Assembly (NCBI RefSeq): GCF_030285785.1
Contig: NZ_CP127247.1
Location: 1,387,501 to 1,451,500, forward strand
From: Parasedimentitalea psychrophila
Lineage (GTDB): Bacteria; Pseudomonadota; Alphaproteobacteria; Rhodobacterales; Rhodobacteraceae
Length of the DNA stretch: 64,000 nt
Reading direction: 5' to 3'
The notes beneath the pieces were generated by a model, which had not been told where the DNA came from, ran no database searches, and saw only the letters and a program-made list of their open reading frames with translations. The translations under genes and the position numbers were made by a program. Positions 1-64,000 of the stretch are shown here, piece after piece (position 1 is the first letter of the stretch; every line of letters begins with the position of its first letter).

Positions 1-1
1 C

Positions 2-703
2 ATTCTGTCGGACGTCATCGGCGACGATCTGCGCGCCATTGCATCCGGGCCCAGTGTCGGCCCCATCGGCAGCCGGGCTCAGGCGCGAGAAAGGATGCAG
101 CGTGCGGGCATCTGGCAAGCCATGCCAGCGGCAGTGCGGACGCATCTGAATGCGACAGACACTGCCAGTGGAGCGACCCCCAAAGCCAGCAACACTCTGA
201 TCGGATCAAATCGGCACAGCCTGCAGGCAATGCTGGATGCCGCCATAGGCTGGGATGCTCAACTGGTCAGCGACACATTGGTCGGCGACGTAGAGCATGC
301 CGCACAGTCCGTTGTCGACGCGGCTCTTGCCGCCCCATCCGACCGGCCCATCGCATTGGTTTTTGGCGGAGAGACCACCGTGCAAATAAAAGGCAGCGGC
401 TTGGGTGGCCGCAATCAAGAACTGGCGCTAAGAGTTGCCAAACTGGCGGCCGAGCAACTGACCGGCAATTGGCTGTTCCTGTCCGGCGGCACCGATGGTC
501 GCGATGGCCCAACACAGGCTGCCGGCGGCATCGTTACCCCCGATACCTGGGTCCAGATCCGCAACAGCGGTGCAGATCCTGACGCCCTGCTGGACAACAA
601 CGACAGCAACACTGCCCTGGCCGCAGCGGATGCGTTGCTGACCATCGGCGGCACCGGAACCAATGTGGCGGATGTGCAGGTCTTCCTGCGGCGTCCGGGT
701 TAA
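2..703 (+). CDS. Glycerate 2-kinase (MOFRL/GckA family), 5'-truncated by the window edge
   Basis: Only the C-terminal 233 residues are visible; the reading frame is open from base 2. The first residues read ILSDVIGDDLRAIASGPS, the conserved GckA/TtuD linker segment. The C-terminal MOFRL domain carries the family signature GGTDGRDGP followed by AAGG, and ends with GGTGTNVADVQV. This family phosphorylates D-glycerate to 2-phosphoglycerate using ATP in the cytosol and links hydroxypyruvate/tartronate or serine metabolism to glycolysis. The gene ends about 100 bases before the convergent hpaR gene and is probably unrelated to the hpa cluster. The family call is secure; whether it is gckA or ttuD cannot be decided without the upstream neighbours. 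Confidence 0.9.
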   Translation: MLSDVIGDDLRAIASGPSVGPIGSRAQARERMQRAGIWQAMPAAVRTHLNATDTASGATPKASNTLIGSNRHSLQAMLDAAIGWDAQLVSDTLVGDVEHAAQSVVDAALAAPSDRPIALVFGGETTVQIKGSGLGGRNQELALRVAKLAAEQLTGNWLFLSGGTDGRDGPTQAAGGIVTPDTWVQIRNSGADPDALLDNNDSNTALAAADALLTIGGTGTNVADVQVFLRRPG

Positions 704-720
704 CAAAAAATCCGCACAGG

Positions 721-742
721 TTTCTTTTTGCTAAAAATACTC
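721..742 (-). repeat. Copy 1 of dispersed 3'-end motif (GAGTATTTTTAGC family)
   Basis: Read on the minus strand this is GAGTATTTTTAGCAAAAAG followed by AAA. It lies in the convergent gap between the glycerate kinase gene and hpaR, about 60 bases beyond the hpaR stop codon. Related copies occur at 14091, 14138, 19252, 26471, 29306 and 40108. It contains a short TTTTT-GCT-AAAAA inverted repeat but no GC-rich stem, so it is not a classical terminator. Confidence 0.7.
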
Positions 743-801
743 AATCCACCACTGGCACCACAACGCAACAGTGGCGGACCCAGCCCTTCAGCAGTCACAG
801 G

Positions 802-1236
802 TTACAGCTTGATCCGATCCAACTCGTTCAACAGATCCAATAGCGCCTCATAGCGATCCTCGCCCATTTCGGCGCGTGTTTTGGCCACCAGCACCAGACT
901 GGCCTCCAGATTATTGGCAATGACCGCTTCGCCACCCGAGGTGATGGTGATCACCTGCTTGCGCCGGTCCTGCTTGTCCCGCGTGCGGCTGATCATCTTC
1001 TTGTCTTCCAGCTTTTGCAGGATCCGGGTCAGGCTGGGCAACAAAAGACAGGCCTGTTCGGCGATCTGGGTCGGGTCAATGGCACCGCTTTCCTGCACCA
1101 CCCGCAACACCCGCCATTGTTGTTCCGTCAGATCCACATCACTCAGCAATGCGCGGATGGGCCCCATCACCCGCTCGCGAGCACGCAGCAGGGCAATTGG
1201 CAAAGATCGGTTGGTTGTCGGCAGAGCTGTTGTCAT
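802..1236 (-). CDS. hpaR: HpaR, MarR-family repressor of the homoprotocatechuate operon
   Basis: 144 residues, the usual size for MarR/HpaR. The winged helix spans about residues 35-110, with the recognition region PTQIAEQACLLLPSLTRILQKLE and a basic wing TRDKQDRRKQVITIT. HpaR proteins repress the hpa meta-cleavage genes and are released by the aromatic substrate. The gene is divergent from hpaF with a 113-base AT-rich gap, the standard arrangement for a repressor controlling itself and the operon. Two TAATTAT-containing sites lie at either end of this gap. The assignment rests on sequence type plus context. Confidence 0.9.
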   Translation of the reverse strand: MTTALPTTNRSLPIALLRARERVMGPIRALLSDVDLTEQQWRVLRVVQESGAIDPTQIAEQACLLLPSLTRILQKLEDKKMISRTRDKQDRRKQVITITSGGEAVIANNLEASLVLVAKTRAEMGEDRYEALLDLLNELDRIKL

Positions 1237-1237
1237 A

Positions 1238-1338
1238 ACTAATTATCACCTCACCGGACCATAAAGGCAATTGCCGCCGTCAAAATTCCAACATTGACCC
1301 ACCATCAACAAATTGCTACACAAGTTAAGTAATTATTC
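1238..1338. promoter_or_regulatory. hpaR-hpaF divergent promoter region with two candidate HpaR sites
   Basis: The AT-rich gap between the divergent genes has two copies of TAATTAT, at 1240-1246 (beside the hpaR start) and 1330-1336 (14 bases before hpaF). Each sits in a weak palindrome (ACTAATTATC and AAGTAATTATTC). One site near each start codon would suit a repressor acting on both promoters. This is a candidate only; no -35/-10 pair is clear. Confidence 0.35.
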
Positions 1339-1349
1339 GGATTGTACTG

Positions 1350-1748
1350 ATGCCACACATCTCACTGGACTATTCCGCCAATCTGGAGCTCTGCGTTGAC
1401 ATGGCATCCCTGTGCGACACCCTGCGCTGCGCCGCCATCAACACCGGCAGCTTTCCGGTTGCCGGGGTGCGGGTTCGCGCCTTTGCCGCAACCCATGTCT
1501 CGATCGCTGACGGTGCGGCAAAGCACGGCTACATCGATATATCCGTGCGGCTTCGCGGCGGCCGCGATCTAGAGACCAGACAGCGCGCCACCCAAGAAAT
1601 TTTTGACGCCGCCCGTGAGTTTCTGGCGCCGGCACTGCAACAGCACTCGATCGCCCTGTCGCTGGAAATGCGCGACATAGATCCGGCACTTGCGCCAAAA
1701 TGCGGCACCATCCGCGATCACCTGCCAAAGGTTGACCAAAATGACTGA
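1350..1748 (+). CDS. hpaF: 5-carboxymethyl-2-hydroxymuconate delta-isomerase
   Basis: 132 residues, matching the CHMI/HpaF family (about 125-130). It starts MPHISLDYS; the proline after the initiator methionine is the tautomerase catalytic base. In the homoprotocatechuate pathway it isomerises 5-carboxymethyl-2-hydroxymuconate to 5-oxo-pent-3-ene-1,2,5-tricarboxylate in the cytosol. It is the first gene of the operon and overlaps the start of hpaE by 8 bases, implying translational coupling. The 3' segment is less conserved in my reading, but length, start and context agree. Confidence 0.9.
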   Translation: MPHISLDYSANLELCVDMASLCDTLRCAAINTGSFPVAGVRVRAFAATHVSIADGAAKHGYIDISVRLRGGRDLETRQRATQEIFDAAREFLAPALQQHSIALSLEMRDIDPALAPKCGTIRDHLPKVDQND

Positions 1749-3252
1749 GCTGAGCACAAACATCGCCAAGCTGAACGGATATCTGGAGCGGTTCCGCCAG
1801 ACCGGCATTTTGAACCTGATCGCAGGGGAAAGCCGCCCGGCGTTGTCAGGCGCGGTTTTCAACACCCTGTCGCCCACCGATGAAAGCGTCATTTGCAGCG
1901 TTGCACAGGGTGGCAGCGCTGACATCGACGCCGCCGCTCAGGCCGCCAAGGAGGCCTTCCCAGCCTGGCGCGACATGGCCGCGCCTGAGCGCAAGAAGAT
2001 CCTGATCCGCATCGCCGAAGGCATCGAAGCCCGCGCCGAGGAAATCGCTTTTTGCGAATGCTGGGACACCGGGCAGGCGCTGCGGTTCATGTCCAAGGCG
2101 GCGCTGCGCGGGGCCGAGAATTTTCGCTACTTTGCCGATCAGGTGACCGCAGCCCGCGACGGCAAAAATCTGCAATCGCCCAGCCTGATGAATGTCACAA
2201 CGCGGGTGCCGATTGGCCCGGTGGGGGTGATCACCCCGTGGAACACACCCTTCATGCTGTCGACCTGGAAGATTGCCCCGGCGCTGGCCGCAGGTTGTAC
2301 GGTGGTGCACAAGCCCGCCGAATTCAGCCCGCTAACCGCCCGCATTCTGGCCGAAATCGCCCATCAGGCGGGTCTGCCCGCAGGGGTGTGGAACCTGGTC
2401 AACGGCTTTGGCGAGGAGGCCGGCAAACGGTTGACCGAACATCCGGCCATCAAGGCCATCGCCTTTGTCGGTGAAAGCCGCACCGGCAGCCTGATCACCA
2501 AGCAGGGGGCTGACACGCTGAAGCGGATGCATCTGGAACTGGGCGGCAAGAACCCGGTGGTGGTGTTTGACGATGCCGATCTGGAGCGCGCACTGGATGC
2601 CGTCATCTTCATGATCTATTCGATCAACGGCGAACGCTGCACCTCGTCGTCGCGGCTGTTGGTGCAGGATACGATTGCCGAGCAGTTTCAGGCGCGGCTG
2701 GTGGAGCGGGTCAACAGGATCCGCGTTGGCCACCCGCTGGACCCCAAAACCGAGGTCGGGCCGCTGATCGCGCAGGAACATTTCGACAAGGTGACGTCAT
2801 ATTTCGAGATCGCCAAACAGGACGGCGCCACCATAGCGGCCGGCGGTGAACGCCTAGGGAGCAGCGGCTATTTCGTGCGCCCCACCCTGTTCACCAATGC
2901 CAATAACAAGATGCGCATCGCCCAGGAGGAAATCTTTGGCCCGGTGCTGACGGCGATCACCTTTGCCACCGAAGAAGAGGCACTTTCGATCGCTAATGAC
3001 AGCCAATACGGGCTGACCGGCTACGTTTGGACCAATGACCTGACCCGGGCGCTGCGGTTTACCAACCATCTTGAGGCTGGGATGATCTGGGTGAACTCTG
3101 AGAACGTCCGCCACCTGCCAACCCCGTTTGGCGGCGTCAAAGCCAGCGGTATTGGCCGCGATGGCGGCGACTGGAGCTTTGATTTCTATATGGAGCAAAA
3201 GCACATCGGCTTTGCTCTGGGGCAGCATAAAATCCCGCGCCTCGGCGCGTGA
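1741..3252 (+). CDS. hpaE: 5-carboxymethyl-2-hydroxymuconate semialdehyde dehydrogenase
   Basis: 503 residues, aldehyde dehydrogenase superfamily. The NAD-binding segment PWNTPFMLSTWKIAPALAAG, the catalytic glutamate in ELGGKNP (Glu266) and the nucleophile in GERCTSSSR (Cys300) are all present. It oxidises the semialdehyde made by HpaD ring cleavage to 5-carboxymethyl-2-hydroxymuconate with NAD+. The ATG at 1741 is chosen because the family start lies near MTELS and it overlaps the end of hpaF. It is followed by hpaD after 52 bases. Confidence 0.95.
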   Translation: MTELSTNIAKLNGYLERFRQTGILNLIAGESRPALSGAVFNTLSPTDESVICSVAQGGSADIDAAAQAAKEAFPAWRDMAAPERKKILIRIAEGIEARAEEIAFCECWDTGQALRFMSKAALRGAENFRYFADQVTAARDGKNLQSPSLMNVTTRVPIGPVGVITPWNTPFMLSTWKIAPALAAGCTVVHKPAEFSPLTARILAEIAHQAGLPAGVWNLVNGFGEEAGKRLTEHPAIKAIAFVGESRTGSLITKQGADTLKRMHLELGGKNPVVVFDDADLERALDAVIFMIYSINGERCTSSSRLLVQDTIAEQFQARLVERVNRIRVGHPLDPKTEVGPLIAQEHFDKVTSYFEIAKQDGATIAAGGERLGSSGYFVRPTLFTNANNKMRIAQEEIFGPVLTAITFATEEEALSIANDSQYGLTGYVWTNDLTRALRFTNHLEAGMIWVNSENVRHLPTPFGGVKASGIGRDGGDWSFDFYMEQKHIGFALGQHKIPRLGA

Positions 3253-3264
3253 CGGACATTTGGA

Positions 3265-3280
3265 AAACGCGCAAGCGTTT
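3265..3280 (+). other. Small hairpin with GCAA tetraloop between hpaE and hpaD
   Basis: AAACGC-GCAA-GCGTTT forms a perfect 6-bp stem capped by a GNRA-type tetraloop, 24 bases upstream of the hpaD start codon and before its AGGAG-like ribosome site. No T-run follows, so it is not a terminator. An mRNA-stability or processing role is possible. Confidence 0.4.
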
Positions 3281-3304
3281 CAACTCTTTGAGGAGATAGA
3301 GACC

Positions 3305-4159
3305 ATGGGAGAAATTGTTCTCGCCGCCAAAGTGACCCATGTTCCGACCATGCTGATGTCGGAGCAAGAGGGTCCCATCAAAGGCAAGCGTCAGGCCGCC
3401 ATTGACGGGCACTATGAGATCGCGCGCCGGGCTAAGGAACTGGGTGCCGATACCGTGGTGATCTGTGACACCCACTGGATGATCAACGCCGGTTTCCACA
3501 TCAACGCGAACTCGCATTTCAAAGGCCTATTCACCTCCTCCGAGTTTCCGCAGTTCATTCAGGACATGCCCTATGACTACGAGGGCAACCCGGATCTGGG
3601 CGATGCGATTGCTAGAATCGCATCCGACAAGGGCGCCTATACGCTGTCCCACCATCTGGACAGTCTGGAACTGGAATATGGCTCGCTGGTGCCGATGCGT
3701 TTCATGAGCCGCAAGCACAAGATGAAAGTGGTCTCAGTCGCGGCCTGGTGCAATACCCACGACCACGATGAAAGCCGCCTGATGGGCGAGGCGATCCGCG
3801 AAGCTGTCGAAGCCTCGGACAGCAAAGTTGCGCTGATCGCCTCTGGTTCGCTGTCGCACAAGATGTTCTCGAACAAGGACTACGGCCCCAAGAACGGCAC
3901 CTTCAACATCGCCTCGGAATTCAACCGTCAGATGGATCTGCGGGTTCTGGACATGTGGAAGAACGGCGACCACGCCACCTTTCTGAAGATGCTGCCGGAA
4001 TATTCCGATCAGTGCTGTGGCGAAGGCGCCATGCATGACACAGCCATGCTATATGGCGCGCTTGGATGGGACAGCTATTCAGGCCGCTGCGAGGTTGTCA
4101 CCGAATACTTCCCCAGTTCGGGCACCGGCCAGACCAATGTCATTTTCCCGGTCCAGTAG
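3305..4159 (+). CDS. hpaD: 3,4-dihydroxyphenylacetate 2,3-dioxygenase (class III extradiol, LigB type)
   Basis: 284 residues, the usual HpaD length. The N-terminus MGEIVLAAKVTHVPTM holds the first conserved metal histidine region; CDTHWMINAGFHINA and the SLSHKM and GEGAMHDTAM segments match the LigB-type extradiol dioxygenase fold. It cleaves homoprotocatechuate between C2 and C3 with O2 and Fe(II), giving 5-carboxymethyl-2-hydroxymuconate semialdehyde for HpaE. The start at 3305 has a GAGGAG ribosome site about 12 bases ahead. It is the committed step of the operon. Confidence 0.95.
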   Translation: MGEIVLAAKVTHVPTMLMSEQEGPIKGKRQAAIDGHYEIARRAKELGADTVVICDTHWMINAGFHINANSHFKGLFTSSEFPQFIQDMPYDYEGNPDLGDAIARIASDKGAYTLSHHLDSLELEYGSLVPMRFMSRKHKMKVVSVAAWCNTHDHDESRLMGEAIREAVEASDSKVALIASGSLSHKMFSNKDYGPKNGTFNIASEFNRQMDLRVLDMWKNGDHATFLKMLPEYSDQCCGEGAMHDTAMLYGALGWDSYSGRCEVVTEYFPSSGTGQTNVIFPVQ

Positions 4160-4189
4160 CTTCGGTAATAAAAGCGCATAAATTGAAGA

Positions 4190-4235
4190 GCTGCATTCGA
4201 ACCAGCGTGGAATGCAGCCCGTGCAATAAGCACGG
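4190..4235 (+). promoter_or_regulatory. Two tandem hairpins in the hpaD-decarboxylase gap
   Basis: Hairpin 1 pairs GCTGCATTC (4190-4198) with GAATGCAGC (4210-4218) around an 11-base loop. Hairpin 2 immediately follows: CCGTGC (4219-4224), loop AATAA, GCACGG (4230-4235). Both stems are perfect. They end 16 bases before the decarboxylase ATG, just ahead of an AGAGGA ribosome site. There is no poly-T tail, so a leader or processing structure is more likely than a terminator. Confidence 0.55.
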
Positions 4236-4251
4236 AGCAGAGGATAAGAGC

Positions 4252-5664
4252 ATGAAATGGAATGAATTTTCCGAGTGGGGCCGCAAGGTCGCGGATTGGG
4301 CACAAGATTACCACCTGACCGTTGGGGACCGTCCGGTGCGCGCCCAGACCGAACCAGGCGAGGTGCTGAACGCGCTTCCGGTTGCGCCACCGGAAGCGCC
4401 CGAAACCATGGACAAGATCTTTCAAGATTTCGAAGAGATTGTGATGCCGGGCATCACCCATTGGCAGCACCCGCGATTCTTTGCCTATTTTGCCGCCAAT
4501 GCCTCGCCTCCGTCTGTATTGGCCGAGTTTCTGACCAGCGCGCTGGCACCGCAATGCATGTTGTGGCAGACCTCGCCCGCGGCGACCGAGATGGAAACCC
4601 GGATGATGGACTGGCTGCGCCAGTCGCTGGACCTGCCGGATGGCTTTGCCGGCGTCATTCAGGATTCGGCCTCCTCGGCCACCCTGGCTGCAGTGTTGAC
4701 CATGCGCGAAAAGGCGCTGGACTGGCAGGGCAACCAGCAGGGGCTGTTTGCACAGAAACCGCTACGGATCTATTGCTCCTCCGAGGTGCATACCTCTGTG
4801 GATCGCGCCATCTGGGTGGCGGGCATTGGCCAGCAGAACCTGATCCGTATTCCGATCAAGGGCGATTGGCGCGGCATGGATCCCGTGGCCCTAGAGACCG
4901 CAATAAAGGCGGATCTGGCGGCGGGCCTACAGCCGGCCGGGGTGATCCTCTGCGTTGGCGGCACCGGCACCGGCGCAACCGACCCGATTGCCGACTGTCT
5001 GGATGTGGCAGAGAAATATGATCTCTATTCTCATGTTGATGCGGCCTGGGCCGGCTCGGCGATGATCTGCCCGGAATACCGCCACTACTGGCCGGGAATT
5101 GAGCGCGCAGATTCCATCGTGTTCAACCCGCATAAATGGCTGGGCGTGCAGTTCGACTGCTCGGCGCATTTCCTGAAGGCCCCCGACGATCTGGTGCGCA
5201 CACTGGCGATCCAACCGGAATACCTGAAAACCCACGGCAAAGACGGTATTATCAATTACTCGGAATGGTCGGTGCCGCTGGGGCGGCGTTTTAGGGCGCT
5301 GAAGATCTGGTTTGTTCTGCGCACTTATGGGCTGGAAGGGCTGCGCAACCGGTTGCGCGACCACATCAACTGGTCAAATTCGCTGCATGACAGGCTGGCC
5401 GCCACGGCGGATTTTGAAATCGTCACCCCGCCGATGTGGTCGCTGTGGAGCTTTCGCTATGCGCCCAACGGCGTGGCTGATCTGGATGATCTGAACCTGC
5501 GGCTGGTCAATGCGATCAACGATGATGGCCGCATCTACCTGACCCAGACCCGCGTTGACGGAGATCTGGTGATCCGCTTTCAGGCCGGTCAGTTTGAGAC
5601 CACCAAAGACGATGTCATGATGGCCCATGAGGTGATCACAGAAATTGCCAAGGGACTGTCATAA
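4252..5664 (+). CDS. PLP-dependent aromatic-L-amino-acid decarboxylase (group II), inside the hpa operon
   Basis: 470 residues, typical of group II decarboxylases (DOPA/tyrosine/tryptophan decarboxylase). It has THWQHPRFFAYF near the N-terminus, HVDAAWAGSAMICPEYR around the PLP aspartate, and the PLP-lysine motif NPHKW (Lys295). The family removes the carboxyl group of L-DOPA, tyrosine, phenylalanine or tryptophan to give amines. Its stop codon shares a base with the hpaG start (TAATG), so it is cotranslated with the catabolic genes. I infer it feeds the pathway from an aromatic amino acid such as DOPA via the amine; substrate specificity cannot be read from sequence. A start at 4252 is supported by AGAGGA upstream. 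Confidence 0.88.
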   Translation: MKWNEFSEWGRKVADWAQDYHLTVGDRPVRAQTEPGEVLNALPVAPPEAPETMDKIFQDFEEIVMPGITHWQHPRFFAYFAANASPPSVLAEFLTSALAPQCMLWQTSPAATEMETRMMDWLRQSLDLPDGFAGVIQDSASSATLAAVLTMREKALDWQGNQQGLFAQKPLRIYCSSEVHTSVDRAIWVAGIGQQNLIRIPIKGDWRGMDPVALETAIKADLAAGLQPAGVILCVGGTGTGATDPIADCLDVAEKYDLYSHVDAAWAGSAMICPEYRHYWPGIERADSIVFNPHKWLGVQFDCSAHFLKAPDDLVRTLAIQPEYLKTHGKDGIINYSEWSVPLGRRFRALKIWFVLRTYGLEGLRNRLRDHINWSNSLHDRLAATADFEIVTPPMWSLWSFRYAPNGVADLDDLNLRLVNAINDDGRIYLTQTRVDGDLVIRFQAGQFETTKDDVMMAHEVITEIAKGLS

Positions 5665-6542
5665 TGCGCTTTGCCACCTATACCGCCGAGGGCGAGACCT
5701 TTTACGGCGCGGTCAGTGACACAGGTATGAACTCTGGCATGATCGCCCTGTCGCCCGATTTTCCCCAGTGGCCTACGATGCGCGATGTGATCGCCGCCGA
5801 TGGGCTGAACAGGCTGGCAGAGGCCGCACAGGGCAAAGCCGTCAGCCACAGTGATTTCACCTATGAAATCCCGGTGCCCAACCCCGAAAAGATCCTCTGC
5901 GTTGGGGTGAATTTCCCTGACCGCAATGCGGAATACAAAGACGGGTCAGCCGCGCCCAAGCACATGTCGCTGTTCCCCCGGTTTGCGCGTTCCTTTACCG
6001 GAGCCAGCCGGCCGCTGATCCGGCCACCGGAAAACCACACGCTGGATTATGAGGGCGAAGTGGCAATTATCATCGGCAAGGGTGGCCGCCGCATCAAAGC
6101 TGAAGACGCCTATAATCACATCGCCGCCCTGACCCTGTGCAACGAGGGCACCATCCGCGACTGGGTGCGCCATGCCAAGTTCAACGTCACCCAAGGCAAG
6201 AACTGGGACAATTCAGGCGCCATCGGCCCCTGGCTGGTGCCCTTTACCGACGCGGCACAACTGGACGATGCCCGCATCCAGACCCGCGTCAACGGCGAGA
6301 CCCGCCAGGACGATACCCTAAACCGGATGATGTTCCCGATCCGCGAAGAGATCGCCTATATCTCAACCTTTACCACCCTGGTGCCCGGCGATACTATTAT
6401 CACCGGCACCCCAACAGGGGCCGGCGCGCGGTTTGATCCGCCGAAATACCTGGTGCCCGGCGATGTGGTCGAGGTTGAGGTCAAGGGCATCGGCATCCTG
6501 CGCAATACGGTTGAGGATGAGTTTGGCAAGGACGAGACATGA
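5664..6542 (+). CDS. hpaG: HpaG-type fumarylacetoacetate hydrolase family protein (OPET decarboxylase / HHDD isomerase)
   Basis: 292 residues with one FAH domain in the C-terminal two thirds: GVNFPDRNAEY, the metal-binding LDYEGEVAIIIGKGGR, NEGTIRDW and GTPTGAGARFDPPKYL. In enterobacteria HpaG is a fusion of two FAH domains doing decarboxylation and isomerisation; here there is only one. It probably decarboxylates 5-oxo-pent-3-ene-1,2,5-tricarboxylate to 2-hydroxy-hepta-2,4-dienedioate. The start overlaps the decarboxylase stop by one base and the end overlaps hpaH by four bases. The exact split of the two activities is uncertain. Confidence 0.88.
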   Translation: MRFATYTAEGETFYGAVSDTGMNSGMIALSPDFPQWPTMRDVIAADGLNRLAEAAQGKAVSHSDFTYEIPVPNPEKILCVGVNFPDRNAEYKDGSAAPKHMSLFPRFARSFTGASRPLIRPPENHTLDYEGEVAIIIGKGGRRIKAEDAYNHIAALTLCNEGTIRDWVRHAKFNVTQGKNWDNSGAIGPWLVPFTDAAQLDDARIQTRVNGETRQDDTLNRMMFPIREEIAYISTFTTLVPGDTIITGTPTGAGARFDPPKYLVPGDVVEVEVKGIGILRNTVEDEFGKDET

Positions 6543-7339
6543 CCCCGCAGCAACACGCCGAGGCGGCTGAGGCGCTGTTTCAGGCGGAAATCACTGGTCA
6601 GCAATCCGGGCTGCTGTCTTTGCGGTATCCCGGCATGACACTGGACGATGCCTATGCGGTACAAGCGGCGCTGGTGGCGCAAAAGCTGGCGTCGGGGCGG
6701 CGGCGGATCGGCTGGAAGATCGGTCTGACCAGTCGCGCTATGCAGGATGCACTCAAGATCGACACCCCGGACAGCGGTGTATTGCTGGACGACATGTTGT
6801 TTGAAACCGGCGCTGTGGTGCCCGCTAGCCGGTTCATTCAGCCCCGCGTTGAGGCCGAGATAGCGTTCATCATGAAGGCGCCGCTGGCAGCTGCCGATAT
6901 CACGCGCGCGGATGTTTTGATGGCAACCAAATGCGTGGCGCCGGCGCTGGAGATCCTCGATACCCGCATCCAGCGCGCCGACCCCGCAAGTGGCCAGGTG
7001 CGGATTGTCACCGATACCATCAGCGACAATGCGGCCAATGCCGGTATCGTTTTGGGACGTGAGCGCCATGCTGGGCAGGCCCATGATCTGCGCTGGACCG
7101 GTGCCATCGTTAGCCTCAATGGCACGGTTGAGGAAACCGGGCTGGCGGCTGGGGTGCTGAATGATCCGGTGACCTCGGTTTTGTGGCTGGCGCGGCGCAT
7201 GGCGACCTATGGACAACAGATCGAGGCCGGGGATATCGTCCTGTCAGGGTCGTTCATTCGCCCCATTGAATGCCCTCCGGGCGCTGAAATCTCAGCTGAT
7301 TTTGGCCCGTTTGGCTCTGTTGAAATCACATTTGCCTAA
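6539..7339 (+). CDS. hpaH: 2-oxo-hept-4-ene-1,7-dioate hydratase
   Basis: 266 residues, the normal HpaH length and the same fold as MhpD/DmpE hydratases. Recognisable segments are IGWKIGLTSRAMQ, FIQPRVEAEIAFIM (metal-binding glutamates) and LEILDTRIQ. It adds water to 2-oxo-hept-4-ene-1,7-dioate to give 4-hydroxy-2-oxoheptanedioate, the substrate of HpaI. It overlaps hpaG by an ATGA and is 13 bases from hpaI. Confidence 0.93.
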   Translation: MTPQQHAEAAEALFQAEITGQQSGLLSLRYPGMTLDDAYAVQAALVAQKLASGRRRIGWKIGLTSRAMQDALKIDTPDSGVLLDDMLFETGAVVPASRFIQPRVEAEIAFIMKAPLAAADITRADVLMATKCVAPALEILDTRIQRADPASGQVRIVTDTISDNAANAGIVLGRERHAGQAHDLRWTGAIVSLNGTVEETGLAAGVLNDPVTSVLWLARRMATYGQQIEAGDIVLSGSFIRPIECPPGAEISADFGPFGSVEITFA

Positions 7340-7352
7340 AAAGGGGTCTCCC

Positions 7353-8123
7353 ATGGCTGTTCCCACCAACCCATTCAAACAAGCCCTTGCCAATGGCGAG
7401 CGCCAGATCGGCTGCTGGCTCAGCTTTGCCGAGGCCCCGGCTGCGGAAATCATGGGCACTGCCGGCTTTGACTGGCTGGTCATTGATGGCGAGCACGGGC
7501 CCAATGACATCCGCTCTATCCGCGATCAGCTGATGGCGCTGCAGGCCTCGGACAGCCATGCGGTGGTTCGGGTGCCGGTGAGCGAGACATGGATTCTCAA
7601 ACAGGTGCTGGATGCTGGCGCGCAGACGGTGCTGGTGCCGATCATTGAAAGCGCCGAGCAAGCGCGCGAGGTGGTGCGGGCCTGCCAGTATCCACCACAT
7701 GGAACGCGGGGTGTTGGGGCAACCGCCGCACGGGCCACTGGGTTTGGGTCAGTCAGCGAGTATATCCAGACCGCCGATCAGCAGATCTGCGTGCTGTTGC
7801 AGGTGGAGAACCGGGCCGGGATTGCGGCGCTGGACGAAATCCTGACGGTTGAAGGCGTAGACGGAGTGTTCATCGGTCCGGCGGATCTGTCCACCGACAT
7901 GGGATTTCAAGGCAATGCGGCCCATCCGCAAGTGCGCCAGGTGATTGCCGATGCCCTGTCCAGGATTTCCGCCTCGGGCAAGGCGCCGGGCATTCTGGGC
8001 ATCAGCGAGGAGGCGACGCAATCTTATCTGGATATGGGAGCACAGTTTCTTGCCGTCGGTATCGACGTTTTGCTGCTGGTTCAATCAGCCCGCGCCCTGG
8101 CGGCGCATTGGAAGGCAAAATAG
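7353..8123 (+). CDS. hpaI: 4-hydroxy-2-oxoheptanedioate aldolase
   Basis: 256 residues, HpcH/HpaI class II aldolase family. Family segments are GCWLSFAEAPAAEI, FDWLVIDGEHGPND, VLVPIIESAEQA, GVGATAARATGFG and VFIGPADLSTDMG. It splits 4-hydroxy-2-oxoheptanedioate into pyruvate and succinate semialdehyde using a divalent metal, ending the pathway. An AAGGGG ribosome site precedes the ATG at 7353. It is the last gene of the operon; a hairpin terminator lies 68 bases downstream. Confidence 0.93.
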   Translation: MAVPTNPFKQALANGERQIGCWLSFAEAPAAEIMGTAGFDWLVIDGEHGPNDIRSIRDQLMALQASDSHAVVRVPVSETWILKQVLDAGAQTVLVPIIESAEQAREVVRACQYPPHGTRGVGATAARATGFGSVSEYIQTADQQICVLLQVENRAGIAALDEILTVEGVDGVFIGPADLSTDMGFQGNAAHPQVRQVIADALSRISASGKAPGILGISEEATQSYLDMGAQFLAVGIDVLLLVQSARALAAHWKAK

Positions 8124-8190
8124 CGACGGCCCAGCGGAACTGACGGGCGCCCAGGGAGCGGCCTGATAGCGATCTGGCACGCATAAGAAA

Positions 8191-8218
8191 AGGGGCTCTC
8201 TCTTGCGAGAAAGCCCCT
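8191..8218. terminator. Bidirectional hairpin terminator between hpaI and asd
   Basis: AGGGGCT (8191-8197) pairs with AGCCCCT (8212-8218). On the minus strand the stem is followed by TTTTCTTA, a good intrinsic terminator for asd. On the plus strand the following sequence is only weakly T-rich, so termination of the hpa operon is less certain. Confidence 0.7.
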
Positions 8219-8237
8219 CTTCAAACAAAGCCTTGGC

Positions 8238-9260
8238 TTAGCCCTTCTTGAGCACTTCACGACCCAGAAGTTCGGCGATCTGCACCGCATTCAGGGCGGC
8301 ACCCTTGCGCAGGTTGTCGGAAACACACCACAGGTTCAAACCGTTATCGATGGTGCTGTCCTGACGAATGCGGCTGATGAAGGTGGCGAAATCGCCAACA
8401 CATTCCACCGGGGTCACATAACCACCGTCTTCACGTTTATCGATCACCATGATGCCGGGCGATTCGCGCAGGATGTCGCGGGCCTCGTCTTCATCCAGGA
8501 AGTCTTCGAATTCGATGTTGATCGCCTCGGAGTGGCCAACAAACACCGGCACCCGCACACAGGTCGCAGTGACCTTGATCTTGGTGTCGATGATCTTCTT
8601 GGTCTCGGCGACCATCTTCCACTCTTCCTTGGTCTCACCCGAATCCAGGAACACGTCGATATGCGGGATCACGTTGAACGCAATCTGCTTGGTAAAGGTC
8701 CTAGGCGGTTTGTTATCGGTCGGGTTGTAGATCGATTTGGTCTGATCCCACAGCTCGTCGATGCCCTTGGTGCCGGACCCAGAAACCGACTGATAGGTCG
8801 AGACCACCACCCGTTTGATGGTGGCACGGTCGTGCAACGGCTTCAGCGCCACCACCATCTGCGCGGTCGAGCAGTTGGGGTTGGCGATGATGTTTTTCTT
8901 GGCATAGCCGTGGACCGCCTGAGGGTTGACCTCGGGCACGATCAGCGGAATATCAGGGTCATAGCGGTACAGCGACGAGTTATCGATCACCACGCAGCCA
9001 GCAGCGGCTGCCTTGGGCGCATAGATCTTGGTCGCGTCGGACCCGATCGCAAACAAAGCCATATCCCAGCCGGTAAAGTCGAACGTGTCCAGGTCGGTGG
9101 TTTTCAAAGTTCGCTCACCAAAGCTGACTTCAGATCCCAGCGATCTCCGACTTGCCAGCACGACAATCTCATCAACTGGAAACTGGCGCTCAGCCAGGAT
9201 GTTCAGCATTTCACGGCCCACGTTGCCCGTGGCGCCGACGACGGCGACGCGATAACCCAT
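8238..9260 (-). CDS. asd: Aspartate-semialdehyde dehydrogenase
   Basis: 340 residues, full length. NADP-binding GATGNVGREML is at the N-terminus, the catalytic cysteine is Cys130 in NPNCSTAQ, and SVSGSG and VRVPVFVGHSEA follow. It reduces aspartyl phosphate to aspartate semialdehyde for lysine, threonine, methionine and diaminopimelate synthesis in the cytosol. It stands alone, facing away from the DUF3095 gene, with an intrinsic terminator downstream and a perfect hairpin in its leader. Confidence 0.96.
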   Translation of the reverse strand: MGYRVAVVGATGNVGREMLNILAERQFPVDEIVVLASRRSLGSEVSFGERTLKTTDLDTFDFTGWDMALFAIGSDATKIYAPKAAAAGCVVIDNSSLYRYDPDIPLIVPEVNPQAVHGYAKKNIIANPNCSTAQMVVALKPLHDRATIKRVVVSTYQSVSGSGTKGIDELWDQTKSIYNPTDNKPPRTFTKQIAFNVIPHIDVFLDSGETKEEWKMVAETKKIIDTKIKVTATCVRVPVFVGHSEAINIEFEDFLDEDEARDILRESPGIMVIDKREDGGYVTPVECVGDFATFISRIRQDSTIDNGLNLWCVSDNLRKGAALNAVQIAELLGREVLKKG

Positions 9261-9279
9261 AGTGTCTCTCCAATATTAG

Positions 9280-9299
9280 AGCCGGTCCCATGACCGGCT
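9280..9299 (-). promoter_or_regulatory. Hairpin in the asd leader
   Basis: AGCCGGTC (9280-9287) and GACCGGCT (9292-9299) form a perfect 8-bp stem with a 4-base loop, 19 bases before the asd ATG. No T-run follows in the asd direction. A leader control element or a protein site is possible. Confidence 0.4.
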
Positions 9300-9361
9300 G
9301 CGGTCTCATATCGGGAATCCCCCCTGCCGGAAAGGTCAGAAGCGCCCTCTGCCGCGTCTAC

Positions 9362-9381
9362 AGGGTATATAAGGGTATATA
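9362..9381. repeat. Direct tandem repeat AGGGTATATA x2 in the asd/DUF3095 divergent gap
   Basis: AGGGTATATA is repeated exactly, head to tail, 115 bases before the DUF3095 start and 100 bases before the asd start. The TATA content makes it a candidate for overlapping -10 elements or a regulator site. Confidence 0.4.
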
Positions 9382-9495
9382 TGTGACTGAGTGCCTATTT
9401 TTCACGCAACCTTACGGTCGGGGCCGAGGTTGGTCGGTGGACCTGACGGAAAATTCGGCTAGTTTGATCCGGGCAGCTGCTGGCATGGGTAGGCT

Positions 9496-10662
9496 ATGAA
9501 AACGCACAGATTCTATGAGGACTTACCACGCCGAGACAAGTTCTCTGATCTGGCCCAACCCAAAGCTTTCACCCCGTTACCGCAAGACTGGCTGGTCGGG
9601 TGCTGTGACATTGTCGATTCCACCGGGCTGATTGCCGCCGGGCGATATAAGACCGTGAATATGATCGGGGCCTCGGTGATTTCGGCGCTGATCAATGCCA
9701 TGCAGGGGCGTGCCTTTCCCTATGTGTTTGGCGGTGATGGGGCCTCCTTTGCAATTCCCCCAGCGGAACAGGACAGCTGCCACCAGATCCTGTCCAACCT
9801 GCGCAGCTGGGTCTCTGCTGAATTCAGCGTTGATCTGCGGGCCGCCCTGCTGCCCGTCGCATGGATCCGCGCCGAGGGGCTGGAGGTTCGGGTCGCCCGC
9901 CATGCGGTCTCTGCGGGCGTCGATTATGCCATGTTCAGCGGCGGTGGTCTGGCCTGGGCCGAACAGCAAATGAAGGCGGACGGATTTTCTGTCCCCGCCT
10001 CGGAGCATGTCACCCCACCAGATCTGACCGGGTTGTCCTGCAGGTGGAGCAACATCAGGGCGCGCAACGGCAGTATTATTTCACTGGTGATGCTGCCACC
10101 ACGGCAGGGTGAGAGCCGCGGGTTTTTGCAGGTGGTCCGCGACGTTCTGGCACTGGCGGCACAGTTGGAGCGCAGCGGTCACCCGGTGCCGCAAAGCGGC
10201 CCGCCGCTGCATTACCCCCCCCGGGGGCTGGCGCTGGAGGCGCATGTGTCGCGCGGCAGCACGCCGCTGGCTCTGCGCAAGATAAGGCTGCTGGTGAATA
10301 GCGCTATTGCCGGCTTGATGATGCGGAGCGGCAGGCGCTTTGGATCGTTTGATCCGGTTCACTATCGCGCCATGCTGAGCACCAATGCCGATTTTCGCAA
10401 ATTTGACGACGGCTTGAAGATGACCATCGACTGCGATCCCGAGACCCGCAATCAACTGATTGACCTGTTGCAGCGTGCCACCACCGCGGGTCACATCCGC
10501 TATGGTCTGCACGAACAGGACGAGGCCATGGTCACCTGCATCGTGCCCTCGGCGACGCGGGACGACCATGTGCATTTTGTCGACGGCGCGACGGGTGGCT
10601 ATGCCAGCGCCGCCGCAGCTCTGAAGGCAAAGGACCAGCAGGCCGGGCTCAGACCTGGATGA
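9496..10662 (+). CDS. DUF3095 family protein (adenylate cyclase-like)
   Basis: 388 residues. It begins MKTHRFYEDLP and contains CDIVDSTGLIAAGRYKTVNMIGA and FPYVFGGDGASFAIP, which resemble the metal-binding strand and GGD-like turn of class III nucleotide cyclases. I recognise it as the DUF3095 family, whose members are uncharacterised. The visible GDG/DIVDST pattern suggests a nucleotidyl cyclase fold, but activity is unproven. The ATG at 9496 has only a weak GGTAGG ribosome site. Its 3' end overlaps the convergent carbonic anhydrase gene by 14 bases. Confidence 0.8.
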   Translation: MKTHRFYEDLPRRDKFSDLAQPKAFTPLPQDWLVGCCDIVDSTGLIAAGRYKTVNMIGASVISALINAMQGRAFPYVFGGDGASFAIPPAEQDSCHQILSNLRSWVSAEFSVDLRAALLPVAWIRAEGLEVRVARHAVSAGVDYAMFSGGGLAWAEQQMKADGFSVPASEHVTPPDLTGLSCRWSNIRARNGSIISLVMLPPRQGESRGFLQVVRDVLALAAQLERSGHPVPQSGPPLHYPPRGLALEAHVSRGSTPLALRKIRLLVNSAIAGLMMRSGRRFGSFDPVHYRAMLSTNADFRKFDDGLKMTIDCDPETRNQLIDLLQRATTAGHIRYGLHEQDEAMVTCIVPSATRDDHVHFVDGATGGYASAAAALKAKDQQAGLRPG

Positions 10663-11299
10663 ACAGATCCCGCTTGGGATCGAAACATTGCAGCCCACCC
10701 TCGCCGATGTCGGTCCACAATCCGTGCAGGCTAAGGGTGCCGTCCTCTACCGCCTTCGCAACAAAAGGAAAGCTCATCAGGTTTTCCAGCGAGGCCACCA
10801 CCGCCTGCTTTTCCAGCTGCCTTAACTGCTCTTCTTTATCCTCGATATCGCGCACCAGTTCATACTTGGGTTTCAGGATATCCATCCAGCGGCCAACAAA
10901 GCTGTCCTTGGCCTCTAATTCGGGGGCGTGACCATTGCACATGTCAATGCAGCCCTCGACTCCGCCGCATTGTGAATGGCCCAGCACAATCAAATGCGCC
11001 ACGTTCAGCACCGTCACAGCGTACTCTACCGTCGCACTGGTGCCGTGATGGTCGCCATCGGGCTGAAAAGGTGGCACCAAATTAGCGATATTTCTATGGA
11101 TAAAGAACTCACCCTGGTCAGCGCCAAAGATCGATGTCACATGCACACGGCTGTCACAGCACGAGATAACCATGGCGCGGGGACGCTGTCCTTCGCTCGC
11201 CAGACGGCGATACCACCCCTTATTTTCCTCATAAGACGTGGCTTTCCAGCCATGATAGCGCGTCACAAGATAACCGGGCAGTGGCTTGGCAAATTCCAT
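10649..11299 (-). CDS. Beta-class carbonic anhydrase
   Basis: 216 residues, a standard beta-carbonic anhydrase. The zinc ligands are visible as CCDSR (Cys47, Asp49), HSQCGG (His108, Cys111), with the dyad Asp49-Arg51. It interconverts CO2 and bicarbonate in the cytosol, supplying bicarbonate to carboxylases. The gene faces away from the next gene and overlaps DUF3095 tail to tail by 14 bases. Confidence 0.94.
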   Translation of the reverse strand: MEFAKPLPGYLVTRYHGWKATSYEENKGWYRRLASEGQRPRAMVISCCDSRVHVTSIFGADQGEFFIHRNIANLVPPFQPDGDHHGTSATVEYAVTVLNVAHLIVLGHSQCGGVEGCIDMCNGHAPELEAKDSFVGRWMDILKPKYELVRDIEDKEEQLRQLEKQAVVASLENLMSFPFVAKAVEDGTLSLHGLWTDIGEGGLQCFDPKRDLFIQV

Positions 11300-11453
11300 G
11301 TATCAATCCCTGAGTTGATAGTTCGCTGGGCTATTATCCTGTATTGTTAGCAAATTCGAGAGAGATGATCACCCCAAAGAAACCTTTTGAAAACCAGTAG
11401 ACCGCAATGTTTATCCCGTGCCGTGGGGGTACAGATATTTGGGGTGAACTCTA

Positions 11454-11834
11454 GTGGCTAATATTTTGACTGTCATACATAACGAAACGGTCCGGCTTGA
11501 TCCGGGGAAACTGAACGAACTCTATGCTCAGCTGGGCGAGGCCGGTGCCGAAGACGTGGTTTGCCGCGCCATCGAGGAATTGGCGGTGCGGCTGTCGCAC
11601 TGCGAGCGTCTGTGGCGGCAAGACGATTTGGCGAACCTGCGCAAAAGCGCGCGATCCCTGGTCGCCATTGCCGAACAGATCGGCATGAGCGCCATGGCCG
11701 CCATTGCCCGCGATGTGACCGACGCGGTTGATAGCGGCGACCAACCAGCCATAGCGGCGACCCTGTTCCGGCTGCTGCGGGTGGGCGAACGGTCGCTGAC
11801 TGCCGTATGGGAGCAGCAAGACCTCTCGGTCTGA
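11454..11834 (+). CDS. Small helical protein, Hpt-like but without the phospho-accepting histidine
   Basis: 126 residues from a GTG start at 11454. It is all-helical by composition. The segment LRKSARSLVAIAEQIGMSAMAAIARDV has the spacing of the Hpt-domain helix that normally reads AHxLKGSAxxxG, but the histidine position is Arg/Ser, so it could not accept a phosphate. It may be a scaffold or phosphotransfer antagonist, or an unrelated four-helix protein. It stands alone between carbonic anhydrase and the aminopeptidase gene. Coding status is moderately sure: a full-length frame with normal codon use, but a weak ribosome site. Confidence 0.6.
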   Translation: MANILTVIHNETVRLDPGKLNELYAQLGEAGAEDVVCRAIEELAVRLSHCERLWRQDDLANLRKSARSLVAIAEQIGMSAMAAIARDVTDAVDSGDQPAIAATLFRLLRVGERSLTAVWEQQDLSV

Positions 11835-11926
11835 TTTAACAGCACATAATCCTGCAGCCAGGGCTTGCGGACGGCGTGGTGCCAGATACTCTAGGACGAA
11901 ATTGTCCCCACATCCGGAGTATCGTG

Positions 11927-13309
11927 ATGCCGCCTGTCTTTGCCCCGCCCTCGGATGTCGCCCTGCCGCTGCATGTTATTGATCAGGACAAATGCAAAGA
12001 CTGGCTGCAACGCCAACCCGACCATGTTGCCGACTGGGCGCAGACCAACGGGTTTACCGGTGCTTGCGGACAGATGCTGCTGGTGCCCGGCCCCAGCGGC
12101 AAACCCGAGATGGCGCTGGCTGGCTATGGCACCCCGGCGCAACGGGCTCGGCGCCGGTTTGTGCTGGCTGGTGCCGCCGAGAAACTTCCCAAGGGGGTAT
12201 ACAGGATTGCCTCGGGGCTGGATCCGCAGGCACTGGATATCGAATGCCTTGGCTGGCTGCTCAGCAGCTATCGCTTTGGTCGCTACCACCACCAGGCTGA
12301 AATGAACGCCGCATTAATCGCGCCCGAAGGTGTTGATTCGGCGGGTATTGAATCGCTGGCTGCTGCGGAATGCCTGACCCGTGATCTGATCAATACGCCG
12401 TCCTCGGACATGGGACCGGACGAGCTGCAGGCGGCGGCTGAAACCCTGGCCCAGCAGTTTGGCGCCACTATATCGGTGACGACGGACGCGGCACTGCTGG
12501 AGCAGAACCTGCCGATGATCCATGCCGTTGGCCGCGCCTCGGAGCGGCGGCCGCGGCTGATCGACATGAGCTGGGGGACATCCGGCCCCAAGCTGACTCT
12601 GGTGGGCAAAGGCGTCTGCTTTGACACCGGCGGGCTGAACCTGAAACCCGGTGCCAGCATGGGGCTGATGAAGAAAGATATGGGCGGCGCTGCCACCGTG
12701 CTGGGGCTGGCACGGATGATCATGGCAGCGGGTCTGCCGCTGCAATTGCGGCTGCTGATCCCGGCGGTCGAGAACTCGGTGTCTGCCACCGCATTCCGCC
12801 CCGGCGACGTGCTGACTTCACGCAAGGGGTTGACGGTTGAGATCAACAATACCGATGCCGAGGGCCGTCTGGTGCTGGCCGACGCGCTGGCGCTGGCGGC
12901 GGAGGGCAAGCCGGATCTGCTGATCTCGATGGCAACGCTGACCGGCGCCGCGCGGGTTGCGGTTGGGCCGGATCTGGCGCCGTTCTTTACCGACAACGAT
13001 AGTGACGCGGCGGCGCTTGCCTCAGCGGCCAATGGTAGTGCCGATCCGGTTTGGCGGCTGCCGTTCCACACCCCCTATGAGGCCAGGATCGAACCGGGCA
13101 TTGCTGATCTCGACAATGCACCGGCCGGGGGCTTTGCCGGCTCGATCACCGCCGCGCTGTTCCTGCGTCGCTTTGCTGGCGCCAGCCGGTATATCCACTT
13201 TGACATCTACGGATGGAACCCCACGGCGGCTCCCGCCCAGCCCAAAGGCGGCGCAGGTCAGGGCGCGCGGGCCCTGTTTGCCGCCCTGACCAAGATGCTG
13301 AGCCTATGA
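11927..13309 (+). CDS. Leucyl aminopeptidase family protein (M17)
   Basis: 460 residues. The C-terminal catalytic domain shows VGKGVCFDTGGLNLKP, the metal-binding lysine/aspartate stretch LMKKDMGG, and the family signature NTDAEGRLVLADAL. M17 enzymes are hexameric two-metal aminopeptidases that trim N-terminal residues from peptides in the cytosol. It is a PepA paralogue with a divergent N-terminal half. The ATG at 11927 follows a CGGAG. Its stop overlaps the start of the NlpC/P60 gene (ATGA), a pairing that suggests joint peptide or muropeptide turnover. Confidence 0.92.
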   Translation: MPPVFAPPSDVALPLHVIDQDKCKDWLQRQPDHVADWAQTNGFTGACGQMLLVPGPSGKPEMALAGYGTPAQRARRRFVLAGAAEKLPKGVYRIASGLDPQALDIECLGWLLSSYRFGRYHHQAEMNAALIAPEGVDSAGIESLAAAECLTRDLINTPSSDMGPDELQAAAETLAQQFGATISVTTDAALLEQNLPMIHAVGRASERRPRLIDMSWGTSGPKLTLVGKGVCFDTGGLNLKPGASMGLMKKDMGGAATVLGLARMIMAAGLPLQLRLLIPAVENSVSATAFRPGDVLTSRKGLTVEINNTDAEGRLVLADALALAAEGKPDLLISMATLTGAARVAVGPDLAPFFTDNDSDAAALASAANGSADPVWRLPFHTPYEARIEPGIADLDNAPAGGFAGSITAALFLRRFAGASRYIHFDIYGWNPTAAPAQPKGGAGQGARALFAALTKMLSL

Positions 13310-14049
13310 GCAAATGCCAGATCATCCGCCCGGTGGTTGACCTGCTGGATCAGCCCGAGGGGGCGCGCCAGCGGCAGCTAATCTGGGGGGAACAGGTCAC
13401 TGTCAAGGATAAGCAAGGCGGCTGGGCGCAGATCGTGGCGGCCAAGGATGGCTATCCCGGCTATGTGCCAAGCGCCGCATTGGCGGCGGCGGTCCAGACC
13501 ACCCATTGGGTCAGCGCGGTGGCGACCCATGTTTACACGCGGCCAGATTTCAAATCCCCGGACCTGCACAGCCTGAGTTTTGGCAGCCAGGTGCAGCTGC
13601 TGTCACAGGGTGAGCGGTTTTCCGAAACCCCGGATGGATTCATCCCCACCCCACATTTGTCGCCACTTGAGCTGCATCTGAAGGACCCGGTTGCGGTGGC
13701 CGAGCTGTTCCTGGGCACCCCCTATCTGTGGGGTGGAAACAGCCGATTGGGGATTGATTGCTCGGGGTTGGTGCAGGCCTCCCTGCTGGCCTGCGGCCTG
13801 CCCTGCCCCGGCGACAGTGGCCCGCAAGAGCGGGCATTGGGCAATTATGCCCCGCCCAATGGGGGCAACTATCGGCGCGGCGATCTGTTGTTCTGGAAAG
13901 GCCATGTCGCGCTGGTGCGCGACTGTGAGACGCTGGTCCATGCCAATGCGTTTCATATGGCGGTGGCGCTGGAGCCGTTACAGCCCGCTATCGACAGGAT
14001 TTTGGCCCAGGGTGACGGTGCGGTGACAGCGCATAAACGGCTGCTTTAA
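13306..14049 (+). CDS. NlpC/P60 family cysteine peptidase with SH3-like N-terminal region
   Basis: 247 residues. The N-terminal 130 residues hold two SH3-like repeats (LIWGEQVTVKDKQGGWAQIV...GYVPSAAL and THVYTRPDFKSPDL). The C-terminal peptidase has the catalytic cysteine in LGIDCSGLVQ, the histidine in WKGHVALV and a third polar residue in LVHANAFH. Such enzymes cleave gamma-D-glutamyl-diaminopimelate bonds in peptidoglycan peptides. No signal peptide is visible, so it may act on recycled muropeptides in the cytosol, in line with its coupling to the M17 gene. Confidence 0.92.
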   Translation: MSKCQIIRPVVDLLDQPEGARQRQLIWGEQVTVKDKQGGWAQIVAAKDGYPGYVPSAALAAAVQTTHWVSAVATHVYTRPDFKSPDLHSLSFGSQVQLLSQGERFSETPDGFIPTPHLSPLELHLKDPVAVAELFLGTPYLWGGNSRLGIDCSGLVQASLLACGLPCPGDSGPQERALGNYAPPNGGNYRRGDLLFWKGHVALVRDCETLVHANAFHMAVALEPLQPAIDRILAQGDGAVTAHKRLL

Positions 14050-14090
14050 ACAGGCCGCCACGACAGCGTTTTTTTCAGGCCGTTAAACAT

Positions 14091-14159
14091 GAGTATTTTT
14101 AGCAAAAAGAAACACTTAAGGAAGTGCATGCCCGCCATTTCTTTTTGCCTGAAATACTC
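14091..14159. repeat. Inverted pair of 3'-end motifs (copies 2 and 3) forming a long potential hairpin
   Basis: GAGTATTTTTAGCAAAAAG at 14091 (plus) is followed 25 bases later by its inverted copy at 14138-14159 (minus reading GAGTATTTCAGGCAAAAAG). The two differ at two positions and can pair over 22 bases. The pair lies between the convergent NlpC/P60 and ArsR-like genes, so it could act as a two-way 3'-end structure. No other feature is visible in the remaining 14160-14303. Confidence 0.7.
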
Positions 14160-14303
14160 ATTCTGCACCCGTGCAACAGAATCCTTTGGTGCAGTTGGGA
14201 AATACACCGTAACTCAGCGGGCTATTTTGCCACGTGGATCAACTGGCGTTGCAGGCCAGGTCGCGGCCCGCTGGGCTCGGCAAGACGCTGCCGGGAGATC
14301 CAA

Positions 14304-14993
14304 TTATCCAGCGGCCACCTCGGCGCGGCGGAAATCCAGGATCTGATCAAACGCTGCCCGCCCCGGCGCCGTGAGCAACAGCCCGCGTTTATGGGCATGG
14401 CGCTGCAGCCAGCCCGCATCCATCGCATGGCTCAGAAGTTGCCGCCCCAGTGCTCCCGCCACATGCGGCTGGCGTTCGGTCCAGTCCAGACAGGGCCGGA
14501 CAAAAGCTTGTCGCCCCACCCGGTCCGGCAATGTCACCCCGAGCGCGTGCCATAAGTCGGACGGCGCGGCGCGATAGCCGCCGTTGTCCTCGACCAGCAT
14601 GCCGCGGGCCAGAAACGCCTTGGCCAAGGCCACCGCCAATGGTCCGGCAAGATGATCATAGCAACTGCGCACCGTGGCCAGATCACCCGCTTTGCGCTGC
14701 TGGTTGCGGTAGAGACTGTCGGCTGGCGCAATCGCCGCCAATTGCTCCAGGGCCTGGGCGACTTCGGGGCTGGCCAGCCGGTGATAGACGCAGCGGCCGC
14801 TTTTCTCTGCGGTGACCAGCCCAGCGTTTTGCAACATCCGCAGATGGGCGGTGGCGGTCTGAGGGGTGATGCCGGCCGCGCTGGCCAGCTCTTTGTTGGT
14901 ATAGGCGCGCCCCTCCATCAACTCGCAGAGCATGCGGGTGCGGCTGGCGTCGCTGATGGCCTGACCCAGAATATCAAAACGAGGTGTTCTCAT
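14304..14993 (-). CDS. ArsR-type winged-helix regulator with a C-terminal extension
   Basis: 229 residues. The winged helix is at about residues 10-85: ASRTRMLCELMEGRAYTNKELA, then ITPQTATAHLRMLQNAGLV and the wing EKSGRCVYHRLAS. The remaining 140 residues are a helical domain with a conserved YDHLAGPLAVAL and LDWTERQPHVAGALG, seen in ArsR-like regulators that are larger than the metal sensors. No paired cysteine metal site is obvious. Target unknown. It is followed by imuB on the same strand upstream of it, with a separate start. Confidence 0.85.
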   Translation of the reverse strand: MRTPRFDILGQAISDASRTRMLCELMEGRAYTNKELASAAGITPQTATAHLRMLQNAGLVTAEKSGRCVYHRLASPEVAQALEQLAAIAPADSLYRNQQRKAGDLATVRSCYDHLAGPLAVALAKAFLARGMLVEDNGGYRAAPSDLWHALGVTLPDRVGRQAFVRPCLDWTERQPHVAGALGRQLLSHAMDAGWLQRHAHKRGLLLTAPGRAAFDQILDFRRAEVAAG

Positions 14994-15057
14994 GGCAGCA
15001 GCCTAACCCGGGTCGGGCTGCAACCCTATCAAAAACCCTTCGCCCGGCGGCGAAATG

Positions 15058-16737
15058 TCAGGCAAAACTGCCCTGACAGAACCAGCCCGGCGACAGCCCG
15101 CCGCCATGGGCGTAGAACAGCCACAGCCGCGCCCCCGATGAGGTCACCACCACCCAATAGTCCCGCACACCATTGCGCCAGTTGGGATCATCCAGCCACC
15201 ACTCCGGGGCGATCCGTTCGGGGCCCTGCGCCTGAGCCAACTGCCAGTGCTGGCCGCGCCAGCGAAACTGGTCCGACAACACCGGGCTGTCAGCGGCGCT
15301 GACCAGTTCGGGTTGCCACATCAGCAACGGTCGTGGCTGCGGCGCGGCGGGCCAGTGCGGCGCCGGTTCGGACCAGGCGGCAGCCAGCAGCTTGGCCGTT
15401 TTTTCCGGGATATGGGTGTCAACCGGATGGTAGCGGGTGATCATCTCGAGCCCGACCCGTGCGCCCAGCCGGCCAATCAGATCCTCCAGCCCATTGCCGC
15501 CGTCGACCCGCTGCTGTGCTGCGGCCCCAGCCTGCACATGCCCCGCCACCGTGCGCGCGTGGATCGGCTCCACCTGCAGCGCCTCGAGCCGCAGCATATC
15601 AATGCCAAACCCCGCATCTATCTGGTCCAGTTTCATTTCCAGCAGCGGCCGAATGCGACCCGGATCACGCAGCGGACGGGCGAAGCCAACCACCACCACC
15701 TCGGCGGCCTGATCGGTGCGATGCGCCTCAAGGCGCAGGCTGCGCATCCCCTTGCCGCGCTCCTCAAGCCGGGCACAGAGGCGCGGTAACATACGGTCAA
15801 CCCCAGCCATCAGATCGTCAATCAACCCTATGGGTTCGGGCAATGTCAGCCGCACCGCAAAGTGATCCGGGGCGCGGCCGGGCGAGACCGGCTCAGGGGC
15901 GCTGCCCATGGCCTGATCCAGCCGCATCACCAGCCCTCGGCCAAAGCGGCGGGCCAGACTGGCGCGGGGCTGGTCCATGAGATCGCTGACGCGGCGCAGG
16001 CCCAGGCGGTTCAACTGGGCCACCATCGCACCCTCCAGCCGCAGGGCCGCCACCGGCAGCGGCGCAAGCGCGCCATAGGTCTGTCCCGGATCGGCAATCC
16101 GCGCCACCCCATGCGGCAAGGCCACCATCTGCGGCGCCGCCCCGCCCCGGGTCCAGTGGCGCCGTTTGGCGCTGTCCTTGGGGCTGCGGTTTTGCGCCTT
16201 GGCCCGGGTCGCGCGGGCCTCTTGCGAGATGGCATCCCCCGAGCGGTCGGAGCCCGCCGGCACCCCGGCATAGCGCGCCAGGGCCCAGGCCGCACCGAGA
16301 CTATCGGCCAGGCCCAGTTGCACGCCAAGCCCCATGTCGCTGCAATCCTCTTCGACCTGGGCCAGCATCCCGGCCTCGCCGCCAAACAGATGCGCGCAGC
16401 CGGTCAGATCAATCACCAACCCATCCGGCTCCTGTTCCGCCACCCAGGGGCTGTATTTACCCGCCCAGCGCCGCAGCGCCGTCAAAAAGACCCTTTCGGC
16501 CGGAGCGTTGCGACTGCGAGTCAGCAGATGCCCGCACATGGCGTAGGCGTCGCGCACCGGTTGCCCGACCCACAGGCCCTCGGACACAGCGGCACAATTT
16601 AACGCAGAAATAACCTGAGTATTGGATAGTTCCTCGACCACGGCCAGCGGCCCGGCAGTGCCTGCCTGTTTTGCCCGCATGAGACGTTCAGCGCCTAAGC
16701 GCGGAAACCAGAGCGACAGAATGCGACGATGAGACAT
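15058..16737 (-). CDS. imuB: ImuB-type inactive Y-family DNA polymerase (mutasome subunit)
   Basis: 559 residues. It aligns with the Y-family palm and little-finger layout but lacks the catalytic acids: the first motif reads ILSLWFPRLGAERLM where active polymerases have an aspartate pair, and DLTGCAHLFGGE replaces the second. ImuB is the hub of the ImuA-ImuB-DnaE2 damage-induced mutagenesis complex, binding the beta clamp and DnaE2. No imuA gene lies upstream on this strand; the divergent neighbour is a cytochrome gene. A perfect GTTC-N7-GTTC box lies 72 bases before the start. dnaE2 is 23 kb away in this window. Confidence 0.92.
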   Translation of the reverse strand: MSHRRILSLWFPRLGAERLMRAKQAGTAGPLAVVEELSNTQVISALNCAAVSEGLWVGQPVRDAYAMCGHLLTRSRNAPAERVFLTALRRWAGKYSPWVAEQEPDGLVIDLTGCAHLFGGEAGMLAQVEEDCSDMGLGVQLGLADSLGAAWALARYAGVPAGSDRSGDAISQEARATRAKAQNRSPKDSAKRRHWTRGGAAPQMVALPHGVARIADPGQTYGALAPLPVAALRLEGAMVAQLNRLGLRRVSDLMDQPRASLARRFGRGLVMRLDQAMGSAPEPVSPGRAPDHFAVRLTLPEPIGLIDDLMAGVDRMLPRLCARLEERGKGMRSLRLEAHRTDQAAEVVVVGFARPLRDPGRIRPLLEMKLDQIDAGFGIDMLRLEALQVEPIHARTVAGHVQAGAAAQQRVDGGNGLEDLIGRLGARVGLEMITRYHPVDTHIPEKTAKLLAAAWSEPAPHWPAAPQPRPLLMWQPELVSAADSPVLSDQFRWRGQHWQLAQAQGPERIAPEWWLDDPNWRNGVRDYWVVVTSSGARLWLFYAHGGGLSPGWFCQGSFA

Positions 16738-16808
16738 GGCGGGGAATGTGCAGACTTTTGGCGCGGGGTGAGGGATATTGGGCGACCACCATAGGCAGGC
16801 CAGCGTGT

Positions 16809-16823
16809 GTTCCTTTTTTGTTC
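16809..16823. promoter_or_regulatory. LexA box (GTTC-N7-GTTC) between imuB and the cytochrome gene
   Basis: GTTC-CTTTTTT-GTTC matches the alphaproteobacterial LexA direct repeat exactly. It is 72 bases from the imuB start and 49 bases from the cytochrome start on the other strand. SOS control of imuB is expected from known alphaproteobacterial regulons; an effect on the cytochrome gene is possible but unproven. Confidence 0.8.
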
Positions 16824-16871
16824 CATTTATTCGATTCGGTCAAGGGCACCGTTCAACCAAGGAGATCCCCT

Positions 16872-17372
16872 GTGAACCACAAACTGAGCCACCGAATTTC
16901 CCACCGGGTTTTCCACCTTCTGGCGCTGGTCATACTGGTCGGGTCACTTGGCCTGACAGCGCCGGCCCTGACCGCGCAAGCGCCAATCACCAACAAAAAT
17001 GTGAAGAAACGTATCGCCCTTATGTTATCCGCCCAGGACGCCGTCGCCATCCTCGGCGATATGATGGCAGGGCGCATGGTGTTTAACGCGGCCAAAGCCC
17101 GCGCTGCACGGCGGGTATTGGTCCAAACCAGCAGCCGTATTTCAAGACGCTTCAGGACGCCGCACCAGGATCCGCAGTCCCACGCCCGCCCCGAGATCTG
17201 GACCTATTGGGACGATTTCAGCGCCCGCGCAGAGATTTCAGAGCAGGCCGCCAGACAGCTCAGCGTCTCGTCCCTCAATGGGTTACGTCACAGCCTGCCC
17301 AACCTGTTGCACAGCTGTCTGAGTTGCCATCAGCGGTTTCGGGTGGAACCCAACGAATTCATTACCCATTAG
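16872..17372 (+). CDS. Cytochrome c'/c556-type haem protein
   Basis: 166 residues from a GTG start with a strong AAGGAG at 16859-16864. A signal peptide is visible (HRISHRVFHLLALVILVGSLGLTAPALTAQA). The haem-binding motif CLSCH (Cys149, Cys152, His153) lies at the extreme C-terminus, as in the four-helix c' family, where it is followed by basic RFR. The mature protein is periplasmic. Family roles include NO binding or electron transfer; none can be assigned here. An in-frame upstream extension to 16746 is rejected because it lacks a ribosome site and would bury the signal peptide. Confidence 0.82.
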   Translation: MNHKLSHRISHRVFHLLALVILVGSLGLTAPALTAQAPITNKNVKKRIALMLSAQDAVAILGDMMAGRMVFNAAKARAARRVLVQTSSRISRRFRTPHQDPQSHARPEIWTYWDDFSARAEISEQAARQLSVSSLNGLRHSLPNLLHSCLSCHQRFRVEPNEFITH

Positions 17373-17399
17373 GGCAGACGAAACGGAGCCAAGACCACC

Positions 17400-18017
17400 T
17401 CAGACCCCGTAGCGGGCCAGGAAGGTGTCTACCGCACCTTTGGTGACCCGCTCCCGATCTGCCTCGTTGAAATCCGTATCGATATTGAACATCAGGCGCG
17501 GAAACAGATCCGCCTTGCACAGCTCGGCCAGTTGGTCCGCCGCCAGATCGAAATCATCAATTCTCAGCTCACCCCGCGCGGTGGCTTGCTCCAGGTACTC
17601 CCTGATCCGCGCCCGGACCACCATTGGGCCGCTTTCATAAAACTGACGCCCGAGATCGGGAAACCGTTCCGCCTCGGCAACGCAGATGCGGAACATCTTT
17701 TGCCCGAAATCAGACAAAATCACATTCAGGATATGGCGCGCGGCGACCTGCAGAACCTGTTGCGGCGAACAGCTGGTCTCGATCAGGTCCACCGTAGCGC
17801 AGGCCTGGCGGTCACACTCATGCCGCGCCACCTCCATGAACAGCAAACGTTTGTCGGGGAAATAGCTGTATAATGTCGCCTTGGACACGCCAGCAGCACG
17901 GGCAATATCATCGACACTGGCACCTTCGAACCCATCCGCCATAAACACGTCGCGTGCGCCTTCCAGCACCTGATCAAATTTGCGGCCGGTCCGCAGAATG
18001 GTGGCAGGCTGGTTCAT
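17400..18017 (-). CDS. TetR-family transcriptional regulator
   Basis: 205 residues from the ATG at 18017 (a TTG three bases upstream is also possible; an AAGGAA site serves both). The N-terminal helix-turn-helix reads ASVDDIARAAGVSKATLYSYFPDKRLLF. The C-terminal ligand domain has a TetR_C-like FGQKMFRICVAEAERFPDLGRQFYESGP segment. It is divergent from mbfA, and the 165-base gap contains a 12-bp tandem repeat close to its own start. It may control itself and mbfA, though the iron box near mbfA implies a second regulator. Confidence 0.88.
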   Translation of the reverse strand: MNQPATILRTGRKFDQVLEGARDVFMADGFEGASVDDIARAAGVSKATLYSYFPDKRLLFMEVARHECDRQACATVDLIETSCSPQQVLQVAARHILNVILSDFGQKMFRICVAEAERFPDLGRQFYESGPMVVRARIREYLEQATARGELRIDDFDLAADQLAELCKADLFPRLMFNIDTDFNEADRERVTKGAVDTFLARYGV

Positions 18018-18037
18018 CAAGGTTCCTTTGGGGCACA

Positions 18038-18077
18038 GGCCATAGTCTTGGCCATAGTCTTGGCCATAGTCTTGGCC
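18038..18077. repeat. 12-bp tandem repeat (GGCCATAGTCTT, 3.3 copies) upstream of tetR
   Basis: GGCCATAGTCTT occurs three times exactly head to tail at 18038, 18050 and 18062, with a partial GGCC after. It starts 21 bases from the TetR ATG. Each unit junction gives TTGGCCA and a CCA...TGG symmetry, so an array of regulator sites is possible. A recent slippage duplication would look the same. Confidence 0.8.
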
Positions 18078-18152
18078 GTCAACTTAGCCCGGCAACGCCG
18101 CCTTCAACAACCACCCTCGTGCAGACTTGCAGCTTCCCCCGAAAATGATACT

Positions 18153-18169
18153 TCTAGAATCATTCTAAT
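18153..18169. promoter_or_regulatory. Iron-control element (Irr box) upstream of mbfA
   Basis: TCTAGAA-TCA-TTCTAAT matches the alphaproteobacterial ICE pattern (TTAGAA-N3-TTCTAA) with perfect TAGAA/TTCTA arms. It lies 14 bases before the mbfA start. Irr repression of mbfA through such an element is established in Agrobacterium and Bradyrhizobium; it is inferred here. Confidence 0.75.
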
Positions 18170-18182
18170 TTTGGGGATCGAT

Positions 18183-19157
18183 ATGCGATTTTTCTCACAC
18201 CGAAAGCACTTTTCCGATCTGAGTGAGCAGGAGATCATCGCCCTAGCCATCTCATCTGAGGAAGATGATGCAAGAATTTATCGCGGCTTTGCCGAACGGT
18301 TACGCGGTGAATTTCCAGCCACCGCCACGGTGTTCGACGGCATGGCCAGCGAAGAGGACCAGCACCGCGCCTTGTTGATCGCCCTGCATCAGGATCGCTT
18401 TGGTGCCACCATTCCCTTGATTCGCCGCGAACATGTGGCAGGGTTTTACGCCCGCCGCCCGGTCTGGCTGCAAAGCACCCTGAGTCTCGAGCGGATGCGG
18501 GGCGAAGCCAAGGCGATGGAACGCAACGCCGAGCGATTCTATCTGGCCGCCGCAGGTCGCAGCAAGGATGCCGGTACCCGCAAACTGCTCGGCGATCTCG
18601 CGGCCGAAGAGGCCGGGCATCAGGTTGCTGCCGAGGGATTGGAGCAGGCCCACCTGACCGAAGACACATTGGCCCGCGAGGACGATACCGCGCGGCGGCA
18701 GTTCATCCTGACCTGGGTGCAACCGGGATTGGCCGGGCTGATGGATGGCTCGGTATCAACACTGGCGCCGATCTTTGCCGTCGCCTTTGCCACCCAGGAC
18801 ACCTGGACCACCTTTCTGGTAGGTATCGCCGCCTCGGTTGGGGCCGGGATTTCGATGGGCTTCACCGAGGCCGCTTCGGATGATGGGGCATTGTCGGGAC
18901 GTGGCTCTCCGTTCAAACGGGGCATTGCATCCGGGGTGATGACAACGGTCGGCGGCTTGGGTCACGCGCTGCCCTATTTGATCGCAGATTTCTGGACCGC
19001 CACCAGTCTGGCCATTGCGGTAGTCTTTGTAGAACTTTGGGCCATCGCCTGGATTCAGAACAGGTATATGGAGACCCCGTTCTGGCGCGCCGCCCTGCAG
19101 GTGGTACTGGGCGGCGCATTGGTTCTGGGGGCCGGGGTGTTGATCGGCAGTGGCTAG
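18183..19157 (+). CDS. mbfA: MbfA: membrane-bound ferritin-like / VIT1-family iron exporter
   Basis: 324 residues. The N-terminal ~150 residues are a rubrerythrin/ferritin-like domain with repeated di-iron carboxylate motifs (SSEEDDARIY, SEEDQHR, EAKAMERNAERFY, AAEEAGHQ). The C-terminal half is a VIT1/CCC1 domain with about five membrane helices, including PGLAGLMDGSVSTLAPIFAVAF. MbfA exports iron from the cytoplasm and protects against iron and peroxide stress. The ATG at 18183 is chosen because it follows a GGGGAT site, lies after the iron box, and starts the ferritin domain; an upstream in-frame extension would translate the promoter repeats. Confidence 0.92.
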   Translation: MRFFSHRKHFSDLSEQEIIALAISSEEDDARIYRGFAERLRGEFPATATVFDGMASEEDQHRALLIALHQDRFGATIPLIRREHVAGFYARRPVWLQSTLSLERMRGEAKAMERNAERFYLAAAGRSKDAGTRKLLGDLAAEEAGHQVAAEGLEQAHLTEDTLAREDDTARRQFILTWVQPGLAGLMDGSVSTLAPIFAVAFATQDTWTTFLVGIAASVGAGISMGFTEAASDDGALSGRGSPFKRGIASGVMTTVGGLGHALPYLIADFWTATSLAIAVVFVELWAIAWIQNRYMETPFWRAALQVVLGGALVLGAGVLIGSG

Positions 19158-19208
19158 GTCAGCGGAGCCTAAACGCTCCCGCGTTCACCAGTTGTGACCT
19201 TGGGCATG

Positions 19209-19246
19209 GCGCCGCGCAAGCGCGGCGCAGCCGGGGCCAGCCCCGG
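19209..19246. repeat. GC-rich hairpin pair downstream of mbfA
   Basis: GCGCCGCGC-AA-GCGCGGCGC (19209-19228) and CCGGGGC-CA-GCCCCGG (19231-19246) are perfect hairpins. The second, with the following ACCCC and TATTT motif, is shared with the inverted sequence at 26471-26516. They may serve as the mbfA 3' end. The rest of the 319-base gap holds copy 4 of the 3'-end motif and a structured element. Confidence 0.7.
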
Positions 19247-19251
19247 ACCCC

Positions 19252-19274
19252 GAGGTATTTTCGACAAGAAGAAA
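19252..19274 (+). repeat. Copy 4 of 3'-end motif (divergent form)
   Basis: GAGGTATTTTCGACAAGAAG followed by AAA, 95 bases after the mbfA stop and on the same strand. It follows directly on the CCGGGGC/GCCCCGG hairpin and ACCCC, the same order as the minus-strand copy at 26471. Confidence 0.6.
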
Positions 19275-19328
19275 TGATGCCGCCGAGATGTTACTGTGCG
19301 GTCCTTGCAAGACAGTGCGACATTGACC

Positions 19329-19401
19329 CGCCATGCGTAAGCATGGCGCCGGGCCCAACGGGAGGAGCGTCTCCGCCAGGAGACCGACGACGGGCGGGAG
19401 C
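19329..19401 (+). repeat. Structured intergenic element 1 (CCCAACGGG / ACGGGCGGGAG family)
   Basis: Order: hairpin A CGCCATGC-GTAA-GCATGGCG (19329-19348), conserved CCCAACGGGAGGAG, hairpin B GTCTCC-GCCA-GGAGAC (19369-19384), conserved GACGACGGGCGGGAGC. Five other copies in the window have the same order with different stem sequences. Confidence 0.8.
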
Positions 19402-19476
19402 GCCGAGAGCAAACAACCTTGATAGAGGGTCGAATTGATCTATGCCTTTGCATCGCGGCGCGATAGCACTGGGCCT

Positions 19477-20418
19477 ATGATAGACATCTTCTTTAGAACA
19501 CTGCCCTTTTTTGCCATTATCGGTCTCGGATACGGGGCGGGACGGACACGGTTTTTCAACGCCGAGGCGACCGCCTATCTGACCAAATTTGTATTCTATT
19601 TCGCACTGTCGGCGATGATTTTTCGATTTTCCGCCAACCTGTCCTTTGCCGAGATTTTCGATCCAAGGCTGATCATTGGCTATCTGGCTGGGACCATGGC
19701 GGTTTATTTGCTGGTGACGCTGGTCGCCACCCTGCGGGGGTTGGATATGCAGACCGCGGCGGTTGAGGCGCAGTGCGGCGCCATTGGCAATGTTGGGTTT
19801 CTCGGCCTGCCGATGATGGTGATCCTGTTTGGAGAGGCCTCGATCGGGCCGATGATGCTGGTGCTCAGCGTCGATCTGGTGGTGTTTTCCTCGTTGATCG
19901 TGATCCTGATCAATGCCGGTCGCGGGTCTGGGCTTACCGTGGCGACATTCAGGCTGGTGGCGGCTGGGCTGGTCAAGAACCCGATGATCGTCTCGATCTG
20001 TTGCGGGCTGAGCTGGTCAGCTCTGGCCTTGCCAATACCTGCCCCGGTAAATGAGTTCCTGACAATCCTGGGCGGTGCGGCCACTCCGGGGGCGCTGTTT
20101 GCTATCGGAGCGTCACTGGCAGCGGCATCAGCAGAGCGGGTGCAGATCGCGGTCTGGCTCAGCTTTGCCAAGCTGGTGGGGCACCCGTTACTGGTCGCAA
20201 TCGGCGTATTATGGCTGTTGCCGTTGGATGCCTATGCGGCCACCATTGTGATCTCGTCTGCGGCCCTGCCGGTGGCGGGGAATGTCTATATGCTGGCGCA
20301 ACACTATGGCGTAGCCCCACAACGGGTCTCGGCAACGATTCTGTTTTCCACCATGGCGTCGATCGTCACCGTGCCGATGGTGATCTCCTGGGTTGCCGCC
20401 CTGGTGGCGATCCCCTGA
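19477..20418 (+). CDS. AEC (auxin efflux carrier) family transporter
   Basis: 313 residues with ten hydrophobic helices in the AEC/PIN-like 5+5 layout; it starts MIDIFFRTLPFFAIIGLGYGAGR and includes GAIGNVGFLGLPMMVILFGEA and the repeat-two counterpart KNPMIVSICCGL. AEC proteins export small organic acids or related compounds across the inner membrane. The ATG at 19477 is preferred to an earlier in-frame start at 19435 because it begins the first membrane helix. No neighbour indicates the substrate. Confidence 0.88.
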   Translation: MIDIFFRTLPFFAIIGLGYGAGRTRFFNAEATAYLTKFVFYFALSAMIFRFSANLSFAEIFDPRLIIGYLAGTMAVYLLVTLVATLRGLDMQTAAVEAQCGAIGNVGFLGLPMMVILFGEASIGPMMLVLSVDLVVFSSLIVILINAGRGSGLTVATFRLVAAGLVKNPMIVSICCGLSWSALALPIPAPVNEFLTILGGAATPGALFAIGASLAAASAERVQIAVWLSFAKLVGHPLLVAIGVLWLLPLDAYAATIVISSAALPVAGNVYMLAQHYGVAPQRVSATILFSTMASIVTVPMVISWVAALVAIP

Positions 20419-20494
20419 GGCAGATCGGCGCGATTCGTCTTTATCCTTCGAAATCGCCGCAATTTCAGACGCGACATGTCCCCTTGCACTAGAC

Positions 20495-20518
20495 CCGCTG
20501 CCCGCTGCCGGGTAGCGG
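20495..20518. promoter_or_regulatory. Hairpin just upstream of fghA
   Basis: CCGCTGCCCG-CTGC-CGGGTAGCGG gives a 10-bp stem (one G-T pair) and a 4-base loop, 26 bases before the fghA ATG. There is no T-run, so it is either a leader structure or a weak end for the AEC transcript. Confidence 0.45.
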
Positions 20519-20544
20519 TAGGGCGAGCAATCCAGGAGAACTTT

Positions 20545-21378
20545 ATGGAAACCCTGTCGGAAAACAAAGCCTTTGGCGGCACCCAGGGTGTCTATCGACA
20601 CCCCAGCACCGCAACCAACTGCGATATGAGTTTTGGCCTGTTCCTGCCCGAGGAGGCGCGCGATGGTCCGGTGCCGGTCTTGTGGTATCTGTCGGGGCTG
20701 ACCTGCACCCATGAAAACGCCATGTCCAAGGCCGGGGCACAAAACTGGGCCGCCGAGCAGGGCATCGCGCTGGTGTTTCCGGATACCAGCCCTCGCGGCG
20801 AGGGGGTTGCTGACGACGAGGCCTATGATCTGGGTCAGGGCGCCGGATTTTACGTCAACGCCAGCCAGGCCCCCTGGGCGTCTCATTTCAACATGTGGGA
20901 CTATCTGGCCGATGAGCTGCCAGCGCTGCTGGGCGAAAAATTCTCTGTTGATCTGGACCGGCAGGCGATCACCGGACATTCGATGGGTGGCCACGGCGCG
21001 CTGACGCTGGCGATGGGGCTGCCGGGGCGGTTCCGCTCGGTGTCGGCCTTTGCGCCAATCTGCAACCCAAGTGCCAGCGATTGGGGCCGCAAGCAGCTCT
21101 CAGCCTATCTGGGCGAGGATGAGGCCGCTTGGGCCCGCCATGACGCCACCCTGATGATGCGTGAAACCGGGTTTGATGGCCCAATCCTGATCGACACTGG
21201 CACCACGGATCAATTCATCGACCTGTTGCAGCCCGAGGCCTTTGCCCAGGCGGTCACAGAGCGGCGGCAAGAGGCGACGCTGCGGCTGCAGCCTGGCTAT
21301 GACCACAGCTATTTCTTTGTCTCCACCTTCATCGAAGAGCATATCGCTTTTCACGCTGACGCGCTTTATCGGGACTGA
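20545..21378 (+). CDS. fghA: S-formylglutathione hydrolase
   Basis: 277 residues, esterase D family. LSGLTCTHENAM, the nucleophile elbow GHSMGGHGAL (Ser146) and the late histidine in GYDHSYFF are diagnostic. It hydrolyses S-formylglutathione to formate and glutathione, the second step of glutathione-dependent formaldehyde detoxification; the partner dehydrogenase gene is not in this window. An AGGAGA site precedes the ATG at 20545. It is followed by sthA after only three bases. Confidence 0.95.
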   Translation: METLSENKAFGGTQGVYRHPSTATNCDMSFGLFLPEEARDGPVPVLWYLSGLTCTHENAMSKAGAQNWAAEQGIALVFPDTSPRGEGVADDEAYDLGQGAGFYVNASQAPWASHFNMWDYLADELPALLGEKFSVDLDRQAITGHSMGGHGALTLAMGLPGRFRSVSAFAPICNPSASDWGRKQLSAYLGEDEAAWARHDATLMMRETGFDGPILIDTGTTDQFIDLLQPEAFAQAVTERRQEATLRLQPGYDHSYFFVSTFIEEHIAFHADALYRD

Positions 21379-21381
21379 TCC

Positions 21382-22851
21382 ATGCCACAGTACGACTATG
21401 ACCTTGTCATCATTGGCTCTGGCCCCTCGGGCCGGACTGCTGCCATTCAGGCAGGCAAGCTGAAACGCCGGGTTCTGGTGATCGACCGCCAAGACCGGCT
21501 TGGCGGCGTTTCGGTGCATACCGGCACTGTGCCCTCTAAAACCCTGCGCGAGACTGTGCTGAATCTCAGCGGTTGGCGCGAGCGCAGTTTCTATGGCCGC
21601 TCCTACCGGGTGAAGGATCAGATTGCCGCCGAGGACCTGAAGGCACGTCTGCATATGACGCTGGATCACGAGGTGGATGTGCTGGAACACCAGTTCAACC
21701 GCAACCATGTAGAATGGCTGCCGGGACTGGCGAAATTCACCGGGCCAAACGAGGTGGAAGTGGCCACCGAGGCCGGAGATATCAGCCGGGTCACTGGCAA
21801 GAACTTTCTGATCGCCACTGGCACCCGCACCTATCGTCCCGATGATGTACCGTTCAACGGCAAGACCATTGTCGACGGCGATGAATTCATTGAAATGGCC
21901 GAGATCCCCCGCTCGCTGATCGTGGTCGGCGCAGGTGTGATCGGGGTGGAATATGCCACCATGTTCTCGACCCTGGATGTGCGCGTCACCCTGATTGAAC
22001 CCCGCGACACGTTCCTCGACTTTATCGACAGCACTTTGATTCAGGAATTCACCCATCAGATTCGTGAAAATGGCGTCGACCTGCGCCTTGGCTCTGCCAT
22101 CGACAAGGTCGAGGATGCCGGCAGTCATGTCGAGGTGACCCTGGACAACGGCCGCCATGTACGCGGTGAAATGCTGCTGTTCGCCGCTGGCCGTATGGGC
22201 AATACCCAAGGCCTGAACCTGAAGGCGGTGGGGCTGGAAACCGATCATCGCGGACGGTTGAGCGTTGACCGCAAGACCTATCAGACCGAGGTGCCGCATA
22301 TCTATGCCACCGGCGATGTGATCGGCCATCCGTCGCTGGCCTCGACCTCGTTGCAGCAGGGTCGCGTTGCCGCCTGTCATGCGCTGGACACCCCGACCCT
22401 GCCGGAAAGCCCCTGGTACCCCTATGGCATCTACTCGGTGCCGGAAATGTCCACCTGTGGCATGTCCGAGGAAGAGCTGCAGGAGCGCGGCATCCCCTAT
22501 GAGGTCGGCGTGGCGCGGTTCCGCGAGACCTCACGCGGGCATATCATGGGGCTGGAACACGGCATGCTGAAGATGCTGATCAGCCTGAAGACCCGCCGGG
22601 TTTTGGGGGTGCAGATCGTCGGTGAAGGCGCCACCGAGCTGATCCACATTGGTCAGGCGGTGATGAACCTGCAGGGCACGGTGGACTACTTTGTGCAGAA
22701 CACCTTCAACTACCCAACCCTGGCCGAGGCCTATAAGGTCGCCGGTCTGGACGCCTTTAACCGGATGCCGATCCCAGAGCAGTTCAAGGTCGCCAAAGCG
22801 CCCAAGGCGGCGAACAAACCTGCGGCAGAATCCGACCAGGTCGCCAGCTAA
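21382..22851 (+). CDS. sthA: Soluble (Si-specific) NAD(P)+ transhydrogenase
   Basis: 489 residues. FAD-binding DLVIIGSGPSGRTAA, the NAD-binding VVGAGVIGVEYATMF, and HTGTVPSKTLRE, in which the redox-active cysteines of lipoamide dehydrogenase are replaced; this loss marks SthA. The C-terminal dimer domain ends in QNTFNYPTLAEAYKVAGL. It exchanges hydride between NADPH and NAD+ in the cytosol. It is directly downstream of fghA and shares one base with the next gene (TAATG). Confidence 0.94.
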   Translation: MPQYDYDLVIIGSGPSGRTAAIQAGKLKRRVLVIDRQDRLGGVSVHTGTVPSKTLRETVLNLSGWRERSFYGRSYRVKDQIAAEDLKARLHMTLDHEVDVLEHQFNRNHVEWLPGLAKFTGPNEVEVATEAGDISRVTGKNFLIATGTRTYRPDDVPFNGKTIVDGDEFIEMAEIPRSLIVVGAGVIGVEYATMFSTLDVRVTLIEPRDTFLDFIDSTLIQEFTHQIRENGVDLRLGSAIDKVEDAGSHVEVTLDNGRHVRGEMLLFAAGRMGNTQGLNLKAVGLETDHRGRLSVDRKTYQTEVPHIYATGDVIGHPSLASTSLQQGRVAACHALDTPTLPESPWYPYGIYSVPEMSTCGMSEEELQERGIPYEVGVARFRETSRGHIMGLEHGMLKMLISLKTRRVLGVQIVGEGATELIHIGQAVMNLQGTVDYFVQNTFNYPTLAEAYKVAGLDAFNRMPIPEQFKVAKAPKAANKPAAESDQVAS

Positions 22852-23306
22852 TGGCGCTGTATATTGATGCCGATGCCTGCCCGGTCAAGGACGAGGCCGA
22901 GCGGGTCACCAGCCGCCACAAGCTAAAGATGTATGTGGTTTCCAACGGTGGATTGCGCCCCTCGCGCAATCCATACGTGGAAAACATCATCGTCGACGCC
23001 GGCGCCGATGTGGCCGACATGTGGATCGCCGATCGCTGCGGCAAAGGCGATGTGGTGGTGACTGGGGACATTCCGCTGGCCGCCAAATGCATCGCGACCG
23101 GTGCGCGGGTGCTGCGCCACAACGGCGAGGCCTTCTCCGAGGCCAATATCGGCCAGCAACTGGCAATGCGCGATCTGATGGCCGATCTGCGTGCTGCCAA
23201 CCCACTGGGGGCTGGCGGCAGCGGCAAGGGCTTCACCAAGGCCGACCGCTCGCGATTTCTGGAGGCGCTGGAGCGCGAGATACGGGCGGCGGCGCGACAG
23301 GTGTAG
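22851..23306 (+). CDS. YaiI/YqxD family protein (DUF188)
   Basis: 151 residues, the typical length. It begins ALYIDADACPVKDEAERV, the DUF188 signature, with DMWIADRCGKGDVVVTGDIPLA in the middle and FTKADRSRFLEALE near the end. The fold resembles PIN-like nucleases, with several conserved aspartates, but the function is not established. The ATG uses the last base of the sthA stop, so the two are translationally coupled. Confidence 0.92.
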   Translation: MALYIDADACPVKDEAERVTSRHKLKMYVVSNGGLRPSRNPYVENIIVDAGADVADMWIADRCGKGDVVVTGDIPLAAKCIATGARVLRHNGEAFSEANIGQQLAMRDLMADLRAANPLGAGGSGKGFTKADRSRFLEALEREIRAAARQV

Positions 23307-23335
23307 TCAACTTCAATTGGCACGATTACCAAACC

Positions 23336-23635
23336 CTATACAGGGACAAACTCAATCCAGCCAAAACGACCCGAAGCCGCAAGAAATGCAGAAAACACAG
23401 CTATGGCCGCAAGCCAGTGGACAAAAGCCCTGAGACGTTTTCCCTCAACTGGAAACCAGCGAAATTTACGCAGCCATCCAATCACTATATCCATAATCAT
23501 TAGAACCAAGATGAAATGCCGCACAAAAACATACAGGAACAGTACGGTTAACGCGATTGACACAAAACTGTTCTGCGGTATGAACTGCCACGTCGCGTTG
23601 TTGGCGCTCGCCGAAAAATTGGTTTCCAAATTCAA
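23336..23635 (-). CDS. Small membrane protein, unrecognised
   Basis: Up to 99 residues. An AGGAG at 23636-23640 fits a TTG start either at 23635 (very tight) or at 23629 (seven-base spacing); no ATG start is available. Two hydrophobic stretches (FVSIALTVLFLYVFVRHFIL and FVHWLAAIAVFSAFLAAS) flank a basic loop, so it is probably a two- or three-helix inner-membrane protein. Base composition is distinctly AT-richer than its neighbours, which suggests recent acquisition. I do not recognise a family. Confidence 0.5.
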   Translation of the reverse strand: MNLETNFSASANNATWQFIPQNSFVSIALTVLFLYVFVRHFILVLMIMDIVIGWLRKFRWFPVEGKRLRAFVHWLAAIAVFSAFLAASGRFGWIEFVPV

Positions 23636-23680
23636 TCTCCTGAAAATTTATTATCAATAAAACATCGCCAGTTATCCGCC

Positions 23681-23764
23681 TCAGTGCTTGCCGATAACTG
23701 TAAGCTCAATATCAATTGCCCCCCCCCAGATCAACAACCGTTCCAAATCCTTGGCGCAGCCCAT
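23681..23764 (-). CDS. Possible 27-residue small protein with a G9 tract
   Basis: A strong GGAGGAG ribosome site stands just before the ATG at 23764. The frame reads MGCAKDLERL...IGKH and stops at 23681, 45 bases before the start of the small membrane protein on the same strand. A run of nine C (G on the coding strand) at 23719-23727 lies inside it, so slippage could alter the frame. Coding status is speculative; the support is the ribosome site and the operon-like position. Confidence 0.3.
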   Translation of the reverse strand: MGCAKDLERLLIWGGAIDIELTVIGKH

Positions 23765-23819
23765 TGCCACTCCTCCGGCTTTGCGCCACTGATCACGCAA
23801 ACACCACGCGAGGGTCAGC

Positions 23820-24782
23820 ATGAGCGCACAGGCTAAGGTCAATATCTGGGGCATTCTGGCCGCTCTGGGGGCGGGTATTTCCTTCTCTATCATCGATACC
23901 ATCGCCAAATTTCTCTCTGGTGACTACCCGCTGCACGAAATGGTTCTGGTTCGCTCGGTCATAGCGCTGATCGTGCTGCTGGCGGTCATTATGCCGCTTG
24001 AGGGCGGCTATCACCTGCTGCGCACCCACCAGCCCCGCCTGCATGTCCTGCGCTGTCTGGCGGTGCTGTTTGCCAATCTCTGTTTCTTCACCGGGCTGGC
24101 GCTGATGCCGCTGGCCGAGGCGGTGGCGATTGCCTTTGCCACACCGCTGATTGTCACTGCCCTGTCGGTGATTTTCCTGAAAGAAAAAGTAGGGATCTGG
24201 CGCTGGGGAGCGGTGGCGGTGGGGTTCCTGGGCGTGATTGTGATCATGCGTCCAGGCTCTGGCGCCTTTCAGCCCACCGCGATCCTGCCGTTTCTGGGCG
24301 CCTGTGGCTATGCCACGCTGCATGTGCTGACCCGGCGCGCAGGCGGCTCCGAGGCCGGCTCAACCCTGGCGTTCTATCCGATGTTTGGCTTTCTTCTGGT
24401 CAGCACACTGGTGGGCCTGACATTGGGCGATGGGCGGTTCTCTGACGGCAGCAACCCCGGCATTGATTTCATCCTGCGCGCCTGGATCTGGCCCGCACCG
24501 CAGGACTGGCCGCTGTTCATCGGCCTGGGCGTTGCCGCGTCGTTTGGCGGCTATCTGGTCGGTCAGGCCTACCGGCTGTGCGAGGCAGGGCTGGTGGCGC
24601 CGTTTGAATATATCGCGATGCCAATGGCGGTGCTCTGGGGGGTCATGGTGTTCAATGAGTGGCCAGAACCGCCAGTTTGGCTGGGCAGTGGCTTGATCAT
24701 TGGCTCGGGACTTGTTTCAGTCTGGCGTGAGACCCGTCTCCATCGCCCGCCCAGCCGCCCCCGGCCCCGCGCCAACGGATAG
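23820..24782 (+). CDS. DMT superfamily transporter (EamA domains)
   Basis: 320 residues with ten hydrophobic helices as two EamA repeats. The first includes LVRSVIALIVLLAVI and FTGLALMPLAEAVAIAFATPLIVTAL; the second ends in APFEYIAMPMAVLWGVMVFNEWP. Members of this group export amino acids or other metabolites across the inner membrane. A GAGGG site precedes the ATG. It is followed by the HAD gene after 13 bases, and then by the cyclodeaminase, forming a three-gene operon. Confidence 0.9.
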   Translation: MSAQAKVNIWGILAALGAGISFSIIDTIAKFLSGDYPLHEMVLVRSVIALIVLLAVIMPLEGGYHLLRTHQPRLHVLRCLAVLFANLCFFTGLALMPLAEAVAIAFATPLIVTALSVIFLKEKVGIWRWGAVAVGFLGVIVIMRPGSGAFQPTAILPFLGACGYATLHVLTRRAGGSEAGSTLAFYPMFGFLLVSTLVGLTLGDGRFSDGSNPGIDFILRAWIWPAPQDWPLFIGLGVAASFGGYLVGQAYRLCEAGLVAPFEYIAMPMAVLWGVMVFNEWPEPPVWLGSGLIIGSGLVSVWRETRLHRPPSRPRPRANG

Positions 24783-24795
24783 AAAGGATACTTTC

Positions 24796-25416
24796 ATGGC
24801 CATTAAAGCAGTGGTATTTGACATCGGAAATGTGCTGATAGAATGGCACCCTGAACGGTTCTATGACGCCCAGATCGGCCCGAACCGTCGCCGTGCCCTG
24901 TTTGCCGAGGTAGATCTGCATGGCATGAACCTGAATGTTGATCGCGGCCACGATTGGCGCAACTCTGTCTACGAACTGGCCGAAAAACACCCTGAATGGC
25001 AGGATGAGATTCGCCTGTGGCACGACAGTTGGCTGCAAATGGCGGCACCAGAAATTCCCCACTCCACCCGGCTGCTCAGGGCACTCAAAGCCAATGGCAC
25101 TCCGGTTTTTGCGCTCAGCAACTTTGGCATTGGGACCTTTGAACTGGCCTGCAAGGCCTACCCTGTGCTGACTGAATTCGACCGCAGCTTTGTCTCGGGC
25201 TACATGCAGGTGATCAAGCCCGATGCCGAGATCTATGCCCGGGTTGAGGCCGATTGCGGCCACCAGCCCGCCAATCTGTTGTTCGCCGACGACCGGCCAG
25301 AAAACATCAAAGCCGCCGCGGTTCGTGGCTGGCAAACCCATCTCTTCACCTCACCTCTGGACTGGGCCGAACGGCTTGTCTCCGAGGCGCTACTGACCAA
25401 GGAGCAGGCCACATGA
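24796..25416 (+). CDS. HAD-IA family hydrolase
   Basis: 206 residues. Motif I is VFDIGNVLIEWHPE, motif II is FALSNFG, motif III lies in VIKPDAEIY and motif IV is FADDRPEN, so all catalytic positions are present. The second residue after the nucleophile is glycine-linked (DIGN), typical of small-molecule phosphatases or haloacid dehalogenase-like members. The ATG at 24796 follows GAAAGGA. The stop overlaps the start of the next gene (ATGA). Confidence 0.9.
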   Translation: MAIKAVVFDIGNVLIEWHPERFYDAQIGPNRRRALFAEVDLHGMNLNVDRGHDWRNSVYELAEKHPEWQDEIRLWHDSWLQMAAPEIPHSTRLLRALKANGTPVFALSNFGIGTFELACKAYPVLTEFDRSFVSGYMQVIKPDAEIYARVEADCGHQPANLLFADDRPENIKAAAVRGWQTHLFTSPLDWAERLVSEALLTKEQAT

Positions 25417-26336
25417 GTATTCCAATCATTGGATTTGAAGAGGGCAATGCGCTGCTGGATTGGATCGACTTCACCCAGGCGCTGGCCCGCGGGCATGATC
25501 TGCCCAAAGCCGAGATCGGCGATACCTTTCTGTACCGCTCGCCTGATACGCTGCTGTCGCGCTCCGCCTGGATCGGTGGGCTGGGGCTGGCGGTCAAAAC
25601 CGCCACAATCTTTCCCGGCAACCCAAAAGCGGGCAAGCCGATGGTCAACGGATCCGTCAGCCTATATGCCGACAGTGACGGCCAGCTTGAGGCGCTGGTG
25701 GATTTCCATTTGGTGACCAAATGGAAGACCGCCGGTGACAGCCTGCTGGGAGCCTTGCGACTGGCCAACCCGGATGCGACAGAGGTGCTGATTGTCGGCG
25801 CCGGAACGGTCGGCGGATCGCTGATCGACGCCTTCTCGGCCGGCTTCCCCAAGGCACAAATCCGGGTCTGGAACCGCACCCTGCCCAAGGCCGCCGATCT
25901 GGTGGCCAGCCGCCCCGGCACCCGGGTTGCGCCGGATCTGGAAACTGCGGTGCGCGCCGCCGATATCATCGTCACCGCCACCATGTCATCAACCCCGGTG
26001 ATCAAAGGCGACTGGTTGCACCCCGGCCAGCACCTGAACTTGATCGGCGCCTATCGGCCGGATATGCGAGAAGCAGATGACACCGCACTGACCCGCTCGC
26101 AGATCTACACCGACAGCTGCAACACAACTCTGGATCATATCGGAGAGTTCATGATCCCCCTGGCAGCAGGGGTGATCCAGCGCCGCGATGTGCTGGCCGA
26201 TTTCTATGAGTTGGATCGCTTTTCCAAATTCGATCCAAGCCAGATCACCCTGTTCAAAAATGGCGGTGGCGCACATCTGGATCTGATCACCAGCCATCAC
26301 ATTCTGCAAAAATGGCAGGCCAGCGCACGAGGCTAA
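25413..26336 (+). CDS. Ornithine cyclodeaminase / mu-crystallin family protein
   Basis: 307 residues. It has KTATIFPGNP near the N-terminus, the substrate-side FHLVTKWKTAGDSLLGALRLA, the Rossmann motif VGAGTVGGSL and GAYRPDMREADD, all characteristic of the family. Members deaminate ornithine to proline, or act as imine reductases or amino-acid dehydrogenases with NAD(P)H. It overlaps the HAD gene by four bases. Substrate not determinable from sequence. Confidence 0.92.
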   Translation: MSIPIIGFEEGNALLDWIDFTQALARGHDLPKAEIGDTFLYRSPDTLLSRSAWIGGLGLAVKTATIFPGNPKAGKPMVNGSVSLYADSDGQLEALVDFHLVTKWKTAGDSLLGALRLANPDATEVLIVGAGTVGGSLIDAFSAGFPKAQIRVWNRTLPKAADLVASRPGTRVAPDLETAVRAADIIVTATMSSTPVIKGDWLHPGQHLNLIGAYRPDMREADDTALTRSQIYTDSCNTTLDHIGEFMIPLAAGVIQRRDVLADFYELDRFSKFDPSQITLFKNGGGAHLDLITSHHILQKWQASARG

Positions 26337-26360
26337 CCTGACGGGCATCACAACAGGTGA

Positions 26361-26440
26361 TCTCCCGCCCGTTGTCAGGCATCTATATCTAGATGTCCTC
26401 CTCCCGTTGGGCCCGGCGCCACGCAAAGGCGTGGCGCGCC
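26361..26440 (-). repeat. Structured intergenic element 2 (minus orientation)
   Basis: On the minus strand: hairpin A GCGCCACGC-CTTT-GCGTGGCGC (26416-26437), CCCAACGGGAGGAG, hairpin B CATCTA-GATA-TAGATG (26380-26395), then GACAACGGGCGGGAG. Hairpin B has no sequence similarity to that of the other copies but sits in the same place. It lies just after the cyclodeaminase gene in a 315-base convergent gap. Confidence 0.8.
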
Positions 26441-26470
26441 CGCTCTCCACAGCCCGTTCGGCCTTAATAT

Positions 26471-26516
26471 CTTTCTCATTGTCAATAAATACCTAGGGGT
26501 CCGGGGCTAGCCCCGG
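26471..26516 (-). repeat. Copy 5 of 3'-end motif with adjacent CCGGGGC hairpin
   Basis: On the minus strand: CCGGGGC-TA-GCCCCGG (26501-26516), ACCCC, then AGGTATTTATTGACAATGAG and AAAG (26471-26494). The order matches 19231-19274 on the plus strand. It is 140-160 bases beyond the MFS gene stop in that gene's direction. Confidence 0.65.
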
Positions 26517-26519
26517 AAA

Positions 26520-26593
26520 CGCCGCATCGCGGCGCCATGCCCAAGCCCGCAGGGGTCATTGGCAAAGCCAATGAGCCGAGTGGGCGCGGGAGC
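26520..26593 (+). repeat. Structured intergenic element 3 (divergent copy)
   Basis: Hairpin A CGCCGC-ATC-GCGGCG (26520-26534), CCATGCCCAAGCCCGCAGGG, hairpin B TCATTGGC-AAA-GCCAATGA (26556-26574), then GAGTGGGCGCGGGAGC. The flanks are less conserved than in the other copies but the layout is the same. Nothing else is seen between here and the MFS gene. Confidence 0.7.
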
Positions 26594-26651
26594 ATTTCGG
26601 CCACACGGAAAATCACTGCTCTGAATTCCAAACGGCCCTAGAGTTAGGCCC

Positions 26652-27902
26652 CTAGGCCGTTGCCGCTGGCAACGCCTTCTCCCTTGGGGTCTCCCGAATG
26701 GGCAGATGCACCACCGCACTGAAGGCGCCGATGCCAACACCAATCCACCAGACCAGAGTGTAATCACCGTACATATCATACATCCGGCCACCCAGCCAAA
26801 CCCCAAGGAAGCTGCCCAGTTGGTGGCTAAAGAAAACGATGCCATACAGCGTACCCATATAGCGCAGACCATAAAGATGCGCGACCAGACCCGAGGTCAG
26901 CGGCACTGTTGCCAGCCACAGCGATCCCATCACCACCGAGAATACAATCACCGACATCGGGGTGATCGGCATCATGATGAACAAGGCCGCCGCAATGGTC
27001 CGCCCGGTATAAATCCCTGCCAGCAGGTACTTCTTTGAATAACGATTACCCGCCCAGCCTGCCAGCAGCGTGCCGCCAACATTGGCCGCGCCGATCAGCG
27101 CGATCGCCACAGCCCCCAACGACGAAGTTGTGGTGATCCCCAGACTGTGCAGCGCCCCGCCGGGCAGGATCGGGCCGCACATCTCGGTGATAAAGGCCGG
27201 AAAATGCGCAGTAACAAAGGCCAGCTGATAGCCGCAGCTGAAGAAACCCAGAAAAATCATCGTATAAGACGGATCCTTGAAAGCCTTGATCAGGATCTGG
27301 CCCATACTCTCTTCCAGCTCGAGCTTTGTGGCGGTAACGGGGGACCGCATCAGCGGCAGGGTCAGGATCAGCGCCAGAACAACCGCGGCAAAGATCATGA
27401 ACACCTGCTGCCAGCTGATGAAACTCAGCATCCATTGGGCCGTTGGAGCGCCAATGATCTGACCGCCGGATCCGGCGGCGGTGACAATGGCCAGTGACAT
27501 CGAGCGGTTGGCATCCGAGCTGGCTCGTCCGACCACAGCCAGAATAACCCCGAACCCGGTGCCGGCGATGCCAAAACCCACCAGCCATTCATAAGCCTGC
27601 ATTTCAAACGCCGTGCTGGATCCTGCGCTGAGCACCAGGCCAGCAGCATAGATCAGCGCCCCCAGCACAATTGCTTTGCGGTCGCCGATCTTCTCGGCCA
27701 GAGCGCCAAACAGCGGCTGACCAATGCCCCAGGCCAGATTTTGGATCGCAATGGCCAGCGAAAACTCGCTGCGCGCCCAGTTGAATTCCTCGGCAATCGG
27801 GATCTGGAACACGCCAAAGGACGCCCGCACCGCGAAGCTGACCATGATGATCACACATCCGACGATCAGAACCGGGGTAAAAAGGGATGGCTGGCGCGGC
27901 AT
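26652..27902 (-). CDS. MFS transporter
   Basis: 416 residues with twelve hydrophobic helices and the MFS loop motif GALAEKIGDRKAIVLG between helices 2 and 3. The second half begins after LEESMGQILIKAF. It resembles sugar/organic-acid type antiporters but the substrate cannot be read. The ATG at 27902 is chosen over one 21 bases upstream because an AGGAG lies eight bases ahead of it. A perfect palindrome 68 bases upstream suggests regulated expression. Confidence 0.9.
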   Translation of the reverse strand: MPRQPSLFTPVLIVGCVIIMVSFAVRASFGVFQIPIAEEFNWARSEFSLAIAIQNLAWGIGQPLFGALAEKIGDRKAIVLGALIYAAGLVLSAGSSTAFEMQAYEWLVGFGIAGTGFGVILAVVGRASSDANRSMSLAIVTAAGSGGQIIGAPTAQWMLSFISWQQVFMIFAAVVLALILTLPLMRSPVTATKLELEESMGQILIKAFKDPSYTMIFLGFFSCGYQLAFVTAHFPAFITEMCGPILPGGALHSLGITTTSSLGAVAIALIGAANVGGTLLAGWAGNRYSKKYLLAGIYTGRTIAAALFIMMPITPMSVIVFSVVMGSLWLATVPLTSGLVAHLYGLRYMGTLYGIVFFSHQLGSFLGVWLGGRMYDMYGDYTLVWWIGVGIGAFSAVVHLPIRETPREKALPAATA

Positions 27903-27969
27903 AAGTGAGCTCCTGATATGCATCCCGAGACCTTACCGGCAACGAATCCAGCTCTCAAATCAGGATTTT

Positions 27970-27998
27970 TGTGACGTCACATCAGAATATTTGATGTG
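27970..27998. promoter_or_regulatory. Overlapping palindromes between the MFS gene and zapE
   Basis: TGTGACGTCACA (27970-27981) is a perfect 12-base palindrome. It overlaps a second inverted repeat, CACATCA (27978-27984) with TGATGTG (27992-27998) around a 7-base AT-rich spacer. Such overlapping dyads typically bind dimeric regulators of the GntR, CRP/FNR or MarR type. They lie 68 bases upstream of the MFS start and 65 upstream of zapE. Confidence 0.55.
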
Positions 27999-28062
27999 AG
28001 CCGCAGTGCGGCGCTGATCGGCAGTGCTTTTCAACCTTTCCGAGCCGGGTTATGGCTGGCAC

Positions 28063-29133
28063 ATGACCAATTTAGCCACTGTATACCGCGACAAGATCGC
28101 CAAGGGTGAGTTGCAGCCGGATCCGGCGCAACAGGCCGTGCTGCCGCTGTTCGACCGGATCAGCACCGGCCTGCGCGCCGCCCCCGTAAGACGCGGCTTG
28201 TTTCGTAAAAAACTACCGCCTGCGCCGAGGGGCCTGTATCTTTGGGGCGGGGTTGGCCGCGGCAAGTCCATGTTGATGGATCTGTTTGTCGACAGCCTGG
28301 ATGACATCCCGGTACGCCGGGTGCATTTCCACGCCTTCATGCAGGAAATCCATGCCGCCATGCATCAGGCGCGCCAGGACGGGGTCGAGGACGCGCTGGC
28401 ACCGGTTGCCGCAGGGATTGTCGCCTCGGTGCGGCTGCTGGCCTTTGATGAGATGCAGATCAGCGATATCACAGATGCGATGATCGTCGGGCGGCTGTTT
28501 GAGGCGCTGTTTGAGGCCGGGGTGGTGGTGGTCACCACCTCTAACCGGATGCCGGGTGATCTGTACAAGGACGGGCTGAACCGACAGTTGTTCCTGCCGT
28601 TCATTGATCTCATCAAAGATAAGATGGAGCCCTGGGAAATGGTCAGCCCAACTGATTATCGGCAGGACCGGCTGCAGGGGACGCAGGTATATTTTACTCC
28701 CAACGGGCCGCAGGCCTCCTCTGCGATTCAGACAATCTGGCAGGATCTTTCCGGTGGTACCGCGCAGCCGCTTGCTTTGCAGGTCAAAGGCCGCGAGGTC
28801 GTCCTGCCGGGTTTTCGTAATGGGGTGGCGCGGGCGACGTTTTACGACCTCTGTGGCAAGATGCTGGGGCCCGGGGACTATCTGGCCATCGCGGCTGAGG
28901 TGAAGGTGTTGATACTGGAAGACATCCCCAGCCTGTCGCGCAGTAACTTCAATGAAGCCAAACGGTTTGTGACCCTGATCGACTCGCTGTACGAGGCGCA
29001 GGTACGGCTGATCTGTTCAGCAGCAGCGCAACCGGAGATGCTGTATCTGGAGGGCGAAGGCACGTTTGAATTTGCCCGCACCGCCAGCCGATTGCGCGAG
29101 ATGCAGAGTGAGGACTGGGGGCAGTCGGGTTGA
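28063..29133 (+). CDS. zapE: ZapE / AFG1-family ATPase
   Basis: 356 residues. Walker A is GGVGRGKSMLMD, with the preceding PRGLYLWG; Walker B is LLAFDEMQISD, followed by FEAGVVVVTTSNRMPGDLYKDGLNR, the family signature. ZapE binds FtsZ and is linked to division under stress; the mitochondrial homologue AFG1 assists membrane-protein turnover. The ATG at 28063 is preferred to an in-frame GTG at 28024 because the family begins near here, though its ribosome site is weak. Confidence 0.93.
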   Translation: MTNLATVYRDKIAKGELQPDPAQQAVLPLFDRISTGLRAAPVRRGLFRKKLPPAPRGLYLWGGVGRGKSMLMDLFVDSLDDIPVRRVHFHAFMQEIHAAMHQARQDGVEDALAPVAAGIVASVRLLAFDEMQISDITDAMIVGRLFEALFEAGVVVVTTSNRMPGDLYKDGLNRQLFLPFIDLIKDKMEPWEMVSPTDYRQDRLQGTQVYFTPNGPQASSAIQTIWQDLSGGTAQPLALQVKGREVVLPGFRNGVARATFYDLCGKMLGPGDYLAIAAEVKVLILEDIPSLSRSNFNEAKRFVTLIDSLYEAQVRLICSAAAQPEMLYLEGEGTFEFARTASRLREMQSEDWGQSG

Positions 29134-29162
29134 AACGCGGATGCTGGCCACAGGATAGATTT

Positions 29163-29281
29163 GGGGCGCCGCCTGTAGGTTAGATCAGGGGGCGCCGCCC
29201 ACAGTATGGACTTAGGGGGCGCCGCCCACAGGTTAGGTTAGGGGGCGCCGCCCACAGGTTAGGTTAGGGGGCTCCGCCCCC
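29163..29281. repeat. Tandem 26-bp array (GGGGGCGCCGCCCACAGG...) between zapE and folC
   Basis: Five head-to-tail units start at 29163, 29188, 29215, 29241 and 29267. Units 3 and 4 are identical over 26 bases (GGGGGCGCCGCCCACAGGTT then AGGTTA); units 1, 2 and 5 are variants or truncated. Each unit can form a GGGCG-CC-GCCC hairpin. A CGCGGC-AA-GCCGCG hairpin (29284-29297) follows. There are no unique spacers, so it is not CRISPR. Confidence 0.85.
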
Positions 29282-29305
29282 GGCGCGGCAAGCCGCGCCT
29301 CCCCC

Positions 29306-29328
29306 GGGATATTTATGGCCAGATGAAG
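29306..29328 (+). repeat. Copy 6 of 3'-end motif (ATATTTATGGCCAGATGAAG form)
   Basis: GGGATATTTATGGCCAGATG then AAG, directly after the tandem array and a GC-rich hairpin, 170 bases beyond the zapE stop. It is the most divergent member but keeps the TATTT spacing and the A-rich end. Confidence 0.55.
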
Positions 29329-29349
29329 AGCGGGCGCGCCAGTTTTTGG

Positions 29350-30624
29350 TCAGCCGTTTTCGCGCAGGATGGCACCGGCCAGATAGAGCGAGCCGCAGAT
29401 CAGAACCCGGGCCTGTGGGTCCTGATTGATGATAGCTGCCAAGCCAGCAGCGGCGGAGGTTGCGGTGGTGGTTTTCATCCCCACTTTCGCCGCGGCAACT
29501 GAGGTGTCTGCGGCGGCCAAAGTATTGACCTCATTCGGGATTGAGATCGCAGTGAGACTGTTGGCATGTTTGGCCAGCGGCGCCATGTAGCCGGTCACGT
29601 CCTTGGTATTCAGCATGCCGCAGATCAGATGAGTGGGGCGCTTGGGCAGATTGGCCAGAACATCCGCCAGAGCCAAGGCAGCGGCGACGTTGTGGCCTCC
29701 GTCCAGCCACAGCTCGGCCTCGGGTGCGGATTGCACCAACGGGCCGGTTTTCAGGCGCTGCATTCGGGCGGGCCAGACCGCGTTTGTCATCGCCGCTTCG
29801 CAGGCCGTATCATCGGCGCCGAGATGACGCAGGACAGCCAGAGCCGCGCCGGCGTTCTGGATCTGGTGCGCGCCCAGCAGCGCCGGTAACGGCAGGTCCA
29901 GCAAGCCGCGCTCATCCTGAAACACCAGGCGCCCGTGTTCCTGGGTGACGTGCCAATGCTGGCCCTGGGCGATCAGCGGCGCGCCAAGCCGGGCCGCGGT
30001 GGCCTCGATGACCTCCATCACCTCCGCAGGCTGAGGACCAACGACGCAGGGCACGCCGCGTTTGAGGATGCCTGCTTTCTCGGTGGCGATCTTGCTCAGA
30101 GTATCGCCGAGGAATTGTTCATGGTCGATCGAGATTGGTGTAATGACCGTCAGTTCCGGTGCTGCAATCACATTGGTGGCGTCCAACCGGCCGCCCAGGC
30201 CAACCTCAAGCAAGGTGTAATCCGCCGGGGTGCGGGCAAAGGCCAATAGGCCGGCCACGGTGGTGATCTCAAAATAGGTGATGGTTTCACCACCGTTCTT
30301 TTCATAACATTCGTCCAGAATCTCGGTCAGATGCGCCTCGGTTATCAACTCACCAGCCAGCCGGATCCGTTCGTGAAACCGGGCCAGATGCGGCGAGGTA
30401 TAGGCATGGGCGGACTTCCCCATGCCCTCGATCCCGGCGCGGATCATCGCCTGTGTCGAGCCCTTACCGTTGGTGCCAGCCAGATGGATGACGGGTGGCA
30501 GCCTATCCTGCGGATTGTCCAGCGCCGCCAGCAGCCGCCAGACCCGGCCCAGCGTCAGGTCCATCAGTTTGGGGTGCAGCGCCATCATGCGGGTCAGGAT
30601 GGTATCAGAGGAGGCTTGGGTCAT
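29350..30624 (-). CDS. folC: Dihydrofolate synthase / folylpolyglutamate synthase
   Basis: 424 residues from the ATG at 30624 (a TTG nine bases upstream is the alternative; neither has a good ribosome site). The ATP-binding motif is HLAGTNGKGSTQAM; YTSPHLARFHERIRL and LLEVGLGGRLDATNV are family signatures. It adds glutamate to dihydropteroate and then to folates in the cytosol. It follows accD on the same strand, the common accD-folC arrangement. Confidence 0.94.
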   Translation of the reverse strand: MTQASSDTILTRMMALHPKLMDLTLGRVWRLLAALDNPQDRLPPVIHLAGTNGKGSTQAMIRAGIEGMGKSAHAYTSPHLARFHERIRLAGELITEAHLTEILDECYEKNGGETITYFEITTVAGLLAFARTPADYTLLEVGLGGRLDATNVIAAPELTVITPISIDHEQFLGDTLSKIATEKAGILKRGVPCVVGPQPAEVMEVIEATAARLGAPLIAQGQHWHVTQEHGRLVFQDERGLLDLPLPALLGAHQIQNAGAALAVLRHLGADDTACEAAMTNAVWPARMQRLKTGPLVQSAPEAELWLDGGHNVAAALALADVLANLPKRPTHLICGMLNTKDVTGYMAPLAKHANSLTAISIPNEVNTLAAADTSVAAAKVGMKTTTATSAAAGLAAIINQDPQARVLICGSLYLAGAILRENG

Positions 30625-30657
30625 TGGAGGCAAATCCCTGTGACAGGTCGCTTACGG

Positions 30658-30682
30658 AAAAACCGCCCACCGTTTCGGGCAG
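30658..30682 (-). terminator. Candidate intrinsic terminator after accD
   Basis: On the minus strand CTGCCC (30682-30677) pairs with GGGCGG (30668-30663), with one G-U pair, and is followed by TTTTT. It lies about 50 bases after the accD stop and just before folC, so it may reduce accD-folC read-through. Confidence 0.5.
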
Positions 30683-30730
30683 GCGGCAAAACAAGGCGGC
30701 TATGTGCGCATGAAAGTCTGAGTAACGCCG

Positions 30731-31687
30731 CTAAGGTGCGGCGGCTTCGGTTTTTGCGGCGTCCCGGGTGTCACTTCCGGCGTCCGGGGTTGCCTCGTCC
30801 AACTTGTCCGGGGCCGGCAGATCGCCAACGATCTGCGGCGACAGGCCCATCAGCATGCGGATAATTGTGATCAGCTCTTTGCGCAGATCGGTGCGCTTGG
30901 TGACCCGGTCCAGAATGCCGTGATCCAGCAGATATTCAGCCCGCTGGAACCCTTCGGGCAGTTTTTCACGGATGGTCTGTTCGATCACCCGGGCGCCGGC
31001 AAAGCCGATCAGCGCATTGGGTTCGGCGATATGGACATCCCCCAGCATTGCATAAGACGCGGTGACGCCGCCGGTGGTCGGGTGAGTGAGCACGACGATA
31101 TAAGGCAAGCCCGCCTGTTTCAGCATCTGCACCGCAATGGTCGTCCGCGGCATTTGCATCAGACCCAGGATACCCTCTTGCATCCGGGCGCCGCCAGCGG
31201 CGGAAAACAGCACCAAGGGCCGCTTCAACTCAACCGCCCGCTCGGCTGCCGCAAGAATGGCGTTGCCGACATACATGCTCATCGAGCCGCCCATGAACGA
31301 AAAGTCCTGCGCCGCGGCAACAATTGGAGTGCGGCCCATTTCGCCTTCGGCGATCAGCATCGCTTCGCCTTCGCCAGTCTTTTTCTGTGCCGCCTTCAGC
31401 CGGTCCGGATATCGTTTCTGGTCGCGGAATTTCAGCGGGTCGGCGACCGGCATCGGCACCTCGATTTCGGTGAATATGCCACCGTCGAACAGCGCATCAA
31501 AGCGCGCCCGAGGGGTGATCGCCATGTGGTGATCACAGTTGGTGCAGACATTCAGATTGTCGCTCAACTCGCGGTGAAACAGCATGGTGCCGCACTCGGA
31601 GCATTTCTGCCACAGGTTCTCGGGGACTTCGCGGCGCGAGAAGATCGAATTGATCCGCGGCCGGACGTAGTTGGTAATCCAGTTCAT
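30731..31687 (-). CDS. accD: Acetyl-CoA carboxylase carboxyltransferase subunit beta
   Basis: 318 residues from the ATG at 31687. The four-cysteine zinc ribbon [10 protein letters not shown]...CTNCDHH lies at residues 25-50, and the carboxyltransferase core has [14 protein letters not shown] and [18 protein letters not shown]. With AccA it transfers the carboxyl group from biotin to acetyl-CoA to make malonyl-CoA, the first step of fatty-acid synthesis. The C-terminal tail is low-complexity ([18 protein letters not shown]). A GAGG lies eight bases before the start. Confidence 0.96.
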
Positions 31688-31747
31688 AGCAGGCCTCTGC
31701 TGGGGCAGTTTGACCTCCCAGATAAGGCCACACGACGGCAATTGCAA

Positions 31748-32638
31748 TCAGCGGCGTATCGCAAGGCGCGCCACCAGCCAGCCGATGACCATCAGGGCAA
31801 AGTCCACCGCCAGCCAGGGCCGCAATGCCGCGGCGTCCGACATCTCATATGGCAGCAGATAAAGCGCCAGACTGTTGAGACTGCTGGGCGAGGCAAAAAG
31901 CAATAATGCGGTGAAGTTATTGAAGAAATGCACCGCGACTGCCGGGCCTATGGTGCCGGCACGGGCGGTGAGGTCAGCCATCAGAATGCCAAACACCCCC
32001 GCCCAAATGGCAATCAGAACCGCATTTTCCCCGGCTTCGGCAGGCAAATAATGGCCCAGAGCAAACAGCAGTGACGGCACGACCAGCCAGATCAGCGGCT
32101 GACGGTAACGCGCCGCCAGCCCTTGCTGAAGATAGCCGCGAAACAGGATTTCCTCGGCTCCGGTCTGCACCAACAGCGCCGCGGCGGACAGCGGCAACAG
32201 GGCCAGCCAGGTCAGCACCGGCAGATTGGCAACCATCGGCGCCCCCATCTGGTACGGCGGCAACAGCAGCAGCGCCCCGGCCAGCGCCATGAGATACAGG
32301 CTGACCTGTGCGAATTGCCGGGCCATCGCCCGAGGTGAGCCGGTGATACTGAATAAGGAACGTCTCTGCATGAGCCAGGCCGCCACAGTGACGCCAACGA
32401 TGACAAAGCCAAATCCCCCCAGCAGCGCCAGCATGGCAGGCGGATTCGATCCGTCCTGCAACCCAGCCAGCCAGGGGCCGGGAAACAGGCTGGCCAAAAG
32501 GCTATAGGCCAATGAGTACAGCAGAAACCCAACCCCGATGATCACCAGCAGCCCAAGGATCAGCCGCCACAGCTGAGCCCGGTTGCGGGCGCCGGACACC
32601 AGCGCCTCTTGGGCGGCGTAGCGGCGGTTATCTGGCAT
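31748..32638 (-). CDS. CPBP family intramembrane glutamic endopeptidase
   Basis: 296 residues, about eight hydrophobic helices. The CPBP/Rce1 motifs are present: EEILFRG (paired glutamates and arginine) in VQTGAEEILFRGYLQ, the histidine of FALGH, and HFFNN. The family comprises membrane-embedded proteases; bacterial roles are mostly unknown, some relating to bacteriocin self-immunity. It ends 60 bases upstream of accD on the same strand. Its 5' side is a 283-base gap in which I see no clear element. Confidence 0.92.
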   Translation of the reverse strand: MPDNRRYAAQEALVSGARNRAQLWRLILGLLVIIGVGFLLYSLAYSLLASLFPGPWLAGLQDGSNPPAMLALLGGFGFVIVGVTVAAWLMQRRSLFSITGSPRAMARQFAQVSLYLMALAGALLLLPPYQMGAPMVANLPVLTWLALLPLSAAALLVQTGAEEILFRGYLQQGLAARYRQPLIWLVVPSLLFALGHYLPAEAGENAVLIAIWAGVFGILMADLTARAGTIGPAVAVHFFNNFTALLLFASPSSLNSLALYLLPYEMSDAAALRPWLAVDFALMVIGWLVARLAIRR

Positions 32639-32921
32639 ATGTGCGGCGCCGGTCCACGGGCGGAGTGCAGGTCATCACCGATCCAGTTGCGGCATGGTCG
32701 GGCGCGTTTGTAAGGATTTTCATGCTGAACGGTAGGCAGGATTAGCCGCAAAGACAAGTTGGCGGGTGGGGCAGCGCGGCCGCAGCGGCTTTCGGTCTCA
32801 GCGGAGCGGTGGCGCAAATCCCTGACCCCAGTTAAGAAAGCGAATTGCCGGCTTGGTTAACAAGCGTTACATTGCGGGCAATCAACAGGGCAAAACGTCC
32901 GCTGATCTATTTGAGGGCACT

Positions 32922-33683
32922 ATGGGCAGGATACTGGACCGACTGTTTCACCACCGTGCCTTGAGCCATTGGCGCCAGAATGCCCGGCAGGCAGAGCTTG
33001 CTCCGTTGAGTGAGCTGAGAGCGCAACGCAATCGGGCGCGTCAATTGCGCGCCCATCTGGATCGTTTGATCCATGTGGCCGAAGGACGGTTGGCGCTGCC
33101 GCAGATCGGATCCTCCTTTTTCCCCAAACCCCATGGCACCGACTGGTCCTGGCGCCCCGCTCTGTGGCGTGGCCCGCTGGCTGAACCTGGCCTGTCTTCC
33201 GCCGCCTCCAAATCCAAGCTGGGCGACGAGGTACAGCTGTTCCACGACTGCACCTATTCTGAGCTGACCCTGCGCCAGCTGCGCAACACACGGGAACAGG
33301 ATCTGGCCCCTTTTGGCCTGCGAATGGATGTGTTCCAGTTTGACGGGTCGTTTCTGTCACTGGTGATCGAGCTGCCTCCCGAGGCCGCCGAGGGCATGAC
33401 GCGCCAGCATCTGCTGCGGGTCGACAGCATTATCGAGACCGAAAAACCGCAGGAAATCTTTGTCCGCCTAAACATCAAACATGGCCCCAACACCGAACAG
33501 CTGGTGCGTGAGTTGCCGCTGGGTGATGCCTCTGCCCTGGTCGAATTTGATCTGGCCTATTCCCGCCTCAATGAAAAACGAATTGAAAAAATCTGGCTTG
33601 ATCTGATTTTTGAAACCCCCGACATGAACCAGGTGATCCTGCGCGATCTCACCTTCTCGCGCCACCACCGCGCCGCTATTTGA
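32922..33683 (+). CDS. Uncharacterised protein (DUF6478-like)
   Basis: 253 residues from an ATG at 32922 preceded by TTGAGGG. It opens with a basic helix, MGRILDRLFHHRALSHWRQ, and continues with FFPKPHGTDWSWRP, then a beta-rich region (DVFQFDGSFLSLVIELP, FVRLNIKHGPNTEQLVRELPL) and a C-terminal FDLAYSRLNEKRIEKIWLDLIF. From memory this matches DUF6478, a family I associate with Rhodobacterales; no function is known. No signal peptide or membrane helix. It is followed after 11 bases by another protein with a similar beta-rich make-up. Confidence 0.75.
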   Translation: MGRILDRLFHHRALSHWRQNARQAELAPLSELRAQRNRARQLRAHLDRLIHVAEGRLALPQIGSSFFPKPHGTDWSWRPALWRGPLAEPGLSSAASKSKLGDEVQLFHDCTYSELTLRQLRNTREQDLAPFGLRMDVFQFDGSFLSLVIELPPEAAEGMTRQHLLRVDSIIETEKPQEIFVRLNIKHGPNTEQLVRELPLGDASALVEFDLAYSRLNEKRIEKIWLDLIFETPDMNQVILRDLTFSRHHRAAI

Positions 33684-33694
33684 GGACCACCAAA

Positions 33695-34072
33695 ATGAGC
33701 GAGCTGTCGCTGAGCAAAATCCGCTTTCACACTGGCATCTGGGAAGGCCGGATCACCAATGCGCCGGACACCGGAGCCCGGCCTGATATTCAGGTGCGCT
33801 ATTTGGATCAACTGGTCGACGGTGTGATGCTGAAAGAAGGCGGCACTGGCAGCGAGTGGAACTTGCAGGTTCTTGTGCCCAGTCACGCGGTGGCGGATGG
33901 CGTCCACAGTTTTGTCATTTATGACGCCGCCTCGGACCGCAAACTTGGTGATTTCACCCTGATTGCCGGAGAGGCGGCAGCCGATGACCTGCGGGCTGAG
34001 GTCACGCTTCTGCGCGCCGAGCTCGACATGCTGAAACGCGCCTTTCGCCGTCATTGTCTGGAAACCAACTAG
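33695..34072 (+). CDS. Uncharacterised beta-rich protein with C-terminal coiled coil
   Basis: 125 residues from the ATG at 33695 (GAGGACC upstream). The first 90 residues alternate polar and hydrophobic as in a beta sandwich (KIRFHTGIWEGRI, GSEWNLQVLVPS, VHSFVIYD); the end, LRAEVTLLRAELDMLKRAF, is a short leucine-heptad coiled coil. It is probably co-transcribed with the DUF6478-like gene. The stop codon shares the four bases CTAG with the stop of the convergent next gene. Confidence 0.75.
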   Translation: MSELSLSKIRFHTGIWEGRITNAPDTGARPDIQVRYLDQLVDGVMLKEGGTGSEWNLQVLVPSHAVADGVHSFVIYDAASDRKLGDFTLIAGEAAADDLRAEVTLLRAELDMLKRAFRRHCLETN

Positions 34073-34821
34073 CTCAGCGCCAGATAGGTCTGGGCAAGGG
34101 TTTGCATCGCCTGAACAAAGGGCTGCGGCCCATAGCTGCAGCGTGCCACACCGGCCCTGGCCACGGATTTGCGGGTCATTGCCTCTGTGCGCATCATCAC
34201 ATTGACCGGCAGCGGGCTGGCCTTGCAGATCTGGGCAATCAGCTCCAGATCCACCAGCCCCGGCACAAATAACCCACTGGCTCCCGCCGCAGCAAAGGCC
34301 CTGGCCCGCTGTATCGCCTCCTCCATCAGCTCAGCATGCCGGCTGGTGTCTTGCTGTTTCAGAAACAGATCCGTGCGCGCATTGATGAACAAATCGGCAC
34401 TCGCGGCGCGGACGGCGCGCAGACGTTCAGATTGCTCTTCGATGCCATACAGCCCGGTGCCACCGACAATCTGATCCTCAAAATTGAGCCCCACAGCGCC
34501 AGCCGCCACGATCTGCGCGACATTGCCCGTCAGCGCTGCACCAGCCACCGCATAGCCACCTTCAAAATCGACACTCACCGGCACCTCGACGGTTTGTACG
34601 ATCCGCTCGACAATCTGCACCAGCTGCGACAGTGGCAGCTGTTCTCCATCGCCGTAACCCTGTGCCCCGGCCACCGACCAGCTGCCTGTGGCGACCGCAA
34701 CCGCACCCGCCTTGACCACCGCAGCGGCACTGCCCGCGTCCCAGATATTATACAGCACCAAAGGGTCTCCGGGCACATGCAGCGCTGCAAAATCCTGCGC
34801 CTTTTTGCTTTGTTCACTCAC
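34069..34821 (-). CDS. Isocitrate lyase / PEP mutase superfamily protein
   Basis: 250 residues. Segments LVLYNIWDAGSAAAVVKAGA, SVDFEGGYA (metal-binding), AGAVGLNFEDQIVGG and FINARTDLFL match the carboxyphosphonoenolpyruvate mutase/oxaloacetate decarboxylase branch. The isocitrate-lyase catalytic cysteine motif KKCGH is absent, so lyase activity on isocitrate is unlikely. The ATG overlaps the stop of ada (ATGA), so it is translationally coupled to that gene. Confidence 0.88.
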   Translation of the reverse strand: MSEQSKKAQDFAALHVPGDPLVLYNIWDAGSAAAVVKAGAVAVATGSWSVAGAQGYGDGEQLPLSQLVQIVERIVQTVEVPVSVDFEGGYAVAGAALTGNVAQIVAAGAVGLNFEDQIVGGTGLYGIEEQSERLRAVRAASADLFINARTDLFLKQQDTSRHAELMEEAIQRARAFAAAGASGLFVPGLVDLELIAQICKASPLPVNVMMRTEAMTRKSVARAGVARCSYGPQPFVQAMQTLAQTYLALS

Positions 34822-35873
34822 TTTGCGTCTCCATATCTTTGCTCAATCTCTATCAACCGCTGCTTGCGCCACAATCCGCCACCATATCCGGTCAGCGATC
34901 CATCCGCCGCAATCACCCGGTGACAGGGTACGATCAACGCCAACTGGTTGGCACCATTGGCCCGCGCCACCGCCCGCGCCGCCGAGGGTCGGCTAATGTC
35001 GCGCGCCAGTTGCGAATAGCTGCGGGTCTCACCGGCTGGAATAAGCTGCAGGGCGCCCCAGACCTGCTGCTCAAATGCGGTGCCATTCAGCGCCAGTGGC
35101 GTCGCGAAACACGCGCTATCCCCGCTGAAAAACCGGCCCAGCTCTTCGGCCACCTGTGCGGTTGGCTCCGGGCGACCAAAGCCAAGGCCACCGTTGCTGC
35201 TTTGCTGCAGCCTGGCCAGTTCTCGCGGCAGGGCCTTGCGGTCGATGAATTCCAGCAAGTGAAGCGCATGGCGACAGCTGACTGCGATCATCGAACCCAG
35301 CGGCGTCTCGATCCAATCGGCCAGCAGCAGGGCATCGCGGTTGAACTGTCCCGGCGATTGCCCGATCAACCGCGCAAAAGCGGCGCGAAAGGCACTGGCG
35401 GAATCAAAACCAGCGTCAATCTGCGCCGCAATAACCGGGTCGCCGGCGCTCAGCGCCGTGAAGCCCTGCCGCAGGCGGCGCTGGCGGGCCATTTCCAGAA
35501 AGGTCATGCCAAAGTGCCGTTTGAAACTGCGCCGCACGGTTGAGGCATCCAAACCCATGGCGCCGATATCATCCTCAGACCAGCGATATCCGGGACGGGC
35601 CTCAAGCGCCTGTAGCAAGCGATCAACAAGGGGATCGGCAGCGGCCATCGGGGCCAGCGGGTGACAGCGTTTGCAGGCCCGAAAGCCAGCGTCGATACAG
35701 GCCCCAACCGAGCCAAAGAACCGGCAGTTCTCGGGCTTGGGCTTGCGCGCGGGGCAGGTCAGCCGACAGAAAATACCCGTCGAGGTCACCCCGACATAGG
35801 CCCGCCCATCAAAGCGTTCATCCCGCGCCACCAGCGCGTCATACAGGGTGGTGAATTCTGGCAAATCAAACAT
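34818..35873 (-). CDS. ada: Ada: bifunctional methyl-DNA repair protein and transcriptional activator
   Basis: 351 residues from the second of two adjacent ATGs. The N-terminal domain has the zinc/methyl-acceptor cysteines in GIFCRLTCPARKPKPENCRFF and ACKRCHP; next is an AraC-type helix-turn-helix (TVRRSFKRHFGMTFLEMARQRRLRQG); the C-terminal methyltransferase has the active site PCHRVIA. It removes methyl groups from O6-methylguanine and phosphotriesters and activates its regulon. It is followed by the PEP-mutase-like gene, an unusual partner. Confidence 0.94.
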   Translation of the reverse strand: MFDLPEFTTLYDALVARDERFDGRAYVGVTSTGIFCRLTCPARKPKPENCRFFGSVGACIDAGFRACKRCHPLAPMAAADPLVDRLLQALEARPGYRWSEDDIGAMGLDASTVRRSFKRHFGMTFLEMARQRRLRQGFTALSAGDPVIAAQIDAGFDSASAFRAAFARLIGQSPGQFNRDALLLADWIETPLGSMIAVSCRHALHLLEFIDRKALPRELARLQQSSNGGLGFGRPEPTAQVAEELGRFFSGDSACFATPLALNGTAFEQQVWGALQLIPAGETRSYSQLARDISRPSAARAVARANGANQLALIVPCHRVIAADGSLTGYGGGLWRKQRLIEIEQRYGDAK

Positions 35874-35966
35874 CATGCCACAGTGATAGCCAATGCAGTG
35901 CCGACCCGTCGCCGGAAATCGGGCGTCGATGTAAATTGTGAAGTGAAATTTTGGACCGGCAGACAG

Positions 35967-35992
35967 AAAAGGCCGCCCCCAACGGGACGGCC
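35967..35992 (-). terminator. Intrinsic terminator after ctpA
   Basis: On the minus strand GGCCGTCCC pairs with GGGGCGGCC (35971-35992) around a short loop, followed by TTTT. It lies 26 bases after the ctpA stop and ends the gpmI-envC-ctpA transcript. Confidence 0.8.
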
Positions 35993-36017
35993 CTGTTCTT
36001 TTAGCATTCTGTCCGGC

Positions 36018-37349
36018 TTATTTTGCCAGCGCTGACAGCCCTTTCAGCACATCAATGGCATAGGCCAGCTGATAATCGTCATCCCGCAGATCAGCCGCAG
36101 CTTCAGCCTTGGCGCGATCTTCTTCGATCTGGCGGATTTCGTCCTCGGACAGGCTGTCATTGTTCAGGCTGCCGCGAAGATCCGCTTCCGAGCGCATACG
36201 ACGTGCGGTTGCCGCCTCGTCCTCTTCGGTATTCGGCCTGCGGCGTGGCTGTTCGACAATGATGTCAGGCGAAACACCCAGCGCCTGGATCGACCGGCCC
36301 GATGGGGTGTAATAGCGCGCTGTGGTCAGGCGCATGGCACCGTCTCCACGCAGCGGCATCACCGTCTGCACCGATCCCTTACCAAAACTCTTGGTGCCGA
36401 CGATGATCGCGCGACGATGGTCCTGCAGGGCGCCGGCCACGATTTCAGAGGCCGAAGCCGATCCGCCATTGATCAGCACCACAATTGGCAGGCCTTCGGC
36501 CAGATCGCCAGGCGTGGCGTTAAACCGTTCGCCGTCTTCCGGGTTGCGACCCCGTGTCGAAACGATTTCGCCGCTCTCCAGGAACTCGTCCGAGACCCGG
36601 ATTGCCTGGTTCAGCAGCCCACCCGGGTTGTTGCGCAGATCCAGCACCACGCCATTGACCTTATCAATACCGCCGGCCTCAGCAATCTGTTCTCTCAACC
36701 CGGAAATCAGGTTCGGCGTGGTCTGATCGTTGAAGGTGGAAATCCGCAGCACCACGGTCGAGCCCTCGGTGCGCGCCCGCACTGCTGTCAGCTTGATGGT
36801 GTCGCGGATAATCGACACGTCGAACGGCTCGTCCTCGCCTTCGCGCACCACGGTGATGATGATCTCGGAGCCCACCGGCCCACGCATCATATCCACCGCT
36901 TCATCCAGCGACAGGCCCAGCACGCTTTCGCCATCGACGTGGGTGATGAAATCGCCGGCTTCCATGCCAGCCTCATCCGCCGGGGTGCCATCCATCGGCG
37001 ACACCACTTTGACAAAGCCCTCTTCCTGAGTGACCTCAATGCCCAAGCCGCCAAATTCGCCGCGCGTCTGCACCCGCATCTGCATCGCGTCATCGGGCGA
37101 CAGATAGCTGGAGTGCGGATCAAGCGAGGCCAACATGCCGCCAATGGCCGCTTCGATCAGCTCGGTCTCATCGACCTCTTCCACGTATTGCACGCGGATG
37201 CGCTCAAAAATGTCACCAAACAGGTCCAACTGCTCATACACGGTAGCCGCGCGGGCGTCTTCCTGTGCCAGCAGCGGTCCCGCCACATAGGTGGTCGCCA
37301 GGATTCCTGCCAGCGTTCCGCCGACAGCTGCCATCGCAAACTTTTTCAT
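36018..37349 (-). CDS. ctpA: Carboxyl-terminal processing protease (S41, CtpA)
   Basis: 443 residues. A signal peptide or anchor (KKFAMAAVGGTLAGILATTYVAG) is followed by a PDZ domain (about residues 90-170, GLGIEVTQEEGFVKVVSPMDGTPA) and the S41 core with the catalytic serine in GGSASASEIV and lysine in SFGKGS. It is a periplasmic protease trimming proteins from their C-terminus, in many bacteria including peptidoglycan hydrolases and their regulators. It is preceded by envC with 16 bases between, matching such a role. Confidence 0.95.
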   Translation of the reverse strand: MKKFAMAAVGGTLAGILATTYVAGPLLAQEDARAATVYEQLDLFGDIFERIRVQYVEEVDETELIEAAIGGMLASLDPHSSYLSPDDAMQMRVQTRGEFGGLGIEVTQEEGFVKVVSPMDGTPADEAGMEAGDFITHVDGESVLGLSLDEAVDMMRGPVGSEIIITVVREGEDEPFDVSIIRDTIKLTAVRARTEGSTVVLRISTFNDQTTPNLISGLREQIAEAGGIDKVNGVVLDLRNNPGGLLNQAIRVSDEFLESGEIVSTRGRNPEDGERFNATPGDLAEGLPIVVLINGGSASASEIVAGALQDHRRAIIVGTKSFGKGSVQTVMPLRGDGAMRLTTARYYTPSGRSIQALGVSPDIIVEQPRRRPNTEEDEAATARRMRSEADLRGSLNNDSLSEDEIRQIEEDRAKAEAAADLRDDDYQLAYAIDVLKGLSALAK

Positions 37350-37365
37350 ATGCTTTTATCCATCC

Positions 37366-38490
37366 TTAGTCGGTACGGAACCAAATCTCAGGGTCCACGG
37401 GAGTATCATCCAGTCTAACTTCTATATAGAGCGTTTCTGTCCGGTCAGTTCCAGCCCCATCACCGCTTAGTGACAATATCGCACCGATTTCCGGTGTTGC
37501 GCCACCCATTAATCCGACAGGTGTCCCCTTGGGTATCACTTGCCCCGCCTCGCCAAAAACCTCGGCCAGTCCCGACAGCACAAACAACATGTCAGATTGC
37601 GGTTCAAGAATCACCACATTGCCCAGATCCAGCAGCGGCCCGCGATAGCGGATGGTTGCCGCGGTGGGAGAGGAGACCAGCGCCCGAGGTCGCGCCGCGA
37701 TCAACAGGCCAGGGCGCGAAATACCAGCCGCATCCTGAGCTCCGAAACCGCGCAACACCAAGCCCTGCACCGGCAGCGGCACCTGGCCCCGCTGGGCGCT
37801 GATATCAGCACTGGTTTCGGCGATTTCACCCTCAACTATATTGGCAAGCCCACTGGCAAACCCCTGCAGGGTTTCAGTCGAGGCAATCAGGATCGAGGTG
37901 CGCACCGGATCATAGGCAAACCGGCGCGGCAGGTCGGTGCGGTCGGCAATCGCCGTCGACAGCTCGGCGCGCGCCCGTTGCACCCCTGCCAAACCGCTCT
38001 GCAGGGTGTCGGCGGCGTTTTGCTGCAGCAGGCGCAGGGTCTGCACCTCCTCCAGATCCCGTTTCAACACCTCGACACGAGCATGCAGTCCCGGGGTGAC
38101 TTCGGCCAGCATCATCGCCGAACGGGCAGCGCCCAGCGGCCCCGAAGGATGCAGCAGCAGCACAGGCGGCGCCGAGGTCTCGATGGTCTGCAAAATCCCC
38201 AGCAGATCAGCCACCTCATCCTGGCGCGCCTGCAATTGCGCAACCAGCTGTGCCTCGCGCCGCGCCACCCGGCGCAACCCATCCCGCATCGCAGCCAAAC
38301 CGGCCTCATAGGCGCGCACGGTTTCGGTCAGCGCCTTAACCCGGTCGCGCGCGCTGTCAGCCGCCTGCAACTGCAGGGTCGCCGCTTCCAGCTGCGTGCT
38401 GGCCGCGCGGGCCGCAGTGGCCGGATCCTCGGCGGCAACAGCCGCTTGCCCCAGCAGGCAGAGTAATAGAAAGACCGCGCGCCGCATCAT
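37366..38490 (-). CDS. EnvC-like murein hydrolase activator with degenerate LytM domain
   Basis: 374 residues: signal peptide (RRAVFLLLCLLGQAAVAA), about 180 residues of coiled coil (AARAASTQLEAATLQLQAADSA and onward), then an M23/LytM domain. The normal LytM zinc motifs are missing: LGNVVILEPQ stands where HG is expected and LYIEVR replaces LHFEVR. So it is probably an activator of amidases, as E. coli EnvC, rather than an endopeptidase. It overlaps gpmI by four bases and precedes ctpA. Confidence 0.88.
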   Translation of the reverse strand: MMRRAVFLLLCLLGQAAVAAEDPATAARAASTQLEAATLQLQAADSARDRVKALTETVRAYEAGLAAMRDGLRRVARREAQLVAQLQARQDEVADLLGILQTIETSAPPVLLLHPSGPLGAARSAMMLAEVTPGLHARVEVLKRDLEEVQTLRLLQQNAADTLQSGLAGVQRARAELSTAIADRTDLPRRFAYDPVRTSILIASTETLQGFASGLANIVEGEIAETSADISAQRGQVPLPVQGLVLRGFGAQDAAGISRPGLLIAARPRALVSSPTAATIRYRGPLLDLGNVVILEPQSDMLFVLSGLAEVFGEAGQVIPKGTPVGLMGGATPEIGAILSLSGDGAGTDRTETLYIEVRLDDTPVDPEIWFRTD

Positions 38491-40004
38491 TTCAGCAGGC
38501 TCTCACCGGTCATCTCCGCAGGCTGATCCAGCCCCATCAGCTCCAGCAGCGTCGGCGCCAGATCGGCCAGACGTCCGTCGCGCAATCTGGCCCCCGGCGG
38601 CCCGCCCACCAGAGCCAGCGGCACCAGGTTCAACGTATGAGCGGTATGCGGCTCACCGGTTTGCGGATTGACCATCACCTCGCAATTGCCGTGATCCGCG
38701 GTCACCAGCATCGCACCGCCAGCGTCTCGCAGCGCCGCAATGACCTGACCCAGACCCTGATCCACCGCCTCGCAGGCCTTTATCGCCGCCGCCAGATCGC
38801 CGGTATGCCCCACCATATCGGGGTTGGCGTAATTGGTTACGATCAAATCATAACCCGCCTCAATCGCCTCGACAAACTTGGCGGTGACTTCGGGGGCCGA
38901 CATTTCCGGCTGCAGATCATAGGTCGCCACATCGGGTGATTTTGGCATAAAGCGGTCTTCGCCCAGCTCGGGCGCTTCCTTGCCGCCGTTCAGGAAAAAG
39001 GTGACATGCGGGTATTTCTCGGTCTCGGCCAGGCGGAACTGACGCAGCCCCTGTTTGGCCACCCATTGCCCCAGAGTATTGACGATCACCGCCTTGGGAT
39101 AGGCCACGGTCATGTAGCTATTGTGATCATCCGAATATCCCACCATGCCCAATAAAGCCGCCAGTTTCGGCCGCCTGCCGGTGTCAAAGGCCTCAAACCT
39201 CGGCTGACCAATCGCCGCCAGGATCTCACGCGCGCGGTCGGCGCGGAAGTTGAGACAGAAAAACCCGTCGCCGTCCCGCGCCCCCGGGTACTCCCCCACC
39301 ACCGAGGCCGAGATGAATTCATCTGTTTCAGACTGCTCATAAGACAGCGTCACCGCCGCCTTGGCATCCGCCACAAAACGGCCGCCGCCCTTGATCATCG
39401 CCGTATAGGCCTGACGGACCCGCGACCAGCGGTTGTCACGATCCATCGCATAATAGCGCCCGGTGACCGTGGCAATTTCAGCCCCCGCAGGCAGTGCCGC
39501 CTGCAGTGTGTCAAAATACCCAAGCGCCGATTTCGGCGCCACATCGCGGCCATCGGTCACCGCATGCAACCAGACCGGCACCCCCGCATCGGTGATCGCC
39601 TTTATCGCCGCCAGAATATGACTGATATGCCCATGCACCCCACCATCCGACACCAACCCCATCAGATGCGCAGCACCGCCGCTTGCCTGCAACTTGGCGA
39701 TAAACGCCAGCAAAGCGGCGTTTTCAAAAAATGAGCCATCCTCGATCGCCAGATCAATCTGCCCCAGATCCATCGCCACCACCCGACCGGCGCCGATATT
39801 GGTATGACCCACTTCCGAGTTGCCCATCTGGCCACTGGGCAGACCAACGTCAGGACCATGGGTGATCAATCGCGCCTGCGGCCCCTGCGCCATCAACACA
39901 TCAAAAACAGGGGTCTGCGCCAGATGCGGCGCATTGGCCACTTTGGATTCGCCACTGCCCCAGCCATCAAGAATACAGAGAACAACGGGTTTGGGCGTGG
40001 ACAT
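38487..40004 (-). CDS. gpmI: 2,3-bisphosphoglycerate-independent phosphoglycerate mutase
   Basis: 505 residues from the ATG at 40004. Metal-binding VVLCILDGWGSGE, the catalytic serine in GQMGNSEVGH, and the late metal motif TADHGNCE are all present. It interconverts 3- and 2-phosphoglycerate using Mn2+ in the cytosol. It heads the gpmI-envC-ctpA cluster. An upstream in-frame extension is rejected because the family begins at MSTPKPVVL. Confidence 0.95.
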   Translation of the reverse strand: MSTPKPVVLCILDGWGSGESKVANAPHLAQTPVFDVLMAQGPQARLITHGPDVGLPSGQMGNSEVGHTNIGAGRVVAMDLGQIDLAIEDGSFFENAALLAFIAKLQASGGAAHLMGLVSDGGVHGHISHILAAIKAITDAGVPVWLHAVTDGRDVAPKSALGYFDTLQAALPAGAEIATVTGRYYAMDRDNRWSRVRQAYTAMIKGGGRFVADAKAAVTLSYEQSETDEFISASVVGEYPGARDGDGFFCLNFRADRAREILAAIGQPRFEAFDTGRRPKLAALLGMVGYSDDHNSYMTVAYPKAVIVNTLGQWVAKQGLRQFRLAETEKYPHVTFFLNGGKEAPELGEDRFMPKSPDVATYDLQPEMSAPEVTAKFVEAIEAGYDLIVTNYANPDMVGHTGDLAAAIKACEAVDQGLGQVIAALRDAGGAMLVTADHGNCEVMVNPQTGEPHTAHTLNLVPLALVGGPPGARLRDGRLADLAPTLLELMGLDQPAEMTGESLLK

Positions 40005-40107
40005 GTGGGGGCTCCGGAGCAGGGGTATTTGCTGCCTTTTACAACCTCCCAGCAAGCGGGGAAACCGTTGTTATTCTGCACCGCATCAACGCGGGCCACA
40101 GCAGAGG

Positions 40108-40129
40108 CTTCTTTTTGCTAAAAATACTC
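40108..40129 (-). repeat. Copy 7 of 3'-end motif, overlapping the dnaE2 stop
   Basis: On the minus strand GAGTATTTTTAGCAAAAAG then AAG; its first bases GA are also the last two of the dnaE2 TGA stop. It is one base different from copy 1 and lies 104 bases before gpmI on the same strand. Confidence 0.7.
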
Positions 40130-43055
40130 AAATCGCCGCCTCTCGCCCAGCGCTGGGTCCAGGGTTCTGCGGCGTCAGGTGATCCCGCAACAACGCCAGC
40201 GGATGCGCCCTGAGCGACAATCGCATGGCAACATAATCCTCCACCACTTCTTCCCCCAGCGACATCCTCGGCAGCATCGCAGCAGGCTCATCTATCGCCT
40301 CCCCCTCCAGCCCTCGGGCAAACAGCGGCAGTGGCTTGACCGAGGCAATCGCCTTGGCCGCCCACAGCGCCTCGCGACGTCTCAGCCCTAGGCCGGCAAA
40401 AGCATCCGCCTCGGCCAGCCGCTCAATCACCGCAGGGGCCAGCCCCGCCTTGCGCCAGACATCGTCAATCTCGGTGTAGCCATTGCCACGGGCTGCGGTC
40501 AGCCAGCTGGCGTCCTCTTCCCGCAATCCCTTGATCTGGCGCAACCCCAGCCGCAGCGCCAGCCCACCGCGCCCGTCCGGCTCCATCACATTGTCCCAGA
40601 AACTGGCGTTGATGCAGATCGGCTGCACCTCGACCCCGTGTTGCCGCGCATCGCGCACGATCTGCGCCGGGGCATAAAACCCCATCGGCTGCGCATTCAG
40701 CAGGGCGCAGGCAAAAATGCCGGGATGGTGACACTTGATCCAGGCGCTGGCATAGACCAGCAGCGCAAAACTGGCGGCATGGCTTTCGGGAAATCCGTAC
40801 GAACCAAAACCCTCAATCTGGCTGAAACAACGCTCGGCAAACTCAGTCTCATACCCGTTGCGCGCCATGCCGCGCAGGAACAACGCCCGGAACTCGCTGA
40901 CATTGCCGTGTTTCTTGAAGGTCGCCAGCGAGCGCCGCAACCGGTCGGCCTGTTCCGGGGTGAAGCCGGCACCAACAATGGCAATCTGCATCGCCTGTTC
41001 CTGAAACAGCGGCACCCCCAGCGTCTTGCGCAGCACATCGCCCAGCGCATCCGAGGGCAGGCTCACCGGCTCTTCACCGTTGCGGCGGCGGATATAGGGA
41101 TGCACCATATCGCCCTGAATGGGTCCGGGCCGGATGATCGCCACCTCGATCACCAGATCATAGAATGTCCGCGGCTGCATGCGAGGCAGGAAATTCATCT
41201 GCGCCCGGCTCTCCACCTGAAACACCCCAATGCTGTCCGCCTTGCACAGCATATCATAAACCGCCGGATCCTCGGGCGGCAGGCTGGCCAGACTCCAGCT
41301 CTGGCGGTGATGGGTCTGGATCAGCTCAAACGCCTTGCGGATACAGGTCAGCATGCCCAGGCTCAGCACATCCACCTTGAGAATGCCCAGCGCGTCGATG
41401 TCGTCCTTATCCCAGCAGATCACCGTGCGCCCCTCCATGGTGGCGTTTTCAATCGGCACCAGCTCGTCCAGCCGACCATCGGTGATGATAAAGCCGCCCA
41501 CATGCTGCGACAGATGACGCGGAAAACCGATGATCTGATAGACCAGATCCATGGTTTGGCGCAGACGGAGATCGCTGGCATCCAGCCCGATTTCCGCCAT
41601 CCGCTGCGCCTCCAGCCCCTTGGCGCTGAAAAATCCCCAAAGCTGCGAGCTGAGCGCCGAAATGGTGTCCTCGCTCAGCCCCATGGCGCGGCCCACCTCG
41701 CGGATCGCCCGTTTGCCTCGGTAATGGATCACCGTGGCGCAGAGCCCGGCGCGGTGGCGGCCGTAGTGGTCATAGATATGCTGGATCACCTCCTCGCGCC
41801 GCTCGTGCTCAAAATCCACGTCGATGTCGGGCGGCTCGTCGCGGGCCTCGGAGACAAAGCGCTCAAACACCATGGTGCCGATCTCAGGGGAAACCGAGGT
41901 AACCCCCAGACAATAGCAAACAACCGAATTGGCCGCCGAGCCGCGCCCCTGACACAGGATGCCCCGGCCACGGGCAAAATGCACAATGTCGCGCACGGTC
42001 AGGAAATACGGTTCATAGCGCAGCTTGCCGATCAGGGTCAGCTCATGCTCCAGCATCGCCCGCACTTTGGCACTGACCCCGGCCGGGTAGCGCCAGGCCA
42101 GCCCCTCCAACGCCAGACGGCGCAGCCTCTCATCCGGAGCTTCACCATCAGCCGCTTCGCTGGGATACTCATAGCGCAGCTCATCCAGCGAAAAAGTCAG
42201 CTGCCCTGCCAGCACCCCGGCCCGGTCCACAGCGCCCTCATGACCGGCAAAGATCCGCCGCATCTCAGCCTCGGACCGCAGCCGCTGTTCACCATTGGCC
42301 AGCGCCGAGCGGCCCAATGCCTCGACCTTGATATGCAACCGGATCGCGCTCAGCACATCCGCCAGCCGCCGCCGCGCCCCGTGATGCATCCGCGGCGCAG
42401 CACTGGCCAGCGTGGGAATACCCAAATCAGTAGCCCAGGCCGTAATCTGTGCAAACCACGCGCCATCAGCGCCGTCATAAGCCGGAGCCATCAACAGATG
42501 CATCCGGTCCCCAAAGCAGCGCGTCAAACCGTCCATATGCGGCAACCACCCGCCCGCGCCGCCCTGCCGCCGCAGCGCTTGCGGTACCAGCAGCAGATGC
42601 AGGCCTTCGGAGAACTGCAGCAGGTCACATAAGTGCAGGGTGCAGCCCCCCTTAGCCGCCCTTAGCCGCCCGCGTGAGATCAGCCGGCACAGGTTGCCCC
42701 AGCCCACACGGGTTTTCGGCAAGGCGACGACAGGTGGTGCATCGGTGAACACCAGCTTTGCCGCCGGGATCAGCCGTGGCATATCATAGATCGGAAAGCT
42801 GGCCGGCCGAACCATGCCATCCGGACAGGGCGGCCCAATCGGATCATGGTCCTTATCCCAAGCCAGCCGCTCGCGCACCCGACGGGCAATATCGCGAGCC
42901 TCGGTATGGGCGCGCACGATACCACTAACCGAGTTCTCATCCGCAATCGCCAGCGCCGGGATCCCCAGCGCCAGCGCACGCTGAACATACTCCTCCGGGT
43001 GGGACGCCCCGGTGAGAAAGGTAAAGTTAGAGAGATTCGCAAATTCGGCAAACAT
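40128..43055 (-). CDS. dnaE2: DnaE2 (ImuC), error-prone DNA polymerase III alpha subunit
   Basis: 975 residues. It starts with the PHP-domain sequence FAEFANLSNFTFLTGASHPEEYVQRA and contains the polymerase catalytic aspartates in PPDIDVDFEHERREEVIQHIY and IDALGILKVDVLSLGMLTC. DnaE2 carries out translesion synthesis with ImuB in the SOS mutasome. The length is about 100 residues short of some homologues because the C-terminal tail is reduced. An ATTC-N7-GTTC site lies 12 bases before the start. imuB is 23 kb away on the same strand. Confidence 0.95.
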   Translation of the reverse strand: MFAEFANLSNFTFLTGASHPEEYVQRALALGIPALAIADENSVSGIVRAHTEARDIARRVRERLAWDKDHDPIGPPCPDGMVRPASFPIYDMPRLIPAAKLVFTDAPPVVALPKTRVGWGNLCRLISRGRLRAAKGGCTLHLCDLLQFSEGLHLLLVPQALRRQGGAGGWLPHMDGLTRCFGDRMHLLMAPAYDGADGAWFAQITAWATDLGIPTLASAAPRMHHGARRRLADVLSAIRLHIKVEALGRSALANGEQRLRSEAEMRRIFAGHEGAVDRAGVLAGQLTFSLDELRYEYPSEAADGEAPDERLRRLALEGLAWRYPAGVSAKVRAMLEHELTLIGKLRYEPYFLTVRDIVHFARGRGILCQGRGSAANSVVCYCLGVTSVSPEIGTMVFERFVSEARDEPPDIDVDFEHERREEVIQHIYDHYGRHRAGLCATVIHYRGKRAIREVGRAMGLSEDTISALSSQLWGFFSAKGLEAQRMAEIGLDASDLRLRQTMDLVYQIIGFPRHLSQHVGGFIITDGRLDELVPIENATMEGRTVICWDKDDIDALGILKVDVLSLGMLTCIRKAFELIQTHHRQSWSLASLPPEDPAVYDMLCKADSIGVFQVESRAQMNFLPRMQPRTFYDLVIEVAIIRPGPIQGDMVHPYIRRRNGEEPVSLPSDALGDVLRKTLGVPLFQEQAMQIAIVGAGFTPEQADRLRRSLATFKKHGNVSEFRALFLRGMARNGYETEFAERCFSQIEGFGSYGFPESHAASFALLVYASAWIKCHHPGIFACALLNAQPMGFYAPAQIVRDARQHGVEVQPICINASFWDNVMEPDGRGGLALRLGLRQIKGLREEDASWLTAARGNGYTEIDDVWRKAGLAPAVIERLAEADAFAGLGLRRREALWAAKAIASVKPLPLFARGLEGEAIDEPAAMLPRMSLGEEVVEDYVAMRLSLRAHPLALLRDHLTPQNPGPSAGREAAI

Positions 43056-43067
43056 ACCTCACAGCAT

Positions 43068-43082
43068 ATTCCCGTTTTGTTC
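43068..43082. promoter_or_regulatory. Candidate LexA box upstream of dnaE2
   Basis: ATTC-CCGTTTT-GTTC matches the GTTC-N7-GTTC LexA direct repeat with one mismatch. It lies 12 bases before the dnaE2 start. The inner TTTT-GTTC resembles the perfect box at imuB, and the orientation is the same relative to the gene. Confidence 0.65.
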
Positions 43083-43110
43083 TCACTTCGAGTCCCCTCA
43101 TATGCCAGCC

Positions 43111-43182
43111 GCACCGGGCCGCAGGCGCGGTGCCACGCCCAACGGGCGGAGCCCCGGTCAGGGGCGACAACGGGCGGGAGCC
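43111..43182 (+). repeat. Structured intergenic element 4
   Basis: Hairpin A GCACCG/CGGTGC (43111-43133), CACGCCCAACGGGCGGAG, hairpin B GCCCC-GGTCA-GGGGC (43151-43165), GACAACGGGCGGGAG. This is the only copy in a divergent gap (dnaE2 and DUF1203), 80 bases before DUF1203. Confidence 0.8.
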
Positions 43183-43262
43183 CCGCGTTGCAATGCGCAG
43201 GATACGGGTCGATCCAGATGTCTGAGTTCTGGCAAAGTCTGAACAACAAACGGAGACATCTC

Positions 43263-43727
43263 ATGACCAAAATCACTGCCCTGCCCACCGACATCGTCCG
43301 CACCCTGCAAAATGGTGGGCTTGATACCCACGGCCAGCTTCCTGAGCACACACAATCAGATGGCGGTGGAAACCCCTGTCGTCATTGCCTGAATTACATT
43401 CCCCAAGGTGCCGGAATGCTGATCCTGGCCCACCGCCCATTTCCTGCGGCGCAACCCTATGCGGAAACCGGCCCAATCTTTCTTTGCGCGGATCCATGCG
43501 AACAACACAAAGGGGACCAGATGCCCGAGGTATTCACCCACTCGCCTGACTATTTGATCAAAGGCTACAGTCACGATGACCGCATCGTCTATGGCACCGG
43601 AGTTGTCATCACCAAAGAACAGATGATGCAGCAGGCTGAAGAGATTCTAAAGGACGAGCGGGTGAACTACATTCACATCCGGTCATCCCGCAACAATTGC
43701 TATCAGGCACGGGTCGACCGGGACTAA
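43263..43727 (+). CDS. DUF1203 family protein
   Basis: 154 residues, the usual DUF1203 length. It has the family features PCRHCLNYIPQGAGMLILAHRPF, ETGPIFLCADPCEQ and VNYIHIRSSRNNCYQARVDR, including conserved cysteine and histidine residues. The function is unknown. It stands alone, preceded by a structured intergenic element and with a hairpin 49 bases downstream. Confidence 0.9.
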   Translation: MTKITALPTDIVRTLQNGGLDTHGQLPEHTQSDGGGNPCRHCLNYIPQGAGMLILAHRPFPAAQPYAETGPIFLCADPCEQHKGDQMPEVFTHSPDYLIKGYSHDDRIVYGTGVVITKEQMMQQAEEILKDERVNYIHIRSSRNNCYQARVDRD

Positions 43728-43775
43728 GAACACCTGTGTTTGCCAAAGACACTCCAGCTACAGTGGCAATTTTCA

Positions 43776-43802
43776 GCCCGCCAATCGTCTCGACTGGCGG
43801 GC
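43776..43802. terminator. Hairpin between DUF1203 and the DUF6428-like gene
   Basis: GCCCGCCA (43776-43783) and TGGCGGGC (43795-43802) pair perfectly around an 11-base loop. T-runs are weak on both sides (minus TGAAAATT), so it is a plausible but not classical two-way terminator for the convergent genes. Confidence 0.5.
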
Positions 43803-43902
43803 GTCACCATCGGTGCACGCGGCACAGTGCCGTCCGAGAAGAACAGGCCAAGGAGTATTCACACCAGGGCCTGAACATGTCCGAGATCTCGCGACGATCT
43901 AC

Positions 43903-44394
43903 CTAGCCACAACACGCCGTTCTGGCGTTGGTTGCACCGCAACATTCTGTCGATTTGGCGGACATTTTCCCCACTGCGGCGGGTTTGCACATGGCCCGGC
44001 CTTCGCTCAGCAATATGCTGGCCTGATCGCCATCAGACGTAAGAGATTCAACCTGATACCGGCGAAGTCCTTTGTTCTTCAACGCGAATTCGAAATACAA
44101 TGGCGCGTCGCCCAGGCCGTGCAATTTGACTATGCTCTGGGCTGCGATGGAGGAAAACTTTCCGATACTCATATGATCGCCGTTTTGGCCATCCAGTAAC
44201 TGAACATGTGTTTCCCGCCAGTCATCAATATTTCTGCCGCAATCAATACTGGTGATCGAGGTCTGTTTCAGTTCGGTTACGTGATACCCACCGCCGATCT
44301 CACCCTCTGCGGTCGCAAACACCAGCGACAGGTTCGCATCTTGGGTTTTCAGCACCTTCAGCATGTCGTTCAGCGTTGTCAGTCTATCAGTCAT
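43903..44394 (-). CDS. DUF6428-like protein next to arsR
   Basis: 163 residues. It opens MTDRLTTLNDMLKVL; GGYHVTELKQTSITSIDCGRN and RETHVQLLDG are typical of a family I recall as DUF6428, found beside ArsR regulators in arsenic or metal gene groups. The last 20 residues carry a cysteine-rich end (TECCGATNARTACCG), which may bind a metalloid. It is divergent from an arsR gene that also ends in paired cysteines, with an 84-base gap full of palindromes. Function unproven. Confidence 0.78.
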   Translation of the reverse strand: MTDRLTTLNDMLKVLKTQDANLSLVFATAEGEIGGGYHVTELKQTSITSIDCGRNIDDWRETHVQLLDGQNGDHMSIGKFSSIAAQSIVKLHGLGDAPLYFEFALKNKGLRRYQVESLTSDGDQASILLSEGRAMCKPAAVGKMSAKSTECCGATNARTACCG

Positions 44395-44415
44395 CGTGTA
44401 TCCCTCCTTGTTATC

Positions 44416-44476
44416 TCAATATCTCAAGTATTATTGAAACAATGCCGTGTCAACGGACATTTCAACAAAGGTTGAA
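44416..44476. promoter_or_regulatory. ArsR operator region between the DUF6428-like gene and arsR
   Basis: Two inverted repeats in the 84-base divergent gap: TCAATA (44416-44421) with TATTGA (44432-44437), and TTCAAC-AAAG-GTTGAA (44461-44476). The second is perfect, ends two bases before the arsR ATG and contains its ribosome site, so a bound repressor would also block translation start or transcription. ArsR-family sites are of this type. Confidence 0.6.
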
Positions 44477-44478
44477 CT

Positions 44479-44805
44479 ATGAATGAAACTCAAGTCATCG
44501 ACGCCCTGGGCGCCCTTGCTCAGGAAACGCGGCTGCGTATTCTCAGGTTTTTGGTCACCAAGGGTAGCGATGGGGCCTCGGCCGGAGAGATCGGCGAGGC
44601 CGTTGACGCTGCATCGTCCAGAGCGTCGTTTCACCTGTCGACCCTTGCCAAGGCCGGGCTGGTCACAGCCGAACGCAAGTCACGCCATATCATCTACCGT
44701 GTCAATTTTGACGCCATGGGCGGCATGGTTGGTTATCTGATCAACGACTGCTGTAACAACCATCAGGATGTGGTGGCCTGTTGTGGGATACCCAAAGACT
44801 GCTAA
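44479..44805 (+). CDS. arsR: ArsR-family metalloregulator with C-terminal cysteine pairs
   Basis: 108 residues, typical ArsR. The winged helix includes LGALAQETRLRILRFLV and ASSRASFHLSTLAKAGLVTAERKSRHIIYRV. Cysteine pairs at the C-terminus (NDCCNNHQDVVACCGIPKDC) are a candidate arsenite or metal site, placed as in the C-terminal-site ArsR group. It would repress itself and the divergent DUF6428-like gene. No arsB or arsC is next to it. Confidence 0.85.
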   Translation: MNETQVIDALGALAQETRLRILRFLVTKGSDGASAGEIGEAVDAASSRASFHLSTLAKAGLVTAERKSRHIIYRVNFDAMGGMVGYLINDCCNNHQDVVACCGIPKDC

Positions 44806-44833
44806 CCTTTCAACGCAGCCCACATATTCGCAA

Positions 44834-45772
44834 TCACCAAGATTCCCGGGACGAGGTCAGGGACAGAAACACGTCTTCCAGATCCGCCTCTTCCGTTTTT
44901 ACATCCCGGATGGTGATACCGGCAGCCCGCACCGCCGCCAGCACCTGTTCAGCGCTGGTGGCGTTGCTGCCATAGCGCAGCACAACGGCACCATCACCGC
45001 GCAGCTCCGCCTCGATCCCCGCGCCTTGCGGCAGGGTCGAGACCGCGGTGTCGGGATGCACCACCATCGTCTTGGCATCCAATCGCCCGAGCAGGTTTTT
45101 GGTGCTGTCGCGCGCCACGACCTCGCCCTCGTTGATGATGGCGATCTCGTCGCACATCTCTTCGGCCTCTTCCAGGTAATGAGTGGTCAGAATGATCGTC
45201 ATACCCTGTTCATTCAGCTTGCGGATATTGCTCCACAACATCTGGCGCAGCTCGATATCAACACCGGCGGTGGGCTCGTCCAGCACCAGGATATTCGGGT
45301 GATGCACCAGCGCTTTGCCCAGCAACAACCGCCGCCGCATACCACCCGACAGGGTGCGGGCATAGGCCTCGGCCTTATCCTCCAGCCCGATCATCGCCAA
45401 GATCTCGTCGCTGCGGCGCTCGGATTTGGGCACTCCGTACAGACCCGCCTGCACCTCCAACGCGCCGCGCGGGGTAAAGAACGGATCCAGATTCAACTCC
45501 TGCGGCATCACCCCGATCGAGGCGCGCGACTGGCGTGGATTGGCATCCTGATCAAAGCCCCAGATGGTCACCTTGCCCGAGGTTTTCAGCACCAGACCGG
45601 CCAGAATATTGATTATCGTCGACTTGCCGGCACCATTGGGGCCAAGCAGGCCAAACACCGAGCCACGCGGAATGCTCAGGTCGATACCTTTGAGCGCCTG
45701 TTTCTCGGGCTGCCCTTTGGCGCCCTTGTAGGTTTTGCGCAGACCTTCAATCCGGATCGCATCCTGTGTCAT
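44834..45772 (-). CDS. ABC-2 type exporter ATP-binding protein, without an adjacent permease
   Basis: 312 residues. Walker A GPNGAGKST, signature LSGGMRRRL, Walker B ILVLDEPTAGVD and the H-loop TTHYLEEAEE are intact. The C-terminal 80 residues are the extension seen in YadG/DrrA-type ATPases. These pair with an ABC-2 permease, but none lies nearby; the upstream region is a broken gene. The partner may be elsewhere or lost. Confidence 0.92.
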   Translation of the reverse strand: MTQDAIRIEGLRKTYKGAKGQPEKQALKGIDLSIPRGSVFGLLGPNGAGKSTIINILAGLVLKTSGKVTIWGFDQDANPRQSRASIGVMPQELNLDPFFTPRGALEVQAGLYGVPKSERRSDEILAMIGLEDKAEAYARTLSGGMRRRLLLGKALVHHPNILVLDEPTAGVDIELRQMLWSNIRKLNEQGMTIILTTHYLEEAEEMCDEIAIINEGEVVARDSTKNLLGRLDAKTMVVHPDTAVSTLPQGAGIEAELRGDGAVVLRYGSNATSAEQVLAAVRAAGITIRDVKTEEADLEDVFLSLTSSRESW

Positions 45773-45816
45773 CGCAGCACCTGTCCCTGTTTTTACTCTG
45801 GCTCACAAAAGCCTCT

Positions 45817-46426
45817 AAGGGATAAGCATCAGGACCGCCAGCGACGACCATGAGAGCGCAGCGGATCATCCGCGAATCTATCCGCAGATCTGCGAGAACG
45901 CCGGCCGGGTCGAATACCGCGATTAAGGCCGCAGTTTTCTGGAAAACCCTCTGGGCTTCCTCTTGATAACCCGGGACCCAGTGGCGGCCATATCGTCCCA
46001 CACGATGAGATCGCTTAGAAAAAACGCGATTACATCTTCCACAGCTCTAAGCGCTATGACCAGACCATAAACATAATGTTGAATGGTCAGATCAATGCCT
46101 ACCTAGCCCTTGTCTACAAATTCTCGACAGTTCGCTCACAACCTAAAATACACGTGCGGTTTGAGGATCTTATCAATCCTGAAACATCCGAACAAACAGT
46201 CGATGGTCTTCTGGAATCGATGGGTCTGCACAGGCAAGGACCTGATTTAAAAACTGTTTTCGCGCTAGCCAAGGAAAGTCAGCAATCCCTCAAGCCACAT
46301 GACACCGGGTTAAAGCGCGAAGTCGAACAGCGAATTTCACAGGCAATCTCCTATCAAGAGGTACAACAATATTTGGACTCCGACCTCACAATAAATTCAA
46401 CCCCAGTCTCAATGGCGCCCGCTTAA
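45817..46426 (+). pseudogene. Degenerate sulfotransferase-like gene
   Basis: Coding traces run across two frames. The frame at 45850-46018 reads DHESAADHPRIYPQICENAGRVEYRD, a stop at 45924, then ENPLGFLLITRDPVAAISSHTMRSLRK; RDPVAAISSH resembles the 3'-phosphate PAPS site. After a frameshift near 46018 the other frame continues KKRDYIFHSSKRYDQTINIMLNGQINAYLALVYKF...IHVRFEDLINPE to 46426. An internal stop and a frameshift make it non-functional. An ATG at 46076 could still give a 116-residue fragment. The region is AT-richer than its neighbours, suggesting acquired DNA. The sulfotransferase call is tentative. Confidence 0.5.
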
Positions 46427-46585
46427 GGAGCCATGCACCTGCCGTCGTCGCCTGGCGTCAAAAGCGGCAAGCAAAAGCGGTCTCCAGGCTCAGCTTTGCC
46501 GTAAACACCAATTGCCCTTGGCCCCCAGATAACCGATAACTCTGGAAACAGAACACGAACAGTTTCCCATAGGAGCGCACAGGCC

Positions 46586-49381
46586 ATGAGCACGGAATTC
46601 GGCAAAGGCTGCCATCTGCATCTGATCGACGGCTCGGCCTTTATCTTTCGCGCCTATCACGCGCTGCCACCGCTGACACGCAAATCCGACGGGCTGCCAA
46701 TCGGCGCCGTGGCCGGGTTCTGTAACATGCTGCAGCGCTATGTCGAGGGCAACACCGGCCCCGATGCCCCCACCCATGTGGCGGTGATCTTTGACCACAA
46801 GGGCAAGACCTTCCGCAACGACCTGTATGATCTTTACAAGGCCAACCGGCCACCAACCCCCGAGGATCTGCGCCCCCAGTTCCCGCTGACCCGCGACGCC
46901 ACCCGCGCCTTTAACATCGCCTGCAAAGAGGTCGAAGGCTATGAGGCCGACGACATCATGGCCACTCTCGCCTGTCAGGCGCGTGACGCCGGTGGCCGCT
47001 GCACCATCATCAGCTCGGACAAGGATCTGATGCAGCTGGTCGGCGGCGGCGTGGAAATGCTGGACGCGATGAAGAACAAGCGCATCGACCGGGACGGGGT
47101 GATCGAGAAATTCGGGGTCGGCCCCGAACGGGTGGTGGACGTGCAGGCACTGGCTGGCGATAGCGTCGATAACGTTCCCGGCGCACCCGGCATCGGCATT
47201 AAAACCGCCGCCCTGCTGATCAACGAATACGGCGATCTGGAAAGCCTGCTGGACCGCGCCGCAGAGATCAAACAGCCCAAGCGCCGCCAGACCCTGATCG
47301 ACAACCGCGCCCAGATCGAGATGTCCAAAACGCTGGTGCAGCTGGATTGCGAGATGCAGCTGGATTTCACCATTGGTGATCTTGAAGTGCGCGACCCCGA
47401 ACCCGAGGTGCTGCTGGGCTTTCTCGCCGAGATGGAGTTCCGCACCCTGACCAAGCGGATGGCGGATCAACTGGGGCAAGAGCCCCCGGTGATCACCGAG
47501 CCAGCCGCCGTGGCCGCCGCGCCCATCGAGGCGGTGCCGTTTGACCGTGACGCCTATACCTGCGTGACCAGCGCCGAGGAATTACAGCCCTGGATCGACC
47601 GGATCCAGCAACGCGGTTGGGTGGCGGTGGACACCGAAACCACCGGGCTCGACTCGATGGTGGTTGATCTGGTTGGCATCTCTCTGTGCATTGAGCCGGG
47701 AGAGGCCTGCTATATCCCGCTGACCCACCGGGCCGCCGCCGCAGACGATCTGTTTGGTTCGGACGAGCTGGCCGAGGGGCAGATGCCGCTGGCCATAGCA
47801 CTGGAAATGCTAAAGCCCGTTCTGCAAGACCCGGCGATCCTGAAGATCGGCCAGAACATGAAATATGACGCCAAGATCCTGCATCGCTATGGCGTGGATA
47901 TTGCCCCCATCGACGATACCATGCTGATGTCATATGCGCTGCACGGCGGGCTGCACAATCACGGCATGGACACCCTGTCGGACCGCTATCTGGATCACAC
48001 ACCAATCCCAATCAAACCGCTGCTGGGTGCCGGTAAATCGGCGATCACCTTTGACAAAGTGCCGATCAGCGACGCGGTGCCCTATGCCGCCGAGGACGCC
48101 GATATAACCCTGCGGCTGTGGCAGCTGTTCAAGCCGAAATTGCATTTGTCCCAAGTCACCACCGTCTATGAAACCCTGGAACGACCACTGATTCCGGTGC
48201 TGGCCACAATGGAGATGCACGGCATCAAGGTCGACCGCGACACACTCAGCCGGATGTCCAACGCCTTTGCCCAAAAGATGGCCGGGCTTGAGGATGAAAT
48301 CCATGCGCTTGCAGGTCGCCCCTTTAACGTCGGCAGCCCAAAGCAGCTGGGCGAGATCCTGTTTGACGAAATGGGCCTTGAGGGCGGCAAGAAGGGCAAG
48401 ACCGGCGCCTATGCCACCGGCGCCGATATCCTCGAGGATCTGGCCGGCACTCACGACCTGCCCGCGCGGGTGCTGGACTGGCGCCAGCTGAGCAAGCTGA
48501 AATCCACCTACACCGATGCCCTGCAGGACCATATCAATGCGGACACCGGCCGGGTGCATACCTCGTATCTGCAGACCGGCGCCAACACCGGCCGTATGGC
48601 CTCAAGCGATCCCAACCTGCAAAACATCCCGGTGCGCTCTGAGGAGGGCCGCCGCATCCGCGAGGCCTTCATTGCCGAGCCGGGCAACGTGCTGCTGTCG
48701 CTCGACTATAGCCAGATCGAGCTGCGCATTCTGGCCCATGTGGCCGGCATCGACACGCTAAAACAGGCCTTTGCCGACGGGTTGGACATTCACGCCATGA
48801 CCGCGAGCGAGATGTTCGGGGTGTCAATGGATGAGATGACCCCGGACATCCGCCGTCAGGCCAAGGCGATCAACTTTGGTGTCATCTATGGCATTTCCGG
48901 CTTTGGTCTGGCCCGCAACCTGCGCATCCCGAGGGCCGAGGCGCAGGGCTTTATCAACCGCTACTTTGAGCGCTTCCCCGGCATCCGCACCTATATGGAC
49001 GCAACCGTCGAATTTGCCAAAGAGCACGGCTATGTGCAGACCCTGTTCGGGCGTCGTATCCACACGCCGGAAATTGCCGCCAAAGGCCCGCGTGCCGGTT
49101 TCGCCAAACGCGCCGCCATCAATGCGCCGATCCAGGGCACCGCCGCCGATGTGATCCGCCGCGCGATGATCCGCATGCCCGACGCCATCGCCCACCTGCC
49201 CGCCCGCATGCTGCTACAGGTCCACGATGAATTGCTGTTCGAGGTCCCCGAGGCGGCTGTCGAGGAAACCATTGCCACCGCAAAATCAGTAATGGAAAAC
49301 GCCGCCGATCCGGCGGTGCATTTGGACGTGAAGCTCATCGTCGATGCCGGCCGTGGCGCCAATTGGGCCGAGGCACACTAA
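46586..49381 (+). CDS. polA: DNA polymerase I
   Basis: 931 residues with all three domains. The 5' nuclease domain (residues 1-290) has LIDGSAFIFRAYHALP and GYEADDIMATLA; the 3'-5' exonuclease (about 310-520) retains DTETTGLDSM and QNMKYDAKIL, so it should proofread; the polymerase has ASSDPNLQNIPVR, SLDYSQIELRILAH, the O-helix RRQAKAINFGVIYG and VHDELLFE. It replaces RNA primers and fills repair gaps. A TTTCCCATAGGAG lies before the ATG at 46586. Confidence 0.96.
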   Translation: MSTEFGKGCHLHLIDGSAFIFRAYHALPPLTRKSDGLPIGAVAGFCNMLQRYVEGNTGPDAPTHVAVIFDHKGKTFRNDLYDLYKANRPPTPEDLRPQFPLTRDATRAFNIACKEVEGYEADDIMATLACQARDAGGRCTIISSDKDLMQLVGGGVEMLDAMKNKRIDRDGVIEKFGVGPERVVDVQALAGDSVDNVPGAPGIGIKTAALLINEYGDLESLLDRAAEIKQPKRRQTLIDNRAQIEMSKTLVQLDCEMQLDFTIGDLEVRDPEPEVLLGFLAEMEFRTLTKRMADQLGQEPPVITEPAAVAAAPIEAVPFDRDAYTCVTSAEELQPWIDRIQQRGWVAVDTETTGLDSMVVDLVGISLCIEPGEACYIPLTHRAAAADDLFGSDELAEGQMPLAIALEMLKPVLQDPAILKIGQNMKYDAKILHRYGVDIAPIDDTMLMSYALHGGLHNHGMDTLSDRYLDHTPIPIKPLLGAGKSAITFDKVPISDAVPYAAEDADITLRLWQLFKPKLHLSQVTTVYETLERPLIPVLATMEMHGIKVDRDTLSRMSNAFAQKMAGLEDEIHALAGRPFNVGSPKQLGEILFDEMGLEGGKKGKTGAYATGADILEDLAGTHDLPARVLDWRQLSKLKSTYTDALQDHINADTGRVHTSYLQTGANTGRMASSDPNLQNIPVRSEEGRRIREAFIAEPGNVLLSLDYSQIELRILAHVAGIDTLKQAFADGLDIHAMTASEMFGVSMDEMTPDIRRQAKAINFGVIYGISGFGLARNLRIPRAEAQGFINRYFERFPGIRTYMDATVEFAKEHGYVQTLFGRRIHTPEIAAKGPRAGFAKRAAINAPIQGTAADVIRRAMIRMPDAIAHLPARMLLQVHDELLFEVPEAAVEETIATAKSVMENAADPAVHLDVKLIVDAGRGANWAEAH

Positions 49382-49457
49382 GCCAAGCCCCCTCAAAAAC
49401 GGCGCCCTCCCGCGCCTGTCAGGTGAACAGGCTCCGCCAGTTGAACCTGACAGTCTT

Positions 49458-49584
49458 GGGCCGGGCGCCGCGCAAAGCGCGGCGCGGGTGGCGCCCGGCC
49501 CGCATGAAATGCTCCTGTGGAGCATTTCATGCCACGCCCAACGGGCGGAGCACCTCCGGCAGGAGGTCGAGGACGGACGGGAGA
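49458..49584 (+). repeat. Structured intergenic element 5 (largest copy)
   Basis: An outer stem pairs GGGCCGGGCGCC (49458-49469) with GGCGCCCGGCCC (49490-49501) and encloses GCGC-AAA-GCGC. Then hairpin A GCATGAAATGCTCC / GGAGCATTTCATGC (49502-49532), CACGCCCAACGGGCGGAG, hairpin B ACCTCC-GGCA-GGAGGT (49552-49567) and GACGGACGGGAG. It fills part of the 344-base convergent gap after polA. No gene or other feature is seen in the remainder. Confidence 0.85.
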
Positions 49585-49725
49585 CCGCCATGGGTCCGGC
49601 AGGTCGCTGCGGGTCAAACTCGCCATCGCAATTGCCAGCCGTGCCGCGCCACCGCATATGGGGTTTGCAGTTAGGTAATTCGGTCGGGACAGCAGCCGGT
49701 CCGGTGCCTGCTGATCACACTTCGC

Positions 49726-49962
49726 TCACGATTCGACGGGCTGGCGGACCAATTTGGCCACCAGTCGCCGCACCAAAGGTGCCACCACCAGCACCACCGC
49801 AAAGGCAACCGGCCAGCTGAAGCTCCAGGACGAGACCCAGGCATCAAACGCTTGCCCCGCAAAACCAAAATTTTTGATCGCCACAACAAAAGTGACAATA
49901 CCGGACATGATACCGGACAGGATCAGGCCAAACAGGGTGGGGGCAAAACGGGCTGAAATCAT
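49726..49962 (-). CDS. DUF2798 family two-helix membrane protein
   Basis: 78 residues. It begins ISARFAPTLFGLILSGIMSGIVTFVVA (helix 1) and has PVAFAVVLVVAPLVRRLVAKLVR (helix 2 plus basic end), matching the DUF2798 pattern. It should lie in the inner membrane with both ends on the same side. Function unknown. It is a single gene between polA and hyi. Confidence 0.85.
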   Translation of the reverse strand: MISARFAPTLFGLILSGIMSGIVTFVVAIKNFGFAGQAFDAWVSSWSFSWPVAFAVVLVVAPLVRRLVAKLVRQPVES

Positions 49963-50056
49963 GGATGAAGCTCTTTTAAAATTTCTGTCCTATCATACAT
50001 GCAGCAATTGGAATGAAACCTCCAGTGCGCGCATGCAGGCCCCTGTGTTCAGCTCA

Positions 50057-50809
50057 TTACGACATCCAGCCCAGGCTATCCTCGGTGCGCCGGGTTGATG
50101 GGGTGTATTCGGCGCTGACCCAGCCGCTATATCCGCTGGCGTCAAAGGCGGCAAACAGAGCGGCAAAATCCATCGGCCCGGTACCCGGTTCGCTGCGGGC
50201 AGGGGCCGCGCCGATTTGAACATGCCTGGCATGGGCCGAAAAACGATCCCAGACCTGGGCGGCATCGCCGTGAATCATCTGCGCGTGATAGGCATCAAAC
50301 TGCAACCCGACATTGGCTCGGTCCACGGCCTCCAGCACCTCAATCGCCAGATTGTAGTCATCGAGAAAATACCCCGGCTGATCACCACTGTTGAGAGGTT
50401 CGATGGTAAATTGCTGCTGAGGCGCCCAATCCGCGGCCCATTGCAGATTGCGAATATAGGCCTGCTGCGCCTCGGCGCCCTTTTCATATCCGGCCATCAC
50501 GTGGATCATCCCAGGACGCAGCAGCTCAGCATAGCGCAGCGACCTGCGGATATCGTGCTGAAACCGGCCTTCGCCGCCGGGAATGGCGGCATAGCCCGGC
50601 ACGCCTCCGGTATAGTTCGGCGGCGGTGCGTTGATCAGCAGCAGCTCCAGACCATTGCTCATCAAAGCGCGCTGGGTTTCCTTGGCGGCGGTGTCATAAG
50701 GATACAGGATCTCCACCGCCTCAAACCCGGCGGCAGCGGCAGCCCGAAACCGGTCGAGATAGGGCAGCTCGGAAAACAGCAGCGAGATATTGGCCGCAAA
50801 CTTGGGCAT
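50057..50809 (-). CDS. hyi: Hydroxypyruvate isomerase family protein
   Basis: 250 residues from the ATG at 50809, with GGAAGG ahead. The TIM-barrel xylose-isomerase-like fold is shown by PKFAANISLLFSELPYLDRF, INAPPPNYTGG, FTIEPLNSGDQPGYFLDD (catalytic glutamate) and GLQFDAYHAQ, with a late VSAEYTPS. It interconverts hydroxypyruvate and tartronate semialdehyde in glyoxylate or related carbohydrate metabolism. No partner genes (gcl, glxR) are adjacent; the glycerate kinase fragment at the window start is far away. Confidence 0.9.
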   Translation of the reverse strand: MPKFAANISLLFSELPYLDRFRAAAAAGFEAVEILYPYDTAAKETQRALMSNGLELLLINAPPPNYTGGVPGYAAIPGGEGRFQHDIRRSLRYAELLRPGMIHVMAGYEKGAEAQQAYIRNLQWAADWAPQQQFTIEPLNSGDQPGYFLDDYNLAIEVLEAVDRANVGLQFDAYHAQMIHGDAAQVWDRFSAHARHVQIGAAPARSEPGTGPMDFAALFAAFDASGYSGWVSAEYTPSTRRTEDSLGWMS

Positions 50810-50936
50810 CAAAAACCTTCCCGGTTAAACTGGTCGACCCCAGAGGCGAGATCAGAGTTGATCGATTAGTGCCACAAGTTGATCCGATTGTGGCGCGTTC
50901 ATTCTTTCAAATTGCGGATACTTGACGGCAGCCCCC

Positions 50937-51530
50937 TCACGCCTCGTCCAGATCCCTGGACGGGATCACCGGGAAAAACTGCCCCGACGACCACAGCCCG
51001 AACCAGCCCTGGTGATGGCTACCCAGCTCAACCAGGCGGTAGAAACTTTTGCGGTCGATCAGCGCCTCAAGGCCAGCGCGGATCAGTACATAGGGGGAGG
51101 GTTCGCCGGTCTGTGGGTCACGTTCCACACGGATGGGGTGGTCCTTCCCGGCAACCGCAGTGTCGCCAACATGGGTGAAAAAGCTGAGAACCTGCTCGGC
51201 GCCGCTGCCGGTGGCGTCAAAATCCACCGCAACAAAGGGCGCGTCATCGACGGTTATGCCAACCTTTTCCACCGGAGTGACCAGGAAATACTTGCCATCC
51301 TCGCGCTTAAGAATCGACGAGAACAGTTTGACCAGTTCAAAGCGGCCAATTGGGGTGCCCAGATAAAACCAGGTGCCATCCCGGGCGATCCGCATGTCCA
51401 GATCACCGCAGAAGGCTGGATTCCACAAGTGCACTGGCGGCATTCCGCCGCTCTTTGTGGATTTTATCGAGGCAGCAATCCCCTCGGCGGATGGGGTCAC
51501 GTCATTTTGTCCACTCATTGCTTTTGCCAT
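50937..51530 (-). CDS. DUF1285 family protein
   Basis: 197 residues from the ATG at 51530, which has GGAGAG just before; an ATG at 51518 is the alternative. Family features include HLWNPAFCGDLDMRIARDGTWFYLGTPIGR and GKYFLVTPVEKVGI. The function is unknown. It is divergent from the MoxR operon, a pairing common in alphaproteobacteria as I recall, with 52 bases between the two starts, so they share a promoter region. Confidence 0.9.
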   Translation of the reverse strand: MAKAMSGQNDVTPSAEGIAASIKSTKSGGMPPVHLWNPAFCGDLDMRIARDGTWFYLGTPIGRFELVKLFSSILKREDGKYFLVTPVEKVGITVDDAPFVAVDFDATGSGAEQVLSFFTHVGDTAVAGKDHPIRVERDPQTGEPSPYVLIRAGLEALIDRKSFYRLVELGSHHQGWFGLWSSGQFFPVIPSRDLDEA

Positions 51531-51582
51531 TTCTCTCCAGCACGATAGAGTACCACTATATATTGGCGACAAGGGGAATGTC

Positions 51583-52590
51583 ATGTCCGAACCCGACGAC
51601 CTGCTGACGGAAATCGAGGCTTTGCAAGAAAAGCTGCAACAGGCGCGGGATTCGATCACCCGGCAGTTCATCGGACAGGAGCGGGTGGTGGAGCTGGCGT
51701 TGTCGACCCTGTTGTGTGGCGGTCACGGATTGCTTATCGGGTTGCCCGGGCTGGGAAAAACCCTGCTGGTAGAGACCCTGGCGACGGTGATGGGGCTGGA
51801 TGGTAACCGGATCCAGTTCACCCCCGACCTGATGCCGGCTGATATTCTGGGCTCCGAAGTGCTGGACACCGACGCCGACGGCCACCGGTCGTTCCGGTTT
51901 GTACCGGGTCCGGTGTTCTGCCAGTTGCTGATGGCAGATGAAATCAACCGTGCCAGTCCACGCACCCAGTCGGCGCTGCTGCAGGCGATGCAGGAGCACA
52001 GGGTGACGGTGGCGGGTGAAGACCGGCCACTGGGCACTCCGTTCCATGTGCTGGCCACCCAGAACCCGATTGAGCAAGAGGGCACCTATCCGCTGCCCGA
52101 GGCGCAATTGGATCGGTTTTTGCTGAAAATTGACGTGAATTATCCAACCCGTGACACCGAGCGGGATATTCTGCTGGCCACCACCGGCACCATCAACACC
52201 AAGGCCGTGCAGGTGTTCACGGGAGAAGACCTGATCGCCGCGCAGACCCTGTTGCGCCGGATGCCGGTTGGCGAATCGGTGATGGAACTGATCCTGGATC
52301 TGGTGCGCGCCTTTCGCCCCGATGAACCCGGCGTTTCTGAACAAGTGGCCCAGACCGTGGCCTGGGGCCCCGGCCCCCGCGCCGCGCAGGCGCTGATGCT
52401 GGCGGTCCGGGCACGGGCCTTGTTGCAGGGTCATCTGGTGCCCAGCGCCGAGGATGTGATTGATATGGCGCAGCCGGTGCTCAGCCACCGCATGGCGTTG
52501 AACTTTGCGGCCCGCGCCCGTGGCGACAGTTTGACTGAGCTGATCGCCAGCACCGCGGCCGAGCTCACCCGGACCCGGGCCGCCGCGTGA
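51583..52590 (+). CDS. MoxR-family AAA+ ATPase
   Basis: 335 residues. Walker A is GLPGLGKT, Walker B and its neighbours MADEINRASPRTQSALLQAMQE, sensor 1 LATQNPIEQEGTYPLPEAQLDRF. MoxR proteins act as chaperone-like ATPases that work with a DUF58/VWA partner on envelope or metal-centre assembly. The ATG at 51583 has AAGGGGA upstream. The stop overlaps the next start. It heads a four-gene operon. Confidence 0.95.
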   Translation: MSEPDDLLTEIEALQEKLQQARDSITRQFIGQERVVELALSTLLCGGHGLLIGLPGLGKTLLVETLATVMGLDGNRIQFTPDLMPADILGSEVLDTDADGHRSFRFVPGPVFCQLLMADEINRASPRTQSALLQAMQEHRVTVAGEDRPLGTPFHVLATQNPIEQEGTYPLPEAQLDRFLLKIDVNYPTRDTERDILLATTGTINTKAVQVFTGEDLIAAQTLLRRMPVGESVMELILDLVRAFRPDEPGVSEQVAQTVAWGPGPRAAQALMLAVRARALLQGHLVPSAEDVIDMAQPVLSHRMALNFAARARGDSLTELIASTAAELTRTRAAA

Positions 52591-53474
52591 CCTCTCCCCG
52601 CCTCTCCCAAGCCACCGGGCTCAGACGCCGCGCCGAAATTGAGGCCGGCAGCCTGCCGCCGTTGCTGGTGCAGGCCGAACAGTTGGCGGGCTCGGTATTG
52701 CTGGGAGAGCATGGCCGCAGGCGGGCCGGGATGGGCGATGATTTTTGGCAATACCGTCCGGCACAGCCCGGCGACAGCCGCAATATGATCGACCATCGCC
52801 GCTCGGCGCGCGGCGATCAGCAGTTCATCCGGGAACGCGAGTGGCAGATTGCCCAGACGGTGCATGTCTGGGTGGATCAGGGCGGCTCGATGCGCTTTGC
52901 CTCCAAACCCGATCTGCCGCAAAAGATCGACCGCGCCCGAAAACTGGCGCTGGCGGCCTCGATCCTGATGCTGCGCGGTGGTGAGCGGGTTGGCCTGACA
53001 GGCACCTCGCTGCCGCCGCGCAGTGGCAATATGCAGGTCCTGCGCATGGCCGAGGCGTTCAGCCTCAACGATGATACCGACTATGCGCCCCCCGAACATC
53101 ACGCCATGATCCCCCATGCCCGCGGGTTGTTCATTTCCGATTTCCTTGGCCCCTTTGACGAATTGCAACTGGCGCTTAGCAAGGCCGCTGACCGTGGATT
53201 GCGCGGTGTTCTGCTACAAGTCCTCGATCCCAGCGAAGAGGAGTTTCCCTTTTCCGGCCGCACCCTGTTTGAGAGCGTCGGTGGCGGGCTCTGCCATGAA
53301 ACGCTCAAGGCCTCGGCGCTGCGCGACCGCTATCTTGAACGGCTGGCCGAACGACGTGATGGGCTGGAAACCCTGTGCCGTGCCACCGGCTGGCAGATCG
53401 GGCTGCATCACACCGGAGACAGTGCGCAGGCGGCGCTGTTGTGGCTGTATCACGCATTAGAAAGAACCCGATAA
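52587..53474 (+). CDS. DUF58 domain protein
   Basis: 295 residues from a GTG that overlaps the MoxR stop. DUF58 signature: GDDFWQYRPAQPGDSRNMIDHRRSARGDQQFIRER, then VHVWVDQGGSM, the first MIDAS-like aspartate and serine of a von Willebrand fold, and ISDFLGPF. DUF58 proteins are the common partners of MoxR ATPases. The stop shares one base with the following start. Confidence 0.93.
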   Translation: MTSPRLSQATGLRRRAEIEAGSLPPLLVQAEQLAGSVLLGEHGRRRAGMGDDFWQYRPAQPGDSRNMIDHRRSARGDQQFIREREWQIAQTVHVWVDQGGSMRFASKPDLPQKIDRARKLALAASILMLRGGERVGLTGTSLPPRSGNMQVLRMAEAFSLNDDTDYAPPEHHAMIPHARGLFISDFLGPFDELQLALSKAADRGLRGVLLQVLDPSEEEFPFSGRTLFESVGGGLCHETLKASALRDRYLERLAERRDGLETLCRATGWQIGLHHTGDSAQAALLWLYHALERTR

Positions 53475-56245
53475 TGACACTGCTGGCTGGCATCGGTTTC
53501 ACCACGCCCTGGCTGCTGCTGGGGTTGCTGGCGCTGCCCATCCTGTGGCTGCTGCTGCGCGCCGTGCCACCTGCACCGGTGCGTCGGGTGTTCCCGGCGG
53601 TCACCCTGCTGCTGGGGCTCAGCGACGACGAGAGCCTGTCAGACCGCACCCCGTGGTGGCTGTTGCTGCTGCGCATGCTGGCAGTTGCCGCGGCGATCAT
53701 CGGCCTGTCGGGGCCGGTGCTGAACCCGGCGCCCTCAACCGCCGGACGCGGGTCGCTGCTGCTGGTTCTGGATGCCAGCTGGGTCGGCGCGAACGACTGG
53801 CGGCAGCGCCGCGAACAGATCACCAGCACGCTGACCGAGGCCGGCCGTGCCGGTCGCACCGTGGCGGTGCTGCGGCTGACCGCACCGGAGCCGCTGCAGT
53901 TCCAATCCGCCGATGTCTGGCGCAGCCGGGTGGCGGGGCTGGGACCGCAGCCGTGGCAGCCAAACCCGGACCAGATAGCCACCGCGCTGGATCACATAGC
54001 TGCGGTGGACGCAGGGTTTGACACCCTGTGGTTTGCCGATGGGCTGGAATACCCCGACCGGGATCAGCTGATCTCGGCCTTGCGGGCGCGCGGAGAGTTG
54101 CAGGTGCATCAGAGCAGTGCCAACAGGCTCGGACTACTGCCGGCTCAAGTCGCAGACGGCGCTATTGAGCTGACGGTGATTCGCAGCCACACCAGCGCCG
54201 AGCAGCAGGTCACCGTGCTGGCCCAGGGTGTTGATCCCGGTGGCACCATGCGGGTGCTGGCCTCGGCCAGTGTTGATTTTACCGCAGGCGCCGACAGGGC
54301 CAGTGCCAGGCTGATCCTGCCGTCGGAACTGCGCGCCCGGATCACCCGGTTTGAACTGCAGCGGATACGGTCCGCCGGCGCCGTGGCCCTGACTGATGAC
54401 AGCCTGCGCCGCCGCGAAGTGGCGCTGATCTCGTCGCAGACCGACAACGAAGGTCTGGTGCTGTTGTCGCCAGTGCACTACCTGCGCCAGGCCTTGCAAC
54501 CGACCGCTGAATTGTTCGAAGGCGGGCTGGGCGATCTGTTGCCAGCCAATCCGGATGTCATCATTCTGGCGGATGTGGCGCGACTGGCCCAAACCGAAGA
54601 AGAACAGCTGACCGAATGGGTCGAAAAGGGCGGCATGTTGCTGCGTTTTGCCGGCCCACGGCTGGCGGCCAGCGATATCTCACGCAGCGAAGAACACCCA
54701 CTGATGCCGGTTCGGTTGCGCAGTGGCGGCCGCAGCCTGGGCGGCGCGATGAGCTGGGGTGAGCCCAAGACCCTGGCGCCGTTCCAGCAGGACTCGCCGT
54801 TTTATGGCCTGACCATCCCCGAAGAGGTCACCGTGAGTTCACAAGTGGTGGCGCAACCCGATCCCAGTCTGGCGGACCGGGTGATTGCCGAATTGGCCGA
54901 TGGCACTCCGCTGGTCACCCGCAAACCGCTGGGTCAGGGGCAGGTGGTTCTGTTTCATGTGACCGCTAATGCCGAATGGACCAGCCTGCCGCTGTCTGGG
55001 TTGTTTGTCGATATGCTGGAGCGGCTGGCGGTCTCGACCGCCGCCAAGCCACCCGCCGCCGATGAACTGGAGGGCACGGTCTGGACGCCGATCAAGGTGC
55101 TGGACGGCTTTGGCCGCCTTAGCGAGGCCGACACCCTGTCCGGCGTTGACGGCCCAGATCTGATGGAGGCCCCAGTAGGCCCTGATTTGCGCCCCGGCCT
55201 GTATGACAGTGGCAGCCGCAAACTGGCGCGCAATGTTCTGCGGGCGGGCGACCAGCTGCAGCCTGCGATCTGGCCCCATGATGTGCCGGTGATCCACGCT
55301 GCTGCCTCTGCCGAACGCGCCTTGGGTGGCGCGCTGATCAGTTTGGCACTGGTGCTGCTGGCACTGGACGTTGCCGCCTCGCTGGCGCTGTCGGGGCTGA
55401 TGCACCTGTCGCGCACCGCCGCCCTGGTGCTGGGTCTGGCTACGGCGGCTTGGCTTGGCCTGCCCCCCCATGCCGCCCTGGCGCAACAGGGCGAAAATCA
55501 GCTTGGCCTCAGCTCGGAACTGGCACTGGCGCATGTGCTGACTGGCGATGATCAGGTCGATGAAATCGCCCATAGCGGGCTGCGCGGGCTGTCCAATACG
55601 CTGTCTTTTCGCACCTCAATCGAGCCCTCCCTGCCGGTGGGGGTAGATCTGGAGCGCGATGAGCTGGCGTTTTATCCACTGCTGTATTGGCCGATCACGC
55701 CAGACCAGCCGCGCCCCTCGGCGGCAGCCTATACCCGGCTGAACGCCTATCTGCGCACGGGCGGCATGATCTTGTTCGACACCCGAGACGCCAATCTGGT
55801 GGGCGCCGGAGCCAGCAGTGCAAACGCCCGAAAATTGCAGCAACTGGCCCGGTCACTGGATATTCCTCCGCTGGAACCGCTGCCCGCCGACCATGTGCTG
55901 ACGCGCGCCTTTTACCTGTTGCAGAACTTTCCCGGCCGTCACCAGCGTGGCGAGCTTTGGGTCGAAGCCGCCCCCGCCGACGCCGAGCATATCGAGGGCA
56001 TGCCGTTCCGCAATCTCAACGATGGGGTGACGCCGGTGGTGATCGGCGGCAATGACTGGGGCGCCGCCTGGGCGGTGGACAACAATGGACGCCCCCGGTT
56101 GCCGGTGGGGCGTGGCTTTGCCGGCGAACGCCAGCGCGAGCTGGCCTATCGCTTTGGGGTCAATCTGGTGATGCATGTGCTGACCGGCAATTACAAATCC
56201 GATCAGGTCCATGTGCCTGCGCTGCTGGACAGGTTGGGCCAATGA
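53474..56245 (+). CDS. Membrane protein with BatA-like N-terminus and DUF4159 C-terminus
   Basis: 923 residues. The N-terminus (about 1-80) is the BatA/aerotolerance type: GFTTPWLLLGLLALPILWLLLRAVPP and a second helix at about 60-80. A VWA-like region follows (SLLLVLDASWVGANDW), a long periplasmic stretch, then two membrane helices at about 620-665 and the DUF4159 domain (about 672-923), with RTGGMILFDTRDANL and DHVLTRAFYLLQNFPGRH. It is likely anchored to the inner membrane. It is coupled on both sides: one shared base upstream and ATGA downstream. Confidence 0.9.
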   Translation: MTLLAGIGFTTPWLLLGLLALPILWLLLRAVPPAPVRRVFPAVTLLLGLSDDESLSDRTPWWLLLLRMLAVAAAIIGLSGPVLNPAPSTAGRGSLLLVLDASWVGANDWRQRREQITSTLTEAGRAGRTVAVLRLTAPEPLQFQSADVWRSRVAGLGPQPWQPNPDQIATALDHIAAVDAGFDTLWFADGLEYPDRDQLISALRARGELQVHQSSANRLGLLPAQVADGAIELTVIRSHTSAEQQVTVLAQGVDPGGTMRVLASASVDFTAGADRASARLILPSELRARITRFELQRIRSAGAVALTDDSLRRREVALISSQTDNEGLVLLSPVHYLRQALQPTAELFEGGLGDLLPANPDVIILADVARLAQTEEEQLTEWVEKGGMLLRFAGPRLAASDISRSEEHPLMPVRLRSGGRSLGGAMSWGEPKTLAPFQQDSPFYGLTIPEEVTVSSQVVAQPDPSLADRVIAELADGTPLVTRKPLGQGQVVLFHVTANAEWTSLPLSGLFVDMLERLAVSTAAKPPAADELEGTVWTPIKVLDGFGRLSEADTLSGVDGPDLMEAPVGPDLRPGLYDSGSRKLARNVLRAGDQLQPAIWPHDVPVIHAAASAERALGGALISLALVLLALDVAASLALSGLMHLSRTAALVLGLATAAWLGLPPHAALAQQGENQLGLSSELALAHVLTGDDQVDEIAHSGLRGLSNTLSFRTSIEPSLPVGVDLERDELAFYPLLYWPITPDQPRPSAAAYTRLNAYLRTGGMILFDTRDANLVGAGASSANARKLQQLARSLDIPPLEPLPADHVLTRAFYLLQNFPGRHQRGELWVEAAPADAEHIEGMPFRNLNDGVTPVVIGGNDWGAAWAVDNNGRPRLPVGRGFAGERQRELAYRFGVNLVMHVLTGNYKSDQVHVPALLDRLGQ

Positions 56246-58284
56246 CACAGATTATTCTCTTTGATCCGCTGGTGCCCTGGGTACTGATCTGGGGGCTCGC
56301 GGCCCTGTCGCTGATCAGCATTGGCGTTGCCCTTTGGCGGCGCTTGTCCGGCTGGGCCTTGCGGGGGTTGGCGGCGCTGGTGCTGATCGCCGCCCTGTGC
56401 GGGCCCGTCTATCAGGTCGAAGACCGGGCACCGCTGAGCGACATCGTACTGGTGGTGGCGGATGAAACCGCCAGCAACCAGCTATCCGACCGCCCGACCC
56501 AGATGGCAGCGGCCAAAGCGGCTCTTGCCAGCCAGCTGGCAGATCGCCCCAACACCGAGACCCGCTGGATAACGCTTGGCGATGGCGAAGGCGACACCGG
56601 CTCGCAACTGATGGGGGCAATCGCCGCGGCACTGGCCGAAGAGCCGCGCGCCCGGATTGCCGGCATTATCGCGCTGTCGGATGGTCAGGTCCACGATATC
56701 CAAGACGCGCCTGACCTGCCGGCCCCGCTGCATCTGTTGGCGACCGGCAAAGAGACCGACTGGGACCGCCGCCTGATCCTGCGCAATGCCCCCGGCTTTG
56801 CCATTATCGGTGAACCGGTGACCCTGACACTGCGCATTGAGGATCAGGGCGCAGTGCCGGACAACAACTTGCTGGCCGCGCTGGAGATATCGATCGACGG
56901 CGCAACCCCGCAACGGTTCTCACTTCCCATCGGCACCGATATCGACCTGCCGCTGACTTTGCCGCACGGCGGACGCAATGTGATCCAGTTCACCGTGCCC
57001 ACCGAACAGGGCGAGCTGACCGGCCGCAACAACACCGCGCTGGTGCAGATCAACGGCGTACGGGACCGGTTGCGGGTGCTGCTGGTCTCGGGCGAGCCAC
57101 ACCCCGGCAGCCGCACCTGGCGCAACCTGCTGAAATCCGACAGCGCGGTGGATCTGGTCCATTTCACCATCCTGCGGCCGCCGGAAAAGCAGGACGGGGT
57201 GCCGGTGGACGAGCTGTCGCTGATCGCCTTTCCCACCCGTGAGTTGTTTTTGGAAAAGATCGACGATTTTGACCTGATCATCTTTGACCGCTATCAGCGG
57301 CGCGGCATTTTACCGGCGATCTATCTGGATAATGTGGCCAATTATGTAACCAACGGCGGCGCTGTTCTTGTCGCCGCAGGGCCGGATTTTGCCACCGCCG
57401 ACAGTATTTACCGCTCGCCCCTGTCAATGGTTCTGCCCGCGCGCCCGACAGCCCGGGTGATCGAAGATCCCTATCAGCCTGTGGTCACCGAGCTTGGGAA
57501 ACGACACCCGGTCACCGCCGATCTGGGCGACGCCGCAAACTGGGGGCGATGGCTGCGCCAAATCGAGGTGGACCAACCGCAAGGCCATACCCTGATGTCT
57601 GGCATCGAGGATCGCCCGCTGCTGGTGCTGAACCGGGTTGGCGAGGGCCGTGTGGCGCTGCTGACCTCGGATCACGCCTGGCTGTGGAGCCGGGGCTATG
57701 AGGGCGGCGGCCCGCAACTGGAGCTGCTGCGTCGGCTGGCCCATTGGATGATGAAAGAGCCTGAATTGGAAGAGCAGGCCCTTTGGGCCGAGGCCAACGG
57801 CCAGAGGATGCGTATCCGGCGCCGCAGCCTGGACGATTCGGTCGGCAAGGTCACCGTCACCCACCCCGATGGCAGCACCGTAGATCTGGACTTGACCGAA
57901 ACCGGTCCGGGACAATGGGAAACCCAGTATGACGGCCCCGAGATCGGCCTCTACCGCCTGACCGAAGGCGCGCTGACAGCCGTCATCGGCCTCGGCCCTG
58001 CCGCCCCGCGTGAATTCGAGGAAACCATTGCCACCCTGCAGATCCTGCACCCGGTGATCAAACCCTCAGGTGGCGGGTTGCTGCCCCTGCAGGACGGATT
58101 GCCCGTTCTGAGGAACGTCCGCGCCGGGCGCCCGGCGGCAGGCCGCGGCTGGATCGGCCTGACGCCGCGCAAGGCCTACGAAACCCTGTCGGTGGTGCAA
58201 AGCCAATTGCTGCCGCCCTGGCTGCTGTTGCTGCTGTCCAGCTTTTTCATCGCCCTTGGATGGATCCGAGAGGGACGGCGTTAA
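56242..58284 (+). CDS. Large membrane protein with glutamine-amidotransferase-like domain
   Basis: 680 residues. Two helices lie at the N-terminus (LVPWVLIWGLAALSLISIGVAL, LRGLAALVLIAALCGPVY) and one at the C-terminus (LPPWLLLLLSSFFIALGWI). Between is a VWA-like part (DIVLVVADETASNQL), beta-sandwich region, and an amidotransferase-like part (YVTNGGAVLVAAGPDF and GEGRVALLTSDHAWLWSRGYEGGGP) without a clear catalytic cysteine. It is the last gene of the MoxR operon; its function is unknown but it is presumably an envelope-linked partner of the DUF4159 protein. Confidence 0.88.
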   Translation: MTQIILFDPLVPWVLIWGLAALSLISIGVALWRRLSGWALRGLAALVLIAALCGPVYQVEDRAPLSDIVLVVADETASNQLSDRPTQMAAAKAALASQLADRPNTETRWITLGDGEGDTGSQLMGAIAAALAEEPRARIAGIIALSDGQVHDIQDAPDLPAPLHLLATGKETDWDRRLILRNAPGFAIIGEPVTLTLRIEDQGAVPDNNLLAALEISIDGATPQRFSLPIGTDIDLPLTLPHGGRNVIQFTVPTEQGELTGRNNTALVQINGVRDRLRVLLVSGEPHPGSRTWRNLLKSDSAVDLVHFTILRPPEKQDGVPVDELSLIAFPTRELFLEKIDDFDLIIFDRYQRRGILPAIYLDNVANYVTNGGAVLVAAGPDFATADSIYRSPLSMVLPARPTARVIEDPYQPVVTELGKRHPVTADLGDAANWGRWLRQIEVDQPQGHTLMSGIEDRPLLVLNRVGEGRVALLTSDHAWLWSRGYEGGGPQLELLRRLAHWMMKEPELEEQALWAEANGQRMRIRRRSLDDSVGKVTVTHPDGSTVDLDLTETGPGQWETQYDGPEIGLYRLTEGALTAVIGLGPAAPREFEETIATLQILHPVIKPSGGGLLPLQDGLPVLRNVRAGRPAAGRGWIGLTPRKAYETLSVVQSQLLPPWLLLLLSSFFIALGWIREGRR

Positions 58285-58325
58285 CTTTGGTCCTGACCAA
58301 CTGCGCTCAGTGACCTGCATCCCAA

Positions 58326-58408
58326 GGCTCCCGCCCGTCGTTGAACTCCTGACGGAGATCGGCCTTCCGTTGGGGGTGGCGCCGCGCAAAGCGCGGCGCC
58401 ACCCCCAA
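58326..58408 (-). repeat. Structured intergenic element 6 (minus orientation)
   Basis: An 18-bp perfect stem pairs 58370-58387 (TTGGGGGTGGCGCC start) with 58391-58408 around loop AAA. Then, on the minus strand, CCCAACGG, hairpin B CTCC-GTCA-GGAG (58346-58357) and GACGGGCGGGAGCC. It occupies much of the 196-base convergent gap and could end both the MoxR operon and pbpC. Confidence 0.85.
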
Positions 58409-58480
58409 GTCTGCAAGCTGCGTCGGTATTAACCGATGCTTCGCGCAGACGCGGGAGCCTTTGGGTGACCTTTCAGAGCC

Positions 58481-60580
58481 CTAGTCCAGCCGCACAGTGG
58501 CGCGGGCCGACCGGCCGTCTCCATCCACCACCACCAGCGCAGAGAAGCCACGACCCGGATTGGGGATCTCAAACTCTCGCAGATGCTGACCCTGGATCAC
58601 CGGCCGCCCGTTCGCCAGCACCAGAAACGGCGTGGCGCCGCCGCGCAGTTTCAGGGTCAGCGGGCCATCCTGCAGACTCAGACGGGCGCCATCTGGCGGA
58701 AACAGCAGTTGCGGTGCATCGCTGGGGCCGTCAAATGCAGCACCGCGCGGGCGGAACCGGCGCAGTGGTCGGGGCAGCTCGGCAGAACTGACAATCAAAG
58801 TTGCGGGCGGCGGCGGTGGCAGGGGCTCAAAGTCCGGCTTCAGACGTCCAAAGGCTTCGAACAACACTGGTGCTGCCAGACTGCCACCAAATACCCCCGG
58901 CACCGGGGTACCATCGGCGCGGCCCATCCAAACGCCAATCACGTGGCGGCCATCCCAGCCCAGCGCCCAGGCATCTCGGTGACCATAGGATGTGCCGGTT
59001 TTATAGGCCAGCACCCCGGCCCGCGCGCCCTGCGGCGGCGCCAGCCCGCGCAGGATGTCCATCAGCTGCCAGGCCGCCACATCTGACATCAACCGCCCCT
59101 GTTGCGCGCGGACCTCATCCAGCCGCAGGGACAGTGCCGGCCCCTGGCCGCCGGCTGCCAGCCCGGCATAGAGCTGCACCAGATCCTGCAGCGTAACACC
59201 AACCCCGCCCAGCGCAATGGCCAGCCCCGGCACCCCTCCGGGTAGTTTGGGGGCCACCCCGGCGCGGCGCAGCGCCGACATGATCCGCGGCGCTCCCAAT
59301 TCGTTGGTCAGCTTGACCACAGGGATATTCAGCGACAGCTGCAGCGCCTCGCGCACTCGCAGATCGCCGCGAAATGCGCCATCAAAATTCTGCGGCGCAT
59401 AGCCGTCGAAATTCACCGGCCCGTCATGGATCAGCGTTTCCGGGTGGACCAGCCCCTCATCAATGGCCAGCCCGTAAATCAGCGGCTTCAGCGTCGAGCC
59501 GGGGGATCGCAGCGCCTGTGTCATATCGACAAACCCCAACCGCCGGCTGTCGCGATAGCCGGGTGATCCAACCGAGGCGAGCACCTCTCCGGTCTGGTAA
59601 TCCGCCACCACCATCGCCGCCGACAGCCGCTCACCCTGTTGCCGGGTCGCATCCCGCAAGAGCTGCTCCATGCGGGCCTGGACTGCCGCATCAATGGTCA
59701 GATCAAATCTCTGGGTTTCAGGGTCAGCGGCCCGCATCCGGTCGCCGAGATGGGGGGCCAACTGGGCAAAAGGCAGCATCTTGCGCGGCATGGCCTCACC
59801 CTGTGCCATCTGCATCTCGTCGGCATCAATCATCCCTTGGCGCGCCATGCGGGACAACACCCGGTCGCGGGCGGCGCGTGCCAGGTCAGGCGCCCGGTCC
59901 GGGCGGCGGCGCTCGGGGGATTGCGGCAGCGCCACCAGCAGCGCCGATTGTGAGGCCGTCAGCCGCTTCGGTTCTTTGCCAAACCACGCGAGGGTGGCGG
60001 CGCGGATACCTTCTAGATTGCCGCCATAGGGCGCATGGGTCAGATAGAGTGTTAGGATCTGTTGCTTGCTAAGCCGCCGCTCCAATGCCAGCGCCAGCCG
60101 GACCTGACGCAGCTTGCCCGCCCAGCGGCCGGTGCTGCCGTCTTCCAGCAGCCGGGCTACCTGCATGGTCAGGGTTGATCCGCCCGACACTGCGCGAAAG
60201 TTCCACAGCGCCTGTGCAGCCGCGCGCAGCATGGCGGTTGGGTCAACGCCGGCATGGGTCCAGAACCGCTTGTCCTCGTAGCGCACCAGCATCGACAAAT
60301 AGTCCGGGTCAACCTGATCGGGATGCACCGCCAGCCGCCAGATACCCGAGCCAACCGGGTAGGCGCGCAGCAAAGCCCCATTGCGGTCGCGGACCTCGGT
60401 TGAGGTTTCCGCCAGGGTGACCGGCAATTCGGTGCGCTGCACCCAAGCGTTGAACGCGCGGTTCCCCGCGACCAGAAGCACAGCAACTGTGATGGCAAAA
60501 ATCGCGACCCACCACGTCCACTTTTTGCCCCTTTGATGGTCCGGGTCGCGACCCTTGGTGATTTGCGTCCCGGATGTCAC
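58481..60580 (-). CDS. pbpC: Penicillin-binding protein 1C
   Basis: 699 residues. An N-terminal membrane helix (WWVAIFAITVAVLLVAGNRAF), the glycosyltransferase GT51 signature EDKRFWTHAGVDPTAMLRA, the transpeptidase SxxK in RSPGSTLKP and KTG in YKTGTSYGHRDAW, and a C-terminal PBP1C domain (LPRPLRRFRPRG onward) are in order. It polymerises and cross-links peptidoglycan. The ATG overlaps the stop of the alpha-2-macroglobulin gene by four bases. Confidence 0.95.
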   Translation of the reverse strand: MTSGTQITKGRDPDHQRGKKWTWWVAIFAITVAVLLVAGNRAFNAWVQRTELPVTLAETSTEVRDRNGALLRAYPVGSGIWRLAVHPDQVDPDYLSMLVRYEDKRFWTHAGVDPTAMLRAAAQALWNFRAVSGGSTLTMQVARLLEDGSTGRWAGKLRQVRLALALERRLSKQQILTLYLTHAPYGGNLEGIRAATLAWFGKEPKRLTASQSALLVALPQSPERRRPDRAPDLARAARDRVLSRMARQGMIDADEMQMAQGEAMPRKMLPFAQLAPHLGDRMRAADPETQRFDLTIDAAVQARMEQLLRDATRQQGERLSAAMVVADYQTGEVLASVGSPGYRDSRRLGFVDMTQALRSPGSTLKPLIYGLAIDEGLVHPETLIHDGPVNFDGYAPQNFDGAFRGDLRVREALQLSLNIPVVKLTNELGAPRIMSALRRAGVAPKLPGGVPGLAIALGGVGVTLQDLVQLYAGLAAGGQGPALSLRLDEVRAQQGRLMSDVAAWQLMDILRGLAPPQGARAGVLAYKTGTSYGHRDAWALGWDGRHVIGVWMGRADGTPVPGVFGGSLAAPVLFEAFGRLKPDFEPLPPPPPATLIVSSAELPRPLRRFRPRGAAFDGPSDAPQLLFPPDGARLSLQDGPLTLKLRGGATPFLVLANGRPVIQGQHLREFEIPNPGRGFSALVVVDGDGRSARATVRLD

Positions 60581-63500
60581 CGGACCGTAACGCGACCCGT
60601 TGCGGTGCGGGCGCGGTAGGCTGGGCGATACATGTCTTCGACCGAGGCCGCCGGGTGGTGGAAACTGCCCGGTGTCACCGCGCGGGCGATATAGCCCAGT
60701 GTCACGGTACCAGTGCCGTGCAGATTGACCGCTGCCAGGAACCGATCTGAGCGGAACTCGCTATGCTCCGCCTCAGCCAGATCCAGCCAGTCCAGCTCGC
60801 GCAGATCGCCCGAGCGCAGCAGATTGGGATTGTCGATCTCAATCCCTGCCGGCAGCGGGTCATTGACCATCAACCGGGCGCCCAGATTTTCATGCGGAGA
60901 GATCTGCAGCACGGTGACAAACCTCTCACCCACAGCAAAGTCGCGGCGCTCAATCGGCGTTCCATCCAAGGCGTAATACTCTCGCTTGATGGTGAAGCCG
61001 GTGCCACCAGCCTCGGGCGCCACCTCGGGCACCCCCAGCGTGGTGAGGGTGATATCCGTGCTGCGCCCCGAGGCAACGGATATCTCGATCACCTGGCCTG
61101 CGGCATCCGCTTCGAGCACCTGCACAAAGGCACCTGGCACCGGCTGGCCATCCACCAACAGCCCCGAATCCTCGGGCGTGTCGATCATCGCCTGCGCAGC
61201 CATCAGCGTCCATGCGGCCTCTTGCGTGGAGCGATGCCCCTCGGTGCGGATAAGACGATTGCTCAGATAATCCTGGCTGATCGCAGTGCTGCCCGCCTCG
61301 ACGGCCAGCGCCAGAACCGCAGCGGTGTCACGCAGGTGAGTGCCAAAATCAGCCCGCCACAACGAGGCCTCGGGTCTGGATCGGCCTATCATCGCCGCCG
61401 CCCGCGTGAACATCTTGTCAGCGCGGGTCTGATCGCCGTAAGACGCTAGGGCCGCGCCCAACTGGGCCGCCGCCAACGGCGAGTCAAAGGCATCGCCCTT
61501 AACGTCGGCATAATAGCGCAGATCGCCCATCGACGCGGCGCCTTCGCGGGCCAGCACCAGCAGCGCATAAGACAGTGCGCGGCCCCCATGATCAAAGTCA
61601 GCCGCGTAATTCACCCGGTTGCGCAGGTTGTCCATCGCTTGGCGAAAGGCCTGATCCGGCACCATATAGCCCTGCGCCCGCGCCCGGCTGAGGAAATCAC
61701 TGGCATAGGCATCCAGCCAGAAATAGCCGCTCTCGGCCCGCCACAACCCAAAGGCGCCATTGCTGGCCTGTCGGGTCAGCACCTTGGCGATGGCGTCCTG
61801 CACCCGCATCTGTACCGCCGGTCCATTGCCCAGCCCCGAGGCCTGCGCCACCGAGGACAAATACAACAGCGGCATCGCCTTGGAGGTCACTTGTTCGGTG
61901 CAGCCATAGGGGTATTGGTCCAGCGAGCTGAGCAGACCGGGCACGTCGAATTTGGCCAGTGGTCCCGCCGACAGCACGGCGCGGCCAGTTCCGGCGCGCA
62001 GATTGGCAAAGACATCGGCGCTAAAGCGGAAACTGTCCCCCGACCCCAGCGAGAAGCGCCGGGTTTGCGACACCACCGGATCATTGGCCCGCACCGGCAG
62101 CCGCAACAGCTGCACCAGCTCTTGGCCGCTGGGGGTGGTCAGGGTCAGCTCAATTTCCGGATCGCCCACTTGCAACGCAGCAACCGCCAGCTCCAGCGTC
62201 GCCTTGCCCTGATGGCTCAGCGTCACCGAGGCTGGCAGGTCCCCCAACTGTAGACCCGTCCCCAGCACCCGCGCTGTCAGCGCCATCTCGCCGCTTGGGC
62301 CGTCTGCATGGACGATCTCCAACAGCACCCGGCTGCTGTCGCCGGGCGCCAGGAACCGCGGCGCCGAGGCAGTGACAACCACCGGATCACGCACCAGCAT
62401 GTCCTGCTCGGCCTGCCCCACGGCACGCCCGGACCAGGCCACAACCATCAGCCGCACGGTGCCGTTAAAGGCTGGCAATTCAATCGGGACGTCTACCGTA
62501 CCGTCAGCGTCAACCTGCAACGGCCCCGAGAACACCGACATCAGATCCTGGGTCGGTGGTGGCGATTGCATCCGCATGCCGGTGTCGGCGTCGCCGCCGG
62601 ATCGCACCTGCCCGAGGGCTCCGTTCTGGCCGTCAATCAGGCGGCCATAGATATCGCGCAATTCCATGCCCAGACGGCGCTGGCCGTAATAATGCGCCGA
62701 TGGGTCCGGGCTTTTGAAACCGGTAAGGTTAAGGATACCAAGATCCACCGCCGCCACACTCAGCCAGACCTCACCGCCGGCACTGGCACCGTCAACGCGG
62801 ATTGTTGCGATCTCCCGGCCCCGAGGGCGCGCCACTTCGGGTACCTCCACGGTGACGGTCAGCTGCTGGCCGGGTTGTTCAATACTGACATGCGCCAACC
62901 CAAGTGCGCGCGCCGGGGTCTGGTCAGTGGCACCGTCCATTGGCTTGATCACCATGGCGCTGACATAGGCACCACTGCCCCAGTCTTCGGTCACGGTCAA
63001 AGGAATGACCGAGGCGCCGGCAGGGACCTCGACCGCGTGGCGTTCAATCAGCTCATTTGACAGAACTGAGATCAGCGCGGTTCCCGCAGCGCGCGGCACG
63101 ATGCGCAGATTGGCGGTATCACCGGGCTGATAGGTCTCGCGGTCCAGTGACAGCTCCAGCCGGTCCGGTGTCGAGGCGGCATCCGCCGGGGCGTACCAAC
63201 CGGCGTAGAAATCCAACGCCGCCGAGACATGCCCGTCGCCATCCAGCCGCTCGATCACCAATTCATAACGACCCCAGTCTACCGGTTGCGACAGCACCAG
63301 CGGCTCGCCTGACAGCGAGGCCTCACCCGTCGCGATGCGGGTGCGGCGGGTGGTCGGTTCCCAGTTCCAGTCGCCGTATAGCTGATACCACTGATAATGG
63401 GTGCGCACCCGGTTCAGGGTCCATTTCACCTGCATCGGCATCGCCTGCAGATCAGGATTCAGAGCGATCACGCTGAACACCGCCTCGCTGCCCTCGCCTA

Positions 63501-63999
63501 CAACATCCTCGAACATCGGTTTGATGCCGATGACCGGCGCATCCGGGCGCACCGCAACCGTCAGCCGTCGCTCGACCGGGCGGGCCGATCCATCTGCCAG
63601 ACGGGTGGTGACGGTGGCGGTCATCGGCTTGCCGGTGGCGGCGCCAGTGGGGATGTCGATCCACATCGTGGCCAACCCTTGGGCATCGGTTGTATCGTTG
63701 CCGAAATAGCTGCGTTGGGTGGTGCTTTGCCCGTCGTAGCGGCCAAACTGATAGCCAGCCCAGCCATCGACAGTGGCAGCGGCGCGCAGACTGACATCGC
63801 CCTCGATCGTCAATCCGGCCCCCGGTGCGCCAAACAGGTAACGCGCCTCGATGGTCAGCGGTGCATTGTCACCGGGACGCAGGCCGCCGGTGGGTAGTTC
63901 TTGGGTATAGTCGATCCGTTCGGGCAGAAAATCCTCGACCAGTATCTGGCGGCTGGCAAGCGCCGGCGCCTTGGGGTCGCTTTTGATGTCCAGACGCCA
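60577..63999 (-). CDS. Alpha-2-macroglobulin family protein, N-terminus beyond the window
   Basis: 1140 residues are visible and the frame is open to the window edge, so the true start lies upstream. The bait/MG domains come first; YPYGCTEQVTSKAMPLLYL carries the intact thioester motif CTEQ (61891-61902), followed by an alpha-alpha barrel (DYLSNRLIRTEGHRSTQEAAWTLMAAQAM) and the receptor-like end. The protein traps proteases in the periplasm. It is paired with pbpC as in E. coli YfhM, which is thought to guard the envelope when PBP1C repairs damage. Confidence 0.94.
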   Translation of the reverse strand, partial: WRLDIKSDPKAPALASRQILVEDFLPERIDYTQELPTGGLRPGDNAPLTIEARYLFGAPGAGLTIEGDVSLRAAATVDGWAGYQFGRYDGQSTTQRSYFGNDTTDAQGLATMWIDIPTGAATGKPMTATVTTRLADGSARPVERRLTVAVRPDAPVIGIKPMFEDVVGEGSEAVFSVIALNPDLQAMPMQVKWTLNRVRTHYQWYQLYGDWNWEPTTRRTRIATGEASLSGEPLVLSQPVDWGRYELVIERLDGDGHVSAALDFYAGWYAPADAASTPDRLELSLDRETYQPGDTANLRIVPRAAGTALISVLSNELIERHAVEVPAGASVIPLTVTEDWGSGAYVSAMVIKPMDGATDQTPARALGLAHVSIEQPGQQLTVTVEVPEVARPRGREIATIRVDGASAGGEVWLSVAAVDLGILNLTGFKSPDPSAHYYGQRRLGMELRDIYGRLIDGQNGALGQVRSGGDADTGMRMQSPPPTQDLMSVFSGPLQVDADGTVDVPIELPAFNGTVRLMVVAWSGRAVGQAEQDMLVRDPVVVTASAPRFLAPGDSSRVLLEIVHADGPSGEMALTARVLGTGLQLGDLPASVTLSHQGKATLELAVAALQVGDPEIELTLTTPSGQELVQLLRLPVRANDPVVSQTRRFSLGSGDSFRFSADVFANLRAGTGRAVLSAGPLAKFDVPGLLSSLDQYPYGCTEQVTSKAMPLLYLSSVAQASGLGNGPAVQMRVQDAIAKVLTRQASNGAFGLWRAESGYFWLDAYASDFLSRARAQGYMVPDQAFRQAMDNLRNRVNYAADFDHGGRALSYALLVLAREGAASMGDLRYYADVKGDAFDSPLAAAQLGAALASYGDQTRADKMFTRAAAMIGRSRPEASLWRADFGTHLRDTAAVLALAVEAGSTAISQDYLSNRLIRTEGHRSTQEAAWTLMAAQAMIDTPEDSGLLVDGQPVPGAFVQVLEADAAGQVIEISVASGRSTDITLTTLGVPEVAPEAGGTGFTIKREYYALDGTPIERRDFAVGERFVTVLQISPHENLGARLMVNDPLPAGIEIDNPNLLRSGDLRELDWLDLAEAEHSEFRSDRFLAAVNLHGTGTVTLGYIARAVTPGSFHHPAASVEDMYRPAYRARTATGRVTVR
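61891..61902 (-). other. Thioester motif CTEQ of the alpha-2-macroglobulin
   Basis: Codons TGC ACC GAA CAA give CTEQ, the cysteine-glutamine thioester used by trapping macroglobulins. Its retention predicts covalent capture of attacking proteases; colonisation-type paralogues without it lack that activity. Confidence 0.85.
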
Positions 64000-64000
64000 C

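Follow-up and report, generated by a model that had tools for sequence, protein, structure and literature searches.

A REP/BIME-like dispersed structured repeat located at gene 3′ ends in Rhodobacteraceae

The window, a 64,000-nucleotide stretch of the Parasedimentitalea psychrophila genome, contains copies of a REP/BIME-like dispersed structured repeat of Rhodobacteraceae, located at the 3′ ends of genes, with stems that have altered in sequence yet still pair, which suggests a functional structure rather than debris. The repeat unit, here termed an arm, runs from hairpin A through GCCCAA and a copy-specific hairpin B to GCGGGAG, and arms of two types (C-type and G-type) occur singly or in inverted pairs, with paired arms often having one hairpin A in common and a cloverleaf fold possible. 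At least 68 arm matches were found genome-wide (E ≤ 1; 150 of 2175 candidates scored), 36 of the 68 having a CTCCCG no more than 130 nt upstream of their hairpin A and 32 having none there, and the many intergenic palindromic copies, as singles and inverted pairs, place the repeat among REP/BIME in the wide sense. Of 149 genomes of the family, 21 gave matches, among them the genome of the window itself, and the highest arm counts among the 12 element-bearing genomes of one survey were those of G003 (at least 66) and G000 (at least 54); all copy counts are minima, with at most 120 candidates scored per genome in one survey and at most 33 in the 149-genome survey. Two covariance models were used: R1, which contains three window sequences, and R2, made from an alignment of named-genome arms only (found via R1) and containing no window sequence. 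The R1 search of relatives covered the 80 listed of 119 stretches, from genera that we take to belong to the Rhodobacteraceae, and 7 of 160 arms were left out as unparsed.

An initial annotation of the window had described six elements sharing the order hairpin A, box 1, hairpin B, box 2, a description that stands in part, with corrections. The order was recovered at 19329, 26361, 43111, 49502 and 58327, stems of differing sequence retain their pairing across these confirmed elements, and five of the six elements scored E ≤ 1.7e-6 with R2. The copy at 26520 is an arm of the other (G) type, and CCCAACGGGMGGAG or ACGGGCGGGAGC had been placed there in error on the plus strand, where the letters are CCCAAGCCCGCAGGGG and TGGGCGCGGGAGC. 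The box 1 copy at 58361 (CCCAACGGAAGGCC) departs from the motif at 3 positions, box 2 varies at 26361 (ACGGGCGGGAGA) and 49573 (ACGGACGGGAGA), and three arms had been overlooked, at 19175-19228(-), 49431-49485(-) and 58379-58458(+). At the mismatch levels tried, neither motif by itself was above chance, with ACGGGCGGGAGC found 12 times against 14.4 expected and CCCAACGGGMGGAG 24 times against 19.7; it is only the compound structure, and no single motif, that is significant.

Table 1. Arms of the repeat in the window, with their scores against the two covariance models
Feature	Coordinates	Strand	Model match or detail
G-type arm, own hairpin A	19175..19228	-	R1 34.6 bits; R2 E 5.8e-4
C-type arm	19329..19401	+	R1 84.5 bits; R2 E 2e-11
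19329 arm, hairpin A	19329-19348		
19329 arm, box 1	19354-19367		CCCAACGGGAGGAG
19329 arm, hairpin B	19369-19384		
19329 arm, box 2	19390-19401		ACGGGCGGGAGC
C-type arm, hairpin B CATCTA/TAGATG	26361..26437	-	R1 77.1 bits; R2 E 2.9e-10
G-type arm, inverted partner of 26361	26519..26593	+	R1 E 0.14; R2 E 0.042
Single C-type arm, divergent gap (rare context)	43111..43181	+	R1 45.6 bits; R2 E 1.7e-6
G-type arm with hairpin A	49407..49485	-	Model match 49431-49485; CTCCCG end at 49407
C-type arm, long hairpin A GCATGAAATGCTCC/GGAGCATTTCATGC	49502..49584	+	R1 54 bits; R2 E 2.6e-7
C-type arm of inverted pair	58327..58399	-	R1 89.2 bits; R2 E 9.6e-11
G-type arm, same inverted pair as 58327(-)	58379..58458	+	R1 and R2 matches

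The 19175(-) arm, the inverted partner of 19329, lies 17 nt past a plus-strand stop codon and is found in G003 and also in G007, where its hairpin A is mostly gone; the 26519(+) arm is likewise present in both genomes. A further GC-rich hairpin repeat sits between the 26361(-) and 26519(+) arms. The 58327(-) and 58379(+) arms share the hairpin A at 58379-58399, and the cloverleaf fold of 58326-58462 has z-scores of -9.4 (minus strand) and -10.8 (plus strand) as RNA, and -9.3 and -11.0 as DNA, with other pairs replacing hairpin B of the C-type arm in the MFE structure of the minus strand. Single arms show only modest folding (z -0.9 to -2.9, three arms).

Covariation was far above that of controls, with a score of 0.536 for 92 named-genome arms (0.130 shuffled, ≤0.088 slid) and 0.383 for 55 own-genome arms (0.112 shuffled, ≤0.079 slid), and in the named-genome set 92.7% of cells were paired, with both-side changes at 15 of 15 pairs. 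Orthologous copies in congeners also differ by compensatory changes: of these two congeners, G003 retains elements at 5/5 window sites and a G007 contig at the 4/4 that it covers, with paired changes, as in the replacement of C-G by T-A on both sides of hairpin A in the 43111 arm, and of A-T by G-C on both sides in the 49502 arm (each against G003). At one site a whole hairpin has been replaced (L034 versus L070), and an orthologous gap in another genus holds an arm in the opposite orientation (L109, L105); pairs with too few anchors or too little length to align (w49 and w43 with L124, w19 with L186, L031 with L100, and L011 with L142 and L165) were left out. The interpretation offered by the initial annotation is partly supported: its dispersed structured family is upheld by the number of arm matches, the covariation and the ortholog changes, and covariation persisted once more copies were added, rather than disappearing, the outcome that had been named as refuting it.

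Wobble pairs in the interior of hairpin B number 92 G.U against 11 A.C over 222 pooled stems (p 4.5e-17), 47 against 8 in a first set of 135 stems, and 41 against 3 in a second set of 78 stems from 12 other genera, an excess which indicates that in many copies, and in several genera, one strand, the G-rich strand running from hairpin A toward GGGAG, is the folded one. The second set (80 stretches, giving 83 arms by pattern and 78 new distinct stems, with 3 duplicates removed) is partly non-independent, since at least G060 and G112 also occur in the earlier sample. The excess persists where the flanking genes only oppose the folded strand ('--' context 13 to 3; singles 5 to 3), and both arms of inverted pairs favour outward reading (24 to 1 for C arms and 14 to 2 for the others). 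Tetraloops show the same asymmetry, with GNNA in 49 of 70 (first set) and 29 of 37 (second set) and TNNC in none of either, whilst triloops in the second set have no strand preference (GNA 6, TNC 10 of 38). Hairpin A likewise lacks strand bias (5 G.U, 9 A.C), the own-genome C arms alone give 7 G.U to 3 A.C (p 0.34), and a cruder own-genome count that includes stem edges gives 20 to 23. GNRA is an RNA-stable tetraloop class, and the GNNA loops are mainly GNCA, with GNRA accounting for only 4 of 29 in the second set; mostly-GNCA tetraloops suit DNA hairpins at least as well as RNA ones. The strand test is consistent with the functional RNA that the initial annotation had suggested as one possibility, but cannot separate RNA from single-stranded DNA.

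Elements are concentrated at gene 3′ ends, for the most part in convergent gaps, with 120 convergent, 75 tandem and 10 divergent gaps among those bearing an element, compared with 56, 205 and 150 among those without (Fisher p 3e-30 and 4e-20). Gene context was taken from a simple in-house gene caller, not annotation, and 44 arms whose neighbouring gene within 450 nt was ambiguous or lacking were set aside (18 own and 19 named in a first count, or among 10 in a later one). Sense-direction U-run terminators are found at 32 of 315 gene ends with an element and 67 of 317 without (p 1.8e-4), a deficit that does not differ between the two directions and that exists despite the greater length of the element-bearing gaps; in convergent gaps alone the counts are 25 of 240 and 20 of 112 (p 0.060). 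Nor was a consistent T-run of the intrinsic-terminator kind seen by eye past hairpin B or GGGAG in the printed arms. The GGGAG end of single arms lies nearer the stop of the opposing gene (medians 18–23 nt) than does the hairpin A side (69–102 nt), and tandem single arms are found 29 times in '--' and 12 times in '++' context, so that single arms look anchored to the gene whose mRNA is the non-folded strand. Relative to replication, about 27 of 44 arms were counted by eye in one orientation.

We tentatively favour a reading in which the repeat acts as a transcript 3′-end structure, REP/BIME-like and located at gene ends in Rhodobacteraceae, and we infer RNA to be the strand that folds. On this view hairpin A, and after it hairpin B, would arise in a transcript that continues beyond the stop codon, shortly before it enters the neighbouring gene in antisense; the two hairpins would end or stabilise it, and an inverted pair would constitute a bidirectional element with one arm for each direction. 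Counting against this reading are the G.U excess that persists in '--' context, the weak or absent bias of the own-genome C arms, the triloops and GNCA loops, the closeness of the GGGAG end of single arms to an opposing stop, the want of a consistent U-run, the smaller terminator deficit in convergent gaps and the modest folding of single arms, together with the replacement of hairpin B in the minus-strand MFE structure at 58326-58462. A more specific proposal, possible though on balance doubtful, is that these are a class of bidirectional 3′-end elements lacking a U-run, which may have spread as repeats and may be used by some Rhodobacteraceae instead of classical terminators to separate convergent transcripts, and whose conserved boxes (GCCC and GGGAG) may pair with each other or, in the cloverleaf, with those of the other arm.

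The main rival to the transcript 3′-end reading, itself somewhat unlikely, is a non-autonomous mobile element whose folded G-rich single-stranded DNA would be recognised by some enzyme other than a RAYT, such that copies able to fold are the ones copied. HUH transposases and integron integrases recognise their sites as folded single-stranded DNA, and the folded-strand evidence holds for DNA equally, as does the acceptance of any third base in the GNNA loops. The patchy multi-copy spread among family genomes agrees with mobility, and two hairpin B sequences on average resemble each other more when they come from one genome than from different ones (mean difference 0.075, against at most 0.028 under permutation; 91 arms, 6 genomes), but this likeness is uneven, being clear in G096 and G014 and absent in G060 and G061. 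The outward reading of both arms in inverted pairs, which places the folded strands on opposite strands of one element, also counts against mobility, as do the window copies in place in two congeners and the lack of a clean insertion junction at three window sites in stretches from seven relatives, where only presence, decay, rearrangement or absence was seen. This comparison used 20 stretches (G001, G002, G004, G005, G006, G012 and G014; L220 of G004 left out), with not every site covered in every relative; at the 58327 site G001 retains the whole element and G005 a decayed half, and none was seen in G002 and G006 (both rearranged), in G012, or in G014, whose stretch ends shortly past the stop.

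The RAYT-type mover put forward as one possibility in the initial annotation is not supported and was rejected: of the 12 surveyed genomes that bear the element, 6 lack Y1_Tnp (PF01797), including G003 and G000, the two richest in elements, and in place of the GTAG of RAYT-associated repeats the folded strand carries GCGGGAG as its tag (CTCCCGC in the complementary strand). The lack of Y1_Tnp in those two genomes also counts against the mobile reading. Against this rejection, and in favour of mobility, the element and Y1_Tnp co-occur loosely: within the family, Y1_Tnp was seen in 6 of the 12 genomes bearing the element and in 0 of the 13 lacking it (p 0.005), though it was seen in 5 of 29 of all non-bearing genomes of that survey (contrast with bearing p 0.052). 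The element was not found at any of the three Y1_Tnp loci (2–3.4 kb) examined from the 24 matches listed.

A DNA-level element, such as a cruciform or protein-binding site serving nucleoid organisation or the insulation of convergent genes and denser near the origin, is improbable. The dnaA-proximal half does hold 36 of 47 merged chromosomal elements (KS p 6e-5), with a similar bias in G003 (p 0.03; 31 of at least 66 arms, those listed on the main contig), and hairpin A is unbiased; however, the origin bias may merely mirror the location of conserved core genes, and the strand asymmetry of hairpin B argues against a role at the DNA level.

More improbable still is a family of trans-acting small RNAs resembling, for example, the Rhodobacter cuckoo RNAs (CcsR), which are also of the Rhodobacteraceae. 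The reverse strand of box 1 carries the CcsR motif CUCCUCCC, and the C-type reverse strand gives CTCCTCCC beside hairpin B (26398-26411), but this is the strand that does not fold. Furthermore, the copies are dozens, scattered over gene ends, whereas the sections of PMC10253847 compared describe CcsR as co-transcribed with a DUF1127 gene in one operon, and on this comparison a cuckoo RNA identity was rejected. Rfam 15 gave no family at the gathering threshold within the window, and no repeated family appears in the portions covered of a Ruegeria pomeroyi sRNA study (PMC4809877).

Functionless palindromes perfected by template-switch mutation are very improbable: they would look the same in their paired changes and whole-hairpin replacement, but template-switch repair would not be expected to tell G.U from A.C, so that the strand test disfavours them, and they leave the conserved boxes and gene-end location unexplained.

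No named family of this layout was found in Rfam 15 (the window, and ten element loci at a permissive threshold) or in the parts of the open-licence PubMed Central literature covered. RT-15 (20.5–25.6 bits against a threshold of 82, at 3 of 8 loci) and Scr6106 (37 against 52.5, at one locus) were taken as chance matches; RVT_1 is absent in G000, G003 and G096 and present in G060 and G014. REP/BIME and REPINs (GTAG tag, RAYT; Pseudomonas, Escherichia) are similar in consisting of short GC-rich hairpins that carry a conserved tag, in tens of intergenic copies as singles and inverted pairs, often downstream of genes, but the element described here has two hairpins per arm, a tag on the 3′ side and a hairpin B that varies among most copies, and its two richest surveyed genomes lack Y1_Tnp. 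CGTC-tagged REPs, in the sections of Di Nocera 2013 (PMC3733652) compared, are mostly alphaproteobacterial head-to-head dimers downstream of genes, apparently without a dedicated transposase; their stems are 8–9 bp long and open on A/T pairs, and their tail is CCA-like. The present element resembles them in its mostly alphaproteobacterial range, head-to-head pairs, location and apparent lack of a dedicated transposase, but has freely varying stems, a second hairpin, and a CGTC that is internal and confined to C-type arms; this identity was rejected for want of the terminal CGTC, A/T-pair stem start and CCA-like tail. Intrinsic (bidirectional) terminators between convergent genes share its location, two-way hairpins and paired evolution, but not its conserved boxes, dispersed family or lack of a consistent U-run. 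The core of integron attC sites is RYYYAAC, which GCCCAAC matches, and attC sites too conserve structure over variable sequence, but here the cores are in inverted order, GTTGGGC preceding GCCCAAC, and the final C is missing from G-type arms; attC-like cores were rejected on the order of the cores in the sequence.

REP-like repeats are commonly read as transposition signals or leftovers. The ratio of G.U to A.C pairs indicates that one strand must fold despite the differing stems, which makes a descriptive repeat testable and raises the question of whether convergent transcripts of these GC-rich bacteria are ended at such repeats, or whether the repeats are kept by some single-strand recombinase.

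Of the six intergenic elements in the initial annotation, five are arms of one type, and that at 26520 is of another. Each arm comprises hairpin A, box 1 (GCCCAA), hairpin B, and box 2 (GCGGGAG), with two flavours observed: C (CCCAACGGGMGG...GACGGGCGGGAG) and G (CCCAAG...CGCGGGAG). A covariance model (R1) built from five sequences, three in the window and two elsewhere in the genome, gave 11 matches in the window at E <= 10, and at least 68 in the 5.0 Mb genome at E <= 1 (150 of 2175 candidates scored). Many matches are overlapping plus- and minus-strand pairs around a common hairpin A, and the unit is therefore an arm, which occurs alone or inversely paired with another. R2, a second model built from 92 arms of named genomes themselves found with R1, recovers nine arms of the window with E <= 0.05, and for five of these E is <= 1.7e-6. 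The pair at 58326–58462 folds into a cloverleaf on either strand, with z-scores of -9.4 and -10.8 as RNA, and -9.3 and -11.0 as DNA; in the minus-strand minimum-energy fold, other pairs take the place of the C-arm hairpin B. Among plasmid records, this pair had a single match, Parasedimentitalea marina NZ_CP033223.1 (79% across 60% of the query, without an annotated feature), a hint towards the neighbourhood of the window's genus.

Structure is kept in these elements while sequence changes. The paired change first read from the stems is borne out, with a covariation score of 0.536 for the 92 named arms (shuffles 0.130, 0/500 reaching 0.536; slid <= 0.088) and 0.383 for 55 arms of the window's own genome (0.112 shuffled, <= 0.079 slid), both alignments being fitted to the model and so leaning towards its structure. 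Paired cells make up 92.7% of the 1239 in the named arms, and every one of the 15 pairs shows two-sided change somewhere. In an alignment-free comparison, hairpin B stems from 119 C arms reach a score of 13.1, compared with 7.9 for same-base shuffles. Elements are present at 5/5 window sites in the congener G003 (~84% identical DNA), from which several differ by paired changes (see table), and at 4/4 sites covered by the contig of the congener G007 (~94%), with hairpin A of the arm at 19175 mostly gone in the latter. The 58327 site holds a decayed half of the element in G005, and the element was not seen there in G002, G006, and G012. Between loci L034 and L070, the whole of hairpin B is replaced.

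Arm type and paired changes relative to G003, by window position
Position	Part	Observation
26520	arm	G type
43111	hairpin A	C-G to T-A
49502	hairpin A	A-T to G-C
58327	hairpin A	two pairs
58379	outer stem	GTCTGC/GCAGAC to GTCTGT/ACAGAC

One strand, read from hairpin A to GGGAG, is the folded one. Equal folding of either strand predicts interior G.U and A.C mismatches to be equally common, and the counts are 47 and 8 among 135 hairpin B stems of distinct sequence, 41 and 3 in a second set (78 stems of 12 other genera, fetched later), and 92 and 11 in the pooled 222 stems (p = 4.5e-17, related copies not being independent). Tetraloops agree with this bias (GNNA 49/70, TNNC 0/70; second set 29/37 and 0/37), however triloops do not (GNA 6, TNC 10, of 38). 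Speaking against a single folded strand are the own genome's C arms alone, with 7 G.U to 3 A.C, and a first, cruder count including stem edges, with 20 to 23 for these arms (72 to 33 for named C arms). Hairpin A is unbiased (G.U 5, A.C 9), as expected of a hairpin that serves both directions. As G.T is the milder mismatch in DNA too, the test points to a folded single strand, whether of RNA or DNA. By gene context, the G.U to A.C ratio is 24 to 1 in '++', 43 to 5 in convergent, and 13 to 3 in '--' gaps, where no gene runs along the folded strand (singles there 5 to 3), a trend that suits RNA without proving it.

R1 matches occur in 12/41 genomes, comprising all 8 of the genus (22–66 arms each) and 4/17 other genera of the family, with no match in 16 genomes of other families. 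R2 matches 21/149 family genomes (one per genus, the window's own included). Of the at least 119 stretches from an exact-pattern scan, the 80 listed records carry Rhodobacteraceae, Rhodobacterales or Alphaproteobacteria in their titles, or the names of genera placed in Rhodobacteraceae. Searches of Rfam 15 (the window and ten element loci) and of open-licence PubMed Central papers returned no name for the family. The proposed RAYT mover is not supported, Y1_Tnp being absent from the two element-richest genomes of the 41, yet Y1_Tnp is found in 6/12 element-bearing and 0/13 non-bearing family genomes. In a comparison of six genomes, hairpin B copies of one genome resemble each other more, on average, than those of different genomes; the effect is clear in G096 and G014 and missing in G060 and G061, and any of copying, gene conversion, and common descent would produce it. 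In G006 (C29:93222–105268), blocks neighbouring the 49.5–58.3 kb segment are inverted relative to the window, one junction adjoining the 49.4 kb element and the other lying at the 58.4 kb site, element-free in G006; repeats may promote such rearrangement.

Other repeats were also noticed. A GC-rich hairpin of GTCCGGGGC..GCCCCGG type (19229–19262, 26483–26530) separates the two arms in both 19175/19329 and 26361/26519, with opposite orientations, adjoined at 19250 by GGTATTTT..CAAGAAGAA, and looks like a repeated intrinsic terminator. Its tail resembles a dispersed 31-nt repeat with TTCTTTTTGC..AAATACTC (714–744, 14131–14161, 40101–40131), and a local tandem of GGGGCGCCGCCCACAGGTTAGGTTAG-like units occupies 29163–29283. 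Stretches of ~80 nt in the own-genome locus L043 (504–670) share 94–96% identity with the named loci L190 and L155, where they are repeated, and are possibly a different, recently spread repeat.

With genes called by a simple caller and gaps of 60–500 bp considered, those that hold an element comprise 120 convergent, 75 tandem, and 10 divergent gaps, and element-free ones of the same sequences 56, 205, and 150, respectively, a comparison of make-up only, as loci were mostly picked for holding elements. Genes running towards the GGGAG end stop at a median of 18–23 nt from single and 28–49 nt from paired arms, with corresponding medians of 69–102 and 99–138 nt on the side of hairpin A, where the second range also spans the other arm. 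Sense-direction U-run terminators accompany 32/315 gene ends with an element and 67/317 without (p = 1.8e-4); for convergent gaps alone, 25/240 and 20/112 (p = 0.060). On the own chromosome, 36/47 merged elements lie in the half nearer dnaA (C1:1492111), where density is higher.

The two conserved boxes, GCCC-AA and GC-GGGAG, complement each other, and from sequence, CCC/GGG pairing could close hairpin B around an AA/GC loop, to which GGAGGAG and CGACGAC of C arms could contribute tandem G.A pairs. In inverted pairs, the boxes can pair across, TTGGGC with GCCCAA and CTCCCGC with GCGGGAG, giving the cloverleaf. A switch between hairpin B closure and cloverleaf may be possible, as may an effect on termination or stability. 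These elements are a genuine family of structured repeats akin to REP/BIME, whose folded strand was tested and which we infer to be RNA, and their function is most likely at transcript ends.
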